Source: a virus. Taken from it: a stretch of 44,293 nt of DNA. The translations under genes and the position numbers were made by a program. The notes beneath the pieces were generated by a model. That model saw only the letters and a program-made list of their open reading frames with translations. It made no database searches and was not told the origin of the DNA. The stretch spans positions 1 to 44,293 of IMG/VR virus record IMGVR_UViG_3300021416_000004; one strand, 5' to 3'. Within the stretch, counting starts at the first letter, position 1; each line of letters begins with the position of its first letter. Below, piece by piece: positions 1 to 44,293 of this stretch.

Positions 1-42
1 GTTGCCGCTGCAATGCAAATCAGCGATAATGCGGAGCGCGTT

Positions 43-127
43 GCCGGGATGGCGGAATAGGTAGACGCACGGGACTCAAAATCCCGCGCCGCAAGGCGTG
101 CCGGTTCGATTCCGGCTCCCGGCACCA
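43..127 (+). tRNA. tRNA-Leu (anticodon CAA), prophage target
   Basis: A full type II (long variable arm) tRNA folds here. The acceptor strands GCCGGGA (43-49) and TCCCGGC (117-123) pair, the anticodon loop CTCAAAA carries CAA at 77-79, a long variable arm follows, the T-arm contains GGTTCGATTCC, and CCA is encoded at 125-127. It decodes UUG leucine codons. Its 3' end is the integration site of the prophage. The gene stays complete because the phage supplies the same 3' sequence, but its original downstream flank has been moved beyond 43689. Confidence 0.97.
107..127 (+). repeat. attL core (21-bp direct repeat)
   Basis: This is the last 21 bases of the tRNA-Leu gene including CCA, from the T-loop through the 3' acceptor strand. 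The identical sequence recurs at 43669-43689. Identity stops on both sides: T versus C before the core, AACG versus CACA after it. That defines the crossover segment as no larger than this repeat. Confidence 0.93.
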
Positions 128-251
128 ACGCAACACTTAGCATTACCCCTCATTAACTCGCTTTCCGTGTATTTTCAAAGACTTACGGCACAAGCGGCGG
201 CACATACACTTCCACTAAAGCACGCAAAATACCGCTATTTCTCAGCAGCGG

Positions 252-291
252 TTACGCACGTTTTACGCAATAATTACGCACGCGTGCGTAA
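252..291 (+). promoter_or_regulatory. Integrase arm-type sites, left side (TTACGCA array)
   Basis: TTACGCA occurs at 252, 263 and 274, exactly 11 bp apart. It is followed by its inverted form TGCGTAA at 285-291, so that 274-291 is a perfect 18-bp palindrome. The same heptamer occurs twice, again 11 bp apart, just inside the right attachment site (43617 and 43628). One-helical-turn phasing at both prophage ends is what is expected of arm-type binding sites for a lambda-type integrase or its excisionase. The array also lies directly upstream of the integrase gene, so it may allow autoregulation. Confidence 0.7.
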
Positions 292-311
292 ATGCGTTTT
301 TGGAGGTCGGC

Positions 312-1346
312 ATGGCATCGATTAAAAAAAGTGGCACAGGCTGGCGCGCGCAGGTCGCGACGCTTGGCGTGCGCGAGTCAAAAGTGTTTTCGACCAAAGC
401 CGAGGCCAGCACCTGGGCGGCACTGCGCGAGACCGAGATCCGCTCTGGCAGAGCAACAGGCGTCCAGGCCGGCCGTACCCTGGGCGAGGCTTTCCGCCGC
501 TACGAGAAAGAAGTGTCGGTTCACAAGGATGGGCACCGGTGGGAGGTTTTACGCCTGAACGCGATCGGTCGCTTCAAGATCAACGGTGTCCAGATGGAGG
601 ACATGAAGCTGACCGAGGTAACTTCTGATGTTTTAGGACAGTGGCGAGACTACCGGCTGAACATCGACGGCGCCCAAGGCACACACAAGGGCGTGACCGG
701 CTCGTCGGTTAACCGCGAGCTGAACCTGATCTCGCACGTGTTCACCTGTGCGACGAAAGAATGGAAGTGGATAGCCGAGCGGCCGACGACGAACGTGCGC
801 CGGCCGAAAGAATCGGACCATCGGGAGCGCTTGTATACTGAGGACGAAATCGAGAGGCTGTGTTTCGCGATGGGCTTCGACTTGGGCGGTGAAGAAGTGG
901 TCGAAACCGTCAGCCAGCGCGTGGCTGCCATTTTCCTGTTCGCGCTCGAGACTGGCATGCGCGCCGGCGAGATCTGCAACTTGGCGCAGCAGGATATCGT
1001 GGGACGAGTTGCCAAAGTGAGGAAGTCAAAAACGACCGCAGGCAAACGCAGTGTGCCGCTCTCGCCGCGGGCGGTAAAGCTGCTTGCACTGCTGCCGAAA
1101 GTGGAAGATGGCGAGCCGATATTCGGTGTTTCCTCGGTATCGCTCGACGCATTGTTCCGCAAAGCGAAGGCGCGTGCCATGATCGACGATGCGACGTTCC
1201 ATGACAGCCGTCACAACGCTATAACAAGGCTGGCCAAGAAGTTCCAGGTGCTTGACCTGGCTCGCGCTATTGGCCACACGGACCTGAAGAAGCTGATGGT
1301 CTATTACAATGAAAGTGCCGAGGAGATGGCGAAGCTGCTGAGCTGA
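312..1346 (+). CDS. int: Phage tyrosine recombinase (integrase)
   Basis: This 344-residue integrase catalyses prophage integration into and excision from the tRNA-Leu gene. The N-terminal about 55 residues look like an arm-binding domain, followed by a SAM-like core-binding domain (about 56-160) and the catalytic domain (about 172-344). The visible catalytic residues are Arg217 in TGMRAGE, His297 and Arg300 in HDSRH, His322 in IGHTD, and Tyr331 as the nucleophile in MVYYNES. The ATG at 312 is preferred because GGAGG lies at 302-306; a TTG at 300 would place the start upstream of that site. The gene is adjacent to attL and reads into the prophage. Confidence 0.95.
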   Translation: MASIKKSGTGWRAQVATLGVRESKVFSTKAEASTWAALRETEIRSGRATGVQAGRTLGEAFRRYEKEVSVHKDGHRWEVLRLNAIGRFKINGVQMEDMKLTEVTSDVLGQWRDYRLNIDGAQGTHKGVTGSSVNRELNLISHVFTCATKEWKWIAERPTTNVRRPKESDHRERLYTEDEIERLCFAMGFDLGGEEVVETVSQRVAAIFLFALETGMRAGEICNLAQQDIVGRVAKVRKSKTTAGKRSVPLSPRAVKLLALLPKVEDGEPIFGVSSVSLDALFRKAKARAMIDDATFHDSRHNAITRLAKKFQVLDLARAIGHTDLKKLMVYYNESAEEMAKLLS

Positions 1347-1531
1347 TCCATACTGATGATGCAAAGGTATCTTCTCCTATGAATATATCCGTGAAATTGC
1401 AAAAGCTACGCCAAAAGTCACGCCAAGAAATTAGCTATTGGCACTTGAATTTTTGCTAACAGGCTACAAATCGTTACTTCATCGGGAGTCAGCCGGCACC
1501 CGAGAACGATCCCTGAAAGGACTATTCGATC
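1347..1531. other. Intergenic region, nothing recognised
   Basis: This is the gap between the integrase stop and the next gene. It is AT-richer than the structural genes. I see no RNA gene, strong terminator or clear promoter. An AAAGGA ribosome binding site for the following gene is at 1516-1521. Confidence 0.5.
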
Positions 1532-2008
1532 ATGCAGCTGCCTAATACCGTACTCGACGAAAATTGCGATCGTCGGCTAAATTTGCTGGTGAACGTTCGC
1601 TCTCAGCTCTTGCCTATGCTGGCTCACTTCGCAAACTGCAAACAAATTGCGAAGAGTGTGTTCCACCAAGATGATCAGCTTTCCGTCGTGGAAAGCGATC
1701 GATCCGACCGCGTCGAGCTATTGTATGCAGGAACGCGTATTAGATTTAGTCTCGTTGTTGGCCTGCGTGGGGAAGATGTGGTCAGCAAGATCGTCTGTAC
1801 TCATGTCGTCGATACGTTCGGAAAAGAGCAAAGCTTCGCGCTCGGTGAATTCTCCGTGGATGACCGCGGTCGCACAAACTATGGAGAGTCCTCAGGAAGG
1901 CCACACTACACGAAGGAGTCGGCCGACCTAATCGTTGCCTTCTACCTCTCAAAAGCATTCGAGAACAATCTTCGGATCGAGCCGGAATCTTCAAGAGGCG
2001 GGGAATAA
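1532..2008 (+). CDS. Hypothetical protein, 158 aa
   Basis: I do not recognise the family. The product is a soluble-looking acidic protein with no signal peptide, membrane segment or obvious motif. The ATG has AAAGGA 10 bases upstream. Base composition is noticeably less GC-rich than the phage structural genes, and the gene ends 7 bp before a partial tRNA-Ser sequence. That suggests it is cargo of this prophage or of an earlier element that used the tRNA-Ser site. Its position between integrase and att-like scar is typical of accessory (moron) genes. Confidence 0.7.
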   Translation: MQLPNTVLDENCDRRLNLLVNVRSQLLPMLAHFANCKQIAKSVFHQDDQLSVVESDRSDRVELLYAGTRIRFSLVVGLRGEDVVSKIVCTHVVDTFGKEQSFALGEFSVDDRGRTNYGESSGRPHYTKESADLIVAFYLSKAFENNLRIEPESSRGGE

Positions 2009-2015
2009 GTTGCTC

Positions 2016-2061
2016 GTAGGTTCATAGCCTACCGGGGGTTCGAATCCCCCTCTCTCCGCCA
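2016..2061 (+). pseudogene. 3' half of a tRNA-Ser (att scar)
   Basis: The variable arm (GTAGG...CCTAC), a T-arm (GGGGGTTCGAATCCCCC), the acceptor 3' strand TCTCTCC, a G discriminator and CCA are all present in tRNA order, matching the usual 3' half of bacterial serine tRNAs. The acceptor 5' strand, D-arm and anticodon arm are absent: the preceding bases belong to the end of the upstream gene. It cannot be a working tRNA. It is best read as the duplicated 3' end left by an element that integrated into a tRNA-Ser gene. Confidence 0.85.
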
Positions 2062-2070
2062 GAACACAAA

Positions 2071-2102
2071 AGCCCTTGATCTTCAAGGGCTTTTTCTTTT
2101 TC
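2071..2102 (+). terminator. Rho-independent terminator after the tRNA-Ser fragment
   Basis: The 9-bp arms AGCCCTTGA and TCAAGGGCT with a 3-base loop (2071-2091) are followed by TTTTTCTTTTT. On the minus strand the same hairpin is followed by TTTTGTG, so it may work in both directions and also close the leftward transcript from the acyltransferase gene. Confidence 0.8.
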
Positions 2103-2135
2103 CAGCATCGCTTGCTATCGTTAGCTGAACTGCTT

Positions 2136-2154
2136 GGGGAATTAGTGGGGAATT
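2136..2154 (+). repeat. Two GGGGAATT repeats 11 bp apart (relic arm sites)
   Basis: GGGGAATT is at 2136-2143 and again at 2147-2154, one helical turn apart, about 75 bp past the tRNA-Ser fragment. Such repeats next to a tRNA 3' end resemble arm-type sites of a second, different integrase. Their sequence is unlike the TTACGCA sites used at the ends of the present prophage. Confidence 0.4.
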
Positions 2155-2499
2155 TCCGACAAACTGCTATGAAAAAACCAATCGCCTATTACACGGTGAC
2201 TGCGGAACGGTCTTTAGGATGCTCGATCAGCGGCCCAGTCCCCCTGGCCGGTCTGTGGTTGCAACGAACGGCTGCGGATGCTGGAGAGCGAACTGGTTCA
2301 CTTCCGACTCGCTATGCTAGCAGCCGAAGAAGTAACAAATTGCTCGCTGGCCAGGGAGATGTGACCTGGCCAGACGAGCACCTGCAATAGCGCCGGCCGC
2401 TCAGCCCCTTGCTTCCGGCCAACATCATCGCCAGTCCGTCTTAATATGGCCATCCGCCTATCACTCTGACTCAGTCCGCACGACACCTCGCGCATGCTG
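2155..2499. other. Gene-free region between tRNA-Ser scar and acyltransferase
   Basis: No credible gene is seen. A short open stretch starting at ATG 2169 could be a decayed N-terminus of an integrase gene, given its place behind the relic att site, but it has no recognisable motif. The region may serve as the 3' flank of the leftward acyltransferase transcript. Confidence 0.4.
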
Positions 2500-3639
2500 T
2501 CAAGCGGATGGGGCCGCTGGCACAAGCTCGGGTACGCTGTTCTTTCTTGACGACCTCTTGATCCACAGCCTTGCTGGCTCCTCGATCCAGTGGTATCCGG
2601 CTGCCGACATCGCCATTAGAACTACGAACGACGCGGCGAGGAGCGCCCGATTATCTGCAAAGACCGGGAAGGAAGCTACAAGCTCGGCATGGTTCGACTT
2701 CAACGCAAATAATAGAACAACCTGGAACGAGTAAAAGCTGTAACTAACGTGGCCGCAATAAACAAGAACACGAGAGGACAGCACCCGCGAGAGAACGCCG
2801 AAAGAGTGCGCTGTCGAGAAGATCGTCAAGGCGACCACCGGCAAGACGATCCAATTGTGTCCGATGAAAATCGGTAGTTTGTTGCCTATAAATCCGAGGT
2901 AGGCTATCAGGAACGCCATCCCACCAATCTGCCATGCTGATATGAGGCGGGGTGAGGCAGTAATACGCTGCGCCAAAATTGCCGTGCAAACCCCCAGAAT
3001 GAACTCGGGTAAGCGATAGATCGGCATCGAATAATAGAGATCGGGATTGGGGCCATAAAACAGAACAATAGATAAGCCAGGCAATACCGCGCATGCGTAG
3101 CACATGACCGCCACCCTCTTCACGCCGGCGGTCGATAATTTCTCTATTGGCTCAAGAATAAATGGTAGCAGAACGTAGCAAAATGCTTCCACTGAAATTG
3201 ACCAACTACCGGAATTGTTCCAATACCAGAACAGTTGCGGAAACCACGCTTGTAATAATAAAGCGTCCACGACAAACAAAGATATGATTGCAGCAATTTG
3301 CTTTATGCCTGTGTAGAGTGAATCGGCTTGCAACGGAATACCAATCCATGGAAGCGTCAACAGTGCGGCCACGACATACACGGGATAAATACGAGAGAAT
3401 CTGTTGACCAAATAATTTCGGTAGCTTTCACCACGGTTTCCGTATCGGTAAGCAAGAAGGAAGCCTGACAAGATGAAGAATAGGCTCATCCCGACCGCCC
3501 CCTGACCGATAAAATTAGTTAGAAATTCCGATGATGGGAAGAGTGGCCAACGAATTTGAATGTGAAAGATGAATACGTAAAACGCCGCTAAAAACCGGAG
3601 ACCCGTCAGTGGGCGAATTTGCTCTGCACTTGCTTTCAT
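2500..3639 (-). CDS. Membrane acyltransferase, family 3 (OafA-like)
   Basis: This 379-residue protein is a multi-pass membrane acyltransferase of the acyltransferase-3 family, which transfers acetyl or related groups to O-antigen or other surface sugars. The N-terminal signature is visible: RPLTGLRFLAAFYVFIFH contains the conserved Arg and His of the family, and about ten hydrophobic segments follow. AAGGAAA precedes the ATG. The gene lies at the far end of the late genes, is AT-richer than its neighbours and may have its own promoter (extended -10 TGCTAGTAT on the minus strand, complement of 3662-3670). I infer lysogenic conversion: it would alter the surface receptor of the lysogen and block superinfection. 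Confidence 0.88.
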   Translation of the reverse strand: MKASAEQIRPLTGLRFLAAFYVFIFHIQIRWPLFPSSEFLTNFIGQGAVGMSLFFILSGFLLAYRYGNRGESYRNYLVNRFSRIYPVYVVAALLTLPWIGIPLQADSLYTGIKQIAAIISLFVVDALLLQAWFPQLFWYWNNSGSWSISVEAFCYVLLPFILEPIEKLSTAGVKRVAVMCYACAVLPGLSIVLFYGPNPDLYYSMPIYRLPEFILGVCTAILAQRITASPRLISAWQIGGMAFLIAYLGFIGNKLPIFIGHNWIVLPVVALTIFSTAHSFGVLSRVLSSRVLVYCGHVSYSFYSFQVVLLFALKSNHAELVASFPVFADNRALLAASFVVLMAMSAAGYHWIEEPARLWIKRSSRKNSVPELVPAAPSA

Positions 3640-3686
3640 ATGTTTCCTTATAAGTTATGCAATACTAGCATAGAGCTTATAAAAAA

Positions 3687-3908
3687 TCATTTCCAGTGGG
3701 CATTTGTTGTTTGATTGCCGCGCAGCTCTTTGCGCAGATGAACTCTGGGGCCAGAAAAGATGATCAGCATGCGCGGCAGCAGGTCGGCGTAAACCGCTAC
3801 AGATCGCAAATGAGCGGTTTCCCGCAACAGCGCCTGTAAGTCATGGCCTGAGTTCCTGTTCTGAATTTCCTGGAGCACTTCGTTCTTCAGATCGGCCTTG
3901 ACTCTCAT
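3687..3908 (-). CDS. Hypothetical protein, 73 aa, end of lysis cassette
   Basis: Unrecognised small basic protein without a signal peptide or lipobox. The start is supported by AAGGA six bases ahead of the ATG. Its first third overlaps, in another frame, the end of the preceding 60-residue gene. It is the last gene of the lysis operon. The overlapping arrangement recalls Rz/Rz1 spanin pairs, but neither protein shows the membrane anchor or lipobox that spanins need, so I do not assign that role. Confidence 0.55.
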   Translation of the reverse strand: MRVKADLKNEVLQEIQNRNSGHDLQALLRETAHLRSVAVYADLLPRMLIIFSGPRVHLRKELRGNQTTNAHWK

Positions 3909-4023
3909 CCGTATCCTTCCCTGTGCGGGAATCCATTGTATCTACTCGGGCATCCACGATCCGTCCATCTTCGGTGCTAAACAGATGCACCATGCCGCTC
4001 GGTGTGATGATGTGAAAATCCAT
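3841..4023 (-). CDS. Hypothetical protein, 60 aa
   Basis: A small acidic protein that starts MDFHIITPSGMVHLF. The ATG overlaps the TAA stop of the DUF1353 gene (TAATG), implying translational coupling; there is no independent ribosome binding site. I do not recognise a family. It overlaps the next gene out of frame for 68 bp. Confidence 0.55.
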   Translation of the reverse strand: MDFHIITPSGMVHLFSTEDGRIVDARVDTMDSRTGKDTDESQGRSEERSAPGNSEQELRP

Positions 4024-4427
4024 TAGGATACCGTGGCGTCCAGAGACTCGGCGAGCACAGGTACTGGTGCGTAATTGCGAGCGCCGCCGACACGCACTCC
4101 TACCCACATCAGCCACCGCCGCCAACCAGCAACGCCGATTACTGCTGATGCCTCGCGGAACACCGCGTCTGCCACGTCACGAGGCGCACGGCCCGATGTG
4201 TACAGATAGTCGTGGACGACAGCCGCCCGACGCGCCACGCCACCGCAAAGGCTGTACACGATAGGGAGGCGCGGTACGCTGGCCAAGTCAGTAGGGAATC
4301 CGGCCGGGACCGTGATTACGCGACCGGCAACGTCCGACTCGTATACCAGCGGAGCAAGCAGCACCCATTTCTCATCTGCCGCGCCCTCGTTATCGCGCAT
4401 GTCCAGCGGCGTCAGGAAGCGACTCAT
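4023..4427 (-). CDS. DUF1353 family phage protein
   Basis: The 134-residue product carries the DUF1353 signature PAGFPTDLASVPR (residues 41-53) and HDYLYTSGR (72-80), with conserved Asp and His residues that suggest a metal-binding peptidase or hydrolase fold. Family members are common in phage lysis cassettes beside endolysins, but their role has not been settled. The start codon overlaps the stop of the endolysin gene (ATGA), so the two are probably translationally coupled. Confidence 0.85.
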   Translation of the reverse strand: MSRFLTPLDMRDNEGAADEKWVLLAPLVYESDVAGRVITVPAGFPTDLASVPRLPIVYSLCGGVARRAAVVHDYLYTSGRAPRDVADAVFREASAVIGVAGWRRWLMWVGVRVGGARNYAPVPVLAESLDATVS

Positions 4428-5071
4428 GCCATTGCCTCCATGAAGCGATCTGTGATGCTGCAGCGCTTTACCAGAGCGTTTTCGCCCCCATTCACGACCC
4501 GCGAGATGTCTGCAATTTTGCCCGCGTCTGCCAGTGGATTCAGGCTGGTGCCTGTGCGGTTTCCCTCATGCCAGAACCAAGCCGCTGCAAGACAGCCCAC
4601 GTCCGGGCGCGAAAGCAAGTCCGGCGATGTAACCAGGTCGTAGCCGATGGCGATGCCGCAGCGGCGGTAGTTGTCTTTGCCAGTAAGCTGGATGGGACCG
4701 CGGCCGCGATATCGCCAGCCGTCGCCGGAGTGGATCGGCCCATTGCCAAGGCGACTGCCGTAGGCGATGTTGGCAATCATCTCCTGATCGGCTCTCTGCA
4801 CGCCAGGCACATAGCCGAGGCGGTCGGCCTGCTCCCTAGTGAATCGCCCTTTGAATCCGGATACCGTCATCAACGCCGCCGGCCTGTAACTCAGGTCCTC
4901 GATCACTCGGGTTAGTCCCTCCGATTCCACCAGCAACTGGCTCACAAAGGCAGCTTGCCGCTTCGGTGTGTTGATGTGGAAGCGCGCCATCGAATCGTTT
5001 AGTGGTTCGATGAAGAGCTTCGCGGTGCCCAGACGCACCTCACCAATGGAAACAAGTTGCTGGAGTTTCAT
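4424..5071 (-). CDS. Endolysin, glycoside hydrolase family 19 (chitinase-like)
   Basis: A 215-residue lysozyme-like enzyme expected to cut the glycan strands of peptidoglycan at the end of the lytic cycle. The family 19 core is clear: candidate catalytic glutamates are Glu49 and Glu51 in LLVESEG, and the substrate-cleft motif GDGWRYRGRGPIQLTG lies at 116-131. There is no signal peptide, so release through a holin pore is expected. The gene starts one base inside the end of the holin-like gene and is followed by DUF1353 with an ATGA overlap, a tight lysis operon. Confidence 0.92.
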   Translation of the reverse strand: MKLQQLVSIGEVRLGTAKLFIEPLNDSMARFHINTPKRQAAFVSQLLVESEGLTRVIEDLSYRPAALMTVSGFKGRFTREQADRLGYVPGVQRADQEMIANIAYGSRLGNGPIHSGDGWRYRGRGPIQLTGKDNYRRCGIAIGYDLVTSPDLLSRPDVGCLAAAWFWHEGNRTGTSLNPLADAGKIADISRVVNGGENALVKRCSITDRFMEAMA

Positions 5072-5361
5072 CAGCCCCTCCAGTGCGAAATGATCCAGCT
5101 CGCGACACTCCCTAACGAGCCAGCTGCGCCGCCGACCAGCATCAGGGTGCGCCAGCCGCCCTTGGCCTCGGCGAGCTGTGCCAGGACGCGGTCGAGCTTT
5201 TCGTTTTGCTGGGCATTGGTGGCGCGAAGGTCCGCGACTGCGGCCTTGAGGTGTGCTACTTCAACTTGGACGGTTGCTACCGCGATCGCGGTTTGTTGGT
5301 CGGTAAGGTGCATGGACGCCATATTTCGGAGTGATCGAAAAGGCGGCCGCTCTTGTGTCAA
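5071..5361 (-). CDS. Holin-like protein (coiled coil plus C-terminal membrane segment)
   Basis: A 96-residue protein with a predicted amphipathic coiled coil at about 22-66 and one hydrophobic segment at about 71-92 ending in the short tail SHWRG. This architecture resembles XhlA-type phage membrane proteins that sit before endolysins, so holin or holin-associated function is likely. The start is uncertain: a TTG at 5361 has GAGG six bases upstream, while ATG codons at 5322 and 5313 lack good sites. It is the first gene after the late promoter candidate at 5383-5428, and so heads the lysis cassette. Confidence 0.72.
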   Translation of the reverse strand: MTQERPPFRSLRNMASMHLTDQQTAIAVATVQVEVAHLKAAVADLRATNAQQNEKLDRVLAQLAEAKGGWRTLMLVGGAAGSLGSVASWIISHWRG

Positions 5362-5382
5362 GGGCGCCTCGGATTACTGATG

Positions 5383-5428
5383 AGTTTATGGACTAGGGCC
5401 GTCTCAAAACAGGGCAAATTGAGACGAC
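5383..5428 (-). promoter_or_regulatory. Late promoter candidate, copy A (lysis cassette)
   Basis: This is one of three matching elements. Read on the minus strand it has a 27-base block identical in all copies (complement of 5402-5428). The block contains the inverted arms GTCTCAA and TTGAGA(C) around an 11-base centre, then exactly 13 variable bases, then TAAACT as a -10 candidate (complement of 5383-5388). Predicted transcription would start near 5376 and enter the holin-like gene. There is no good -35 hexamer; the dyad centre falls near -37, as for an activator-dependent promoter. Confidence 0.65.
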
Positions 5429-5444
5429 GGCACGCGAATATGTC

Positions 5445-6275
5445 CTACATGCTTTCCCATTCCAGAGTGGTAGCGTGCCGCGCAAAATTCGGGCGCCGCA
5501 TTGCAGACGTTTGCACAAGGCCGCCATATATACGGTGATCGCGCGAGCGCTCCGGCGAGGGGTCGCCGGGATAGAGGTCAATGATGCTTGGGCCATCGGT
5601 GTCGTTGGCCACCTGCATGTCGCAAATGAAGGAGCGGTCGCGCTCGGTCATGCTGCCCAGATCGATCGACAACTTCCAACGTTTCGTTCCCTTGACCGAG
5701 CGGCGATCCCCAGCGTCCGTATAGAACGGCGTTGTGGTGCTGACCGGCGTGCGGGCCGGGTCGTAGGACGCATTCTCATCGGGGCTGAACGTCTCGCCGA
5801 CAAATACCCGCGACAGCTCGAGGTAGCCTTGCAGACTTCCTGAATCCCTAACTCGAATGACCAAGCGCCGGACGCTCGTGTTGTTGAAGTAGGTGAAGGC
5901 ATGGGCGCCGCCGCCCCAGGCATAAGCACTTGCCGCGGTGACGGGCGTCCACGGCGGCAAGAGCTCGCGCGGGCGGGCCGGGCATGCCAGGCGCGCGCCA
6001 GTCTCAAGTACTTTGCTGGCGCCTTCCTCATCGGAATAGCCGAGCACTTCGATAGTCGTCGACGGGGAGCCGTTACACGAAGGGAAGTGCACACCGCCGA
6101 TACGCTCGGCGACGGCAAAGGTCATGATGATCTCGATCTCGGTGCCGACTGCGCGGCACACGTGGGACTTCGTGTCATTTAGCATTGCGTCCGCCGACAT
6201 TCCCGGCACCAATGGTGCGGCGGACATAGCCGCACGCGACGCCACGTTTTTGTTCATGATGATCAGATTAGGCAT
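5445..6275 (-). CDS. Phage tail-associated hypothetical protein, 276 aa
   Basis: Unrecognised. The product is rich in beta-strand-like sequence with no membrane segment, and it is the last gene of the tail-tip group before the lysis promoter. It overlaps the DUF4376 gene by 8 bp. Position suggests a receptor-binding or fibre-associated role, but no domain supports this directly. Confidence 0.7.
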   Translation of the reverse strand: MPNLIIMNKNVASRAAMSAAPLVPGMSADAMLNDTKSHVCRAVGTEIEIIMTFAVAERIGGVHFPSCNGSPSTTIEVLGYSDEEGASKVLETGARLACPARPRELLPPWTPVTAASAYAWGGGAHAFTYFNNTSVRRLVIRVRDSGSLQGYLELSRVFVGETFSPDENASYDPARTPVSTTTPFYTDAGDRRSVKGTKRWKLSIDLGSMTERDRSFICDMQVANDTDGPSIIDLYPGDPSPERSRDHRIYGGLVQTSAMRRPNFARHATTLEWESM

Positions 6276-6834
6276 CGAGAGAGTTCCAGGTGTAGCCGTA
6301 CGCCTCGGCGGGTGTAGTGGCGTTGTCGATCAGATCGCGCAGTGCGCGGCCGCGCTGATGTATGTCGTTAATGCGTGCGGTGAGGGTGAGGCCAAGCGAC
6401 ATGACCTGTTGCGCGTTGAGCGTCACGACGGAGTTATCCGACACAGTCCAGTCAATCGCAAATGGGTCCCCCTCTGCACGCGGCAGCACGGCCGCCAGAA
6501 CGGCGCCGGTGATCTTTGCGACGTCGGGTTGGTACAAGGTCTCGGCGAACTCAAAGTCTGCACCCTCGGCCTCGTCTCGCGCTTCCTTGACAGCTGCCCA
6601 CGCGTTCGCACGGGCGTCGGCAAGTTCGGCCAGGTCGACCCAGTACAGGCCACACTCGAGCGACCAGTACAGCACGGACGTCGGCGTGGGCCCATTCCAG
6701 TCAATCGGGCCATCGAGACGCACGAGCGTACCCTCGGCTTGGCCGTGCCATTGGTGCAAGGGCGTTTCGTCTTCGCATGGCAGGCACGCGCGCACGCGCC
6801 CACCCTCCAATACATCGGCGTAGTAATTCGTCAT
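6268..6834 (-). CDS. DUF4376-type tail fibre accessory protein
   Basis: The 188-residue protein has a C-terminal DUF4376-like pattern (IDWTVSDNSVVTLNAQQV, then an IHQRGRALRDLI helix). This pattern is found in proteins encoded next to tail fibres and is often linked to fibre assembly. It overlaps the preceding fibre gene with ATGA, so translation is probably coupled. Function is inferred from the family and position. Confidence 0.72.
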   Translation of the reverse strand: MTNYYADVLEGGRVRACLPCEDETPLHQWHGQAEGTLVRLDGPIDWNGPTPTSVLYWSLECGLYWVDLAELADARANAWAAVKEARDEAEGADFEFAETLYQPDVAKITGAVLAAVLPRAEGDPFAIDWTVSDNSVVTLNAQQVMSLGLTLTARINDIHQRGRALRDLIDNATTPAEAYGYTWNSLDA

Positions 6835-9329
6835 GGTGGCGTTCCGTGCTGAGCGTGAATGTTAAAGGTCAGGACGCGCGCACGCTGGTTCGCATCGATC
6901 ACGACACAGGTAAGCGTCGCGTCAGTTTCACAGTTTGTGCCAGTGCCGCTGATCGTAGCGGACACATCGGCACCGCCGTTGATATTGATGCGCGAGGTCG
7001 CACTCGTCTTGTAGCGGATAGCGAGCGACCAAATGTATTGATATGGCGCACGCCCGCCCGATGCTGAAATGGTAAAGGTGCCATAGGTCGAACTGCCGTT
7101 CGGATAGCTGCCACCAGCAGCGCCTGATGCCGAAACGGTAAAGTCATTGAACTCCCCGGCGAAGCGGGGTACGCCATTAATAATGGTGAACCCAGGGGCG
7201 TACACATCGCCGAATTGATCCGCGTTGAAATAGCGATTATCGGGAACGCTGCCGCACATGAACCCTTCTGGACCAACATAGAAGCCTTTCTTGCCGGGGG
7301 AAGTCGGCCAGCTGTAGGAGGTAAAATCTCCCCCGTGAATGCCGCCGCCGGGTGCAATGTGTAACGAGCCCAGCGTACCCGACGGGCCGATGAGCGTACC
7401 GCTGAAACCAACCACCGTCTGGCCGTTGACAACGCCACCAGAGAACATGACCTGTGGCGCCGCGCCAGGCGTTACGAAAGCAAAGTTGGCCGCATTGACG
7501 ATAAAGCTCGATGTCGGCTGACCGTCGATGATTTCGCTGGCCAATCCCCAGCCGACGACGTAGCCGTTGTTGTCGATCACCAGTACAGCCTGGCCGCGCA
7601 GTCCGTTAATGCTATCGGCTTGTGCCGTGAGCTTCTGCTCTACGGTTACACCTGAGCCGCCGACATTGTTGAGGCGTGCGTTCACGGCCGTGACATCTTG
7701 AGCGGCTGCGGTCGCATGCCCTTGTGCGTCCGTCGCGCTTTGCGCGGCGCTGTTTCGGTAGGCTAGCGCGTTACCTGCTGCAGTGCTTGCTGTGCTAGCA
7801 CTTTGGCTCGCAGCGGTAGCGCTCTGCCCAGCGCTGCCCGCGGCCGTGTTGGCTGAGGAAGCCGAGGTTGAAGCGGCACCTGCAGACCCTGCCGCTGTGT
7901 CACGCGCACTCTCTGCGGCCACCCTGGCGCTGTTCGCGGCCGTCGCGCTGTTACCTGCACTGCTGGCGTGGGTCGCTGCCGTCGACGCCGACCCGGCCGC
8001 AGCCTGCGCGCTACCACCGACAGCGTTGGCAGAATTCGCGGCATTGGTAGCGCTCGTCGATGCGCTGCTGGCCGATCCAGCAGCGTTGGTTTCCGATGTG
8101 GCCGCGCGCGTGGCGGCCGCCGATGCCTCGCCGGCCCTGGTCGTTGCCGTGCTCGCGCTCGTCGATGCCGAAGTGGCCGATGTCCCAGCCTCCCCCGCCT
8201 TGGCTACAGCGGTGTCCCGCGCGGTGACGGCCGCTGCAGCCGCAGTGTCCGCGCCGCCACGTGCAACCTGAGCTGCAAGTTTCGACGCGTTCGATGCACC
8301 AGCTGCTGATTCCGCCTGCGTGACATAGCCCGAGGCGCTCTGCGCCGACGTAGAGGCTGCGCTTGCCGCAGTGCCCGCAGCGCTGTTCGCTGCCTCAGCA
8401 GCAAGCCGGGAGGAATTCGAAGCGACGGCCGCGCCGACGCTGTCGCCAGCTGCAAGAATGGCCGCGGCCTTGGCCGCGATCGCCGCCTCTGCTGCTTCGG
8501 CCGCCTGCGCTGCTGACTCTGCCGAGGCTGCAGTATCGCCAAAGGTTTCGACAAGGGCCTCGACACGATCGACCAGGCCTGTGCCCTCGGCGTCGACAAG
8601 GTCGATCCGATCGCGCAGATCAGCGAACAATTGCGACTCAGTGATCTGGTTCTGTAGCAGCTCGAGCAGATGTTCGGCACCGGTGCCGGTGATGCCGAGC
8701 GTACCGCCCTGGGCGTTGAATGGTCCCAGCACGTTCGCTTTGGAGACGTAGCGGATCCAGTAATAAAACCGGCCGGCCGCGCCAATGACGTCCGAGTGCG
8801 TGCGTCCCAGGCCTGCGGTCTCACCGACGGGCGACGCGGCAGCGAGGTCATCATCCAGCGCGCGCCAGATCTCGACCTTCGCGATGTTCGTGTCGTTGGT
8901 CGGATGCCAGCTCAGGTTGATGCTCGCCAGCGCGCCTTGGGCGGCCAGGCCTGTCGGCGCCGGCGGCACCGACGAATCGAACGCCAGCAACTTGGTCATC
9001 GACTGGCGGCCCACGTGGGTATCACCCTGGTAGGTAACCGTGGCCACGACCTCACAACCAGACCCCATCAGGGCTGCAGGCGTGAGGATGGCGACATCGC
9101 CGTCGACCGCAAGGGGAGTGCCGTTGTTGGTGGAAAATTCGACCGTGCCGCCGGTGAAGCCCACGCGGGTGGCAATGAAGACAATCGACGACGGGGTAAC
9201 GGTGGCATCGAGCGCCACGTCGAAGCCCCGCGCGCTGGCACTGAGCTGCAGCCTGCGCGCGTACGCTTCGCCGTAGCGCGACGGAGCCGCCTGCAGCAGT
9301 CGGTCGATGTCGTTGATAGCTTGGATCAT
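6831..9329 (-). CDS. Central tail-tip/fibre protein with long Ala/Ser repeat region
   Basis: An 832-residue modular protein. An N-terminal beta-rich part holds a fibronectin III-like segment (about 120-215). Next is a short segment common in tail-tip J-type proteins (ITESQLFADLRDRID). A long Ala/Ser/Thr-rich region of about 300 residues follows, with irregular heptad-like repeats that should form an extended trimeric coil. A DUF1983-like part (VLVIDNNGYVVGW) and a C-terminal beta domain complete it. The ATG at 9329 overlaps the upstream stop (ATGA); an in-frame TTG 33 bp upstream is less likely. It probably forms the central fibre or J-like C-terminal half. Confidence 0.85.
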   Translation of the reverse strand: MIQAINDIDRLLQAAPSRYGEAYARRLQLSASARGFDVALDATVTPSSIVFIATRVGFTGGTVEFSTNNGTPLAVDGDVAILTPAALMGSGCEVVATVTYQGDTHVGRQSMTKLLAFDSSVPPAPTGLAAQGALASINLSWHPTNDTNIAKVEIWRALDDDLAAASPVGETAGLGRTHSDVIGAAGRFYYWIRYVSKANVLGPFNAQGGTLGITGTGAEHLLELLQNQITESQLFADLRDRIDLVDAEGTGLVDRVEALVETFGDTAASAESAAQAAEAAEAAIAAKAAAILAAGDSVGAAVASNSSRLAAEAANSAAGTAASAASTSAQSASGYVTQAESAAGASNASKLAAQVARGGADTAAAAAVTARDTAVAKAGEAGTSATSASTSASTATTRAGEASAAATRAATSETNAAGSASSASTSATNAANSANAVGGSAQAAAGSASTAATHASSAGNSATAANSARVAAESARDTAAGSAGAASTSASSANTAAGSAGQSATAASQSASTASTAAGNALAYRNSAAQSATDAQGHATAAAQDVTAVNARLNNVGGSGVTVEQKLTAQADSINGLRGQAVLVIDNNGYVVGWGLASEIIDGQPTSSFIVNAANFAFVTPGAAPQVMFSGGVVNGQTVVGFSGTLIGPSGTLGSLHIAPGGGIHGGDFTSYSWPTSPGKKGFYVGPEGFMCGSVPDNRYFNADQFGDVYAPGFTIINGVPRFAGEFNDFTVSASGAAGGSYPNGSSTYGTFTISASGGRAPYQYIWSLAIRYKTSATSRININGGADVSATISGTGTNCETDATLTCVVIDANQRARVLTFNIHAQHGTPP

Positions 9330-10897
9330 TTCAGGAATCTCACAGTAACTTTGCGGGTCCACCAGTCGCGTTTAACCGACAGCACTTGGGCTTCGACGCC
9401 GTTGAACATGCCGTCCTGCTCGTGATAAACAATGAGGCGCGCGCCTTTCTCGAGCAGGAGCAGGTCAGGCACACCGTCAAACTCATAGATGTCGCGACCC
9501 GGACCCCATAGCGCGATCTCGCGATCGGCTTCAGCGGCAGCGTCGACGCCCTGTAGCAGCATCGTCGCGCGCATCGTCGCGGTGCCAGGCAGTTTGCAGT
9601 CGCGCATCACGGCCGCGCTGGTCCGGGTCACGGTCAGCGGCCATTCCTTCTCGAGCAAGGCCAAGTGCTCAGGCAGGAGGTTGCTCTGCAGCCCAGGTTG
9701 GGGCGTCCAGTTTTTGCAATACCCCAAGTTGACCGCTGCTACCGGATCGATGTGCTCGATGTGACGCAAGGTGCCGCCGACCATGTGCTCGGCGCGGATC
9801 TCGGTCGCGGACCCGGCCGCCGGCAGTGCGATCTGGATCAGCTGCAGCTTGCCGTTCAGCGATGGTGCGAGCTGGGCTCCGATGCTGCTGGCCAGCATGT
9901 CGCACGCGGCGATGACGTTCAGGCTTTCACGTACGTGCAGTCCGACTTCCTGCTGATTTGCGGCGTCGAAGGCAGCAAAATTCGCCGCATCGATGTTGGC
10001 CAAGGAGTAGCGATCGGAATACTTGCCGTATCCGGTGATGAAGCGCTGGACGAGGGGCGCGATTGTCTTGCGGAACACGCCGCCGAACTTGTCCCCCTGC
10101 ACCCAGGCAGTGATCGCCGCGCTCGCGTTGTCCACGGTCAGCTGCGCCTTGCCAGTGCTCTCGGAGACAATCACCTGCTCGGTGATCGGCAGCCCGTTGG
10201 CACGTGTTTCCGGGATGCCTTCGATCGGCCCGTCATGCCACTGCCGCTCGCGGGCGTTGAAATCGCTCCACTCGCCTGATGGGTTGAAAGGCTCGCCGAA
10301 GGTTAGCGGGATCGGCAGGTCGGCGTTCGTGCCGGCGCCGCCGAACTTGCGCTCGCTGAGCGGATAGTTCAACCCCTCCATCATGTCGCGCAGACGAAGG
10401 GCGAAGGCGCCTCTGCCCTTGCGCACTAGTCCCGCAGTATGGCCAACGAAGATGTCGCGATAGTCAGCCCGCGCCCAGGTCTGATCTCCTACGACCGCGA
10501 CGATCTCGTCCGCCCAGATATAGCTGGCGTAGGCCTCGTTCACGCCGTTCGTATTGTCGACCTCGAAGTCGCCAGCCGAGAGAGAGGCGGCTCCTGTAAT
10601 GGATAAGCTCTCCTCGAACGGGATGCTGGCCGAGATCATGGGCGCGTAAAAGATCGGGTTGTTCGTGCCCGCGGTCGTGTATCCATTGGTGGACCAGAAG
10701 AACTTAGTGCGCACGCCGCCGACGAGCGCCCAGGTCTCGACCAGGATGTTCGTGATCGCATCGTCGCTCTTCAGCCAGGCCGCGAATTCAGCGTCGGTAA
10801 CGGTGCGCGCGGCCGGCTGCTGCTCAGCGACCGTGGGTGCATCGAATACCAAGCTGCCACTGGGCGTATGTGTTGTATCAAAGACGAGCGCGGTCAT
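9326..10897 (-). CDS. Tail-tip (hub-like) protein, 523 aa
   Basis: A large soluble protein in the tail-tip cluster whose internal segments (LTFGEPFNPSGEW, RDIFVGHTAG) resemble phage tail proteins that assemble at the distal end of the tube. I cannot name a Pfam family with certainty. It follows the FN3 gene with ATGA overlap and precedes the central fibre gene with ATGA overlap, so the cluster is translationally coupled. It may do the job of the N-terminal half of lambda gpJ. Confidence 0.78.
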   Translation of the reverse strand: MTALVFDTTHTPSGSLVFDAPTVAEQQPAARTVTDAEFAAWLKSDDAITNILVETWALVGGVRTKFFWSTNGYTTAGTNNPIFYAPMISASIPFEESLSITGAASLSAGDFEVDNTNGVNEAYASYIWADEIVAVVGDQTWARADYRDIFVGHTAGLVRKGRGAFALRLRDMMEGLNYPLSERKFGGAGTNADLPIPLTFGEPFNPSGEWSDFNARERQWHDGPIEGIPETRANGLPITEQVIVSESTGKAQLTVDNASAAITAWVQGDKFGGVFRKTIAPLVQRFITGYGKYSDRYSLANIDAANFAAFDAANQQEVGLHVRESLNVIAACDMLASSIGAQLAPSLNGKLQLIQIALPAAGSATEIRAEHMVGGTLRHIEHIDPVAAVNLGYCKNWTPQPGLQSNLLPEHLALLEKEWPLTVTRTSAAVMRDCKLPGTATMRATMLLQGVDAAAEADREIALWGPGRDIYEFDGVPDLLLLEKGARLIVYHEQDGMFNGVEAQVLSVKRDWWTRKVTVRFLK

Positions 10898-11559
10898 GGG
10901 CCCACCAGGATCCGAGCAGCCACTGCTGTCGTCCCGTCCGTGTCAGCCAAAACCAACCAGTACCATCCGGTTGGTACCGTCCCTGCTGGCACCGCGATCT
11001 TGAGATCAGCCGAGCCTGCCGTCATCGTGTGCGTCCCCTGGGCGACGGGAGCGCTGAAATGGCGCGGCGACGCTTGCGAGAACAGCGACCATTCCAGAAC
11101 TGCGAGACTCGAATGCAGTACGCCCTCATGGGTGGCCAGCTTTCCGGGTATGTAATTCGTGCCTGGCAGGGCCTCACCTGTCGCTGTGCTGGTGGTGACG
11201 CCAATAGTCAGCGGCTCCGACGCATTGCCGTTCGTATCGACGCAGCGCACGTCGATCTGGTAAGGCGTGCTGGCCGCCAACGCAGGAAACGTGTGCGTCT
11301 TGCTAACCTCTTCCGCAGGGGTGGCGGGTGTGTACGCTCCAGTGCCGCCAATCCGATATTCACGCCGGGCGATGGCAACGTTGTCTGTGCTGATAGCGCC
11401 CGACCATTCAATTGTGATCGAATTGCTCGTTGAGCTGTACTGCAGACTGCCAGTGAACGTCGGAGGAACACCGTCACCCACTGCAGGCGGGGTGCCTGAA
11501 GTCAGTGACAGAGCGCCAGTTCCCATTGGCGCCAGGCCAATTGCCTGAACGCCAATCAT
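10894..11559 (-). CDS. Tail protein with fibronectin III-like domain
   Basis: The 221-residue product has one fibronectin III-like domain (about 35-125, ending in YQIDVRCVDTNGNAS) and a C-terminal beta-rich part containing GWYWLVLADTDGT. Such domains decorate siphophage tail tips and bind cell-surface sugars weakly. It overlaps both neighbours by ATGA, within the coupled tail-tip cluster. Confidence 0.78.
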   Translation of the reverse strand: MIGVQAIGLAPMGTGALSLTSGTPPAVGDGVPPTFTGSLQYSSTSNSITIEWSGAISTDNVAIARREYRIGGTGAYTPATPAEEVSKTHTFPALAASTPYQIDVRCVDTNGNASEPLTIGVTTSTATGEALPGTNYIPGKLATHEGVLHSSLAVLEWSLFSQASPRHFSAPVAQGTHTMTAGSADLKIAVPAGTVPTGWYWLVLADTDGTTAVAARILVGP

Positions 11560-14219
11560 CAGTTTGCCCCTGCACCGGCAACCACTTTATAATTCGCTGC
11601 GGTTGCGTTAGTAGCCCACCCAGCATCGCTAATCCCGACACTGCCGACGACAACAGTACTCGACAAAATACAGACCTTGCGCCCACCACTGCCCGCCACG
11701 TATTTAATGTCATACGCAAAGTCGAAGCCATTCCCGAAGCTGTCATGCTCGGTGTCGTAAGTGCCGATGCCCAGTGCGTGGTCTCCGTTGATAACGATCG
11801 AGTTCTTACAGCACTCGACGTTCAACATGCCAATCCAAGACGAGTGGAAAGCCGGCTCCAGCGTGACCGCATTTATGCACCCGTAGATGGTCAGGCGGTC
11901 GATGCTCATGTGTTCGCTAAAGCTGACGCCGTTGTTATAGCCGCCGACAAACACTTGCCCCCACTTGAACGCGCCACTGTTATCGCGCTTGGAAGTGCGA
12001 ATGCCGGTACTATTGACCGCAGTAGGAACAGGGTTTGTTCGCATGCCGCGATTGACATCGACGCGAACGTTATTCAGGAAGCCGCCATTCGCCAGGTTGT
12101 ACAGGTCGAGTCCGCCCATCTTGTTAGCGCCGCCAGCCGTGTTTGTGCGGATGCATACGTTTTCGAGCGAGAAGTCGGTGAAACTCAAAACGCCCCAGGT
12201 GAAGGTGAATCCCGCAGCCGAGGTAATGACGGCCGGATTTGAGCCCGACGTAACAGTCAGGGTGGACTCGAAGATGACACCGTTGTTCACGACAGGAACA
12301 TCCGAAATCGCGCCATAAATCCAATTCGTCGCGCCTTCGCCGATGATGCGAATACTTTTCATTGACGCTGCAAGATCGGATGCGGGAATGACGATCTGAC
12401 CATTGCAGCCGCGCCCGAAGTCATCAACGGTACGTACCGGCCCGGCAATCTTGTAGCGGCCCTCCTGCGCGCGAATCGTCTGCACGCCGGAAATAAACGC
12501 GTCGTTGATTGCCGCTTGAATACCCGCAGTCGAGTCCGTCGTAAAGGTCGGGTCGACTGGATAATCCCGCAGGTCGATATACGATTTGACAGCCATACGC
12601 TTGATGGCGGCAGCGGTCAGCGTGACGTAAATATTTTTGGTGCCGGCAGCGAAATTGACCCGCGCATTGCCGTTCGAGCTTTCCGTCACGATGTCGCGCG
12701 TGAAGATAGTGGTGCCGGTCAGGGTGCCAAGACCGGTTTCCCAGTCCCCCGTCGTCATGTCCTCGATGCAGTACGGAATGCCCGACTTTCCGACCGCGTA
12801 CACGCCCGCAAACGTGCGCAATCCAAGCTGCGTCAGGTTTGCCAGCGTAACCGGCCCGTTGCCGGCGCTGGTCGTCGTGTCGCGCACGCGGTCGGCGTAG
12901 TTGTTGGACTGGCCGCGAATGCTCAGGAAGTAAGGCGAAACTGTCAGGCCTGCCGCGACATTGTTCGTGACAGGCTGCGCGGCAAACGTCGCCGTCGCGT
13001 TGCCTGCGGCATCCTGCAAGCGCGGGTTCGCGCCTGGCTGCGTGTACGCAATGCTGATTTCGTCGCCACTTGCATACGGCGTGTTGACGGTGACGCTTGC
13101 CACAACGCCAGTAACGGTCACGCCGGTAACGGTGCGCCCGCCTGATGGGGTAAATGCGCTGTTCGACGGCACGCTTGCCGCCAGCGCCTCGTTCATCGTC
13201 ACCAGGATGACGGACGGTTGCGCGTTGGCCACCTGCGCGCTGGAAAATATTGGCGCCGCGTTGTCGGCGGCGCCGACGTTATTCGCGATCGCCAGCCCGC
13301 TGAAGTTTGCCAGCAGGTTGGGAGTGGTCGCAACGTCGCGGGCGTTGTTGATGCCCGGCTGCGTGTAGGCTACAGTACGCGCCGCTTCGCCGTTCACGAA
13401 GGCAGCGGAAACCGTCGCGCGCAGGACTGTAGCGCTTTGCCAAGACAGCGCCGTGACGGCGTGCCCGCTGACCGTGACCGATGACGCGGCTGGCGTGGTG
13501 GCTGTGTCCATCGCCTCGGACATGGTGATGTCCACAAACGTCGGGGTGGCGTTGGCAACGGAGGCGCTCGCTGCGGTTGGAGGGATTGCGTCGGCGACGG
13601 CGCTGGCTTTCAGTTCAATAACCGACTGCGACTGGGGGACGATGCTTGGCCCAGTAAGCGTCCATGCCATCGCCGTAGGTGCTTGCGCGTAGCTCATGCC
13701 GGCGTAGAACGAATTATCGACGGCAAGGAACTTGTCAGCTTGCGTCGATGGTGCTGAAGGGACCGGAGCGCTCGTGGTATCTGCTTTGGCAACCACGTAC
13801 ATATCGACAGCTACGTTTCCTGCCGTGACCGCAATCGACTGCGAGAACGGACTGCCTGCTGTCGCGGCATGCCCCGCGACATTACCAACTGGCGATGCCT
13901 GGTTGACCCCGCTGAAACCGCTGACAATAGCGCCAATGTTGGTCGAGGTCGAGAACGAAATGATAACGTTATTGATTCCCGATGCCGGGCCGGTGCCAAC
14001 ATACATAGTTGTGCCTGACGACACCCCGCTCGCGCCATCATGACGTGCTAGTGTCAGGGCAACACCGTTATAGGTGACGCCGGTAACGACTGCGACAAGG
14101 ATGTCGCGAATACCGACCACGAGTGCATCGCACCCGGTGGCGTCGAATGGGATCATCAGCGTGGTTGCACTTGCTGCGGTGCCGCCGCCATGCGCGGCGC
14201 GTACAAATTGAATAGTCAT
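11559..14219 (-). CDS. Tailspike-like protein with Ig-like repeats and beta-helix
   Basis: An 886-residue modular protein. An N-terminal virion-anchoring part (1-200) is followed by two Ig/SwmB-like repeats (about 213-415, each with a conserved ...VDITMSEAMD or ...ILVTMNEALA strand and AYTQPG). A linker region follows (about 425-550). From about 555 there is a pectin-lyase-type right-handed beta-helix, beginning with the usual STAGIQAAINDA signature. Spikes of this kind bind and often cleave capsule or O-antigen. No catalytic residues can be assigned from sequence alone. It is probably the main receptor-recognition protein. Confidence 0.8.
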   Translation of the reverse strand: MTIQFVRAAHGGGTAASATTLMIPFDATGCDALVVGIRDILVAVVTGVTYNGVALTLARHDGASGVSSGTTMYVGTGPASGINNVIISFSTSTNIGAIVSGFSGVNQASPVGNVAGHAATAGSPFSQSIAVTAGNVAVDMYVVAKADTTSAPVPSAPSTQADKFLAVDNSFYAGMSYAQAPTAMAWTLTGPSIVPQSQSVIELKASAVADAIPPTAASASVANATPTFVDITMSEAMDTATTPAASSVTVSGHAVTALSWQSATVLRATVSAAFVNGEAARTVAYTQPGINNARDVATTPNLLANFSGLAIANNVGAADNAAPIFSSAQVANAQPSVILVTMNEALAASVPSNSAFTPSGGRTVTGVTVTGVVASVTVNTPYASGDEISIAYTQPGANPRLQDAAGNATATFAAQPVTNNVAAGLTVSPYFLSIRGQSNNYADRVRDTTTSAGNGPVTLANLTQLGLRTFAGVYAVGKSGIPYCIEDMTTGDWETGLGTLTGTTIFTRDIVTESSNGNARVNFAAGTKNIYVTLTAAAIKRMAVKSYIDLRDYPVDPTFTTDSTAGIQAAINDAFISGVQTIRAQEGRYKIAGPVRTVDDFGRGCNGQIVIPASDLAASMKSIRIIGEGATNWIYGAISDVPVVNNGVIFESTLTVTSGSNPAVITSAAGFTFTWGVLSFTDFSLENVCIRTNTAGGANKMGGLDLYNLANGGFLNNVRVDVNRGMRTNPVPTAVNSTGIRTSKRDNSGAFKWGQVFVGGYNNGVSFSEHMSIDRLTIYGCINAVTLEPAFHSSWIGMLNVECCKNSIVINGDHALGIGTYDTEHDSFGNGFDFAYDIKYVAGSGGRKVCILSSTVVVGSVGISDAGWATNATAANYKVVAGAGAN

Positions 14220-14226
14220 TAAGCGG

Positions 14227-14349
14227 TTATGCTTTCGGTGCGCGGGTTGAATTTTCTACAGCGATAGTTGCCAGCTGTAGCGGACCGGGGTGCGTCGAAA
14301 TATTCGCAGTTACAGATAATGCGAAGGTGTCGTTACAAAATTGAAGCAT
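14227..14349 (-). CDS. Possible small protein, 40 aa
   Basis: A short open frame starting MLQFCNDTFALSV lies between the tape-measure and spike genes. Its ATG has AAGGA at the right distance (five bases). The product has no recognisable motif. The good ribosome binding site and its placement in an otherwise empty gap argue for expression; the short length keeps confidence moderate. Confidence 0.5.
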   Translation of the reverse strand: MLQFCNDTFALSVTANISTHPGPLQLATIAVENSTRAPKA

Positions 14350-14418
14350 TACGGTCCTTATCTGTTGTTAATTTAGTTCTGGAATTAATTTAGCTCTGGC
14401 GTTTTGGGGACTGAATCT

Positions 14419-17400
14419 TTATCGGTGCGGCACTCTGCTTGGGTTCGCCGCGCGGTAGGCGGCCTGCTCGATCGCCCCGCCGACCTCTTTCGATACCGCC
14501 TCGCCCATTTCCTCGGTGGCGCCGACGATATCGCCAGCATTGCGGTTGGCGTCCGTCCGCAGCTGCTTCAGCTCGGCCAGCATCTGGGCATTGATCTCTC
14601 GCTGCGCGGCGCCTTCTGCGCGCAGCGCCTTCACCTCCGCCGCCAACACATCGGCGGACGCGCTAGAGCTGGCCGCATAACGCTGCACATCGAACGCCGG
14701 TGCGGCCACCAGTACCGGCGCGGCTTGGTTGACGATTGCCTGCTGGATGGCCGCCGCGGTGTCGTTCAGCTGGCCGAGGCCGGCCACCTGCTTGTCGAGC
14801 GCCGACAGCTGCCGCTGCGCATCCGTCATCTGCGCGCCGGCGATCGACGCCAGGCGGCCCATGTCGCCTTGCACCTTGGACTTGTCGCCGATGAAGGCCG
14901 CGCTTGAGGCGTTGATCACCTGGCTGGCGGTGAGGAAGGCAGTCGCGGCGCTTTGGGCGCCCGACGCAGCGGCCGAATCGGCAGGGCTGGCCAAGGCCTT
15001 GTCGACCGCAGCGTTGTACTGGCGTTGCGTCTCGAGGTACTTCTGCATCGGCGTCAGCGTCGACAGGCTGCCGAGGGCCAGGGAGTCAAGGTAGGCCAGC
15101 GTGCTGGTCTTCGTCGCGGTCAGGCGATCGATCGTTTCCTTGAGGGCGTCCGACGTGCCACCCGTCGCGTCCTTCAGCTGCCGCTGCAGGGCCACCTGGT
15201 CGAACAGGGCGCGGTTGGCCGGGTCGATCTCGAGGCGCGCCTTGGCCAGCTTCTGAGCCGACGTCAAGGTCAGGTCGTCCCACTCGGCCAGGAGATCCGC
15301 GCGCTCGTCGGCGGCCGAGCTGGTGACGTCCTTGAACGCCTGCTGCACGCCCATCAACATGGCGTAGGTTTTGGCGCCGGCCTCGGTGGTGACATCCAGG
15401 CCAAGGACGAATTTTTTGAACAGCTGCTCGGCGTCGGCACCTTCAGTGGACAGGCCGTACTGGGCCAGCACCGGGTTCAGCTTGGCTTTCTGGGCGTTGA
15501 TCCGCTCCGCATCGGTGTAGAAGTTCTGCATGAACGACTTTGCCGAGGATGCAAATTCGTCGAGGCCGCCAGACAGCTCGACCAGGCGCGCCTTCGCTTC
15601 CACCGTCATACCGTCCAGGATCGACGCCATCTTGCCGGCGGAGCTGTACAGGCCCGTGGCGGTCTTGCCCATCGACGCGAACACGCTGTCGACCGCCTTG
15701 ACGTCCGTAGCGACGCGCACCAGCGTTTCCCCGATGCCCTCGCCCATCTTCTGGAACTGTGCGATCGTCGGGAACAGTTCTTTCGTCACCGTATCGAAGG
15801 CGACGGAGACGCCGGCATTCAACGCGTCGGTGAGCTCCTGACCTTTCAGGTCGCGCAGGCTCACCGCGAAGTCGACGCTGATACCGTTGATCGCGCTGGT
15901 GAGGGTGGCGCCGTCCTTGCCGAGCTTGACGCCGGCGTCGACCAGCAAGTCGCCCATGTTGTCGAAGATGAGGGCGAACGGCTTCATCGCCTCCGCGCTC
16001 AGCGCCTTCGTGTTGGTCGACTTGCTGGTCGAGTCGCCATGGAACCAGCCGCCGTCGCTGGTCTTGATGACGTCTTCGTATTGGACGCCGCGGCCCTGTC
16101 CGGCACGCAAAGCGCCGAACGTGCCGCTGAACTTGACGCCGGTATCGTCGATGGTCGTCGTCTTGTCGGACCCGAAGAAGTTCGAGCTCGAGCTGTTGAC
16201 GGTGCCGAAGGCGCTGCCGCCCGTGATGCCGGCCGTCTGCATGATGCCTTTGGCGGCGCCGCCCAGGGCGGTCTCGATATTGCGCAGCGCGGTGAGCATC
16301 GAGTTCTGGTAGTCCAGCTCGAGCGAGGCGTAGCTTTCCAGCATTTCGAGCGACTTGGCCATCGATTCCGACTTGGCCGTGCTGTCACCCAGCACGGTGC
16401 CGGTGCCCTGCACCTTCTGCTTTTCTTCGAACGACGGTGTGACCGCAGAACCGCCACCACCAATCCCGCCCAGCATCGACGCGCCGGCGGCAACGACAGC
16501 GGCCAGGGTCGCGGCGCCGGCGGCCAGGTTCCATGGGAACGGCAGCGAGGCGAGCGACTTGACGACGGCGGTGACGCCCCAGGCGCTGGCCTCGGTAGCG
16601 GCCAGCCCGGTCGATGCAGCCGTGGTGGCGGCCTCTCCGGTCAGCTTCGTTCCGTTCAGCGCGAGATTGGCCGCGACCTCGCCTTCCTTGAAGAATATCT
16701 TCTTGACCATGGCCTGCAGGGCCATCGCCATTTCATAAGCCCGGAACGCCTTCTCGGCGCCCTCCATCACCTTGTAGCCGGCGGTGTGCTCTTTGAAGAA
16801 TTTCTTGCCGGCGCTGGCCATGTCGCTGTACTGGCGAATCTGGGCCATGGCAGCGGCCTGGGACGCCTTGGTCTCGGCCGCCTTGATTTTTACCGGATCG
16901 TTCTTCGCGTCATTCTTTTCTGCGGCCAGCTGGGCGGCGATCGCCGCCTGGGTCCGGCCGTACCCGCTGAGCGACGTCGTCATCTCTCCGATGGCCGCGC
17001 CCACCCTGCCGAACGATTCGGCCATGCCGGCCGCAGCCGACCGGGTGATCTCGTCGATCGACGTCATGATGTCCAGCAGCTCTTTCGCCTTGGTGACGTC
17101 CGAACCCTGCTCGAGCTTGTCGAGTTTTCCGAGTGCCGCCACGTTAGGCTTTTTGGCTGCAATCATTCGCTCGAGGTGGGCGACTTCCTTTTCGTCCAGT
17201 TCGAGCGATGCGCGACGCGCCAGGCGGTCCTCGAGGCGGGCCAGCGTCAGCTGCTCGATCTGCAGCTTGGTCATGCCGTAGGTGGCAACCAGCTCCTCAT
17301 TCGCCGTGACTTCAGCCATCGCCGAAGCGTAGGCGGTGTTGCGGTCGTCGCTCAGTTCCTGGACGGCCTTTTTGACACCGGCCGCCGACAGCAGCTCGGC

Positions 17401-19467
17401 GTCCTGGGCTGCGACAACGGCGATCTGCGCGCGCGCGGCATCGATGTGGGCCTGCGACAGCTTGTTCTTACCGGTACCGATCGCTGCGTCGAGCTGGATC
17501 GTCATTTTCTGGGCGTCGGTCATGGCCGAATAGCCGGTCTGCTCGAGCTTGTTGGCGGCTATCTTCTCGTGGATCGAGGTCATCAGGGTCGTGTACGCAC
17601 TTGCTTCCTGCTTGACCTGTGCTGCGGCGCCCTTGTCGGCATACTTGGCCCGGACGAACTTTTCCATCTCCGGGGTAATGCGCCCATATTTCTTGCGGAG
17701 CTCGTCCAGCTCGTAAGCAATTTTCTGGGTTGCCGTACCGTTTTTTCCCTGCCATTCGGCATATTCCGTAGTAAAGGCCAGATCCTTACTTTTCTTCTGG
17801 GCGGCCGCAAAATCACCCATCTCCTGGGTAACCGAATTAAGCCGCGCGCCCCAGACGCGCAGCATCTCGGTTTTTGTCCCGACATCCAGATCGGTCTGCT
17901 TCGAGATGCGATTGATCTCGCCCAGGATCTGTTCCCGTTTTTTCTCGCCTTCGGTCGTTGGCGCAGCGCCAGTCGTCATGCCTTTGGCGGCGAGCTCGTT
18001 ACGCTCCTTCAGCTTGTCGATCTGTTTCTGGAGGTTGCCCAGGTAATCGTCGATCTCGTCCGCCAGCGTATTGGTGACCTTCTTTTCCGCCTCCGCGCCT
18101 TTGTCGCCCCATACCTGCCAGGCCAGGGCGCCGACACCTAGCAAGGTGACAACCGCGCCGATAGGACCGCCCAGGAAGGCGATGGCACCGCGCAGAATAC
18201 CCATGGCGCGCGCACCGATCGTGGCCGCGGCGGTCTGGGCTGCGAGTGCGCCGGTGTGGGCGTTCGCCGCGACCGTCGCGGCATTGCCGGCGACAGCCTG
18301 GGCGGCCAGCGCGACGGTATTGGCCTCGGCAAGCGCGATCGCGCGCGCCTGGGCCGGGATCAGGCCGTTGGTGGCGATTGCGAGCGCGACGGCGCCCTCG
18401 GCGGCCAGGACGGACGCGCGCAGCTCGGCAACCCGGGCATTCGCCAAGGCCATTTCCGAGGCGGTGGCACGCACGTTGGCCTGCGCCTCGGCCAGCTTCG
18501 CCGCCGACGAAACGGCGGCGGCCTCGGTCGTCGCAACGCCCGACGCCAACGTCGCCGCGGCCAAGGCGCGATTTGCGGTCACGGCGCCGTAAGCACTGGT
18601 GGCCATGTTGCCAAGCCAGGTAGCGAGCTTGGCTGTCGCCACTGTCGCGACCGCGCCAGCAATGAGGGTCAGATTGTTTGCCAGTAGCCCGATCGCACCG
18701 GTCATGGCAGCAACCGCGCCGCTGGCTTGCGCCTGAACGCCAAAGAATTCCATGGCGTTGTTTTTCAGTACCGTGAAAGCGCCGCTGATGGTCTCGACCT
18801 GTTTTGCTTCCTCGCGCAGCGTGGCCAGCGCCTTAGGCAGCACGTCGGCCATGATTTTCGACGTGATCTCGCCGTTCTCAGCCATTTTCTTGAGCGCACC
18901 GACAGGAACGCCGATGCCGTCAGCCAAGGCCAGCATGAGGCGCGGGGCCGCTTCGTTCACCGCATTGAATTCTTCGCCGCGCAGCGTGCCGGACGCGAAC
19001 GCCTGCGCGAGCTGCAGCTGGGCGGAAGCCGATTCGGTCGCAGTCGCACCGGACACTTTGAGCGCCAGGTTGACCGTTTCGGTGATGTCGGCGACCTGCT
19101 TTTGAGTGGTACCAAGCTCACGGGTACCGTTCGCGATGCGGGCGTAGAGAACGCCCGTCGAAGCGAGGCCTTGCTGCGCGTCGTTGGCGATCCGCTTCAC
19201 ATCCGCGTATGCGGCGCCGTACTCGCGCTGCGACTGGGTCGCGAGGCGCAACTGGGCCGTGAACTTGGCGTATTCGTCCGACATCTGGACAACTTGGGCG
19301 ACACCGGCGCCGATACCGATCGAGGCAGCCAGGTTGCGCATGGCGCTTTGCACGCTGGCCGCCAGGTTGCTCATCGTCCGGGCGACGGTGTCGATCTCGC
19401 GGCGCGACTCCGCAGCGCCGTCGACGCCGATGCGGATGATTGCTCCAGGGGTCCCGCTGTATCCCAT
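14419..19467 (-). CDS. Tail length tape-measure protein
   Basis: A 1682-residue protein that sets tail length and is ejected with DNA. The N-terminal 250 residues match the tape-measure core domain (SDEYAKFTAQLRLATQS, AFASGTLRGEEFNAV). Several hydrophobic segments follow (for example FLGGPIGAVVTLLGVGAL), then long helical Ala-rich stretches. The ATG at 19467 follows AGGGA and the upstream stop; a GTG at 19500 lies inside the upstream gene without a clear site. At about 0.15 nm per residue it predicts a tail of roughly 250 nm, so a long siphovirus tail. Confidence 0.93.
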   Translation of the reverse strand: MGYSGTPGAIIRIGVDGAAESRREIDTVARTMSNLAASVQSAMRNLAASIGIGAGVAQVVQMSDEYAKFTAQLRLATQSQREYGAAYADVKRIANDAQQGLASTGVLYARIANGTRELGTTQKQVADITETVNLALKVSGATATESASAQLQLAQAFASGTLRGEEFNAVNEAAPRLMLALADGIGVPVGALKKMAENGEITSKIMADVLPKALATLREEAKQVETISGAFTVLKNNAMEFFGVQAQASGAVAAMTGAIGLLANNLTLIAGAVATVATAKLATWLGNMATSAYGAVTANRALAAATLASGVATTEAAAVSSAAKLAEAQANVRATASEMALANARVAELRASVLAAEGAVALAIATNGLIPAQARAIALAEANTVALAAQAVAGNAATVAANAHTGALAAQTAAATIGARAMGILRGAIAFLGGPIGAVVTLLGVGALAWQVWGDKGAEAEKKVTNTLADEIDDYLGNLQKQIDKLKERNELAAKGMTTGAAPTTEGEKKREQILGEINRISKQTDLDVGTKTEMLRVWGARLNSVTQEMGDFAAAQKKSKDLAFTTEYAEWQGKNGTATQKIAYELDELRKKYGRITPEMEKFVRAKYADKGAAAQVKQEASAYTTLMTSIHEKIAANKLEQTGYSAMTDAQKMTIQLDAAIGTGKNKLSQAHIDAARAQIAVVAAQDAELLSAAGVKKAVQELSDDRNTAYASAMAEVTANEELVATYGMTKLQIEQLTLARLEDRLARRASLELDEKEVAHLERMIAAKKPNVAALGKLDKLEQGSDVTKAKELLDIMTSIDEITRSAAAGMAESFGRVGAAIGEMTTSLSGYGRTQAAIAAQLAAEKNDAKNDPVKIKAAETKASQAAAMAQIRQYSDMASAGKKFFKEHTAGYKVMEGAEKAFRAYEMAMALQAMVKKIFFKEGEVAANLALNGTKLTGEAATTAASTGLAATEASAWGVTAVVKSLASLPFPWNLAAGAATLAAVVAAGASMLGGIGGGGSAVTPSFEEKQKVQGTGTVLGDSTAKSESMAKSLEMLESYASLELDYQNSMLTALRNIETALGGAAKGIMQTAGITGGSAFGTVNSSSSNFFGSDKTTTIDDTGVKFSGTFGALRAGQGRGVQYEDVIKTSDGGWFHGDSTSKSTNTKALSAEAMKPFALIFDNMGDLLVDAGVKLGKDGATLTSAINGISVDFAVSLRDLKGQELTDALNAGVSVAFDTVTKELFPTIAQFQKMGEGIGETLVRVATDVKAVDSVFASMGKTATGLYSSAGKMASILDGMTVEAKARLVELSGGLDEFASSAKSFMQNFYTDAERINAQKAKLNPVLAQYGLSTEGADAEQLFKKFVLGLDVTTEAGAKTYAMLMGVQQAFKDVTSSAADERADLLAEWDDLTLTSAQKLAKARLEIDPANRALFDQVALQRQLKDATGGTSDALKETIDRLTATKTSTLAYLDSLALGSLSTLTPMQKYLETQRQYNAAVDKALASPADSAAASGAQSAATAFLTASQVINASSAAFIGDKSKVQGDMGRLASIAGAQMTDAQRQLSALDKQVAGLGQLNDTAAAIQQAIVNQAAPVLVAAPAFDVQRYAASSSASADVLAAEVKALRAEGAAQREINAQMLAELKQLRTDANRNAGDIVGATEEMGEAVSKEVGGAIEQAAYRAANPSRVPHR

Positions 19468-19481
19468 ATGCTCGCTGTTCC

Positions 19482-19850
19482 CTACCGTTGTTTGGCCCAC
19501 TCATCGAGAGCGGCAAATTCCATCGCCTGAACTGTTGCGAAGTACACCGGCCTATCCTTCTTCCGGATCGCCTGGTGACTCATGCACTCCCTCACTCCGC
19601 TGTAGTCCAGACGCGTGCGGATGCCGTTATCTGTGAACCACTGCGTCTGAACCGAGAGCCACAGGCTCCAAATCCCGCAGTTTTCCGGCCAGAGGCAGAA
19701 CTCATCCTCGACCGGCTTATCATTACCAACTACGTAGAAGCCAAAGCCGGCCGCGTCTGCTTCGAGGCGCTCGGCGGCCGGCGGGTCATCAGCTACCGGG
19801 AACCGTAATTGCCCGCCAGCCAACAGCCGCGCGGCCTCTACAAGTTTTTT
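19482..19850 (-). CDS. Tail chaperone frameshift extension (GT-like, DUF1799)
   Basis: This frame has no start of its own. It is entered by a -1 slip at the A-AAA-AAC heptamer (complement of 19844-19850) near the end of the upstream chaperone gene, just as lambda G yields GT. The extension of about 120 residues carries a DUF1799-like core (FCLWPENCGIWSLWLSVQTQW, shortened here to its WPEN centre) typical of tail assembly proteins. The fused product would be about 238 residues. It should bind the tape measure and recruit tail tube subunits during assembly. Confidence 0.8.
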   Translation of the reverse strand, partial: KKLVEAARLLAGGQLRFPVADDPPAAERLEADAAGFGFYVVGNDKPVEDEFCLWPENCGIWSLWLSVQTQWFTDNGIRTRLDYSGVRECMSHQAIRKKDRPVYFATVQAMEFAALDEWAKQR

Positions 19851-20197
19851 GCTTTTGCGCCGCTTTCCTTCATGTAGGAGGCCACGGCAATGTCCAGCAC
19901 GTTGGCGGCGCCGAACATGACTTCTTTCGCCTCCTGGTCGCACGGTGCGGGCTGCTTGACTTCGTCGAGGACGAAGTTTTGGTTGGTCCAGCCTTCGGTG
20001 ATACGGATCATCGTGTCGCGGATCTTCTCGTTCGTCGGAATGCCGTCGCCATTCTTGATGCTGGCCTGGAATTCCTCCACCGTCAGACGCTCGCAGGTAA
20101 GCGAAAAGTTGAAGCGCTTGGTTTTCTCGCCGTCCTGGATCTCGAAGATCATCGGGACACGAACCCTGTCCGCCACTGCCAGTTGATATTTGCTCAT
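19838..20197 (-). CDS. Tail assembly chaperone (gpG-like)
   Basis: A 119-residue protein made just after the tail tube gene and before the tape measure, the invariant place of gpG-like chaperones. The ATG at 20197 gives MSKYQLAVADRV; a longer in-frame start at 20260 is unlikely. Codons GCA AAA AAC near the 3' end contain the slippery heptamer, four codons before the stop if the stop is counted. Most ribosomes would terminate to give this short form, and a minority would make the GT-like fusion. Confidence 0.88.
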   Translation of the reverse strand: MSKYQLAVADRVRVPMIFEIQDGEKTKRFNFSLTCERLTVEEFQASIKNGDGIPTNEKIRDTMIRITEGWTNQNFVLDEVKQPAPCDQEAKEVMFGAANVLDIAVASYMKESGAKAKNL

Positions 20198-20267
20198 GTG
20201 TTCTCGTTTCGATATGGGAATGAATAGATGCCGACCAGGTGGTGCAGTCGCCTGCACCACCCTTCTC

Positions 20268-21239
20268 TTACAGGCAGACCAGGCGGATTTCGTCGTTGCC
20301 GGCGACCGGGATGAACTTCAGGTCGAAGCCGACATAGCGGATGCCTTGGACATCCACCTTTTTCGGATTCGACAGTTGCACGGACGGGCCGTAGATCAGG
20401 ATGCTGTTGCCGGTGATGAGGCCGATCTTGAGGGCGACGCTGATCTCTTCGCCGGCGCGGACCTTTGCCAACATGGCGACTTCCTGCGCAGCAGTCAGCT
20501 GCAGCTCGGTCGAGCCCGTGACTTCGCGGTCGGTGATGTCGGCCTCGTTCAAGCTCAGGTTCGAATGGAACTCGACCTTGTTGCCCAGGTTGACGTCGAG
20601 ACCCGTGCTCGGATAAACGGTGCCACCAGCAATTGCCCCTGCGGCGTACACGCCGCCGAAGGTCATGTCGACCACGTTTTCCTTGATCATCGCCACCGGC
20701 TTTTTCCATGCGGTCAGGGTGGCAACCTCGTTCGGCGTTGCGGTGATCGCGCCGGCCACGCCGGTGAATTCATACTTCAGAGACGGCGTGCCGCCCTTCT
20801 TCGCCGACAGGGAGACATTGCCCATCGAGCCCAGCGCTTTGTGCAGGACGCCGTCGTCGTAGTAATAGACCGTGGCATCCTTCAGACCAGTGGAGATCGG
20901 CGTGTATTCGACGCGGTCCGGCACGGTCAAGGCGCCTTCGGCCATGGCACAGGCCATGTTCAGCTTGCCCCAGGCCGGCGGCGTGGCAGCGGCGCCCGAG
21001 CCCGCCAATGCGACGGTGATCTCGATCTTCACGCTTGCAGCGCCCATCAGGTCGGCACTTGCGCCGAAGAAGCCTTTCATGGCGGGATTCGCGATCTTCT
21101 CGAGCTCGAGCGGAGTGATCGCCATTTCCGAGACGAGCACCGCATTCGCAGCGCCGGTCGGCACTGCATCCTCGCCGGCGTTGGTCGCCAGCTTGACGAG
21201 GATGACGGTGTTGCGAATACGACGGGTATTTGCGCCCAT
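20268..21239 (-). CDS. Major tail tube protein
   Basis: The 323-residue product occupies the tail-tube position between head-tail joining genes and the chaperone pair. It is beta-rich, with Ala/Gly-rich insertions and no membrane segment. An AAGGAA site precedes the ATG. The identification rests on gene order and overall character rather than on a named motif. The C-terminal half may include an Ig-like decoration, but this cannot be confirmed by eye. Confidence 0.82.
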   Translation of the reverse strand: MGANTRRIRNTVILVKLATNAGEDAVPTGAANAVLVSEMAITPLELEKIANPAMKGFFGASADLMGAASVKIEITVALAGSGAAATPPAWGKLNMACAMAEGALTVPDRVEYTPISTGLKDATVYYYDDGVLHKALGSMGNVSLSAKKGGTPSLKYEFTGVAGAITATPNEVATLTAWKKPVAMIKENVVDMTFGGVYAAGAIAGGTVYPSTGLDVNLGNKVEFHSNLSLNEADITDREVTGSTELQLTAAQEVAMLAKVRAGEEISVALKIGLITGNSILIYGPSVQLSNPKKVDVQGIRYVGFDLKFIPVAGNDEIRLVCL

Positions 21240-21242
21240 GGA

Positions 21243-21389
21243 TTATTCCTTCACTTCTGCTGCTGGTTGTTCGGCGGGCTCGTTCGAGACCCAGTCCCAC
21301 TTCACGCGATCGAAGGTCCAGCTGCCGCCGCTTGGTGGTGTCGGGATGGCGCGCTCTTCGACTGGCGCGTCCTGTGCTTTTTTCGTCAT
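21243..21389 (-). CDS. Small phage protein, 48 aa
   Basis: A short Pro/Glu-rich protein beginning MTKKAQDAPVEERAIP, with a central aromatic patch FDRVKWDWVS. Its ATG overlaps the stop of the preceding gene (ATGA), and it ends just before the tail tube gene, so it is tightly packed in the late operon. I do not recognise a family. Its coupling and conserved-looking composition make it a likely real gene. Confidence 0.7.
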   Translation of the reverse strand: MTKKAQDAPVEERAIPTPPSGGSWTFDRVKWDWVSNEPAEQPAAEVKE

Positions 21390-21826
21390 GGTTGTTCCAG
21401 AGTGAGGTTGTTGGTTTGGTGCATCACCGGGTACGACATACGCACCCAGCCGGTTCTCTGCTGCTCCGCGTTGTATTCGGCCTCGATCATTGGCTCACCG
21501 ATGTCCGTCACCAGGTCGCCCAGCGTGCGGTCGGCCGCAATGCGCTCGTACACCTGCATCAGCAGCGGGTCGACGGCCAGGTCAGCGCTGGTCGTGGTCG
21601 TGCGTGCGTAGCATTCGATCGTGAACTTGGACTCCCAGTCCACGGGCGCACCGAAGATCGCTCCTCGCGCCGGCAGCGCGCCGTCGAACTGGACGTTGAT
21701 CGCGTCCGGAAACTCCTCGGCCAGCTGGCGGTCGCGCGCCCGGAAAATCTGCTGCGACAACGGCGGCTCGGCTTCGAGCAAGGCGACGAGCGCTCCAGTG
21801 ATGCGCGCGAAAGCGGAAAAGCTCAT
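21386..21826 (-). CDS. Tail terminator-like protein (gpU-like)
   Basis: A 146-residue alpha/beta protein placed between the head-tail joining gene and the tail tube gene, where lambda-type phages encode the tail terminator. Features such as an N-terminal helix (FARITGALVALLEAEP) and a central beta segment ending in IECYAR fit gpU/minor-tail families. The name is mainly based on position. The start overlaps the upstream stop (ATGA). Confidence 0.68.
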   Translation of the reverse strand: MSFSAFARITGALVALLEAEPPLSQQIFRARDRQLAEEFPDAINVQFDGALPARGAIFGAPVDWESKFTIECYARTTTTSADLAVDPLLMQVYERIAADRTLGDLVTDIGEPMIEAEYNAEQQRTGWVRMSYPVMHQTNNLTLEQP

Positions 21827-22113
21827 GCCAGCTCCAAGAGCAGGACGGTGATGTCGCGATCGGAGTTTTCGGCGTCAATGCCTGCCACCCGGTACGCGGT
21901 GCCGTCCTCAAGCAGCAGCGGCTTGCCGACCGGGCTGGCCGGTACCGAGGTCGCCGGCAACGTGAAGGCTGGGCGAGTGGCTGCAAAACCCATCCCGCTA
22001 CCCTCGACCAAATGCTGCTTATCGAAGATCCCGACCACGGGCGCACCGGCAAGCGTTGCGTTGTCGGCAAACTCGGCGGCACTAAAAAATATAGTCAGGT
22101 CTTCTACGAACAT
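21823..22113 (-). CDS. Head-tail joining protein (gpFII-like)
   Basis: A 96-residue beta-rich protein with the pattern of gpFII-type head-tail joining proteins: VVGIFDKQ, then a short loop, then a closing DGTAYRVAGID strand. It would cap the connector so that finished tails can attach. It lies directly after the head genes. The upstream ribosome binding site is weak. Confidence 0.78.
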   Translation of the reverse strand: MFVEDLTIFFSAAEFADNATLAGAPVVGIFDKQHLVEGSGMGFAATRPAFTLPATSVPASPVGKPLLLEDGTAYRVAGIDAENSDRDITVLLLELA

Positions 22114-22125
22114 GGGAATCCGCGA

Positions 22126-22362
22126 TCAGGCTGCTGGTTGGTCGGAAGTGCCAGGCGCTACCGACTGGTCGGCGGCGGCGTCAGCCTTCGCTTTCGCGGC
22201 GGCGTCAGCGTCAGCCTTCGTTTTCGCCGCGCGCGGGTCGGCCGCTTCCGCGGCGCCCGCATCGATCAGCGCGGCCGCTGCTCCGCGATCGATGTCGACC
22301 GTGTCGCCAGGCTGGAGGCGCTTCCCGTCATGCCGGGTTGGGTGGAGGATCGCGATTTTCAT
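22126..22362 (-). CDS. Small head-region protein, 78 aa
   Basis: The N-terminal half (MKIAILHPTRHDGKRLQPGD) has the form of small phage proteins often found after capsid genes (DUF7210-like, from memory). The C-terminal half is a low-complexity Ala/Lys/Asp stretch. The ATG overlaps the stop of the capsid gene (ATGA). The role is unknown; a head-completion or decoration function is possible. Confidence 0.7.
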   Translation of the reverse strand: MKIAILHPTRHDGKRLQPGDTVDIDRGAAAALIDAGAAEAADPRAAKTKADADAAAKAKADAAADQSVAPGTSDQPAA

Positions 22363-23309
22363 CAGGCAGCCGCCGGCACAGCGTTGGTGATCAGGAAGCC
22401 GGCGGTCGGCGCAGCCAGGACAGGCGCTTCGGCACGCGTGACCGGGTAGATCCACGACTTCGCGCTGCGGTCGTAGTACGGCTCTTCTACGTCCGGGTAG
22501 CCGTTGAGCTGGTAGGTGTAGCCGTAGCTCGGCAGGCCGCCCGATTGCACGCTGGCCAGGTTGGTGTACGCAACAATGACGTCGCGACCCCAGACGTCGA
22601 TGAAGTCCGATCCGTCGTCGTTCGCGTAGATGGCATCGCCAACGGCTACGCGCTCGACACCGAACAGCGCCGCCAGCAGTTCCTTCGTTGCAACATCGCG
22701 ACCCGTGTACTTGATGCGCTCCAGGACCTTCGGGTGGTTCTTCAGCTTGGCGAACACCTGGGCGCCCAAGGTAACGGTGTTCGGGCGCTTGCCCGTGGCG
22801 GAGCGAATGCGCTCCTTGGCGGCTTCGATATCGTCGATCGGGTCGCTCGTTGCATCGGTCCACTGGTCCGAACCAGACAGAGCGACCTTGTTCGCGCTGC
22901 CGTAGCTCGCAGGATTGCGGGCCAGGTCAGCGGACTGCTTTTCCAGGCGCAAGGCCATGATCGCGCTGACGTCATTGATGGTGCCGGCGCTAAGGTCAAT
23001 GCCAGGGCCGTTCGCAGCTTCTTCCTGAACTTCCATCGGGAGCACGCCTTCGAGGGAGTAGTCGGTCAGAGCGTACGGGGCACCGGCATAGCCGAAACGC
23101 ACGCGGCGCGTGTTTTCGCCAGGCGCGCGTTCGCTCTGGTACAGCATGAACGCTTCCTTACCGAACTGGATGATCTTTCCGGCGCGCAGATGCACGGGCA
23201 CGGTCGGGAACAGCATCGACCCGATCATTTCGTTGTTCTGGTAGCCCTGGGCGACCGTGCTGAGGACTGGATCGACGATGCGCGCCTGCGCGGGATTCAT
23301 TTGTGGCAT
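22362..23309 (-). CDS. Major capsid protein
   Basis: The 315-residue product follows the protease/scaffold and DUF2190 genes, the place of the coat protein. It has the layout of an HK97-fold coat: an N-terminal arm, an E-loop-like segment (YPLTD-type: APYALTDYSLEG) and a C-terminal domain with WGRDVIVAYTN. AGGAG precedes the ATG. No long N-terminal prodomain is apparent, consistent with a separate nested scaffold. Confidence 0.88.
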   Translation of the reverse strand: MPQMNPAQARIVDPVLSTVAQGYQNNEMIGSMLFPTVPVHLRAGKIIQFGKEAFMLYQSERAPGENTRRVRFGYAGAPYALTDYSLEGVLPMEVQEEAANGPGIDLSAGTINDVSAIMALRLEKQSADLARNPASYGSANKVALSGSDQWTDATSDPIDDIEAAKERIRSATGKRPNTVTLGAQVFAKLKNHPKVLERIKYTGRDVATKELLAALFGVERVAVGDAIYANDDGSDFIDVWGRDVIVAYTNLASVQSGGLPSYGYTYQLNGYPDVEEPYYDRSAKSWIYPVTRAEAPVLAAPTAGFLITNAVPAAA

Positions 23310-23323
23310 GTGATGCTCCTGAA

Positions 23324-23665
23324 TTAGTTAGGGATGACCAGGACTTCGATCTGTTCGCCGTCAGCCACGGCGGCGGTGAGAGCACGGCCGACGGTGATGC
23401 CAGCGGCCTTGGTGACCACCTTGCCCGCGGCGCCCACTTCCACTGCTGCGCCGAGCGCGATCGCGCCGCCAGCGGTTGCGAGGGCAGTGCCCAGCGCGGT
23501 CACCGGCAGGCGCTCGCCCGCAGCAGCGGCCCCGGTGTTGGTAAAGCCGACCGCGTTGCCACCGGCGGCGGCAACGTTGCCGGCGGCGCTGATGGCACGG
23601 TTTTGACCGATTGCCGCGACGGCGATAACGCCGATGGTGAGTACTGCGAAATTACCTTTGGCCAT
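23324..23665 (-). CDS. DUF2190 capsid decoration/head fibre protein
   Basis: A 113-residue Ala/Gly/Val-rich beta protein typical of DUF2190, a family found between the scaffold protease and coat gene in many siphophages and thought to decorate the capsid like lambda gpD. AGGGAG precedes the ATG. Confidence 0.85.
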   Translation of the reverse strand: MAKGNFAVLTIGVIAVAAIGQNRAISAAGNVAAAGGNAVGFTNTGAAAAGERLPVTALGTALATAGGAIALGAAVEVGAAGKVVTKAAGITVGRALTAAVADGEQIEVLVIPN

Positions 23666-23667
23666 GT

Positions 23668-24075
23668 TCAGGCTCCCTGTTGGATGTGTTTCACGGCGGC
23701 GACATAGCCGACGCCCGGGTTGGCGGCCATGTACTCTTTGGCCTTGGCATCAAGATCGGCACGCGAAAGCGGCTTCTTCTCTTCCTCCGCCTGCGACACG
23801 GCCGCAGGCGGCGTCAGTGCGAGCGGCTTTGGCGCTTCATTGGCTGCGGCCGCGGCGTGCGCGGTGCGGGACGCCTTTTCTGCTGCCAGCACGGCCATGG
23901 CTGCATCGCCGCCGGTCGACTTGCCGTCGAACTTGAGCGTGTTGATCAAGGCCTCGTGGCCCGCAATGGTTTGGGCTTCGATGGCCTGAATGCGGCTGCG
24001 CTCAGCGGCGGCACCTTCGGCGCGCAGTTCAGCCGCGAGGGCCGGGTGTTGCGCTTCGATCTGGTCTTTGTTCAC
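23668..24075 (-). CDS. Nested scaffolding protein (Nu3-like)
   Basis: An in-frame internal start inside the S49 protease gene: a GTG at 24075 preceded by AAAAGGAAG at ideal spacing (six bases). The product, 135 residues starting MNKDQIEAQHP, is a charged helical protein suited to scaffold the capsid. Lambda makes Nu3 from within C in just this way. Evidence is the strong ribosome binding site at the junction between the protease and scaffold parts. Confidence 0.7.
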   Translation of the reverse strand: MNKDQIEAQHPALAAELRAEGAAAERSRIQAIEAQTIAGHEALINTLKFDGKSTGGDAAMAVLAAEKASRTAHAAAAANEAPKPLALTPPAAVSQAEEEKKPLSRADLDAKAKEYMAANPGVGYVAAVKHIQQGA

Positions 24076-24996
24076 GGAACTTCCTTTTGGGATGGTGGTT
24101 TGCGAATGGTTGGTCCACGCTGGGCCGGCGCGGTGCGGTGTCGCTGCGCGGCCCGACACGCCGCGGTCCTGATTCAATTTCTCGATTAGTGCTTCGAGGG
24201 ACATGATCCCGTCGACCAGGCCGGCGTCGAGTGCCTGCTGCCCGGTGAAGATGCGGCCTTCCGCCATGTCGCGCAGGACGACGTCCGCGCTGACACCGCG
24301 ATACTTCGCGACGTCGCCCACGAACATCGAATACATGTAGTCGAGTTGCTCCTGGATTGACAGGCGGCCGTCTTCCGAGAGCGGCGCGTACTGGCTGGCC
24401 ACGCGCTTGAACTTGCCGGCCGTGAGCTCGGTCGTCTTGATGCCGCGCGCGGCTTCGGCCGCGCTGATGTCCTTGTGGGCGCCGACAATGCCGATCGAGC
24501 CGACCGACGTAGTGCCGTCCGCGATGTAGACGGCGCTCGCAGCGCTGCCGAACCAATACGCCGCGCTGGCCATCGTTCCGCTACCCAAGGTGACAATCGG
24601 CTTGTCGCCGCGCGACTCGAACACGGTCTCCGAATAGGTCTGCGTGCCGTCGACCGTGCCGCCCGGGCTGTCGACGTACTGGATGATGCTGTGGACTGCG
24701 GAATCCCTCTTCGCATCGATCAAGCTCTGGCGCGCCAGCTGGCTGCTCGCGCCGCCAGAAATCTGGCTGAACATGTTCATTTTTTTGGCGACCACGCCTT
24801 CGATGGCGATGATCGCGACGCCATCGACGATGTCATAAGCCCGCTGCTCGTTGGCCAGCGGCCGGCCAAGCCGGGCCTCGACTGCCGCGATGTCGATCTG
24901 TTCGCCGCGCACGTGCGAGGCATAGATCGCCTGCAACTCGAGGAGCTTGCCGGGTTCTATGGCCCAGGGACCGGAGAGAACATCAAGAATTTTCAT
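23668..24996 (-). CDS. S49 family capsid protease with C-terminal scaffold
   Basis: A 442-residue lambda gpC-like protein. The S49 (SppA/ClpP-type) protease domain spans about 50-270, with nucleophile Ser144 in GTMASAAYW and general base Lys195 in LTAGKFK. It processes scaffold and portal during prohead maturation. The C-terminal 135 residues are helical and Glu/Ala-rich like a scaffold, and can be made separately from an internal start. The ATG at 24996 gives the usual N-terminus MKILDVLSGPWAI; an in-frame TTG at 25011 is also possible. It is the first gene after late promoter candidate B. Confidence 0.92.
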   Translation of the reverse strand: MKILDVLSGPWAIEPGKLLELQAIYASHVRGEQIDIAAVEARLGRPLANEQRAYDIVDGVAIIAIEGVVAKKMNMFSQISGGASSQLARQSLIDAKRDSAVHSIIQYVDSPGGTVDGTQTYSETVFESRGDKPIVTLGSGTMASAAYWFGSAASAVYIADGTTSVGSIGIVGAHKDISAAEAARGIKTTELTAGKFKRVASQYAPLSEDGRLSIQEQLDYMYSMFVGDVAKYRGVSADVVLRDMAEGRIFTGQQALDAGLVDGIMSLEALIEKLNQDRGVSGRAATPHRAGPAWTNHSQTTIPKGSSVNKDQIEAQHPALAAELRAEGAAAERSRIQAIEAQTIAGHEALINTLKFDGKSTGGDAAMAVLAAEKASRTAHAAAAANEAPKPLALTPPAAVSQAEEEKKPLSRADLDAKAKEYMAANPGVGYVAAVKHIQQGA

Positions 24997-25035
24997 CGAA
25001 TTATTTGGCAATCGAATAGCTGAGCTGAGGCATGA

Positions 25036-25081
25036 ACTTTACCGAGCGGCCCTGTCTCAAAACAGGGCAAATTGAGACGAC
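25036..25081 (-). promoter_or_regulatory. Late promoter candidate, copy B (protease/head/tail)
   Basis: Second copy of the shared element: the 27-base dyad block is the complement of 25055-25081, then 13 bases, then TAAAGT (complement of 25036-25041). It fills the only sizeable gap between the portal and protease genes, and transcription would begin about 30 bp before the protease start. The flanking 13 bases differ from copies A and C, so the conserved parts stand out. Confidence 0.65.
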
Positions 25082-25089
25082 TTCGCGCG

Positions 25090-26697
25090 CTATTGTTCAG
25101 GCGTTGCCGGCGGATCAGCAGCAGGGCCAGGACCGGTTGCAGGCGCCGCCCGACCCATCGGCGGCAGGTAGATTCCATCAGCCTTTTCGGCCTTGATTTC
25201 CTTCACCCTCTGGGTGTGCTTGGCCTGCCAGCCGACGCCGTCGTGGAGGATGCTTTCGGCATCTTTCGTGCTGATCCCCATGTCGACGCGCTTCTGTGCA
25301 GCGTCGACCTCTTTCACAGGGTCGATGCTGCCCGGGCCGTCGCCGGTCCAGATGGCTTTGCACCAGGCGGCGCGCACGACGTCGCTGGAGAAGAACCCTG
25401 GTGCGCTGATGCGGCCCTCGGCCACCTCGTCCGATAGCCACAGCTCGTACACTGGTTGGCACAGGTAGGTCGCCAACATGTCGCGCCGGGCCCGGAAGGT
25501 TTTCCACGCCATCAGCAGCGCGGCACGGGCGGCGCTGTAGCTGCTCTGGAAGTGCATCGTGAGCACTTCGAACGGCAAGTCGAGCGCCATGCCGATCTGA
25601 CGCACGATCGCGCTCCAGAATGGATCGAATTCAGGATTCGGCCGGCCGGGCGAGCTGGTTTCGATGCTCTCGCCCGGGAGCAGGTTCACGGCCTGTCCGG
25701 ATTCCATTTTTCCGCTCCACCGTCCGGCGTTTTCGACGATGGCGCCCTGGGCGTCTTCATCGAACAGCTGGTCGAAGGCATCCGGATCCATCTTGACGAA
25801 CACGCTGAACAGGCTGCTCGTGACGGCTGCATTGAGCTCATTGTCCGTCCAGGCGGCGAGCTGCTTGAGCGGTTCCAAAATTGGTGCGATCAGCGGAACG
25901 CCACGCACCTGGCCCGGTCGCAGCGGCTTGAACAGGTGCAGAACGTTGCGCCGCCCGGTGCTATCGCCGCGCATCGCAACGCGTGTCCATGCGTTGCCCT
26001 GCACCTGCCTGTCACCGGGGTGCTGTCGCGCGACCTGCACGGCGACGGTTTCACCGGTCTCCTCGCTGATCTCGATTCCGTCGATCAGGGTCAGCGTATT
26101 GGCGCCCCGATTCGGGTTACACACGCGATCGGCCTCGAGCAGCTGCAAGGCCAATCTCGCCACACCGCCGGCGCGCGCAATACGTGGCGTGATAACGAAG
26201 GCATCGCCGCTTTCGAGCATCGTCCGAAACCCGAGGTCCTGGATGCCGTAGAAATTCAGGTGGCGCGCGACGTCGCAGTCCGTCGACTCCGCCCAGATGT
26301 CGAAGCGAAGCTTGGTATTAGCGGCCCATTCCGCCGCCTCGTCGTCCGTAATTCCCAGGAGGGCGGCGGACGGCGCCGGCGTCAGGGCGAGGCCGGTGCC
26401 GACGACATGGCTGACCGTGGTGTTGATAGCGCCCAGAGCGAGCGGCGCGTTACGCATCTGGTCGCGGCTGCGCGCGCGCAGCGCCGGAAGGTCGGCAATG
26501 ATGTCGGTGGTGGCGGATCCGCCGGTGGTAAGCCAGCGGCTCAGCGCGGCGCGGTCGACCCGGGCGCCCGTGTAGCCGCCGCCCAGGGCGAGATGGGCGC
26601 GATCTGCCATGCGCTGGCGCGCTACCTTTGGCGCCACGTAGGCGATCGCTTTGTCGAGCAGGTTCTGCTGAACGAGTGGGTTAGGTTTGCCGGTCAT
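25090..26697 (-). CDS. Portal protein (lambda gpB-like)
   Basis: A 535-residue phage portal of the lambda type (phage_portal_2). It forms the dodecameric ring at the capsid vertex through which DNA is packaged and released. Typical segments are present: RSRDQMRNAPLALGAINT, DTGxE-like WAESTDCD, and a C-terminal LEVLTMHFQSSYSAARAAL-type helix (FQSSYSAARAALLMAW). The Pro-rich tail is flexible. It lies 2 bp after the gpW-like gene. Confidence 0.93.
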   Translation of the reverse strand: MTGKPNPLVQQNLLDKAIAYVAPKVARQRMADRAHLALGGGYTGARVDRAALSRWLTTGGSATTDIIADLPALRARSRDQMRNAPLALGAINTTVSHVVGTGLALTPAPSAALLGITDDEAAEWAANTKLRFDIWAESTDCDVARHLNFYGIQDLGFRTMLESGDAFVITPRIARAGGVARLALQLLEADRVCNPNRGANTLTLIDGIEISEETGETVAVQVARQHPGDRQVQGNAWTRVAMRGDSTGRRNVLHLFKPLRPGQVRGVPLIAPILEPLKQLAAWTDNELNAAVTSSLFSVFVKMDPDAFDQLFDEDAQGAIVENAGRWSGKMESGQAVNLLPGESIETSSPGRPNPEFDPFWSAIVRQIGMALDLPFEVLTMHFQSSYSAARAALLMAWKTFRARRDMLATYLCQPVYELWLSDEVAEGRISAPGFFSSDVVRAAWCKAIWTGDGPGSIDPVKEVDAAQKRVDMGISTKDAESILHDGVGWQAKHTQRVKEIKAEKADGIYLPPMGRAAPATGPGPAADPPATPEQ

Positions 26698-26699
26698 GA

Positions 26700-26924
26700 T
26701 CAGCCCCCGACAATGGTACGGCGGCGGCTGCGGCCACGGGCGGCGCCCGACAGGTCGACTACGCGCGCATTCCAGGATCTGATGCCAACCTGGATGGCCG
26801 CGAGGTCCGCGCGCGTCAGCTTGCGGCCGGCGATCTCGTACGACTGATTGGTGAGCACAGCCTGTTCCGCTGCAAGGTAAGCTTCCAGCTGTGCCTGGGC
26901 CTGCGAGAGTGTGATTCCTGCCAT
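26700..26924 (-). CDS. gpW-like head-tail connector
   Basis: A 74-residue protein with an N-terminal helix (LSQAQAQLEAYLAAEQAVL), a beta hairpin (YEIAGRKLTRADL) and a C-terminal helix, matching gpW. It sits between terminase and portal as in lambda. The ATG at 26924 has GGAGG eight bases upstream; a TTG at 26939 does not. It is the first gene after late promoter candidate C. Confidence 0.87.
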   Translation of the reverse strand: MAGITLSQAQAQLEAYLAAEQAVLTNQSYEIAGRKLTRADLAAIQVGIRSWNARVVDLSGAARGRSRRRTIVGG

Positions 26925-26949
26925 AAATGTCGCCTCCAATGATGAGGCG

Positions 26950-26995
26950 AGTTTATGTACTCATCCGTTCTCAAAACAGGGCAAATTGAGACGAC
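26950..26995 (-). promoter_or_regulatory. Late promoter candidate, copy C (connector/portal)
   Basis: Third copy of the element: dyad block complement of 26969-26995, 13 bases, then TAAACT (complement of 26950-26955). Here the outer base of the right arm differs (TTGAGAA instead of TTGAGAC). It starts 1 bp after the Mor/C-like activator gene and lies about 26 bp before the gpW-like start codon, so the activator gene and one of its presumed sites are side by side. Confidence 0.65.
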
Positions 26996-26996
26996 T

Positions 26997-27278
26997 TCAG
27001 GCGGTGCCGCGTTTCAGCACGCGATACAGGGTGGCGCGGCTGATCTTGTGTTTGGCGGTCACCTCCTCGGTGCTCATCCCGGTGACGCCGTCGGCGAAGA
27101 TCATCTTGCGCTCGAGCGCCGTCGCGGATTTTTTCCGCTTCGGGATCCGGACGCGCAGGCCGCCGAACTTTTCGCGGATGCCCTGCTCGATCACGTTGGC
27201 CGACTCGATGTCGAGCCCGCTTTCCCGGCAGGCGGCGATGATGATTTCAAGGATGTCCGGTTCAGGATCGGTGTTCAC
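26997..27278 (-). CDS. Mor/C-family transcription activator
   Basis: A 93-residue protein of the Mu Mor/C family, which switches on middle or late phage promoters that lack a good -35. The diagnostic segment FGGLRVRIPKRKK (38-50), which forms the beta strand between subunits, is followed by a helix-turn-helix (about 67-89, GMSTEEVTAKHKISRATLYRVLKR). The N-terminal helical part would dimerise. It starts at a GTG overlapping the terminase stop (GTGA), so it is made together with terminase. Lambda-like phages normally use an antiterminator, not a Mor protein; its partner sites are probably the three dyad elements. Confidence 0.85.
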   Translation of the reverse strand: MNTDPEPDILEIIIAACRESGLDIESANVIEQGIREKFGGLRVRIPKRKKSATALERKMIFADGVTGMSTEEVTAKHKISRATLYRVLKRGTA

Positions 27279-29284
27279 GCGCCACCCCTCCGCAGTCCTC
27301 GCAACGATATCCGGCCGCTGCTGACCAGGGGCTTCGCCGGCGCCACCGGTACAGGCTGGGCCACGGCGACCGGTGCGGGCGGCGCCGGCACCACGCTGAC
27401 TTCATCAGCAGACGGTAACGCTGCAGGCGCCGCGATCGCCAGCACCTCCTCTACGATTTTGAACAAGTCCCTGTTCGGTGGGCTCAGCTTGTTCCGCCGC
27501 GATTGCCAGTAGCTTTCGGATTTCTTGTCCAGCCCGAGGTGGTAAGCTGCGGCCAGGTTGTACACCATCAGATCGAGCGCCTCGTTGCGGTCACCCTGCT
27601 TTTTCTCCCATGCGCTGACCTTACGGCCGCGCTTGTACAGGTTGATACGGAACTCTGCGGTGAGCTGCTTGTAGTAGTCCTCGGGTAGTTCCTTGAAGAA
27701 GTGCACGGCGCCCGGGCCTGACGCGCGCTGCCAGCGGCTGGCCAGGTAGTCCTTGGCCGTGTCGGTACCGATGAACCACAGCTGGCCGCCGCGCTTCTCT
27801 ACCTTGCCGCGGTGGTTGATGTCGACGACCGTCGGCTTCTTGCAGATGATCGGTCGGGCCGGCCTAGACTCGCCCTTGATCGCGAAGACGCCACGGCGCC
27901 GGCGCGTGTAGGTGTAGTTGTAGACGTCCTGGGTATGGCCGCCGCCGCTATCGACGAAGGTCGCTTCGATGCCCATCATCTCGCCGTGCGCATGCCGATA
28001 CTTGGTGCCAATCAGCTCGTCGGCACGGATCCATGTCGCGTCCTCACTCGGCGAGCCGTGGATGATTTGGTAGTCGACCACCCAGCTTTCCATGCCCTCG
28101 CCCCATGCCACGCACTTGAACTCGAGGCGGTCGTTCTGGGTGTCGATCGCCGCGGTCAGCACCAGTCCGCCAGCGGGTACCGTACCGAGGCGGTAGTTTT
28201 CCGCGCGGTCCATCAGGTCCTGGTACTTGGCCTGCTCTTTTTTACGTTCCCACGACCGCGCCAGGCGCGTGTTATAGAACGTGATCATCAGCTCTTCGCT
28301 ACCCTCGTCCAGCTTCACCTTCGCCGCAGCGTATTCGCGCAGCATGCCGAGCCAGGAGAACCAGCCGTACGGGTGGAACATGCCGCTGATGGTGACACTG
28401 ACCGTCTCCCCATCACCAGGCACGCCTTCCGACCAGGCGCCGCGCTCGAACATGCGGCCCTTGTCGCTTTCGTAGTGCATGGCGCCGCACTCAGCGCACG
28501 GGTACATGGCCACCTCGCCGTCCTCGCTCAGTACCAGGCGCTCGAACACCAGCGGTTGCTCGAACCCGCAGTGCACGCAGTCGGCCAGGGCCTCCTGCCG
28601 CGAGCCCTTCTCGTACAGCGCCTCGATGATCGACTCGTCCTTGATGGTCGGCGAGCTGGGGAAATATGACTTGCGATTGCGTTCGAACGTCGTCTGACGG
28701 GCCTCGGCCAGGGCCACTGGATCGCCCTCGCCGTTGACGTTCGCTTCCGCGCGGTCGACCTCATCGAACAGCACACGGCGCGCCGGCACTTCCGACAGGT
28801 TGGCCGCTGCACCGGCCGTGACGATGTACAGGGCGCCGCCGGTGTATTCCTTCGTATCGAGCGTGTTGACCGCATCCCGCGAGCGCGGCGTCGCCACGCG
28901 CTCCGCTACTTCCGGTACCGCGGCGATGGTCTTGGTGATACGCGCGCTGGTTCGCTTGGCCAGCTTCCCGGTCGGCAGGATCCACAGGAAGTTCGCCGGC
29001 GACTGGTGCACGCTCGAGCAGAACCAGTTCAGCCCCACCTGGGTCTTGAGCATCTGCGAAGCGCCCATCAGGACGACGCGCTTGCACGGGTGCGCATCCG
29101 ACAGCGCCTGCATGACGAAGCGGGCATGCGGCGTGCGCGCAACCCGGTACTTGCCGTACTCGTTCGCACCAGTGTCTTTCGGGATGATCATGTACTGTTC
29201 GGCCCAATCGTCGACCATCAGGTTCGGATCGGGCTGCAGGCCGCGCGCGAACGCGGCGTTGACCGTATCGACAGCGGGCATCAT
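27275..29284 (-). CDS. terL: Terminase large subunit (lambda gpA-like)
   Basis: A 669-residue packaging motor and nuclease. The ATPase part has a Walker A-like MGASQMLKTQ (73-82) and Walker B VLFDEVD (171-177). A Cys cluster (CVHCGF and CAECG) follows, and the nuclease domain begins around LTAAIDTQNDR with its first catalytic Asp. This gpA type usually cuts cos sites. ATG at 29284 overlaps the small-subunit stop and has AGGAGA upstream; an adjacent ATG at 29281 is equally possible. Confidence 0.95.
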   Translation of the reverse strand: MMPAVDTVNAAFARGLQPDPNLMVDDWAEQYMIIPKDTGANEYGKYRVARTPHARFVMQALSDAHPCKRVVLMGASQMLKTQVGLNWFCSSVHQSPANFLWILPTGKLAKRTSARITKTIAAVPEVAERVATPRSRDAVNTLDTKEYTGGALYIVTAGAAANLSEVPARRVLFDEVDRAEANVNGEGDPVALAEARQTTFERNRKSYFPSSPTIKDESIIEALYEKGSRQEALADCVHCGFEQPLVFERLVLSEDGEVAMYPCAECGAMHYESDKGRMFERGAWSEGVPGDGETVSVTISGMFHPYGWFSWLGMLREYAAAKVKLDEGSEELMITFYNTRLARSWERKKEQAKYQDLMDRAENYRLGTVPAGGLVLTAAIDTQNDRLEFKCVAWGEGMESWVVDYQIIHGSPSEDATWIRADELIGTKYRHAHGEMMGIEATFVDSGGGHTQDVYNYTYTRRRRGVFAIKGESRPARPIICKKPTVVDINHRGKVEKRGGQLWFIGTDTAKDYLASRWQRASGPGAVHFFKELPEDYYKQLTAEFRINLYKRGRKVSAWEKKQGDRNEALDLMVYNLAAAYHLGLDKKSESYWQSRRNKLSPPNRDLFKIVEEVLAIAAPAALPSADEVSVVPAPPAPVAVAQPVPVAPAKPLVSSGRISLRGLRRGGA

Positions 29285-29853
29285 TCGACGACGCTCTCCT
29301 GGTCGACCTGCACACCCAGCTTCACGCTGATCCGCTGCGCCATGCTTTCGAGCAGAGCCCGGTGCTCGCGGTCGATGACCTGTTCGCAATCGTGCGGGCT
29401 GGCAAGGCCGGCCACGTCGGCCGCGATCCGCCTTGCGCAGTTGGTGAGCCCGTCACGCAGGGCCCTGGCGATTTCGAAGAAGGCCGCGTCGACCTCAGCC
29501 TTGACCAAGAACTTGCCGGCCGCCTCGCCCAGCCGGATCTCCGCCAGTGCCGCCTCCGCCGCCTCCCGTTTCGCGCGGCTTGTGTCATACCCAGGCACCT
29601 TCAGGGCTGGTTCCGTACCTCCGGCACCTCCCGGACCCGCCGCGGCTGCGGGCTGCGCCCCATTTGCCAGCAGGTCAGGCCGGTTGCCGTTCGCGCGCTG
29701 GCGGGTATTTTTTTTGTAGAGGTGCGTCGCGTACTCAGGGTCGACCTTCTTGTCGGTGACTGGGATCTCGCAACGCGCCACCGCTTCGTACGCGGACTGG
29801 CGGGAAATCCCTATGGTCTTGGCCCACTCGGCGATGGTTGTCAGGTTTGGCAT
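29281..29853 (-). CDS. terS: Terminase small subunit (Nu1-like)
   Basis: A 190-residue DNA-recognition subunit. The N-terminal winged helix-turn-helix (TIAEWAKTIGISRQSAYEAV, residues 5-24) is Nu1-like, followed by a Pro/Ala/Gly linker and a helical C-terminus that would bind the large subunit. It should recognise repeats near its own gene; candidates are the TTGTCAGG copies at 29838, 29866 and 29878. Confidence 0.88.
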   Translation of the reverse strand: MPNLTTIAEWAKTIGISRQSAYEAVARCEIPVTDKKVDPEYATHLYKKNTRQRANGNRPDLLANGAQPAAAAGPGGAGGTEPALKVPGYDTSRAKREAAEAALAEIRLGEAAGKFLVKAEVDAAFFEIARALRDGLTNCARRIAADVAGLASPHDCEQVIDREHRALLESMAQRISVKLGVQVDQESVVE

Positions 29854-29981
29854 GTGTTTCGGTACTTGTCAGGATGTTTGTCAGGAAATGTTTTTGGGTT
29901 CCGCTAGTGCGCCGACGGGGTCTGAACTACCCTCGGTAACCATGTTGCTTGGGAGTACCTAAAGGGGGGTGCCTCTAGGCA
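29838..29981. other. Candidate cos/packaging site
   Basis: The gap upstream of the small terminase gene, plus its first bases, holds three TTGTCAGG copies (29838, 29866, 29878) and, 84 bp further, a 12-bp dyad TGCCTCTAGGCA (29970-29981) preceded by a run of six G. Lambda cos consists of a nicking dyad next to terminase-binding repeats beside the same gene, so this is a reasonable candidate. No homologous cos sequence is recognised. Confidence 0.3.
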
Positions 29982-30757
29982 ACAACTTCGAAGCCCCGGG
30001 ATGACCTCAGGCGCGCCGTCGTCAGCGCCTTGGCCAGCTCCGTACGGAAGTGACCAGGGAAGCGTGCGCGCGCAGTCGACTCGCCGATCTCGAAGAACTT
30101 CAGGATCGGACGGTACGTGGCCCGCGGTGCGAACACGAAGACCGGCTTAACGGTGGTTCCCTGCGCTGCCCTGCGCTTCGCGTACACACCAGGTTGCAGC
30201 CCACGGCGAGCCTTCGCCAGGGCGAAGTAGACGACGCCCTGGCGCGTGATCGTGCGGTTCGACCGCGAGCTGCCCGTCGCCCGGGATTCATAGCCACCGC
30301 CGCGCTGAAGCCGCAGCTGCGAGAGGATCTGGACGATCTGGCTGCGCTTTACATTGCCGTTCGCATCGAGCTGGGCGCCCACGGCCGGCACGGCCACATA
30401 GCCGGCGGGCATGAGGCGCGCGGCTTGAAGCAGGCGTTCCATTCCCTTCTGGCGGCGCTCGCCACCGAAGATCTGCGGCGCCAGGTAGCGATCAGCCGGC
30501 GTGCCCTTGCCCGATGGGTTGTCCTTGAGCCAGACCCGGGCCTCCAGGTTGTCCCGCGTGGCGCGCTTGAGGAAGGTGCTGTTGAGCGTGTAGTTGGTCG
30601 GACGGTCAAATGCCCGGCGCATTTCCTTCTTGATCTCGGGCTGCACATCCTGCGCCGTGCGGGTGAGCGCCACGGCGGCAGCGTACTGGCCCTGCCGACC
30701 GAAGGCCTGGATGCGGGCGGCGATCTCGGGAAAGTTGTGCGTGATGCTGATTCTCAT
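29975..30757 (-). CDS. Phage morphogenesis protein, possibly gpZ-like
   Basis: A 260-residue basic protein whose N-terminal helix with AAAVALTRTAQDV and middle part PTNYTLNSTFLKRAT resemble minor tail protein Z/morphogenesis families. The ATG at 30757 has AAAGG upstream; an in-frame start at 30874 would run through the iteron array and is rejected. Its location between primase and terminase is unusual for a tail protein, so the name is tentative. Confidence 0.65.
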   Translation of the reverse strand: MRISITHNFPEIAARIQAFGRQGQYAAAVALTRTAQDVQPEIKKEMRRAFDRPTNYTLNSTFLKRATRDNLEARVWLKDNPSGKGTPADRYLAPQIFGGERRQKGMERLLQAARLMPAGYVAVPAVGAQLDANGNVKRSQIVQILSQLRLQRGGGYESRATGSSRSNRTITRQGVVYFALAKARRGLQPGVYAKRRAAQGTTVKPVFVFAPRATYRPILKFFEIGESTARARFPGHFRTELAKALTTARLRSSRGFEVVA

Positions 30758-30767
30758 TGTGGGACCT

Positions 30768-31022
30768 TTACAGGGGTTATCAGGCAAAGTTCGAGACCGT
30801 GTTACGTTGAAACCCGCATGGATACTGGCTCTTAACAGAGTTATCAGGGTTAACAGGGTATTGATTACACGCACGAAGATTCGTTAGTGCTTGGCCCTGT
30901 TGAAGCGAATTCGTTACGTGCGCGCGCCCGACCCCTGTTAACCCTGATAACCCTGTTAAACCCGCATGGATACTGGCTTTCAGCGTTACAGCCGAGGCCG
31001 CTTGGGTGTTAACCCCTGTTAT
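30768..31022. repeat. Iteron array (TTAWCAGGG), candidate origin
   Basis: Nine or more 9-bp units with consensus TTAWCAGGG are visible. Three tandem copies sit at 30832-30858 and three tandem copies in the opposite orientation at 30933-30959, with further copies at 30768-30785, 30895-30903 (inverted) and 31014-31022 (inverted). A 21-bp direct repeat also brackets the block (30810-30830 and 30958-30978). The array lies just past the 3' end of the primase-helicase gene. It resembles the iterons bound by P4-alpha-type initiators, so an origin of replication is likely. Confidence 0.6.
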
Positions 31023-31036
31023 CGAATGGGCGTGTT

Positions 31037-33814
31037 TCATGCAGCACCCTTGATATCGGCGAGCTTGAAGAAGCGTTCGCACTGCTGGCTTAGCGTTTCC
31101 GGTGCCTCGTCCTCAGGCTGAGGCACGTGCAATACGGTCAGCAGCTTCTTGGTCGCGCCGCCGATCGCCACCCACTGTCGGTCCTTCTTCACGCGCTGGG
31201 CGATCAGCTCCGAGAACTTCGTCAGGGAGAGGGCCTTGAACCCGAACCGGCTGCAGTACCGGCCATACATCACGTACAGGTGCTCGGAAAGGCAGGAGCA
31301 GTACGGCACGCTCAGGTCCCCGGCCTGCCAGGCCAGGTAGAAGGCCTCCCAGTCCGGGCGGCCGAAGTTGATCATGCGTTCCTTCGACGCGGTCATGATC
31401 GGCTTGGTGTGTGGCGTGAAGCCGTCCAGCGGATATTCGAGCAGGAAGGCATAGAACGCCTCGCTCAGACCATCGGCCAGCGCAGCCTGAATCTGTGCCA
31501 GCAACGAGGGGTCGAGGGGATTGCGCGCCTCAGCTACCTGGAAGCGGCGGTCCTCAGGCTCGATCGGCACCGCCTGGAACTCGTTCGACAGCATCACCAC
31601 GTTCATGTGGTTCGCCTCGGTCCGGTCATCCTTGAATTTCTGGCTGATCGGCATGTCGCGGCCGGTGATCATGTGTTTGATCAGGCCAAAGTGGGAGTAC
31701 TTGTCCTGCCTGGACAAAATCTCCTCGAACAGGACAAATAGCTTCTGCGACCGCCAGTGCGTGTACTGGGCCTCGAGCTGATGCTGGCCGCCGGTCGCGC
31801 CGTGCGCGCCGTAGATCGGTTTGACGATGCCCTCAAAGAACAGGCTCTTGCCGGTGCCCTGCTTCTCGCCGAACATCAGGATCGCCGTTTGCATCTTGGC
31901 GCCCGGGTTCTGCAGCGGATAGGCCAGCCAGCACAGGATCCAGTGGAAGATCTCGTCGCAGTTCGCCTCGCTGCTGCACAGGCTGTGCAGCAGGCCCAGG
32001 GCCAGCTGCGCCTTCGCCTCGTCCTTCTTCGGCTTGAGCGGGAAGCCCTCGAACATGTTGATATGCGTGTCGAGGTCAACCCGCTGGGTCGGGTCAAAGA
32101 CCAGCTTGTCCAGGTCGACCTCACGGTGCATCGGGTGGCTGATCCAGCGCGAGGCCAGGTCGGAGCTGCGCGCCAGGGCCATCGCATCGTAGGCGATCAC
32201 GGTGCGCTTTTCGGCGTCCCATACAGTTTTGGTCCCGTACAGCAGCGTGTACCGGTCCAGCATCATGACGATGTGGTTATCGGCCCCCGCTCCCCCGTCG
32301 TCGACGGCGACGCCGCGGATCGTCTTGGGCAGGTTGCGCGGGCTGATGGTGCGCCGCTCGGCGTGCGTGGACCAGGCCAGCGCGCCTTCCTTACCGACCA
32401 TGTCGACGAACGCCGGCCGCTTCATGCGCAGCTTGTTCAGTGAGTCCCAGACGTCGGTCGAACCTTGCACCAGGGCGCAATGCGCGAGCGCCCACGGGAG
32501 TGTGAAGATCCCCGTCATTATTGGCGCCTCTGGTGCCGAGGGGGACGGGGGAATCCGCTGGGCGCCTTGCTCCTGAAGGGAGGCGGGAAACGCATCGGGC
32601 GCATCGTTCCGCGGCACATCGTCGAAGTGCGCAGGAACGTCATCGCCGGCGTCGGCGCCGGCCAGTTCGCCGATGAGGGCGCGGGAGCGCGCGGCCAGCA
32701 CCTGGTCGCGCACCGCATCGAGCGATTCGGCCATGTACAGGTCGTTGAAGTCGGACCACTTGTCATCGACGCGATCGGCGAACTGGGGGCAAACCACCGA
32801 GGCGTTGCCGACAGCCCGGGCCGCAGCACGCGCACGCGAAATGCCAGCATTCTCGAACTTGCACAGTGCGACCTGACGGCCGGCGCGAATATCGGCCTCG
32901 ATATAGTCGGTGCCGGTGGTGTCCTTGCGCCAGGTAGCGCGCACGCGTACGACGTCTCCACCTTTGGACTGTAGCTCGTGGTCGGCGCCGTCGATGACCG
33001 GCACCCACTCCGCGTCGAAGTCCTTCAGCAGGGCTTCGGCCAAGCGCGCGATGATGCGCATGTCGTCGTCGGCCAGGAAGAGCAAGTGCGCGTTCGGGAA
33101 GTCGCGGCGCAGCTGCTGCGCAACTGCCAGCAGATTACCCGCGTTGAAAGCGACCATTGCCGGCGTATCGAAGCCGGTGCCCATGCGCACGGTCTCGCAC
33201 GTGGCGTAACCCTCGCCGATCTCGATCAGCGGCGTGCTGGCTGCGATGGTGCCGAGCAGGCAGCAGGCGCCGATCATGTCGCCGCCGGTGCTGAAGCGCT
33301 TAGATCCGTCGGATTCAATTCGCTGCAGTGCGGTTAGCACGGCGGCGGTGGCGCTGTATTTGCGGGCCGGCACCAGCAGCTGGCCGCTGGCCGTGACTCG
33401 CGTGCCCTCGGTGCCGACGCGCTTGCGCTCGAGGTAGGCGTGTGGTTTCTCGGCAGCGCCGCGCCAGTCGGCCCGCGCTCGGCCAGCGGCCAGCTCGGCA
33501 GCGCGCCGTTTCCGCTCATCCGACAGCTGCTGCTGCTCCGCCTGCTTGCGCTCGGCCTCCGCACGTTCCGCCGGCGTGACGCCTTCCCAGTCGATGGTTA
33601 CGGGCACGGCGTTTTGCTCTTGGCCCTGCCAGATGCCATACGCCCCAGTCACGACGCAGCGGCCACTGCTGAGCGTCAGCTCGCGCAGCACGTACCAGGC
33701 TTTCTTGGCACGCCCGAACCGATGGATTTTCCCATCGAGCAGCGGGTGACCAGACGGCAGGCTAGGCAAGCCCGAGCCGGTCATCTGGTCGATAACTTGC
33801 TCAAGCGTTGCCAT
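31037..33814 (-). CDS. Primase-helicase (Toprim plus SF3-like helicase)
   Basis: A 925-residue replication protein. The N-terminal half has a Toprim-type primase domain with Glu198/Glu201 (IEIGEGYAT) and Asp-rich LADDD (248-252). The C-terminal half has a helicase-type ATPase with Walker A GEKQGTGKS (649-657) and a downstream DRR-type arginine motif (EPEDRRFQV). The order recalls P4 alpha and related D5-like phage primase-helicases, which initiate at iterons near their own gene. It overlaps the 76-residue gene upstream by 14 bp in the leftward early operon. Confidence 0.92.
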   Translation of the reverse strand: MATLEQVIDQMTGSGLPSLPSGHPLLDGKIHRFGRAKKAWYVLRELTLSSGRCVVTGAYGIWQGQEQNAVPVTIDWEGVTPAERAEAERKQAEQQQLSDERKRRAAELAAGRARADWRGAAEKPHAYLERKRVGTEGTRVTASGQLLVPARKYSATAAVLTALQRIESDGSKRFSTGGDMIGACCLLGTIAASTPLIEIGEGYATCETVRMGTGFDTPAMVAFNAGNLLAVAQQLRRDFPNAHLLFLADDDMRIIARLAEALLKDFDAEWVPVIDGADHELQSKGGDVVRVRATWRKDTTGTDYIEADIRAGRQVALCKFENAGISRARAAARAVGNASVVCPQFADRVDDKWSDFNDLYMAESLDAVRDQVLAARSRALIGELAGADAGDDVPAHFDDVPRNDAPDAFPASLQEQGAQRIPPSPSAPEAPIMTGIFTLPWALAHCALVQGSTDVWDSLNKLRMKRPAFVDMVGKEGALAWSTHAERRTISPRNLPKTIRGVAVDDGGAGADNHIVMMLDRYTLLYGTKTVWDAEKRTVIAYDAMALARSSDLASRWISHPMHREVDLDKLVFDPTQRVDLDTHINMFEGFPLKPKKDEAKAQLALGLLHSLCSSEANCDEIFHWILCWLAYPLQNPGAKMQTAILMFGEKQGTGKSLFFEGIVKPIYGAHGATGGQHQLEAQYTHWRSQKLFVLFEEILSRQDKYSHFGLIKHMITGRDMPISQKFKDDRTEANHMNVVMLSNEFQAVPIEPEDRRFQVAEARNPLDPSLLAQIQAALADGLSEAFYAFLLEYPLDGFTPHTKPIMTASKERMINFGRPDWEAFYLAWQAGDLSVPYCSCLSEHLYVMYGRYCSRFGFKALSLTKFSELIAQRVKKDRQWVAIGGATKKLLTVLHVPQPEDEAPETLSQQCERFFKLADIKGAA

Positions 33815-34031
33815 TTGCAGCCTTCTGTTGCAGGATCTCGATCAGCATTCCCTGGTAGTGGCACAGGGCGCGCAGGCCTTCCTCTTCCGTACGCGGACCA
33901 GAGCGGATGTGACGACGCTCAATCGGTTTCCTTGTCGTATCGTGTGGACGCTCCAATGCAGCGGGCATATCCTCTAGCGGGGCGTTTTTTGTCATCGTGC
34001 TTTTTTTTAGCGTGGAATGGGCGGATTGCAT
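33801..34031 (-). CDS. Hypothetical protein, 76 aa
   Basis: Small charged protein in the leftward early operon, between the CII-family gene and the primase gene. It could start at ATG 34031 or at ATG 33995; neither has a strong ribosome binding site. It overlaps the primase start by 14 bp, suggesting coupling. No recognised family. Confidence 0.6.
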   Translation of the reverse strand: MQSAHSTLKKSTMTKNAPLEDMPAALERPHDTTRKPIERRHIRSGPRTEEEGLRALCHYQGMLIEILQQKAANGNA

Positions 34032-34040
34032 CGCGCCGGA

Positions 34041-34484
34041 TCAGCGCTGTGCCATCCCTTCGAGGCGGGAAACGACACTCTCCAGCGCGCACTCGGCGCG
34101 CCGAACCTTTTCACGAATTCGATCTACTTCCGCCCGCGTAATGCGCCCATCGGCCAGCGCCTGGTTGATCTCGGTGCCGACTTCCCCATTCGTCTGCCAT
34201 ACCTGGGTAATCATCTCGAGCACAGCCATGTCGCCTGCCGTCGCGCCCTCTTCCACGCGCACACACACATAGCCATGGTTGGCCGCCAGGGCGTGCAGGA
34301 TGTCGTGCACTCCAGTGACGCCCATCAAGCGATCTGCCTCGTCCAGCGTCGGCTTGTTCGTCGCGCTGTTTGGGTTTGCCTTGTTGCGCAGGATGGCCGC
34401 CGACAGACCCATACGCGGCGCGAGCGCCTCACAGCCGCCTGGAGCGTCATGGACAGTTTTGTGGAATGCGTCGAGATGGTTCAT
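34041..34484 (-). CDS. Phage regulatory protein, CII family
   Basis: The 147-residue product matches the phage regulatory CII (CP76) family: an N-terminal helix-turn-helix-like part (GGCEALAPRMGLSAAILRNK), then NPTLDEADRLMGVTGVHD-type helix (TLDEADRLMGVTG), then a helical C-terminus. Such proteins often activate integrase or repressor genes. It is second in the leftward operon, after the Cro-like gene. AAGG lies nine bases before the ATG. Confidence 0.8.
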   Translation of the reverse strand: MNHLDAFHKTVHDAPGGCEALAPRMGLSAAILRNKANPNSATNKPTLDEADRLMGVTGVHDILHALAANHGYVCVRVEEGATAGDMAVLEMITQVWQTNGEVGTEINQALADGRITRAEVDRIREKVRRAECALESVVSRLEGMAQR

Positions 34485-34550
34485 GCGGGAAGACCTTCAT
34501 AAAATGGTGTGGCGAAACTGCACAGCTGCAATGATTCACAAATGAAAACG

Positions 34551-34793
34551 TCAATCACCTTCAGTTTTGTGACCCGTACCGCAGTGGGTAAGCAGCGGTG
34601 GTCCGTAAATATCGTCGTACGAAACTGCGTGACCCAAGGTTGCCGCGTACACAATCAAGCGCTTCGCGATCTCCGGCGGCACACTCTGGCCACGCTCGTA
34701 ATTCGAGACATTTCCTTGTGTGACGCCAATAGCGTCAGCCATCACTTCTTGCGTAACGCACAGGCGCGTCCGGAGGGATTTGATCGAGTTCAT
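34551..34793 (-). CDS. cro: Cro-like repressor (HTH_3)
   Basis: An 80-residue HTH protein (helix-turn-helix about 14-34, TQEVMADAIGVTQGNVSNYE) expected to compete with the CI-type repressor at the shared operators. The promoter -10 (TAATAT, complement of 34800-34805) is only 7 bp upstream. Transcription would therefore start at or beside the ATG at 34793, making this a probable leaderless message; an ATG at 34799 would precede the mRNA start. No Shine-Dalgarno sequence is present. Confidence 0.85.
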   Translation of the reverse strand: MNSIKSLRTRLCVTQEVMADAIGVTQGNVSNYERGQSVPPEIAKRLIVYAATLGHAVSYDDIYGPPLLTHCGTGHKTEGD

Positions 34794-34799
34794 AACCAT

Positions 34800-34840
34800 A
34801 TATTAGTCCGACTAATGATAAGTGTCAACAGTCGGACTAA
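34800..34840 (-). promoter_or_regulatory. Leftward early promoter with paired operators
   Basis: On the minus strand TTGACA (complement of 34823-34828), a 17-bp spacer and TAATAT (complement of 34800-34805) make a near-consensus sigma-70 promoter. The perfect 13-bp palindrome TTAGTCCGACTAA (34803-34815) overlaps the -10, and a second copy with two mismatches (34828-34840) overlaps the -35. The operators are 25 bp apart, the same distance as at 36049 and 36074. Confidence 0.85.
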
Positions 34841-34860
34841 TTGCTGAATATTAGTTTCGC

Positions 34861-34866
34861 TTATAT
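34861..34866 (+). promoter_or_regulatory. Possible repressor-maintenance promoter -10
   Basis: TTATAT lies 11 bp before the repressor ATG. No good -35 is present, and the second operator (34828-34840) lies upstream, the arrangement of a promoter activated by its own repressor (pRM-like). The resulting transcript would have a leader of only a few bases. Confidence 0.35.
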
Positions 34867-34876
34867 CCTCCCGCGC

Positions 34877-35656
34877 ATGCCTGCCCTTCCACTAACCCAA
34901 GAACAACTCGGCGACGCTGCCAGGTTGAAACATCTCTTTGCAGCCTGGCAAAAGGCGCAGCGCGAAAGCGGCTTGCCGTCGTCACAAGAAGCCATCAGCG
35001 ACCTGCTGGGCTTCACGCAGAGTGCCCTCAGCCAATATCTCAATGGCCGCATCCCACTAAACGTAGAAGCTGCATCGAAGTTTGCAAGCCTGCTGCAGAC
35101 CCAGATAAATACCTTCAGCCCCACGCTTGCGGAGCAACTGGATCAACTTGGCGACTCAGCGGACCTGCCCTCCCTACGATCGATGACGCGACGGGCAACC
35201 ACGGTCTCACTGGACGATGTCGACGAGCGCGAGATGGTCGCTGTGAAAAGCGTGAACATCCGCGTCGAGGCGGGATTTCCAGGATTCGAGGCAGACCATG
35301 AGTTTGAAGACGGCGGACTGATCCATATCCCCCGCCGCGAAGTCGAAAGTAAGAACTGGCATCCTCAATGCCTTCTCGCCATCAAGGTACGTGGCCACAG
35401 CATGCTGCCAGTATTCGCAGAGGGTGACACTCTAGTAATCAACGTTGCTGATCGCCGACTAGTTTCGGGCGAAGTCTACGCGGTGAACTGCGAGGGCAAG
35501 CCAGTTGTAAAGCAGATGGTTTTCAAGGGTCAGCAGTGGTACATGAATTCTTTCAATCCGAAGTTCGACCCTGTCCCCTATCGCACACCTGACTCAGACA
35601 TTATTGGCAAGGTTGTCTACCAACCTGGGCGGGTAGTAACCGGGCGAATGGAGTGA
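34877..35656 (+). CDS. cI: CI/LexA-type (S24) phage repressor
   Basis: A 259-residue lysogeny repressor. An N-terminal helix-turn-helix (about 36-58, SQEAISDLLGFTQSALSQYLNG) binds the TTAGTC-N-GACTAA operators. A linker leads to the S24 self-cleavage domain with cleavage site Ala132-Gly133 and catalytic Ser175 (GHSM) and Lys212 (VVKQM). SOS induction by RecA-stimulated cleavage is therefore expected. The ATG at 34877 fits the family N-terminus; an upstream in-frame start at 34841 would lie in the operator. There is no Shine-Dalgarno. It lies between the two operator regions. Confidence 0.93.
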   Translation: MPALPLTQEQLGDAARLKHLFAAWQKAQRESGLPSSQEAISDLLGFTQSALSQYLNGRIPLNVEAASKFASLLQTQINTFSPTLAEQLDQLGDSADLPSLRSMTRRATTVSLDDVDEREMVAVKSVNIRVEAGFPGFEADHEFEDGGLIHIPRREVESKNWHPQCLLAIKVRGHSMLPVFAEGDTLVINVADRRLVSGEVYAVNCEGKPVVKQMVFKGQQWYMNSFNPKFDPVPYRTPDSDIIGKVVYQPGRVVTGRME

Positions 35657-35925
35657 GCCGGCGGTTCGCTATTGCCCAGTGGCTTGCTCCGCTTGTGGTT
35701 GTCGAGGTTGACCCTTCGGAGTTTGACGGCGCAGGCGCTGCTGCCTTGCTAACCCAGCTGGAGCACCGGTTCTCGGGCGTGTGTGTTTCAATGATCACGC
35801 CCGATTGGGAGGCAGATGGAGGTATCCGCATTGCCGGCCTTAGAGTCCCCATCGAAGTACTCGCATCACCAGACCTCGCCTGGCGACCGCTAGAGCTTCC
35901 ACCTGAAGACGACTTGCCGTTCTAA
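35653..35925 (+). CDS. Hypothetical protein after the repressor, 90 aa
   Basis: It starts at a GTG overlapping the repressor stop (GTGA), so it is translated with the repressor and would be made in the lysogen. It is a small acidic protein with no recognised motif, ending PPEDDLPF. Expression from the prophage state makes it a candidate for immunity or superinfection control, by inference only. Confidence 0.7.
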   Translation: MSRRFAIAQWLAPLVVVEVDPSEFDGAGAAALLTQLEHRFSGVCVSMITPDWEADGGIRIAGLRVPIEVLASPDLAWRPLELPPEDDLPF

Positions 35926-35963
35926 GCCAACCCCAGCACTCAGCTAATTTGTACTCGACCATT

Positions 35964-35987
35964 GCCTGCTAAATGCAGGCTTTTTTT
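35964..35987 (+). terminator. Rho-independent terminator of the repressor operon
   Basis: A 6-bp stem GCCTGC/GCAGGC with loop TAAAT is followed by seven T. It follows the 90-residue gene and separates the repressor transcript from the rightward early promoter. Confidence 0.85.
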
Positions 35988-36048
35988 CGTCCGACGCCAA
36001 CGCACGTCACATCAATTGTAAAAATTCGCCAACGCAGCTTGCGATTTA

Positions 36049-36089
36049 TCAGTCGGACTGTTGACTCTTATAATTAGTCAGACTAATAT
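36049..36089 (+). promoter_or_regulatory. Rightward early promoter with paired operators
   Basis: TTGACT (36061-36066), 17 bp, and TAATAT (36084-36089) form a strong sigma-70 promoter. The palindrome TTAGTCAGACTAA (36074-36086) overlaps the -10, and TCAGTCGGACTGT (36049-36061) overlaps the -35, again 25 bp apart. The spacer is almost the same as that of the leftward promoter, so both should respond alike to the repressor. Confidence 0.87.
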
Positions 36090-36126
36090 ACTTCATCAGG
36101 TCAACATTTTCTTTGATGGAGAACGC

Positions 36127-36267
36127 ATGAGCACCTTTCACGTTACCGTTCGGACAGCAGGAGCCCCTACCGAGTACATCGACGACGAGTCGCAGTCTGC
36201 TGCTGAAGCCTGGGATCGCGCAGCTGCGCGCGTTGGCGACGAGCCCTGCGGCATCACCGTGATGTGA
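36127..36267 (+). CDS. Small early protein, 46 aa
   Basis: First gene of the rightward early operon, with GGAG ahead of the ATG. The product (starting MSTFHVTVRTAGAP) is short and beta-like, with no recognised family. It ends in TGA overlapping the next start. Being first from the strong early promoter suggests abundant early synthesis. Confidence 0.7.
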   Translation: MSTFHVTVRTAGAPTEYIDDESQSAAEAWDRAAARVGDEPCGITVM

Positions 36268-36782
36268 TGAGGCCGCTGATGGACACCCTCCGCAGCCTCA
36301 TCACTCCCGCACCAGGCAGCGTGCCGGCGCATGGCCCCCTGAACGCTTCATCGCTGTCCATGAACATGGTGTTCGCCTCTGGCGCCGTCGATCCGATCCA
36401 GTGGCAGCCGGAAGATCGCCGCTTTACCGTGTTCGGCCCCGGCCCGGCCACCATCACGGCCCTGCGCAAGGCCATCCTGGATTGCGCGCACCAGGCGACG
36501 GTGACCGAGCCGACCGACACCGACGCCCGCCTGCACTGCTTCATTGCGAAGCTCTCCGGAACGATGGAAGGCCTAGGTGAGCGTGAGCTGGACGCCGCCC
36601 TGTGGAACCTGATGACGACCCACCGCCAGCCCACGGCCGACGAGCAGCTCGGCATCGATTGGTGGAACGGCCTCACCGAGGAACGCCGCGCGCACTGGCT
36701 GCGCGTTGCCAATTCCGCCGCACCGTTCGCCGCCTGGCTCGCATTCTGCCGCGCCGAAGACGACCTTCTGACGGACGGCTGA
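36267..36782 (+). CDS. Hypothetical early protein, 171 aa
   Basis: Unrecognised soluble protein. The ATG at 36267 overlaps the upstream stop (TGATG); GTG at 36264 and ATG at 36279 are alternatives. The C-terminal half has two Trp-rich helices (LGIDWWNGLTEERRAHWL). There is no membrane segment. Confidence 0.7.
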   Translation: MRPLMDTLRSLITPAPGSVPAHGPLNASSLSMNMVFASGAVDPIQWQPEDRRFTVFGPGPATITALRKAILDCAHQATVTEPTDTDARLHCFIAKLSGTMEGLGERELDAALWNLMTTHRQPTADEQLGIDWWNGLTEERRAHWLRVANSAAPFAAWLAFCRAEDDLLTDG

Positions 36783-36783
36783 C

Positions 36784-36918
36784 ATGCGCTTCATGCCCCT
36801 CTACCGCTATTACCGCTTCATCGGCATGAACATCTGGGACGCGCCGCGTCTCGCCAACGAGTTTCGAACCGGCCTGAACCGGGGCGGCAACTTCAGGAGC
36901 TACCGTGGACACAATTAA
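36784..36918 (+). CDS. Small early protein, 44 aa
   Basis: A short, basic, Tyr/Phe-rich protein (MRFMPLYRYYRFIG...) starting 1 bp after the preceding stop and overlapping the next gene out of frame by 14 bp. Tight packing supports it as a real gene. The function is unknown. Confidence 0.6.
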   Translation: MRFMPLYRYYRFIGMNIWDAPRLANEFRTGLNRGGNFRSYRGHN

Positions 36919-37228
36919 ACCCCTCCCACCTGGCGTCGAAGCATTGGCCAGGCTGTTGAAAATCGCACGAGGCCATTCGGGGCAGTGTCGGCATGTCGCC
37001 GGCTTCCTTCTGGGCCTATACAACGGCAACCGTTTCAAGTTCGACCTGACCGATTTCCGCTGCGTTGATCGCGAGATATTCGACGACTGCCTGGAAGTGC
37101 TGAAGATGGATTTCTGTCCTGTGCAGGAAGTGCACCTGTATTTCAATAACGGGGGGCAGATCTGGGAGGACCTCGCCAAGCAGTGGAGGATCCGCGACTA
37201 CACCAAACGCGCACCGGCGAAGTCCTGA
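36905..37228 (+). CDS. Hypothetical protein, DUF7673-like, 107 aa
   Basis: The GTG start has CAGGAG a few bases upstream. The helical protein has the pattern ALARLLKIARGHSGQ...VAGFLLGLYNG...FDLTDF, which resembles an uncharacterised phage family (DUF7673, from memory). It is part of the rightward early operon with no intergenic gap. Confidence 0.7.
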   Translation: MDTIKPLPPGVEALARLLKIARGHSGQCRHVAGFLLGLYNGNRFKFDLTDFRCVDREIFDDCLEVLKMDFCPVQEVHLYFNNGGQIWEDLAKQWRIRDYTKRAPAKS

Positions 37229-37229
37229 C

Positions 37230-37418
37230 ATGCACCGCATCTCGCCCGACCCGGCCGCGCTGGAAGTCGCACACAGCCTGTTGCGCACCCCGCAGCCGCT
37301 CGACGAGATGCTCAAGAACCCCAGCCTCAAGATCATCCTCGAGGCAGTCGCCCGCCGGCACATGCAGCGCCGTGCGTGCGTCGATGTAAAGAAGCTGCAA
37401 GCCAACGACCACGACTAA
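37230..37418 (+). CDS. Small early protein, 62 aa
   Basis: A helical, basic protein starting 1 bp after the previous stop. It has no recognised family. Its Arg/His-rich middle (AVARRHMQRRACVDV) could bind nucleic acid, which is speculative. Confidence 0.65.
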   Translation: MHRISPDPAALEVAHSLLRTPQPLDEMLKNPSLKIILEAVARRHMQRRACVDVKKLQANDHD

Positions 37419-37428
37419 TAGGACCGGA

Positions 37429-37695
37429 ATGGACAACCAACACAAAAAGATCAAAGGCTATCGCGACCTCTCGCAGGCCGAGATCGACCTGATGAACGAG
37501 ATCAAAGCCAAAGGCGAAGAACTGCGCGCCCTGGTGAAGAAGATCGAGACGACGATCGGCCCGGCGCCGGCAGTCGAAAACGGCATTGCCCATGAAGCCG
37601 ACAGCCCCTATTACTGGCTGCGCTATGCCGAGAGTTGCTTTCGCACTGGTGTGATGTACGCCGTGCGCGCGGTCGCCCAGCCCTCGTCGTACTAA
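37429..37695 (+). CDS. acb2: Acb2-type anti-CBASS cyclic-nucleotide sponge
   Basis: The 88-residue protein has the Acb2 hairpin pattern: KIKGYRDLSQAEIDLMNEIK near the N-terminus and YRTGV/AVRAVAQPSSY near the C-terminus. Acb2 hexamers trap cyclic di- and trinucleotides made by CBASS enzymes and so block host abortive infection. From memory, Tyr11 and Lys26 were reported as ligand contacts in the characterised Pseudomonas phage protein, and both are at exactly those positions here. Its place in the early operon suits an anti-defence role. Assignment is by motif recognition, not a search. Confidence 0.85.
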   Translation: MDNQHKKIKGYRDLSQAEIDLMNEIKAKGEELRALVKKIETTIGPAPAVENGIAHEADSPYYWLRYAESCFRTGVMYAVRAVAQPSSY

Positions 37696-37706
37696 GCGAG
37701 GATGCC

Positions 37707-38057
37707 ATGAGCAAGAGAGCATTTGCCGTCTTCCTGCAGGAGCTGCGCGACGGCCGCACCCATGCCGAGTTGAGCGACCAGCTGGCCACCGTCCTCGAGA
37801 AGGTGAAGGAAACCGGCAAGGCCGGCGAGATCACCCTGAAGCTGAAGGTCCGGCCCGCCGGCCGCGGCGCCGACGTCGACAAGATCGTGATCGCCGATAG
37901 CGTCACGATCAAGTTGCCAAACCCAGAGCGCGGTGAGGACTTCTTCTGGCTGACCGAGGAAAACGACCTGTCGCGCAACCACCCCCGCCAGGGTGGCCTC
38001 GATCTGCGTGAAGTCACCCCATCGCAACCCACTACCCTGAAGGAAGCATCGAAGTGA
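37707..38057 (+). CDS. Hypothetical protein, 116 aa
   Basis: Starts at ATG after a GCGAGG site. The N-terminus (MSKRAFAVFLQELRDGRTHAEL) and a beta-like middle segment ITLKLKVRPAGRG look like a small DNA- or protein-binding phage factor found ahead of DUF2303 genes; the family is not named. It overlaps the following GTG start. Confidence 0.75.
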   Translation: MSKRAFAVFLQELRDGRTHAELSDQLATVLEKVKETGKAGEITLKLKVRPAGRGADVDKIVIADSVTIKLPNPERGEDFFWLTEENDLSRNHPRQGGLDLREVTPSQPTTLKEASK

Positions 38058-38929
38058 ACGACCACCAAACCGAAACGGCCGGCCTGGCCATCTCCCCTGC
38101 CGTCGCGCAGGAGCACCTGCACGTCGACGCCTCGGCTATCCAGCAGATCGGCGCGCTGTCGCTGGCGGCCACGGCCATCCAGGAAGTCCACGGCACCAGC
38201 CACCTGGTACTGCCCGCCGACCATAAGCACATCGACCTGACCGCAGCGATCGAGAAGGCCGGCGCAGCGCCGCGGCGCAAAACCGGCACGGTCCTCCTGA
38301 GCGAAATCGGCAGCTTCAACCAGTTCGTCACCGACCAGGGCGTGCCCGGGCAGACCTATATTTATGCCGACCCGGACGCGCGCACGCTGACGGCCGTGCT
38401 GAACGATCACGTCCAGGACGACCTTGAAGCCGGGTGGCGTGATCACCGCGCGGTGTTTCAGGCTGAGCTGAGCCGCGAGTTCAGCACTTGGCTCCGTAAC
38501 GACAAGGCGCCGATGGAGCAGGAAGCATTCGCCATTTTCCTCGAAGACAACATTGCCGATGTCGTCGAGCCGTCCGGCGAGACCCTTCTTCAGGTTGCGC
38601 TCACTCTGCAGGCAAAGACCGAAGTTAACTTCAGCAGCCACCGGCGCCTCGATAACGGCCAAGTCCAGTTCGTCTACAGCGAGAACATCGAGGCCCGCGC
38701 CACAGGCGGCTCGATCGAGATCCCGCGCGAGTTCACGATCGGCGCGCGCCTGTTCAAGAACGCCGACGGCTACAAGGTGCGAGCACGCCTGAAATACCGC
38801 CTGCTCGCCGGCAAGGTCAAGTTCTGGTACGAGCTCGACCGCGCTCAAAACGCCATCGAGGACGCCTTCGAAGCGTACGTCGACCAGGCCCGCGCGAACG
38901 GCTTTACCGTCCTCTTCGGCAAACCATAA
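38054..38929 (+). CDS. DUF2303 family protein (YfdQ-like)
   Basis: A 291-residue DUF2303 protein, a family common in prophages (YfdQ of E. coli CPS-53) with unknown activity. Conserved parts include LPADHKHIDLTAAIE near the N-terminus and VKFWYELDRAQNAIEDAF near the end. The GTG start overlaps the previous stop (GTGA). Its regular pairing with the gene upstream suggests that they act together, perhaps in recombination or replication. Confidence 0.87.
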   Translation: MNDHQTETAGLAISPAVAQEHLHVDASAIQQIGALSLAATAIQEVHGTSHLVLPADHKHIDLTAAIEKAGAAPRRKTGTVLLSEIGSFNQFVTDQGVPGQTYIYADPDARTLTAVLNDHVQDDLEAGWRDHRAVFQAELSREFSTWLRNDKAPMEQEAFAIFLEDNIADVVEPSGETLLQVALTLQAKTEVNFSSHRRLDNGQVQFVYSENIEARATGGSIEIPREFTIGARLFKNADGYKVRARLKYRLLAGKVKFWYELDRAQNAIEDAFEAYVDQARANGFTVLFGKP

Positions 38930-38943
38930 AGAAAGAACCTGCC

Positions 38944-39327
38944 ATGCCCAAACGAGCATTCCAACAAGGCGCACGCATTCCCATGACGACCGAGACCTAC
39001 CAGCGTTTGGCGCTCCAGCTGCGCATGGCAGGCGAAGCACTGATTACCCATCCGGTCCCCGACACCTACAACCAGCTATCGAAAATGTTCGCCGCGCTCG
39101 CCCGCGCCGGCATGGGCGGCGATGACCTCGACCTGGCCAACGACGCACTGTCGGACATCTGCGATCGCTTCGCGGAAGAAGGCCGCATCCGCATCACCGA
39201 CGTCGAGGCCGAACACATCCGCATGGCGATCGCCAACCTGGACGCGCAGCTGCCCGCTGTAGCAGTGAACCACCTGCGGCAGGCCGTGGCCGAGGTCGAA
39301 GTGTTTTGCGCCAGCGTCGGCGCGTAG
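38944..39327 (+). CDS. Hypothetical protein, 127 aa
   Basis: An all-helical protein preceded by a GAAAGAACC site. It may contain two related helical hairpins (AGEALITHPVPDTYNQL and VEAEHIRMAIANLDAQL). No family is recognised. It lies in line with the rightward early operon. Confidence 0.7.
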   Translation: MPKRAFQQGARIPMTTETYQRLALQLRMAGEALITHPVPDTYNQLSKMFAALARAGMGGDDLDLANDALSDICDRFAEEGRIRITDVEAEHIRMAIANLDAQLPAVAVNHLRQAVAEVEVFCASVGA

Positions 39328-39338
39328 GAGATCGAACC

Positions 39339-39824
39339 ATGGACACTAACAACACAAAGGTCGCAGTCGAATGGCACCTTGCCGCCGGGCGCCTCCCTGA
39401 TGACGGGACGCTCGTCCTGATCGCACTGAATGACGATGACGTCTGGACCGGCTACCGGGACGGCGGCACCTGGCGCTACGTCGACGGGAAGCCAATCGCG
39501 GGGGAACGCGTTACGCATTGGGCGCATATGCCCGCCCCACCTACCGAGGAGGCCGAGGCCACGCCCGCGGCCCTGCTACCGCTCGATGAGCAGACCCGGA
39601 TCATCCTGGGCCGGCCGAACTTCGCGTGCATCCGCACCGCGCAGCGCATGCGCGAACTTGGGCACCGTATCGAGCGGAAGTCTGAGCACGAACAGGCAGC
39701 CGTCATCCACCTGCACTTGACCATGTACCAGCAGCACGGCGCTGCGTGGCTCGAGCATGCGCTCAAGTATCTGGAAGTCGGACAGCCGGCGGCTGCAGCG
39801 ATCGACGAACAGGCGGCTGCGTAA
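39339..39824 (+). CDS. Protein with N-terminal DUF551-like domain, 161 aa
   Basis: TAGGAG precedes the ATG. The first 70 residues follow the DUF551 pattern (Trp, then a DGTLVLIAL strand, then VTHWAHMPAPP), which is common in small phage proteins of unknown function. The C-terminal half is helical and separate. The stop overlaps the methyltransferase start (TAATG). Confidence 0.75.
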   Translation: MDTNNTKVAVEWHLAAGRLPDDGTLVLIALNDDDVWTGYRDGGTWRYVDGKPIAGERVTHWAHMPAPPTEEAEATPAALLPLDEQTRIILGRPNFACIRTAQRMRELGHRIERKSEHEQAAVIHLHLTMYQQHGAAWLEHALKYLEVGQPAAAAIDEQAAA

Positions 39825-41704
39825 TGAAGCGCGACGCCTTCACCTTCTCGCTTGGCTTTGGCCCGGAACGTATCGCCGATAACTTCGCAGGTGGGGGCGG
39901 CGCCAGCGAGGCGATCCGCCAGGCATTCGGGCGTGATCCGGACATCGCGATCAACCACGACGGCGAGGCGTTGGCCATGCACGCGGCGAACCATCCGACG
40001 ACGCGCCATCTCACGGAGGACGTGTTCCTGGTGAACCCGGGCGGGGAGATCGACGGCCCTCTCGGCGCCGCCTGGTTCTCGCCCACGTGCACGCACTTTT
40101 CGAAGGCGAAGGGATTCAACATCCTGGACCAGAAGACGCGCGGCCTGGCATGGGTCGTGTACAAGTGGGCCGTGGTGCTGGCGCCGCGCCTGATGTTCCT
40201 TGAGAACGTCGAAGAATTCATGGGATGGGGACCGCTGGACGATCACGGCCGGCCGATCAAGGCCCTGAAGGGCCGAACCTTTGAAGCGTTCGTCCTGGGC
40301 CTGACCACGGGCCTGCCGAAGGACCACCCTGACCTTGCAGAGATCATCAAGACGCTGGGCCCGGACTTCCCGGTCGAGCGCATCATCGCGGGCCTCGGCT
40401 ACAAGGTCGAGTGGCGTGCGCTGCGCGCATGCGACTTCGGCGCCGGCACCATCCGCAAACGCCTGTTCATGGTCATGCGTCGAGACGGCGTCGCGATCCG
40501 CTGGCCAGAGCCGACCCATGGCGATCCGCAGTCGCTTGCCGTGAAGTCGGGCAAGCTGCTGCCGTTCGTGACAGCGGCGGACTGCATCGACTGGTCGATC
40601 ACTTGCCGGTCGATCTTCGAGCGCAAGAAGCCGCTGGCAGAGGCCACGCTGCGCCGCGTGGGACGCGGGTTCGAACGCTATGTGAAGGATGCGGCACGTC
40701 CGTTCATCGTCCCGCTGACGCACCAGGGCGCTGACCGCGTCAATTCCATCGACGACCCGCTGCCGACGGTCACCTGCGCGAACCGCGGGGAGCTGGCCCT
40801 TGTGTCGGCGTCGCTAGTCCAGATGGGATACGGGGAGGCGCCAGGGCAAGCGCCCCGCGCTCTTGACATCAAGGAGCCACTGGGAACGATCGTCGCCGGC
40901 GGCGGGAAGCACGCGGTCGTTGCGGCCTCGCTCGTCCAGTACTACAAGAGCGGCAGCCAGAACGTGCCGGCGGACCGACCGATGCCGACGATCGTGACGA
41001 AGGACCGCGTCGGCGTTACCTGCGCCTACTTGGCGAAGCACTACAAGGGCGTCATCGGCGCCAGTGTCGAGCAGCCTATGCCGACCGTAACGACGTCCGA
41101 TCACACCTCGCTCATCACCGCGCACCTGGTCGGCATCGATAACCAAAGCAACGGCGCCCGCGACGCATGGGACGTGGCGCAGCCGCTGAACACCATTGTG
41201 ACCGAGAACCGCCATGCGGTCGTGACCAGCAACCTGGTGAAGCTGCGCGGCACCAGCACCGCGGCCGCCGTCGACGCGCCGCTGGGCGCCATCACGGCCG
41301 GTGGACAGCATCACGCCGAGATGCGCACCACGCTCGCCCATCCTGGCCAGACCGCTGAACGCCGCGAACAGGTCCGCTCGTTCCTGCGACAGTACTGCCC
41401 GAGCCTGAAGGATGCCCAGTTTCCCGAGCTGGTGACGATCAACGGCGAGCTCATGGAAGTGGTCGACATCGGCCTGCGCATGCTGGTGCCTCGCGAGCTG
41501 GCCAATGCCCAGGGCTTCCCGCGCAGCTACATCCTGGACCCGTTCTTCACGAAGGTCTGCAAGCGCGGCCGCACCACCACCAGGCGGCTCTCGGGCAGCG
41601 CCCAGGTCCGCATGATCGGCAACAGCGTGGCGCCCCCGCCGGCCGTGGCCGTGATCCGGGCAAACATTGCTTACGAAGCCGAGCTCACGCGCTTGGCCGC
41701 TTGA
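39824..41704 (+). CDS. dcm: Cytosine-C5 DNA methyltransferase
   Basis: A 626-residue phage methyltransferase that adds methyl groups to cytosine C5 in specific DNA sites. Motif I is FAGGGGAS (21-28); motif IV is SPTCTHFS with catalytic Cys89; motif VI has Glu127 in ENVEEF; motif VIII is RKRLFMVMRRDG; motif X is GNSVAPP near the C-terminus. The target-recognition region holds about six degenerate repeats of form PLxTIVT...LV, longer than in typical Dcm enzymes. Likely role: protection of phage DNA from host restriction. Coupled to the gene before it. Confidence 0.93.
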   Translation: MKRDAFTFSLGFGPERIADNFAGGGGASEAIRQAFGRDPDIAINHDGEALAMHAANHPTTRHLTEDVFLVNPGGEIDGPLGAAWFSPTCTHFSKAKGFNILDQKTRGLAWVVYKWAVVLAPRLMFLENVEEFMGWGPLDDHGRPIKALKGRTFEAFVLGLTTGLPKDHPDLAEIIKTLGPDFPVERIIAGLGYKVEWRALRACDFGAGTIRKRLFMVMRRDGVAIRWPEPTHGDPQSLAVKSGKLLPFVTAADCIDWSITCRSIFERKKPLAEATLRRVGRGFERYVKDAARPFIVPLTHQGADRVNSIDDPLPTVTCANRGELALVSASLVQMGYGEAPGQAPRALDIKEPLGTIVAGGGKHAVVAASLVQYYKSGSQNVPADRPMPTIVTKDRVGVTCAYLAKHYKGVIGASVEQPMPTVTTSDHTSLITAHLVGIDNQSNGARDAWDVAQPLNTIVTENRHAVVTSNLVKLRGTSTAAAVDAPLGAITAGGQHHAEMRTTLAHPGQTAERREQVRSFLRQYCPSLKDAQFPELVTINGELMEVVDIGLRMLVPRELANAQGFPRSYILDPFFTKVCKRGRTTTRRLSGSAQVRMIGNSVAPPPAVAVIRANIAYEAELTRLAA

Positions 41705-41723
41705 TACAACAAAGGGAACCCCA

Positions 41724-42509
41724 ATGACCACCTACCACAACGGCGCCGGCAACATTAAGCGCATCCCTGACGCCGTCGTCGACGTTCTGATCCGTGACGC
41801 CGGCGTCAGCCGCCTCGCGTACGACGACAAGGACCAGAGCGCGCAAGTCGAGCGCCTGGTGCACGACACCTGCGAGGAACTGCTTGCCCGCTTACCGGTT
41901 ACTCAGCCTGCCGAGCCAGTGGGAGGCGCCCTAGTGGCGAAGGCTAATTACGCGGAGCCGACCGTTACACGGGAAAGCGCATTTCAGGCGATTGGCTACC
42001 TCGACTGTAGCAACTCGCCGCGGCGCTGCGCTGAAGCGGTGGCGATGCTCGTCCCGACCGAAAGTACTGCCGAACCGGCTGACGGTTATGTCCGGGTGAT
42101 GTCTTTTAGAGGGAAGGTGGGTCTGATCCCAGCACGTGCCGTCGCGTCGTCGGCGAAGAACGAGCCGCCAAAAGGATTCGCGCTCGTTCCGCTGCGTATG
42201 ACTGTTGCGATGCAACAGGTCGTCACGGATGAGGAATGGCAATGGGAAGACCTGCTCGCAGTCGCGGAAGCGATCACCGAAGACCAATACAACGAACTCG
42301 CCCAGGTCGCAACGCTTGCCCGACCGCTGAGTATCCAACCCCTCGACCTGGCGGCCACCCTGCGTGAACGCGAAAGCTTCGAGGCGGAGATGCGGAAGGA
42401 TGGGAGCGAGAACTTCGACCGTCGCCCCAGCGGGCGCTACGACAACATGGTGCTCGAGTGGCATTGGCTGGGCTGGCGAGGGCGCGCACGCACTGGAGAC
42501 CCATCTTGA
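41724..42509 (+). CDS. Hypothetical protein, 261 aa
   Basis: AAGGGA precedes the ATG. The first part (MTTYHNGAGNIKRIPDAV) and a central segment around PPKGFALVPLRMT resemble composite phage proteins of unknown function, with a helical Trp-containing C-terminus. The recurring PPKGFxLVP motif is frequent in phage early proteins. No catalytic signature. Confidence 0.72.
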   Translation: MTTYHNGAGNIKRIPDAVVDVLIRDAGVSRLAYDDKDQSAQVERLVHDTCEELLARLPVTQPAEPVGGALVAKANYAEPTVTRESAFQAIGYLDCSNSPRRCAEAVAMLVPTESTAEPADGYVRVMSFRGKVGLIPARAVASSAKNEPPKGFALVPLRMTVAMQQVVTDEEWQWEDLLAVAEAITEDQYNELAQVATLARPLSIQPLDLAATLRERESFEAEMRKDGSENFDRRPSGRYDNMVLEWHWLGWRGRARTGDPS

Positions 42510-42769
42510 CGATCAAGATCCAAAGCCTGGAGCACTATGCCCAGCTGCAGGTCAGCGTTGAAAAGGAACCTCCGGGCAAGGTCGCGGCCCCGCGCCAGGC
42601 GATCAATGCATTCGAGCGGCCGACGCTGAGCAAGAAGCACATACCGAACTCGCGCGGCACGCGCCTGGATATTCCGGAGTGGGCGGTACGGCCAGCTGGG
42701 TTTGGTTTCAAAAGCGTTGGCGGCGGCGATGCCAAGCCAATGCGGTTCCCAGAAAAGGAAGGACAATGA
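42506..42769 (+). CDS. Small early protein, 87 aa
   Basis: A TTG start overlapping the upstream stop (TTGA), with GGAG eight bases before it, gives MTIKIQSLEHYAQLQ. The protein is basic and Pro-rich, with no recognised family. It ends in ATGA overlap with the next gene. Confidence 0.55.
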   Translation: MTIKIQSLEHYAQLQVSVEKEPPGKVAAPRQAINAFERPTLSKKHIPNSRGTRLDIPEWAVRPAGFGFKSVGGGDAKPMRFPEKEGQ

Positions 42770-43041
42770 TGCATAACGACAGCAACCTGATTGCACAGCT
42801 GGCCGCTGAACTGGCGAGGCAGATGCGGCCGCCAATCCCGGTCGAGATCGACTTGTGGGACATCGCCACAATAGCGGCGTACCTGAAGCGCAGCGAATCG
42901 GTCGTGAGAGAGCGCATGGCCTGCCTGCCAAGCTTCCCCAAGGCAATCAGGCTACCGTCAACGAAAACTGCAAAAGGCCAAGCGCTCTACAAAGCGCGCG
43001 AGGTTATTCAATGGGCAGCCGGATACCAAGATAAAAACTAA
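42766..43041 (+). CDS. Small HTH protein, candidate excisionase
   Basis: A 91-residue protein with an AlpA/excisionase-like winged helix (WDIATIAAYLKRSESVVRERM, with FPKAIRLP and a terminal W). AAGGAAGG precedes the ATG. As the last gene of the early operon near attR it is well placed to be the directionality factor (Xis) for the integrase, although the integrase lies at the other end of the prophage map (close on the circle). Confidence 0.7.
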   Translation: MMHNDSNLIAQLAAELARQMRPPIPVEIDLWDIATIAAYLKRSESVVRERMACLPSFPKAIRLPSTKTAKGQALYKAREVIQWAAGYQDKN

Positions 43042-43092
43042 TGAACTGGGCAGAGTGCCTGGCGCGTTTGCCTACACCTGCCCGAACCAAAA

Positions 43093-43434
43093 TTATATTT
43101 CGAACTCCGTGCAACTCTCGAAAACCACCTCTATTTTGAAATCGATGCCTTCATCGTCGGTGACAGCCTCGGTCTGATGCTGGATGGTTGCGAGGGTCTC
43201 TTGCATGGCAGCGTGAGCGGCAATCTGCTCGTCTGTGCGTGCATGGGTATAGGGTTTTGATCCCATACTCCCCATCACACCTGGGATCGCGGCGGCTGCG
43301 AGCATCGCTGCAGGCGCATTAATTCCGGCTACTTTGAGAGCCGACGATGCAAGATCAGGATCCATGCCGCCCTCGATCATACGGACACCCATGCGGATAT
43401 TGTGTATAAAGTTGTTATTTTCAGTTTGTGACAT
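43093..43434 (-). CDS. Hypothetical protein next to attR, 113 aa
   Basis: A soluble protein with a Gly/Ala/Met-rich centre (ALKVAGINAPAAMLAAAAIPG), preceded by an excellent AGGAGG site. It is transcribed toward the early operon, opposite in direction, so it has its own promoter. Position at the prophage edge is typical of accessory genes expressed in the lysogen. No family recognised. Confidence 0.7.
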   Translation of the reverse strand: MSQTENNNFIHNIRMGVRMIEGGMDPDLASSALKVAGINAPAAMLAAAAIPGVMGSMGSKPYTHARTDEQIAAHAAMQETLATIQHQTEAVTDDEGIDFKIEVVFESCTEFEI

Positions 43435-43668
43435 CGAAACCTCCTAACAAGTGAATCCCACGTACTTACCCACAGCCGTCAGAGAACCCCCTGAGGGTAA
43501 CACCACATCGCGGTGATGGCGGGGTGCGACTGAGGTCAGCCGTCGACCGACTCTACACAAGAAGCGATTCCGACTCAAGGAGAACACCGTAGTACCCGCA
43601 TCTAAGCGATATCTTGTTACGCATAATTTACGCAACTCATCCCCAAGCATATGATTATTAAAGAGTTC
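43435..43668. other. Gene-free region inside attR
   Basis: No credible gene. It should hold the promoter of the leftward 113-residue gene. Near the right end it contains the integrase arm-type sites described separately. Confidence 0.5.
43617..43634 (+). promoter_or_regulatory. Integrase arm-type sites, right side
   Basis: TTACGCA at 43617-43623 and 43628-43634, exactly 11 bp apart and 35 bp before the attR core. The same heptamer at the same spacing forms the left array (252, 263, 274). In the excised phage the two sets would flank the core as P and P' arms. Confidence 0.68.
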
Positions 43669-43689
43669 CGATTCCGGCTCCCGGCACCA
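43669..43689 (+). repeat. attR core (21-bp direct repeat)
   Basis: Identical to 107-127, the 3' end of tRNA-Leu. Here it is not preceded by the rest of a tRNA, so this is the displaced host copy at the right prophage boundary. Confidence 0.93.
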
Positions 43690-43704
43690 CAGCACGAACA
43701 TCTA

Positions 43705-43737
43705 CAACCCGCGTTCTCCCCTGGAGGACGCGGGTTG
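43705..43737 (+). terminator. Probable original tRNA-Leu terminator
   Basis: The 10-bp arms CAACCCGCGT and ACGCGGGTTG with a 13-base loop form a stable hairpin just past attR, followed by only a weak T tract (TTGCTTTG). Before prophage insertion it lay 15 bp downstream of the tRNA. It may also end transcription of the DUF2145 gene coming from the right. Confidence 0.55.
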
Positions 43738-43753
43738 TTGCTTTGCGCGGCCG

Positions 43754-44293
43754 CTATTCGATTACCACCGTCCGCACCTGCGGATCGACCGCCCGCACCA
43801 GCTGGCGCACCGCCTCCGTGGTGACGGTGTCGATCTGCCCCGCCATTCTCCGGTCGAAGGGATGGTCGTCGAAGGCGACATTCGCCCGGAACAGCCGCGC
43901 CCCCAGGCGCACGGTTGCCGGGATCTCCAAGGTGGGCGGCTGGTAGCGGATGCCTTTCAGCCAGGCTTGCGCCTCGGCGCGCGTGGCCACGTCGCCTGGC
44001 GGCGCACTGGCGGCGGCCAGGTTTTCCAGCACCCACTGGTTCGAATTCTGGTAGCGCGTCGCGTACACATAGGCCAGCATGTTGTAGCGCGGCTCGTGCA
44101 GGCGCAAGGGAGTGCGGGTGGCGAACAAGGCCGCCAGACGCTCCTGCAGGGCGCTGCCTGGAATGACCAGCTGGGCTTCATAGCGGAACAAATCCGTCAG
44201 GAAGAAATTGCCCATGCCTTCGTAATACAGGCCGGACGCCGCTGTTGCGCAATCGTTGAGTTCATGCACGACGGTCCAGCGGCCCTGCGGATG
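43754..44293 (-). CDS. DUF2145 family host protein (3' part)
   Basis: An open frame that runs off the right edge; reading before the internal Met at 44269 continues as HPQGRWTVVHELN. The sequence follows DUF2145 (VVHELNDC, GNFFLTDLFRYEAQLVIPG, LHEPRYNMLAYVYATRYQNSNQW), a proteobacterial family of probably exported proteins of unknown function. About 180 residues are visible. It is bacterial chromosome, outside the prophage. Confidence 0.85.
   Translation of the reverse strand, partial: HPQGRWTVVHELNDCATAASGLYYEGMGNFFLTDLFRYEAQLVIPGSALQERLAALFATRTPLRLHEPRYNMLAYVYATRYQNSNQWVLENLAAASAPPGDVATRAEAQAWLKGIRYQPPTLEIPATVRLGARLFRANVAFDDHPFDRRMAGQIDTVTTEAVRQLVRAVDPQVRTVVIE

Follow-up and report, generated by a model that had tools for sequence, protein, structure and literature searches.

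Phages P1 and P2 have multiple sigma-70 late promoters, in which the site for an activator (Lpa in P1, Ogr in P2) replaces the -35 element. The dependence of the P1 late promoters on Lpa has been described (PMC8201110). In phage Mu the late promoters Plys, PI, PP and Pmom depend on the activator C, and the promoter Pm depends on Mor (PMC4461284, PMC4390567, PMC4287176). The -10 element of Plys is TAGACT (PMC4461284), and the Mor and C sites, with their centre at -43.5, comprise two short arms flanking a spacer of 6 bases (PMC4390567).

We have analysed a single virus record from IMG/VR, a stretch of 44,293 bases that is called the window here. It contains three copies of an element that, judged by comparison with related phages, are very probably the late promoters of a temperate phage, co-activated by the phage's own activator of the Mor/C family. 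We found no earlier description of these promoters in the open-access literature.

The 27-mer TCTCAAAACAGGGCAAATTGAGACGAC (plus strand) is present at 5402-5428, 25055-25081 and 26969-26995, and the copies are exact at all three places, as the initial annotation had claimed. It is the leading repeat family in a repeat analysis of the window, and a scan of the window allowing up to 6 mismatches revealed no fourth copy. Three identical 27-mers at unlinked places in 44 kb greatly exceed what chance could give. On the minus strand the copies read GTCGTCTCAATTTGCCCTGTTTTGAGA, followed by 13 bases and then by TAAACT, TAAAGT or TAAACT, again as first described. Taken as -10 elements, the hexamers are positioned in agreement with predicted starts at 5376, 25029 and 26943. 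The sequence TTGAGA was considered as a -35 element and rejected; it is separated by only 13 bases from the -10, and no sigma-70 -35/-10 pair was called at any of the three sites in the window. The elements and the genes around them are listed below.

27275 to 29389, minus strand: terminase large subunit (terL; phrog_15, 4.6e-205), directly upstream of the activator gene
26997 to 27278, minus strand: gene for the predicted Mor/C-family late activator, located between terL and the gpW promoter; GTG start, product of 93 aa
26950 to 26995, minus strand: late promoter 1 (predicted) for gpW/portal, GTCGTCTCAATTTGCCCTGTTTTGAGA-N13-TAAACT, with the left arm from 26992, the core TTGCCCT at 26984-26978, the -10 at 26955-26950 and a predicted start at about 26943
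26700 to 26924, minus strand: gpW-like head-tail adaptor (phrog_118, 9.5e-22), ATG at 26924-26922
25090 to 26697, minus strand: lambda-B-type portal protein (phrog_21, 3.7e-107)
25036 to 25081, minus strand: late promoter 2 (predicted) for protease/head/tail, with the -10 TAAAGT at 25041-25036 and a predicted start at about 25029
23668 to 24996, minus strand: head maturation protease (phrog_53, 1.6e-80), opening the second block, ATG at 24996
22362 to 23309, minus strand: major head protein of the second block (phrog_1005, 3.1e-98)
5383 to 5428, minus strand: late promoter 3 (predicted) for lysis, with the -10 TAAACT at 5388-5383 and a predicted start at about 5376
5071 to 5322: small ORF in the holin position ahead of the endolysin, without a PHROG match
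4424 to 5071, minus strand: GH19-type endolysin of the third block (phrog_181, 2.8e-59; PF00182, 4.2e-12)

The copies had been assigned to positions ahead of lysis, protease/head/tail and gpW/portal blocks, and the family matches of the downstream genes agree with this. The second block comprises protease, scaffold, major head protein and tail genes. There are three elements in the whole window, none of them ahead of terL; the window also contains an integrase (phrog_1) and a primase. The relatives share the three positions of the element (gpW/portal, protease and lysis), and there too the one at the lysis position precedes the endolysin cassette. The terminase, gpW and portal gene types are like those of lambda, but there are three predicted activator-type promoters in the late region, compared with a single promoter, pR′, and the antiterminator Q in lambda. 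This contrast, drawn in the initial annotation, is real, but several activator-driven late promoters are known already from Mu, so that the principle is not new. The phage itself is not Mu-like in its structural genes, having a lambda-type terL (phrog_15) and portal (phrog_21) and a gpW-like adaptor, in addition to the integrase and the primase.

The end of the gene at 26997-27278 adjoins the first element. Its protein matched phrog_532 ('late transcriptional activator') with E 8.5e-8, and Pfam Mor (PF08765) with E 2.8e-5 and a score of 24.5 bits that is just below the cut-off of 24.9. Pfam Mor was matched at E ≤ 1e-3 by 19 of 39 homologues. In hhalign this 39-member family matched Mu Mor and C with a probability of 94.8 and E 5e-8, over the GG linker and the helix-turn-helix. 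The linker GG-x-x-V/F-x-I/V-P followed by a C-terminal helix-turn-helix is present, with GGLRVRIPK and KHKISRATLYR conserved. When predicted models were compared with the PDB using Foldseek, Mu Mor (1rr7) was the top match and the transcription complexes of Mu C (9l0x) and Mor (9l0y) were within the top five; the E-values are weak (0.01-0.2), and the same family was on top in two models. Sequence similarity to Mu Mor and C is low, as seen in the Pfam score and in Foldseek E-values of 0.01-0.03, and tblastn of annotated phages with the activator at 1e-5 gave no match. Profile A2 compared with PDB sequences matched only an unrelated regulator (E 0.027), and the Mor match obtained with profile A1 (0.032) was gone; family membership therefore rests on Pfam and PHROGs, hhalign and Foldseek. 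Matches from VIA-align reflect the common helix-turn-helix and were set aside as evidence for the family, and L061 and L062 were rejected as members, being spurious helix-turn-helix matches. On these comparisons we accept the predicted product as a distant member of the Mor/C family. The promoter lies directly after the activator gene in the window and in nearly all relatives, in the same way that Pm follows mor and Plys follows C in Mu.

Relatives were sought in two independent searches, one using the activator protein and the other the DNA motif, extending a comparison suggested in the initial annotation. The two features co-occur: about 50 related phage sequences contain the element together with a neighbouring gene for a Mor-type activator. 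In all the protein-found loci that are readable downstream of the gene, the element lies no more than about 2 kb away, and in almost every case immediately after the gene; the distance reaches about 2 kb in Massilia L058 and Nitrotoga L060. We note that L037 and L058 (Massilia sp. Root418) and L060 (Nitrotoga) have extra genes between the activator gene and the gpW promoter. Contigs found only by the motif carry the activator, the exceptions being short or distal pieces that do not reach it upstream, together with L119 and L096. The site in L096 is without a -10, and that in L119 (a 141 kb contig) was rejected as a true element, being a chance-like match to the motif that also has no -10. In Pseudomonas phage KT1, the nearest portal relative in the phage collection, neither activator nor element is present between terL and gpW of its terL-gpW-portal region. 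Since the element and the activator are closely linked, their co-occurrence is partly a matter of shared ancestry.

The anatomy of the element was examined in 82 distinct sequences, i.e. every GTCTCA-N1..4-core, with no requirement for a -10. The hexamer TA(A/G/C)A(C/G)T begins exactly 22 bases past the core TTGCCCT. TA...T occurs at this offset in 60 of the 82 distinct elements, compared with 0.25% at other offsets, and within the hexamer A2 is found in 80, A4 in 75 and T6 in 81 of the 82. A T is also present four bases upstream of the hexamer in 69 elements. The patterns used for retrieval included GTCTCA and TTGCCCT while the -10 was absent from them; the conservation of GTCTCA and TTGCCCT in the motif-found sites is therefore built in. 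The protein-found sites have the same core as the motif-found ones.

The initial annotation described the block as an imperfect dyad. GTCTCAA-N11-TTGAGAC is indeed present with no more than one mismatch in all three copies, and only in these in the window; at up to 3 mismatches there are 4 matches in the window against 1.2 expected. In the copy at 26969, where the plus strand reads TTCTCAA, the outer G-C pair of the dyad is missing. The right arm slides or is lost in the relatives, so it is not an invariant part. It begins (as TGAGAC) 3, 4 or 5 bases past the core, and is missing at the gpW promoters of L035, the L036/L038-L040/L043/L048 group, L041, L044, L053 and L137, and at the protease promoters of L044 and L058. 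With the left arm, core and -10 fixed while the right arm slides or is lost, the site is directional: the -10 stands in a fixed relation to the left arm (approximately -49 to -44) and to the core (-41 to -35), and the right arm is auxiliary. The left arm and core taken together have their centre near -42, as against about -37 for the complete dyad.

The offset of the right arm, the base after the core and the core variant all covary with the activator clade. At gpW promoters a right-arm offset of 3 goes with activators having the other type of linker and the core TTGCCCT (15/15), and an offset of 4 or loss of the arm goes with activators of the window's type (20/20). An offset of 5 is found with a distant activator clade, where the core is CACCCCT or TGACCCT.

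The locus resembles Mu in having an activator of the Mor/C family and several (here predicted) late promoters without a -35, one of them for lysis and one before the protease. In Mu, Pm comes after mor and Plys after C, just as the gpW promoter comes after the activator gene here. The Plys -10, TAGACT, also fits TA(A/G/C)A(C/G)T. The sites themselves are unlike, being GTCTCA-N2..4-TTGCCCT(-N3..5-TGAGAC) here and TTAT-N6-ATAA-like in Mu. Here the arms are 11-13 or more (about 19) bases apart, i.e. approximately two helical turns, with the centre at about -37 and the right arm dispensable. Because the geometry was tested and differs, the element falls outside the class of Mu Mor/C sites. A single activator was found here, compared with the cascade from Mor to C in Mu. 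The activators of P1 (Lpa) and P2 (Ogr) are unrelated to this one, and their sites and positions differ, although these phages too have multiple late promoters with an activator site instead of a -35.

We propose that transcription from upstream would produce the terminases and the activator, whose gene closes the terminase operon. The activator would then occupy GTCTCAAT-TTGCCCT, the left arm and core at about -49 to -35, while TGAGAC, the right arm, served as an auxiliary half-site. Bound there, the activator would stand in for the -35, with host sigma-70 RNA polymerase starting about 7 bases past TA(A/G)A(C/G)T, and these starts would open the gpW/portal, protease/head/tail and lysis blocks. 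Binding, the use of sigma-70, the start sites and the timing are each predicted in this scheme. The initial annotation had put forward activator-dependent late promoters in which the dyad replaces the -35; comparison with the relatives strongly supports such promoters, but a complete dyad appears not to be essential.

The copies sit between gene blocks, and the dyad can make a stem of 6-7 bp in read-through RNA, as might be expected of an RNA hairpin between operons (for processing, attenuation or a terminator-like function) rather than a promoter. Yet the stem is no more stable than those of shuffled sequences (z -0.34) and is not followed by a U-tract, and several lineages that have lost the right arm retain the core and the -10 at 22 bases. 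Since an RNA hairpin also leaves the -10, the ATG at +1 and the linkage to a DNA-binding activator unexplained, we regard it as very improbable. It is unlikely too that the element is bound by some other regulator (a phage repressor or a host factor), with the Mor-like neighbour there by shared ancestry only. Base for base the site is unlike those of Mu C and Mor, and its binding by the activator is a prediction. Against this, the covariation of the site with the activator clade and a layout equal to that of Mu both point to the neighbouring gene, and even with distant activators, at 29-39% identity, a diverged site is found in the same place and with the same spacing. An exact repeat in several intergenic gaps might also be a generic or mobile one (a MITE, an uptake-like sequence or a host repeat) lying there by accident, and the initial annotation had named occurrence at unrelated chromosomal places as an observation that would count against promoters. 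The three gene contexts, the orientation and the -10 spacing are constant in the relatives. A search for the element plus its -10 in 399 genomes of the order to which the Burkholderiaceae MAG belongs gave 2 matches, both in the prophage of that MAG, and none in the 398 others. The fixed spacing and the result from these genomes refute a generic repeat in practice, and its probability is negligible. Late promoters driven by the neighbouring activator are the preferred reading.

A second layer of control may exist at the gpW promoter. In T4 I-TevI, soc and e, RNA started upstream has the ribosome site hidden in a hairpin, the 5′ arm of which can be absent from late-started RNA (PMC2988022). A combination of a hairpin and read-through RNA is also reported for B. 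subtilis sigG (PMC5942855). The following feature is found in the window.

26931 to 26949, minus strand: inverted repeat CGCCTC-ATCATTG-GAGGCG across the predicted start

Its 5′ arm, at 26949-26944, falls between the -10 and +1, and the 3′ arm holds the gpW Shine-Dalgarno sequence, GAGGCG. The read-through RNA has a predicted fold of -18.1 kcal/mol (z -3.75, with 0 of 200 shuffles as low), in which the gpW Shine-Dalgarno sequence and AUG are paired, compared with -3.3 kcal/mol for the promoter-started RNA. The hairpin would therefore hide both in read-through RNA from the terminase-activator operon, while promoter-started RNA without the 5′ arm would be translatable. The first nine bases past the -10 were compared with the Shine-Dalgarno region in 23 dissimilar gpW leaders, and their complementarity is above that of all 2000 permutations. 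The pairings differ by lineage (CGCCTC/GAGGCG, CTCTCC/GGAGAG, TCCTCC/GGAGGA and AAAGCTTC/GGAGCTTT), and the mean predicted openness of the Shine-Dalgarno sequence rises from 0.24 in read-through RNA to 0.47 in promoter-started RNA. Hiding of the Shine-Dalgarno sequence is thus predicted, from RNA folding, to be a common but not a universal device of gpW leaders. We consider that the chances are evenly balanced for its start-dependent release as a second layer. The inverted repeat might instead work on the DNA or on the stability of the mRNA; it is kept without a Shine-Dalgarno sequence in L109 and L093, and is absent from the leaders of L111, L044, L012 and L046. In most leaders, however, the 3′ arm is the Shine-Dalgarno sequence, with which the 5′ arm covaries more strongly than in any of 2000 permutations; this leaves a DNA or stability function possible but rather doubtful. 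Release of the gpW ribosome site would resemble the T4 cases in the masking by a hairpin in upstream-started RNA, and would differ from them in being predicted only, in involving the gene that opens a late structural operon and in being missing from some relatives.

At about 14 sites in divergent clades (two groups) the downstream ATG is 7-8 nt past the -10, precisely at the place expected for the start of transcription. This would fix +1, and leaderless protease mRNAs are therefore predicted there; in one clade the protease mRNA should be leaderless. The protease start codon is so placed in L094, L097, L093, L133, L134, L117, L126, L057 and others, and in L057/L056 the start of the gene in the gpW position is likewise 7-8 nt past the -10. 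The protease leaders of L038, L039, L043, L048 and L116 have a near-perfect hairpin, TTCGGCATCAA..TTGATGCCGA, between the -10 and the ATG, and no Shine-Dalgarno sequence. One might envisage a switch with two locks, in which the activator code sets the start of the RNA and the start point sets its translatability (through the gpW hairpin and, in one clade, the leaderless protease); we put this forward tentatively, at somewhat short of an even chance. The predicted leaderless protease RNAs, and the predicted release of the gpW ribosome site according to the start point, both lend themselves to direct testing.

These results would extend late activation in the style of Mu to phages with packaging genes of the lambda type. 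Such phages were found as prophages in Massilia, another lineage of Burkholderiaceae and Nitrotoga, and also in many metagenomes. The pattern GTCTCA-N2..4-TTGCCCT-N22-NANANT can be used to flag such prophages and their late operons. Approximately 40 naturally varied pairs of activator and site are available for working out how the Mor/C family recognizes DNA, and complexes of the Mu proteins have been solved and are in the PDB.

Some other features of the window may be noted. Adjoining the primase gene, at 30832-30959, there are three 9-base units (TTAACAGGG/TTATCAGGG-like) in inverted orientation and about 75 bases apart, and this arrangement is also found in L039 and L101; the units are possibly the iterons of a replication origin. 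The gene at 29975-30874, between primase and terminase and outside the tail block, is annotated as a minor tail protein (phrog_1924, 1.1e-72). Past the lysis cassette, at 2500-3639, there is a gene for an O-acetyltransferase (O-antigen acetylase-like), which is likely to be a lysogenic-conversion gene.
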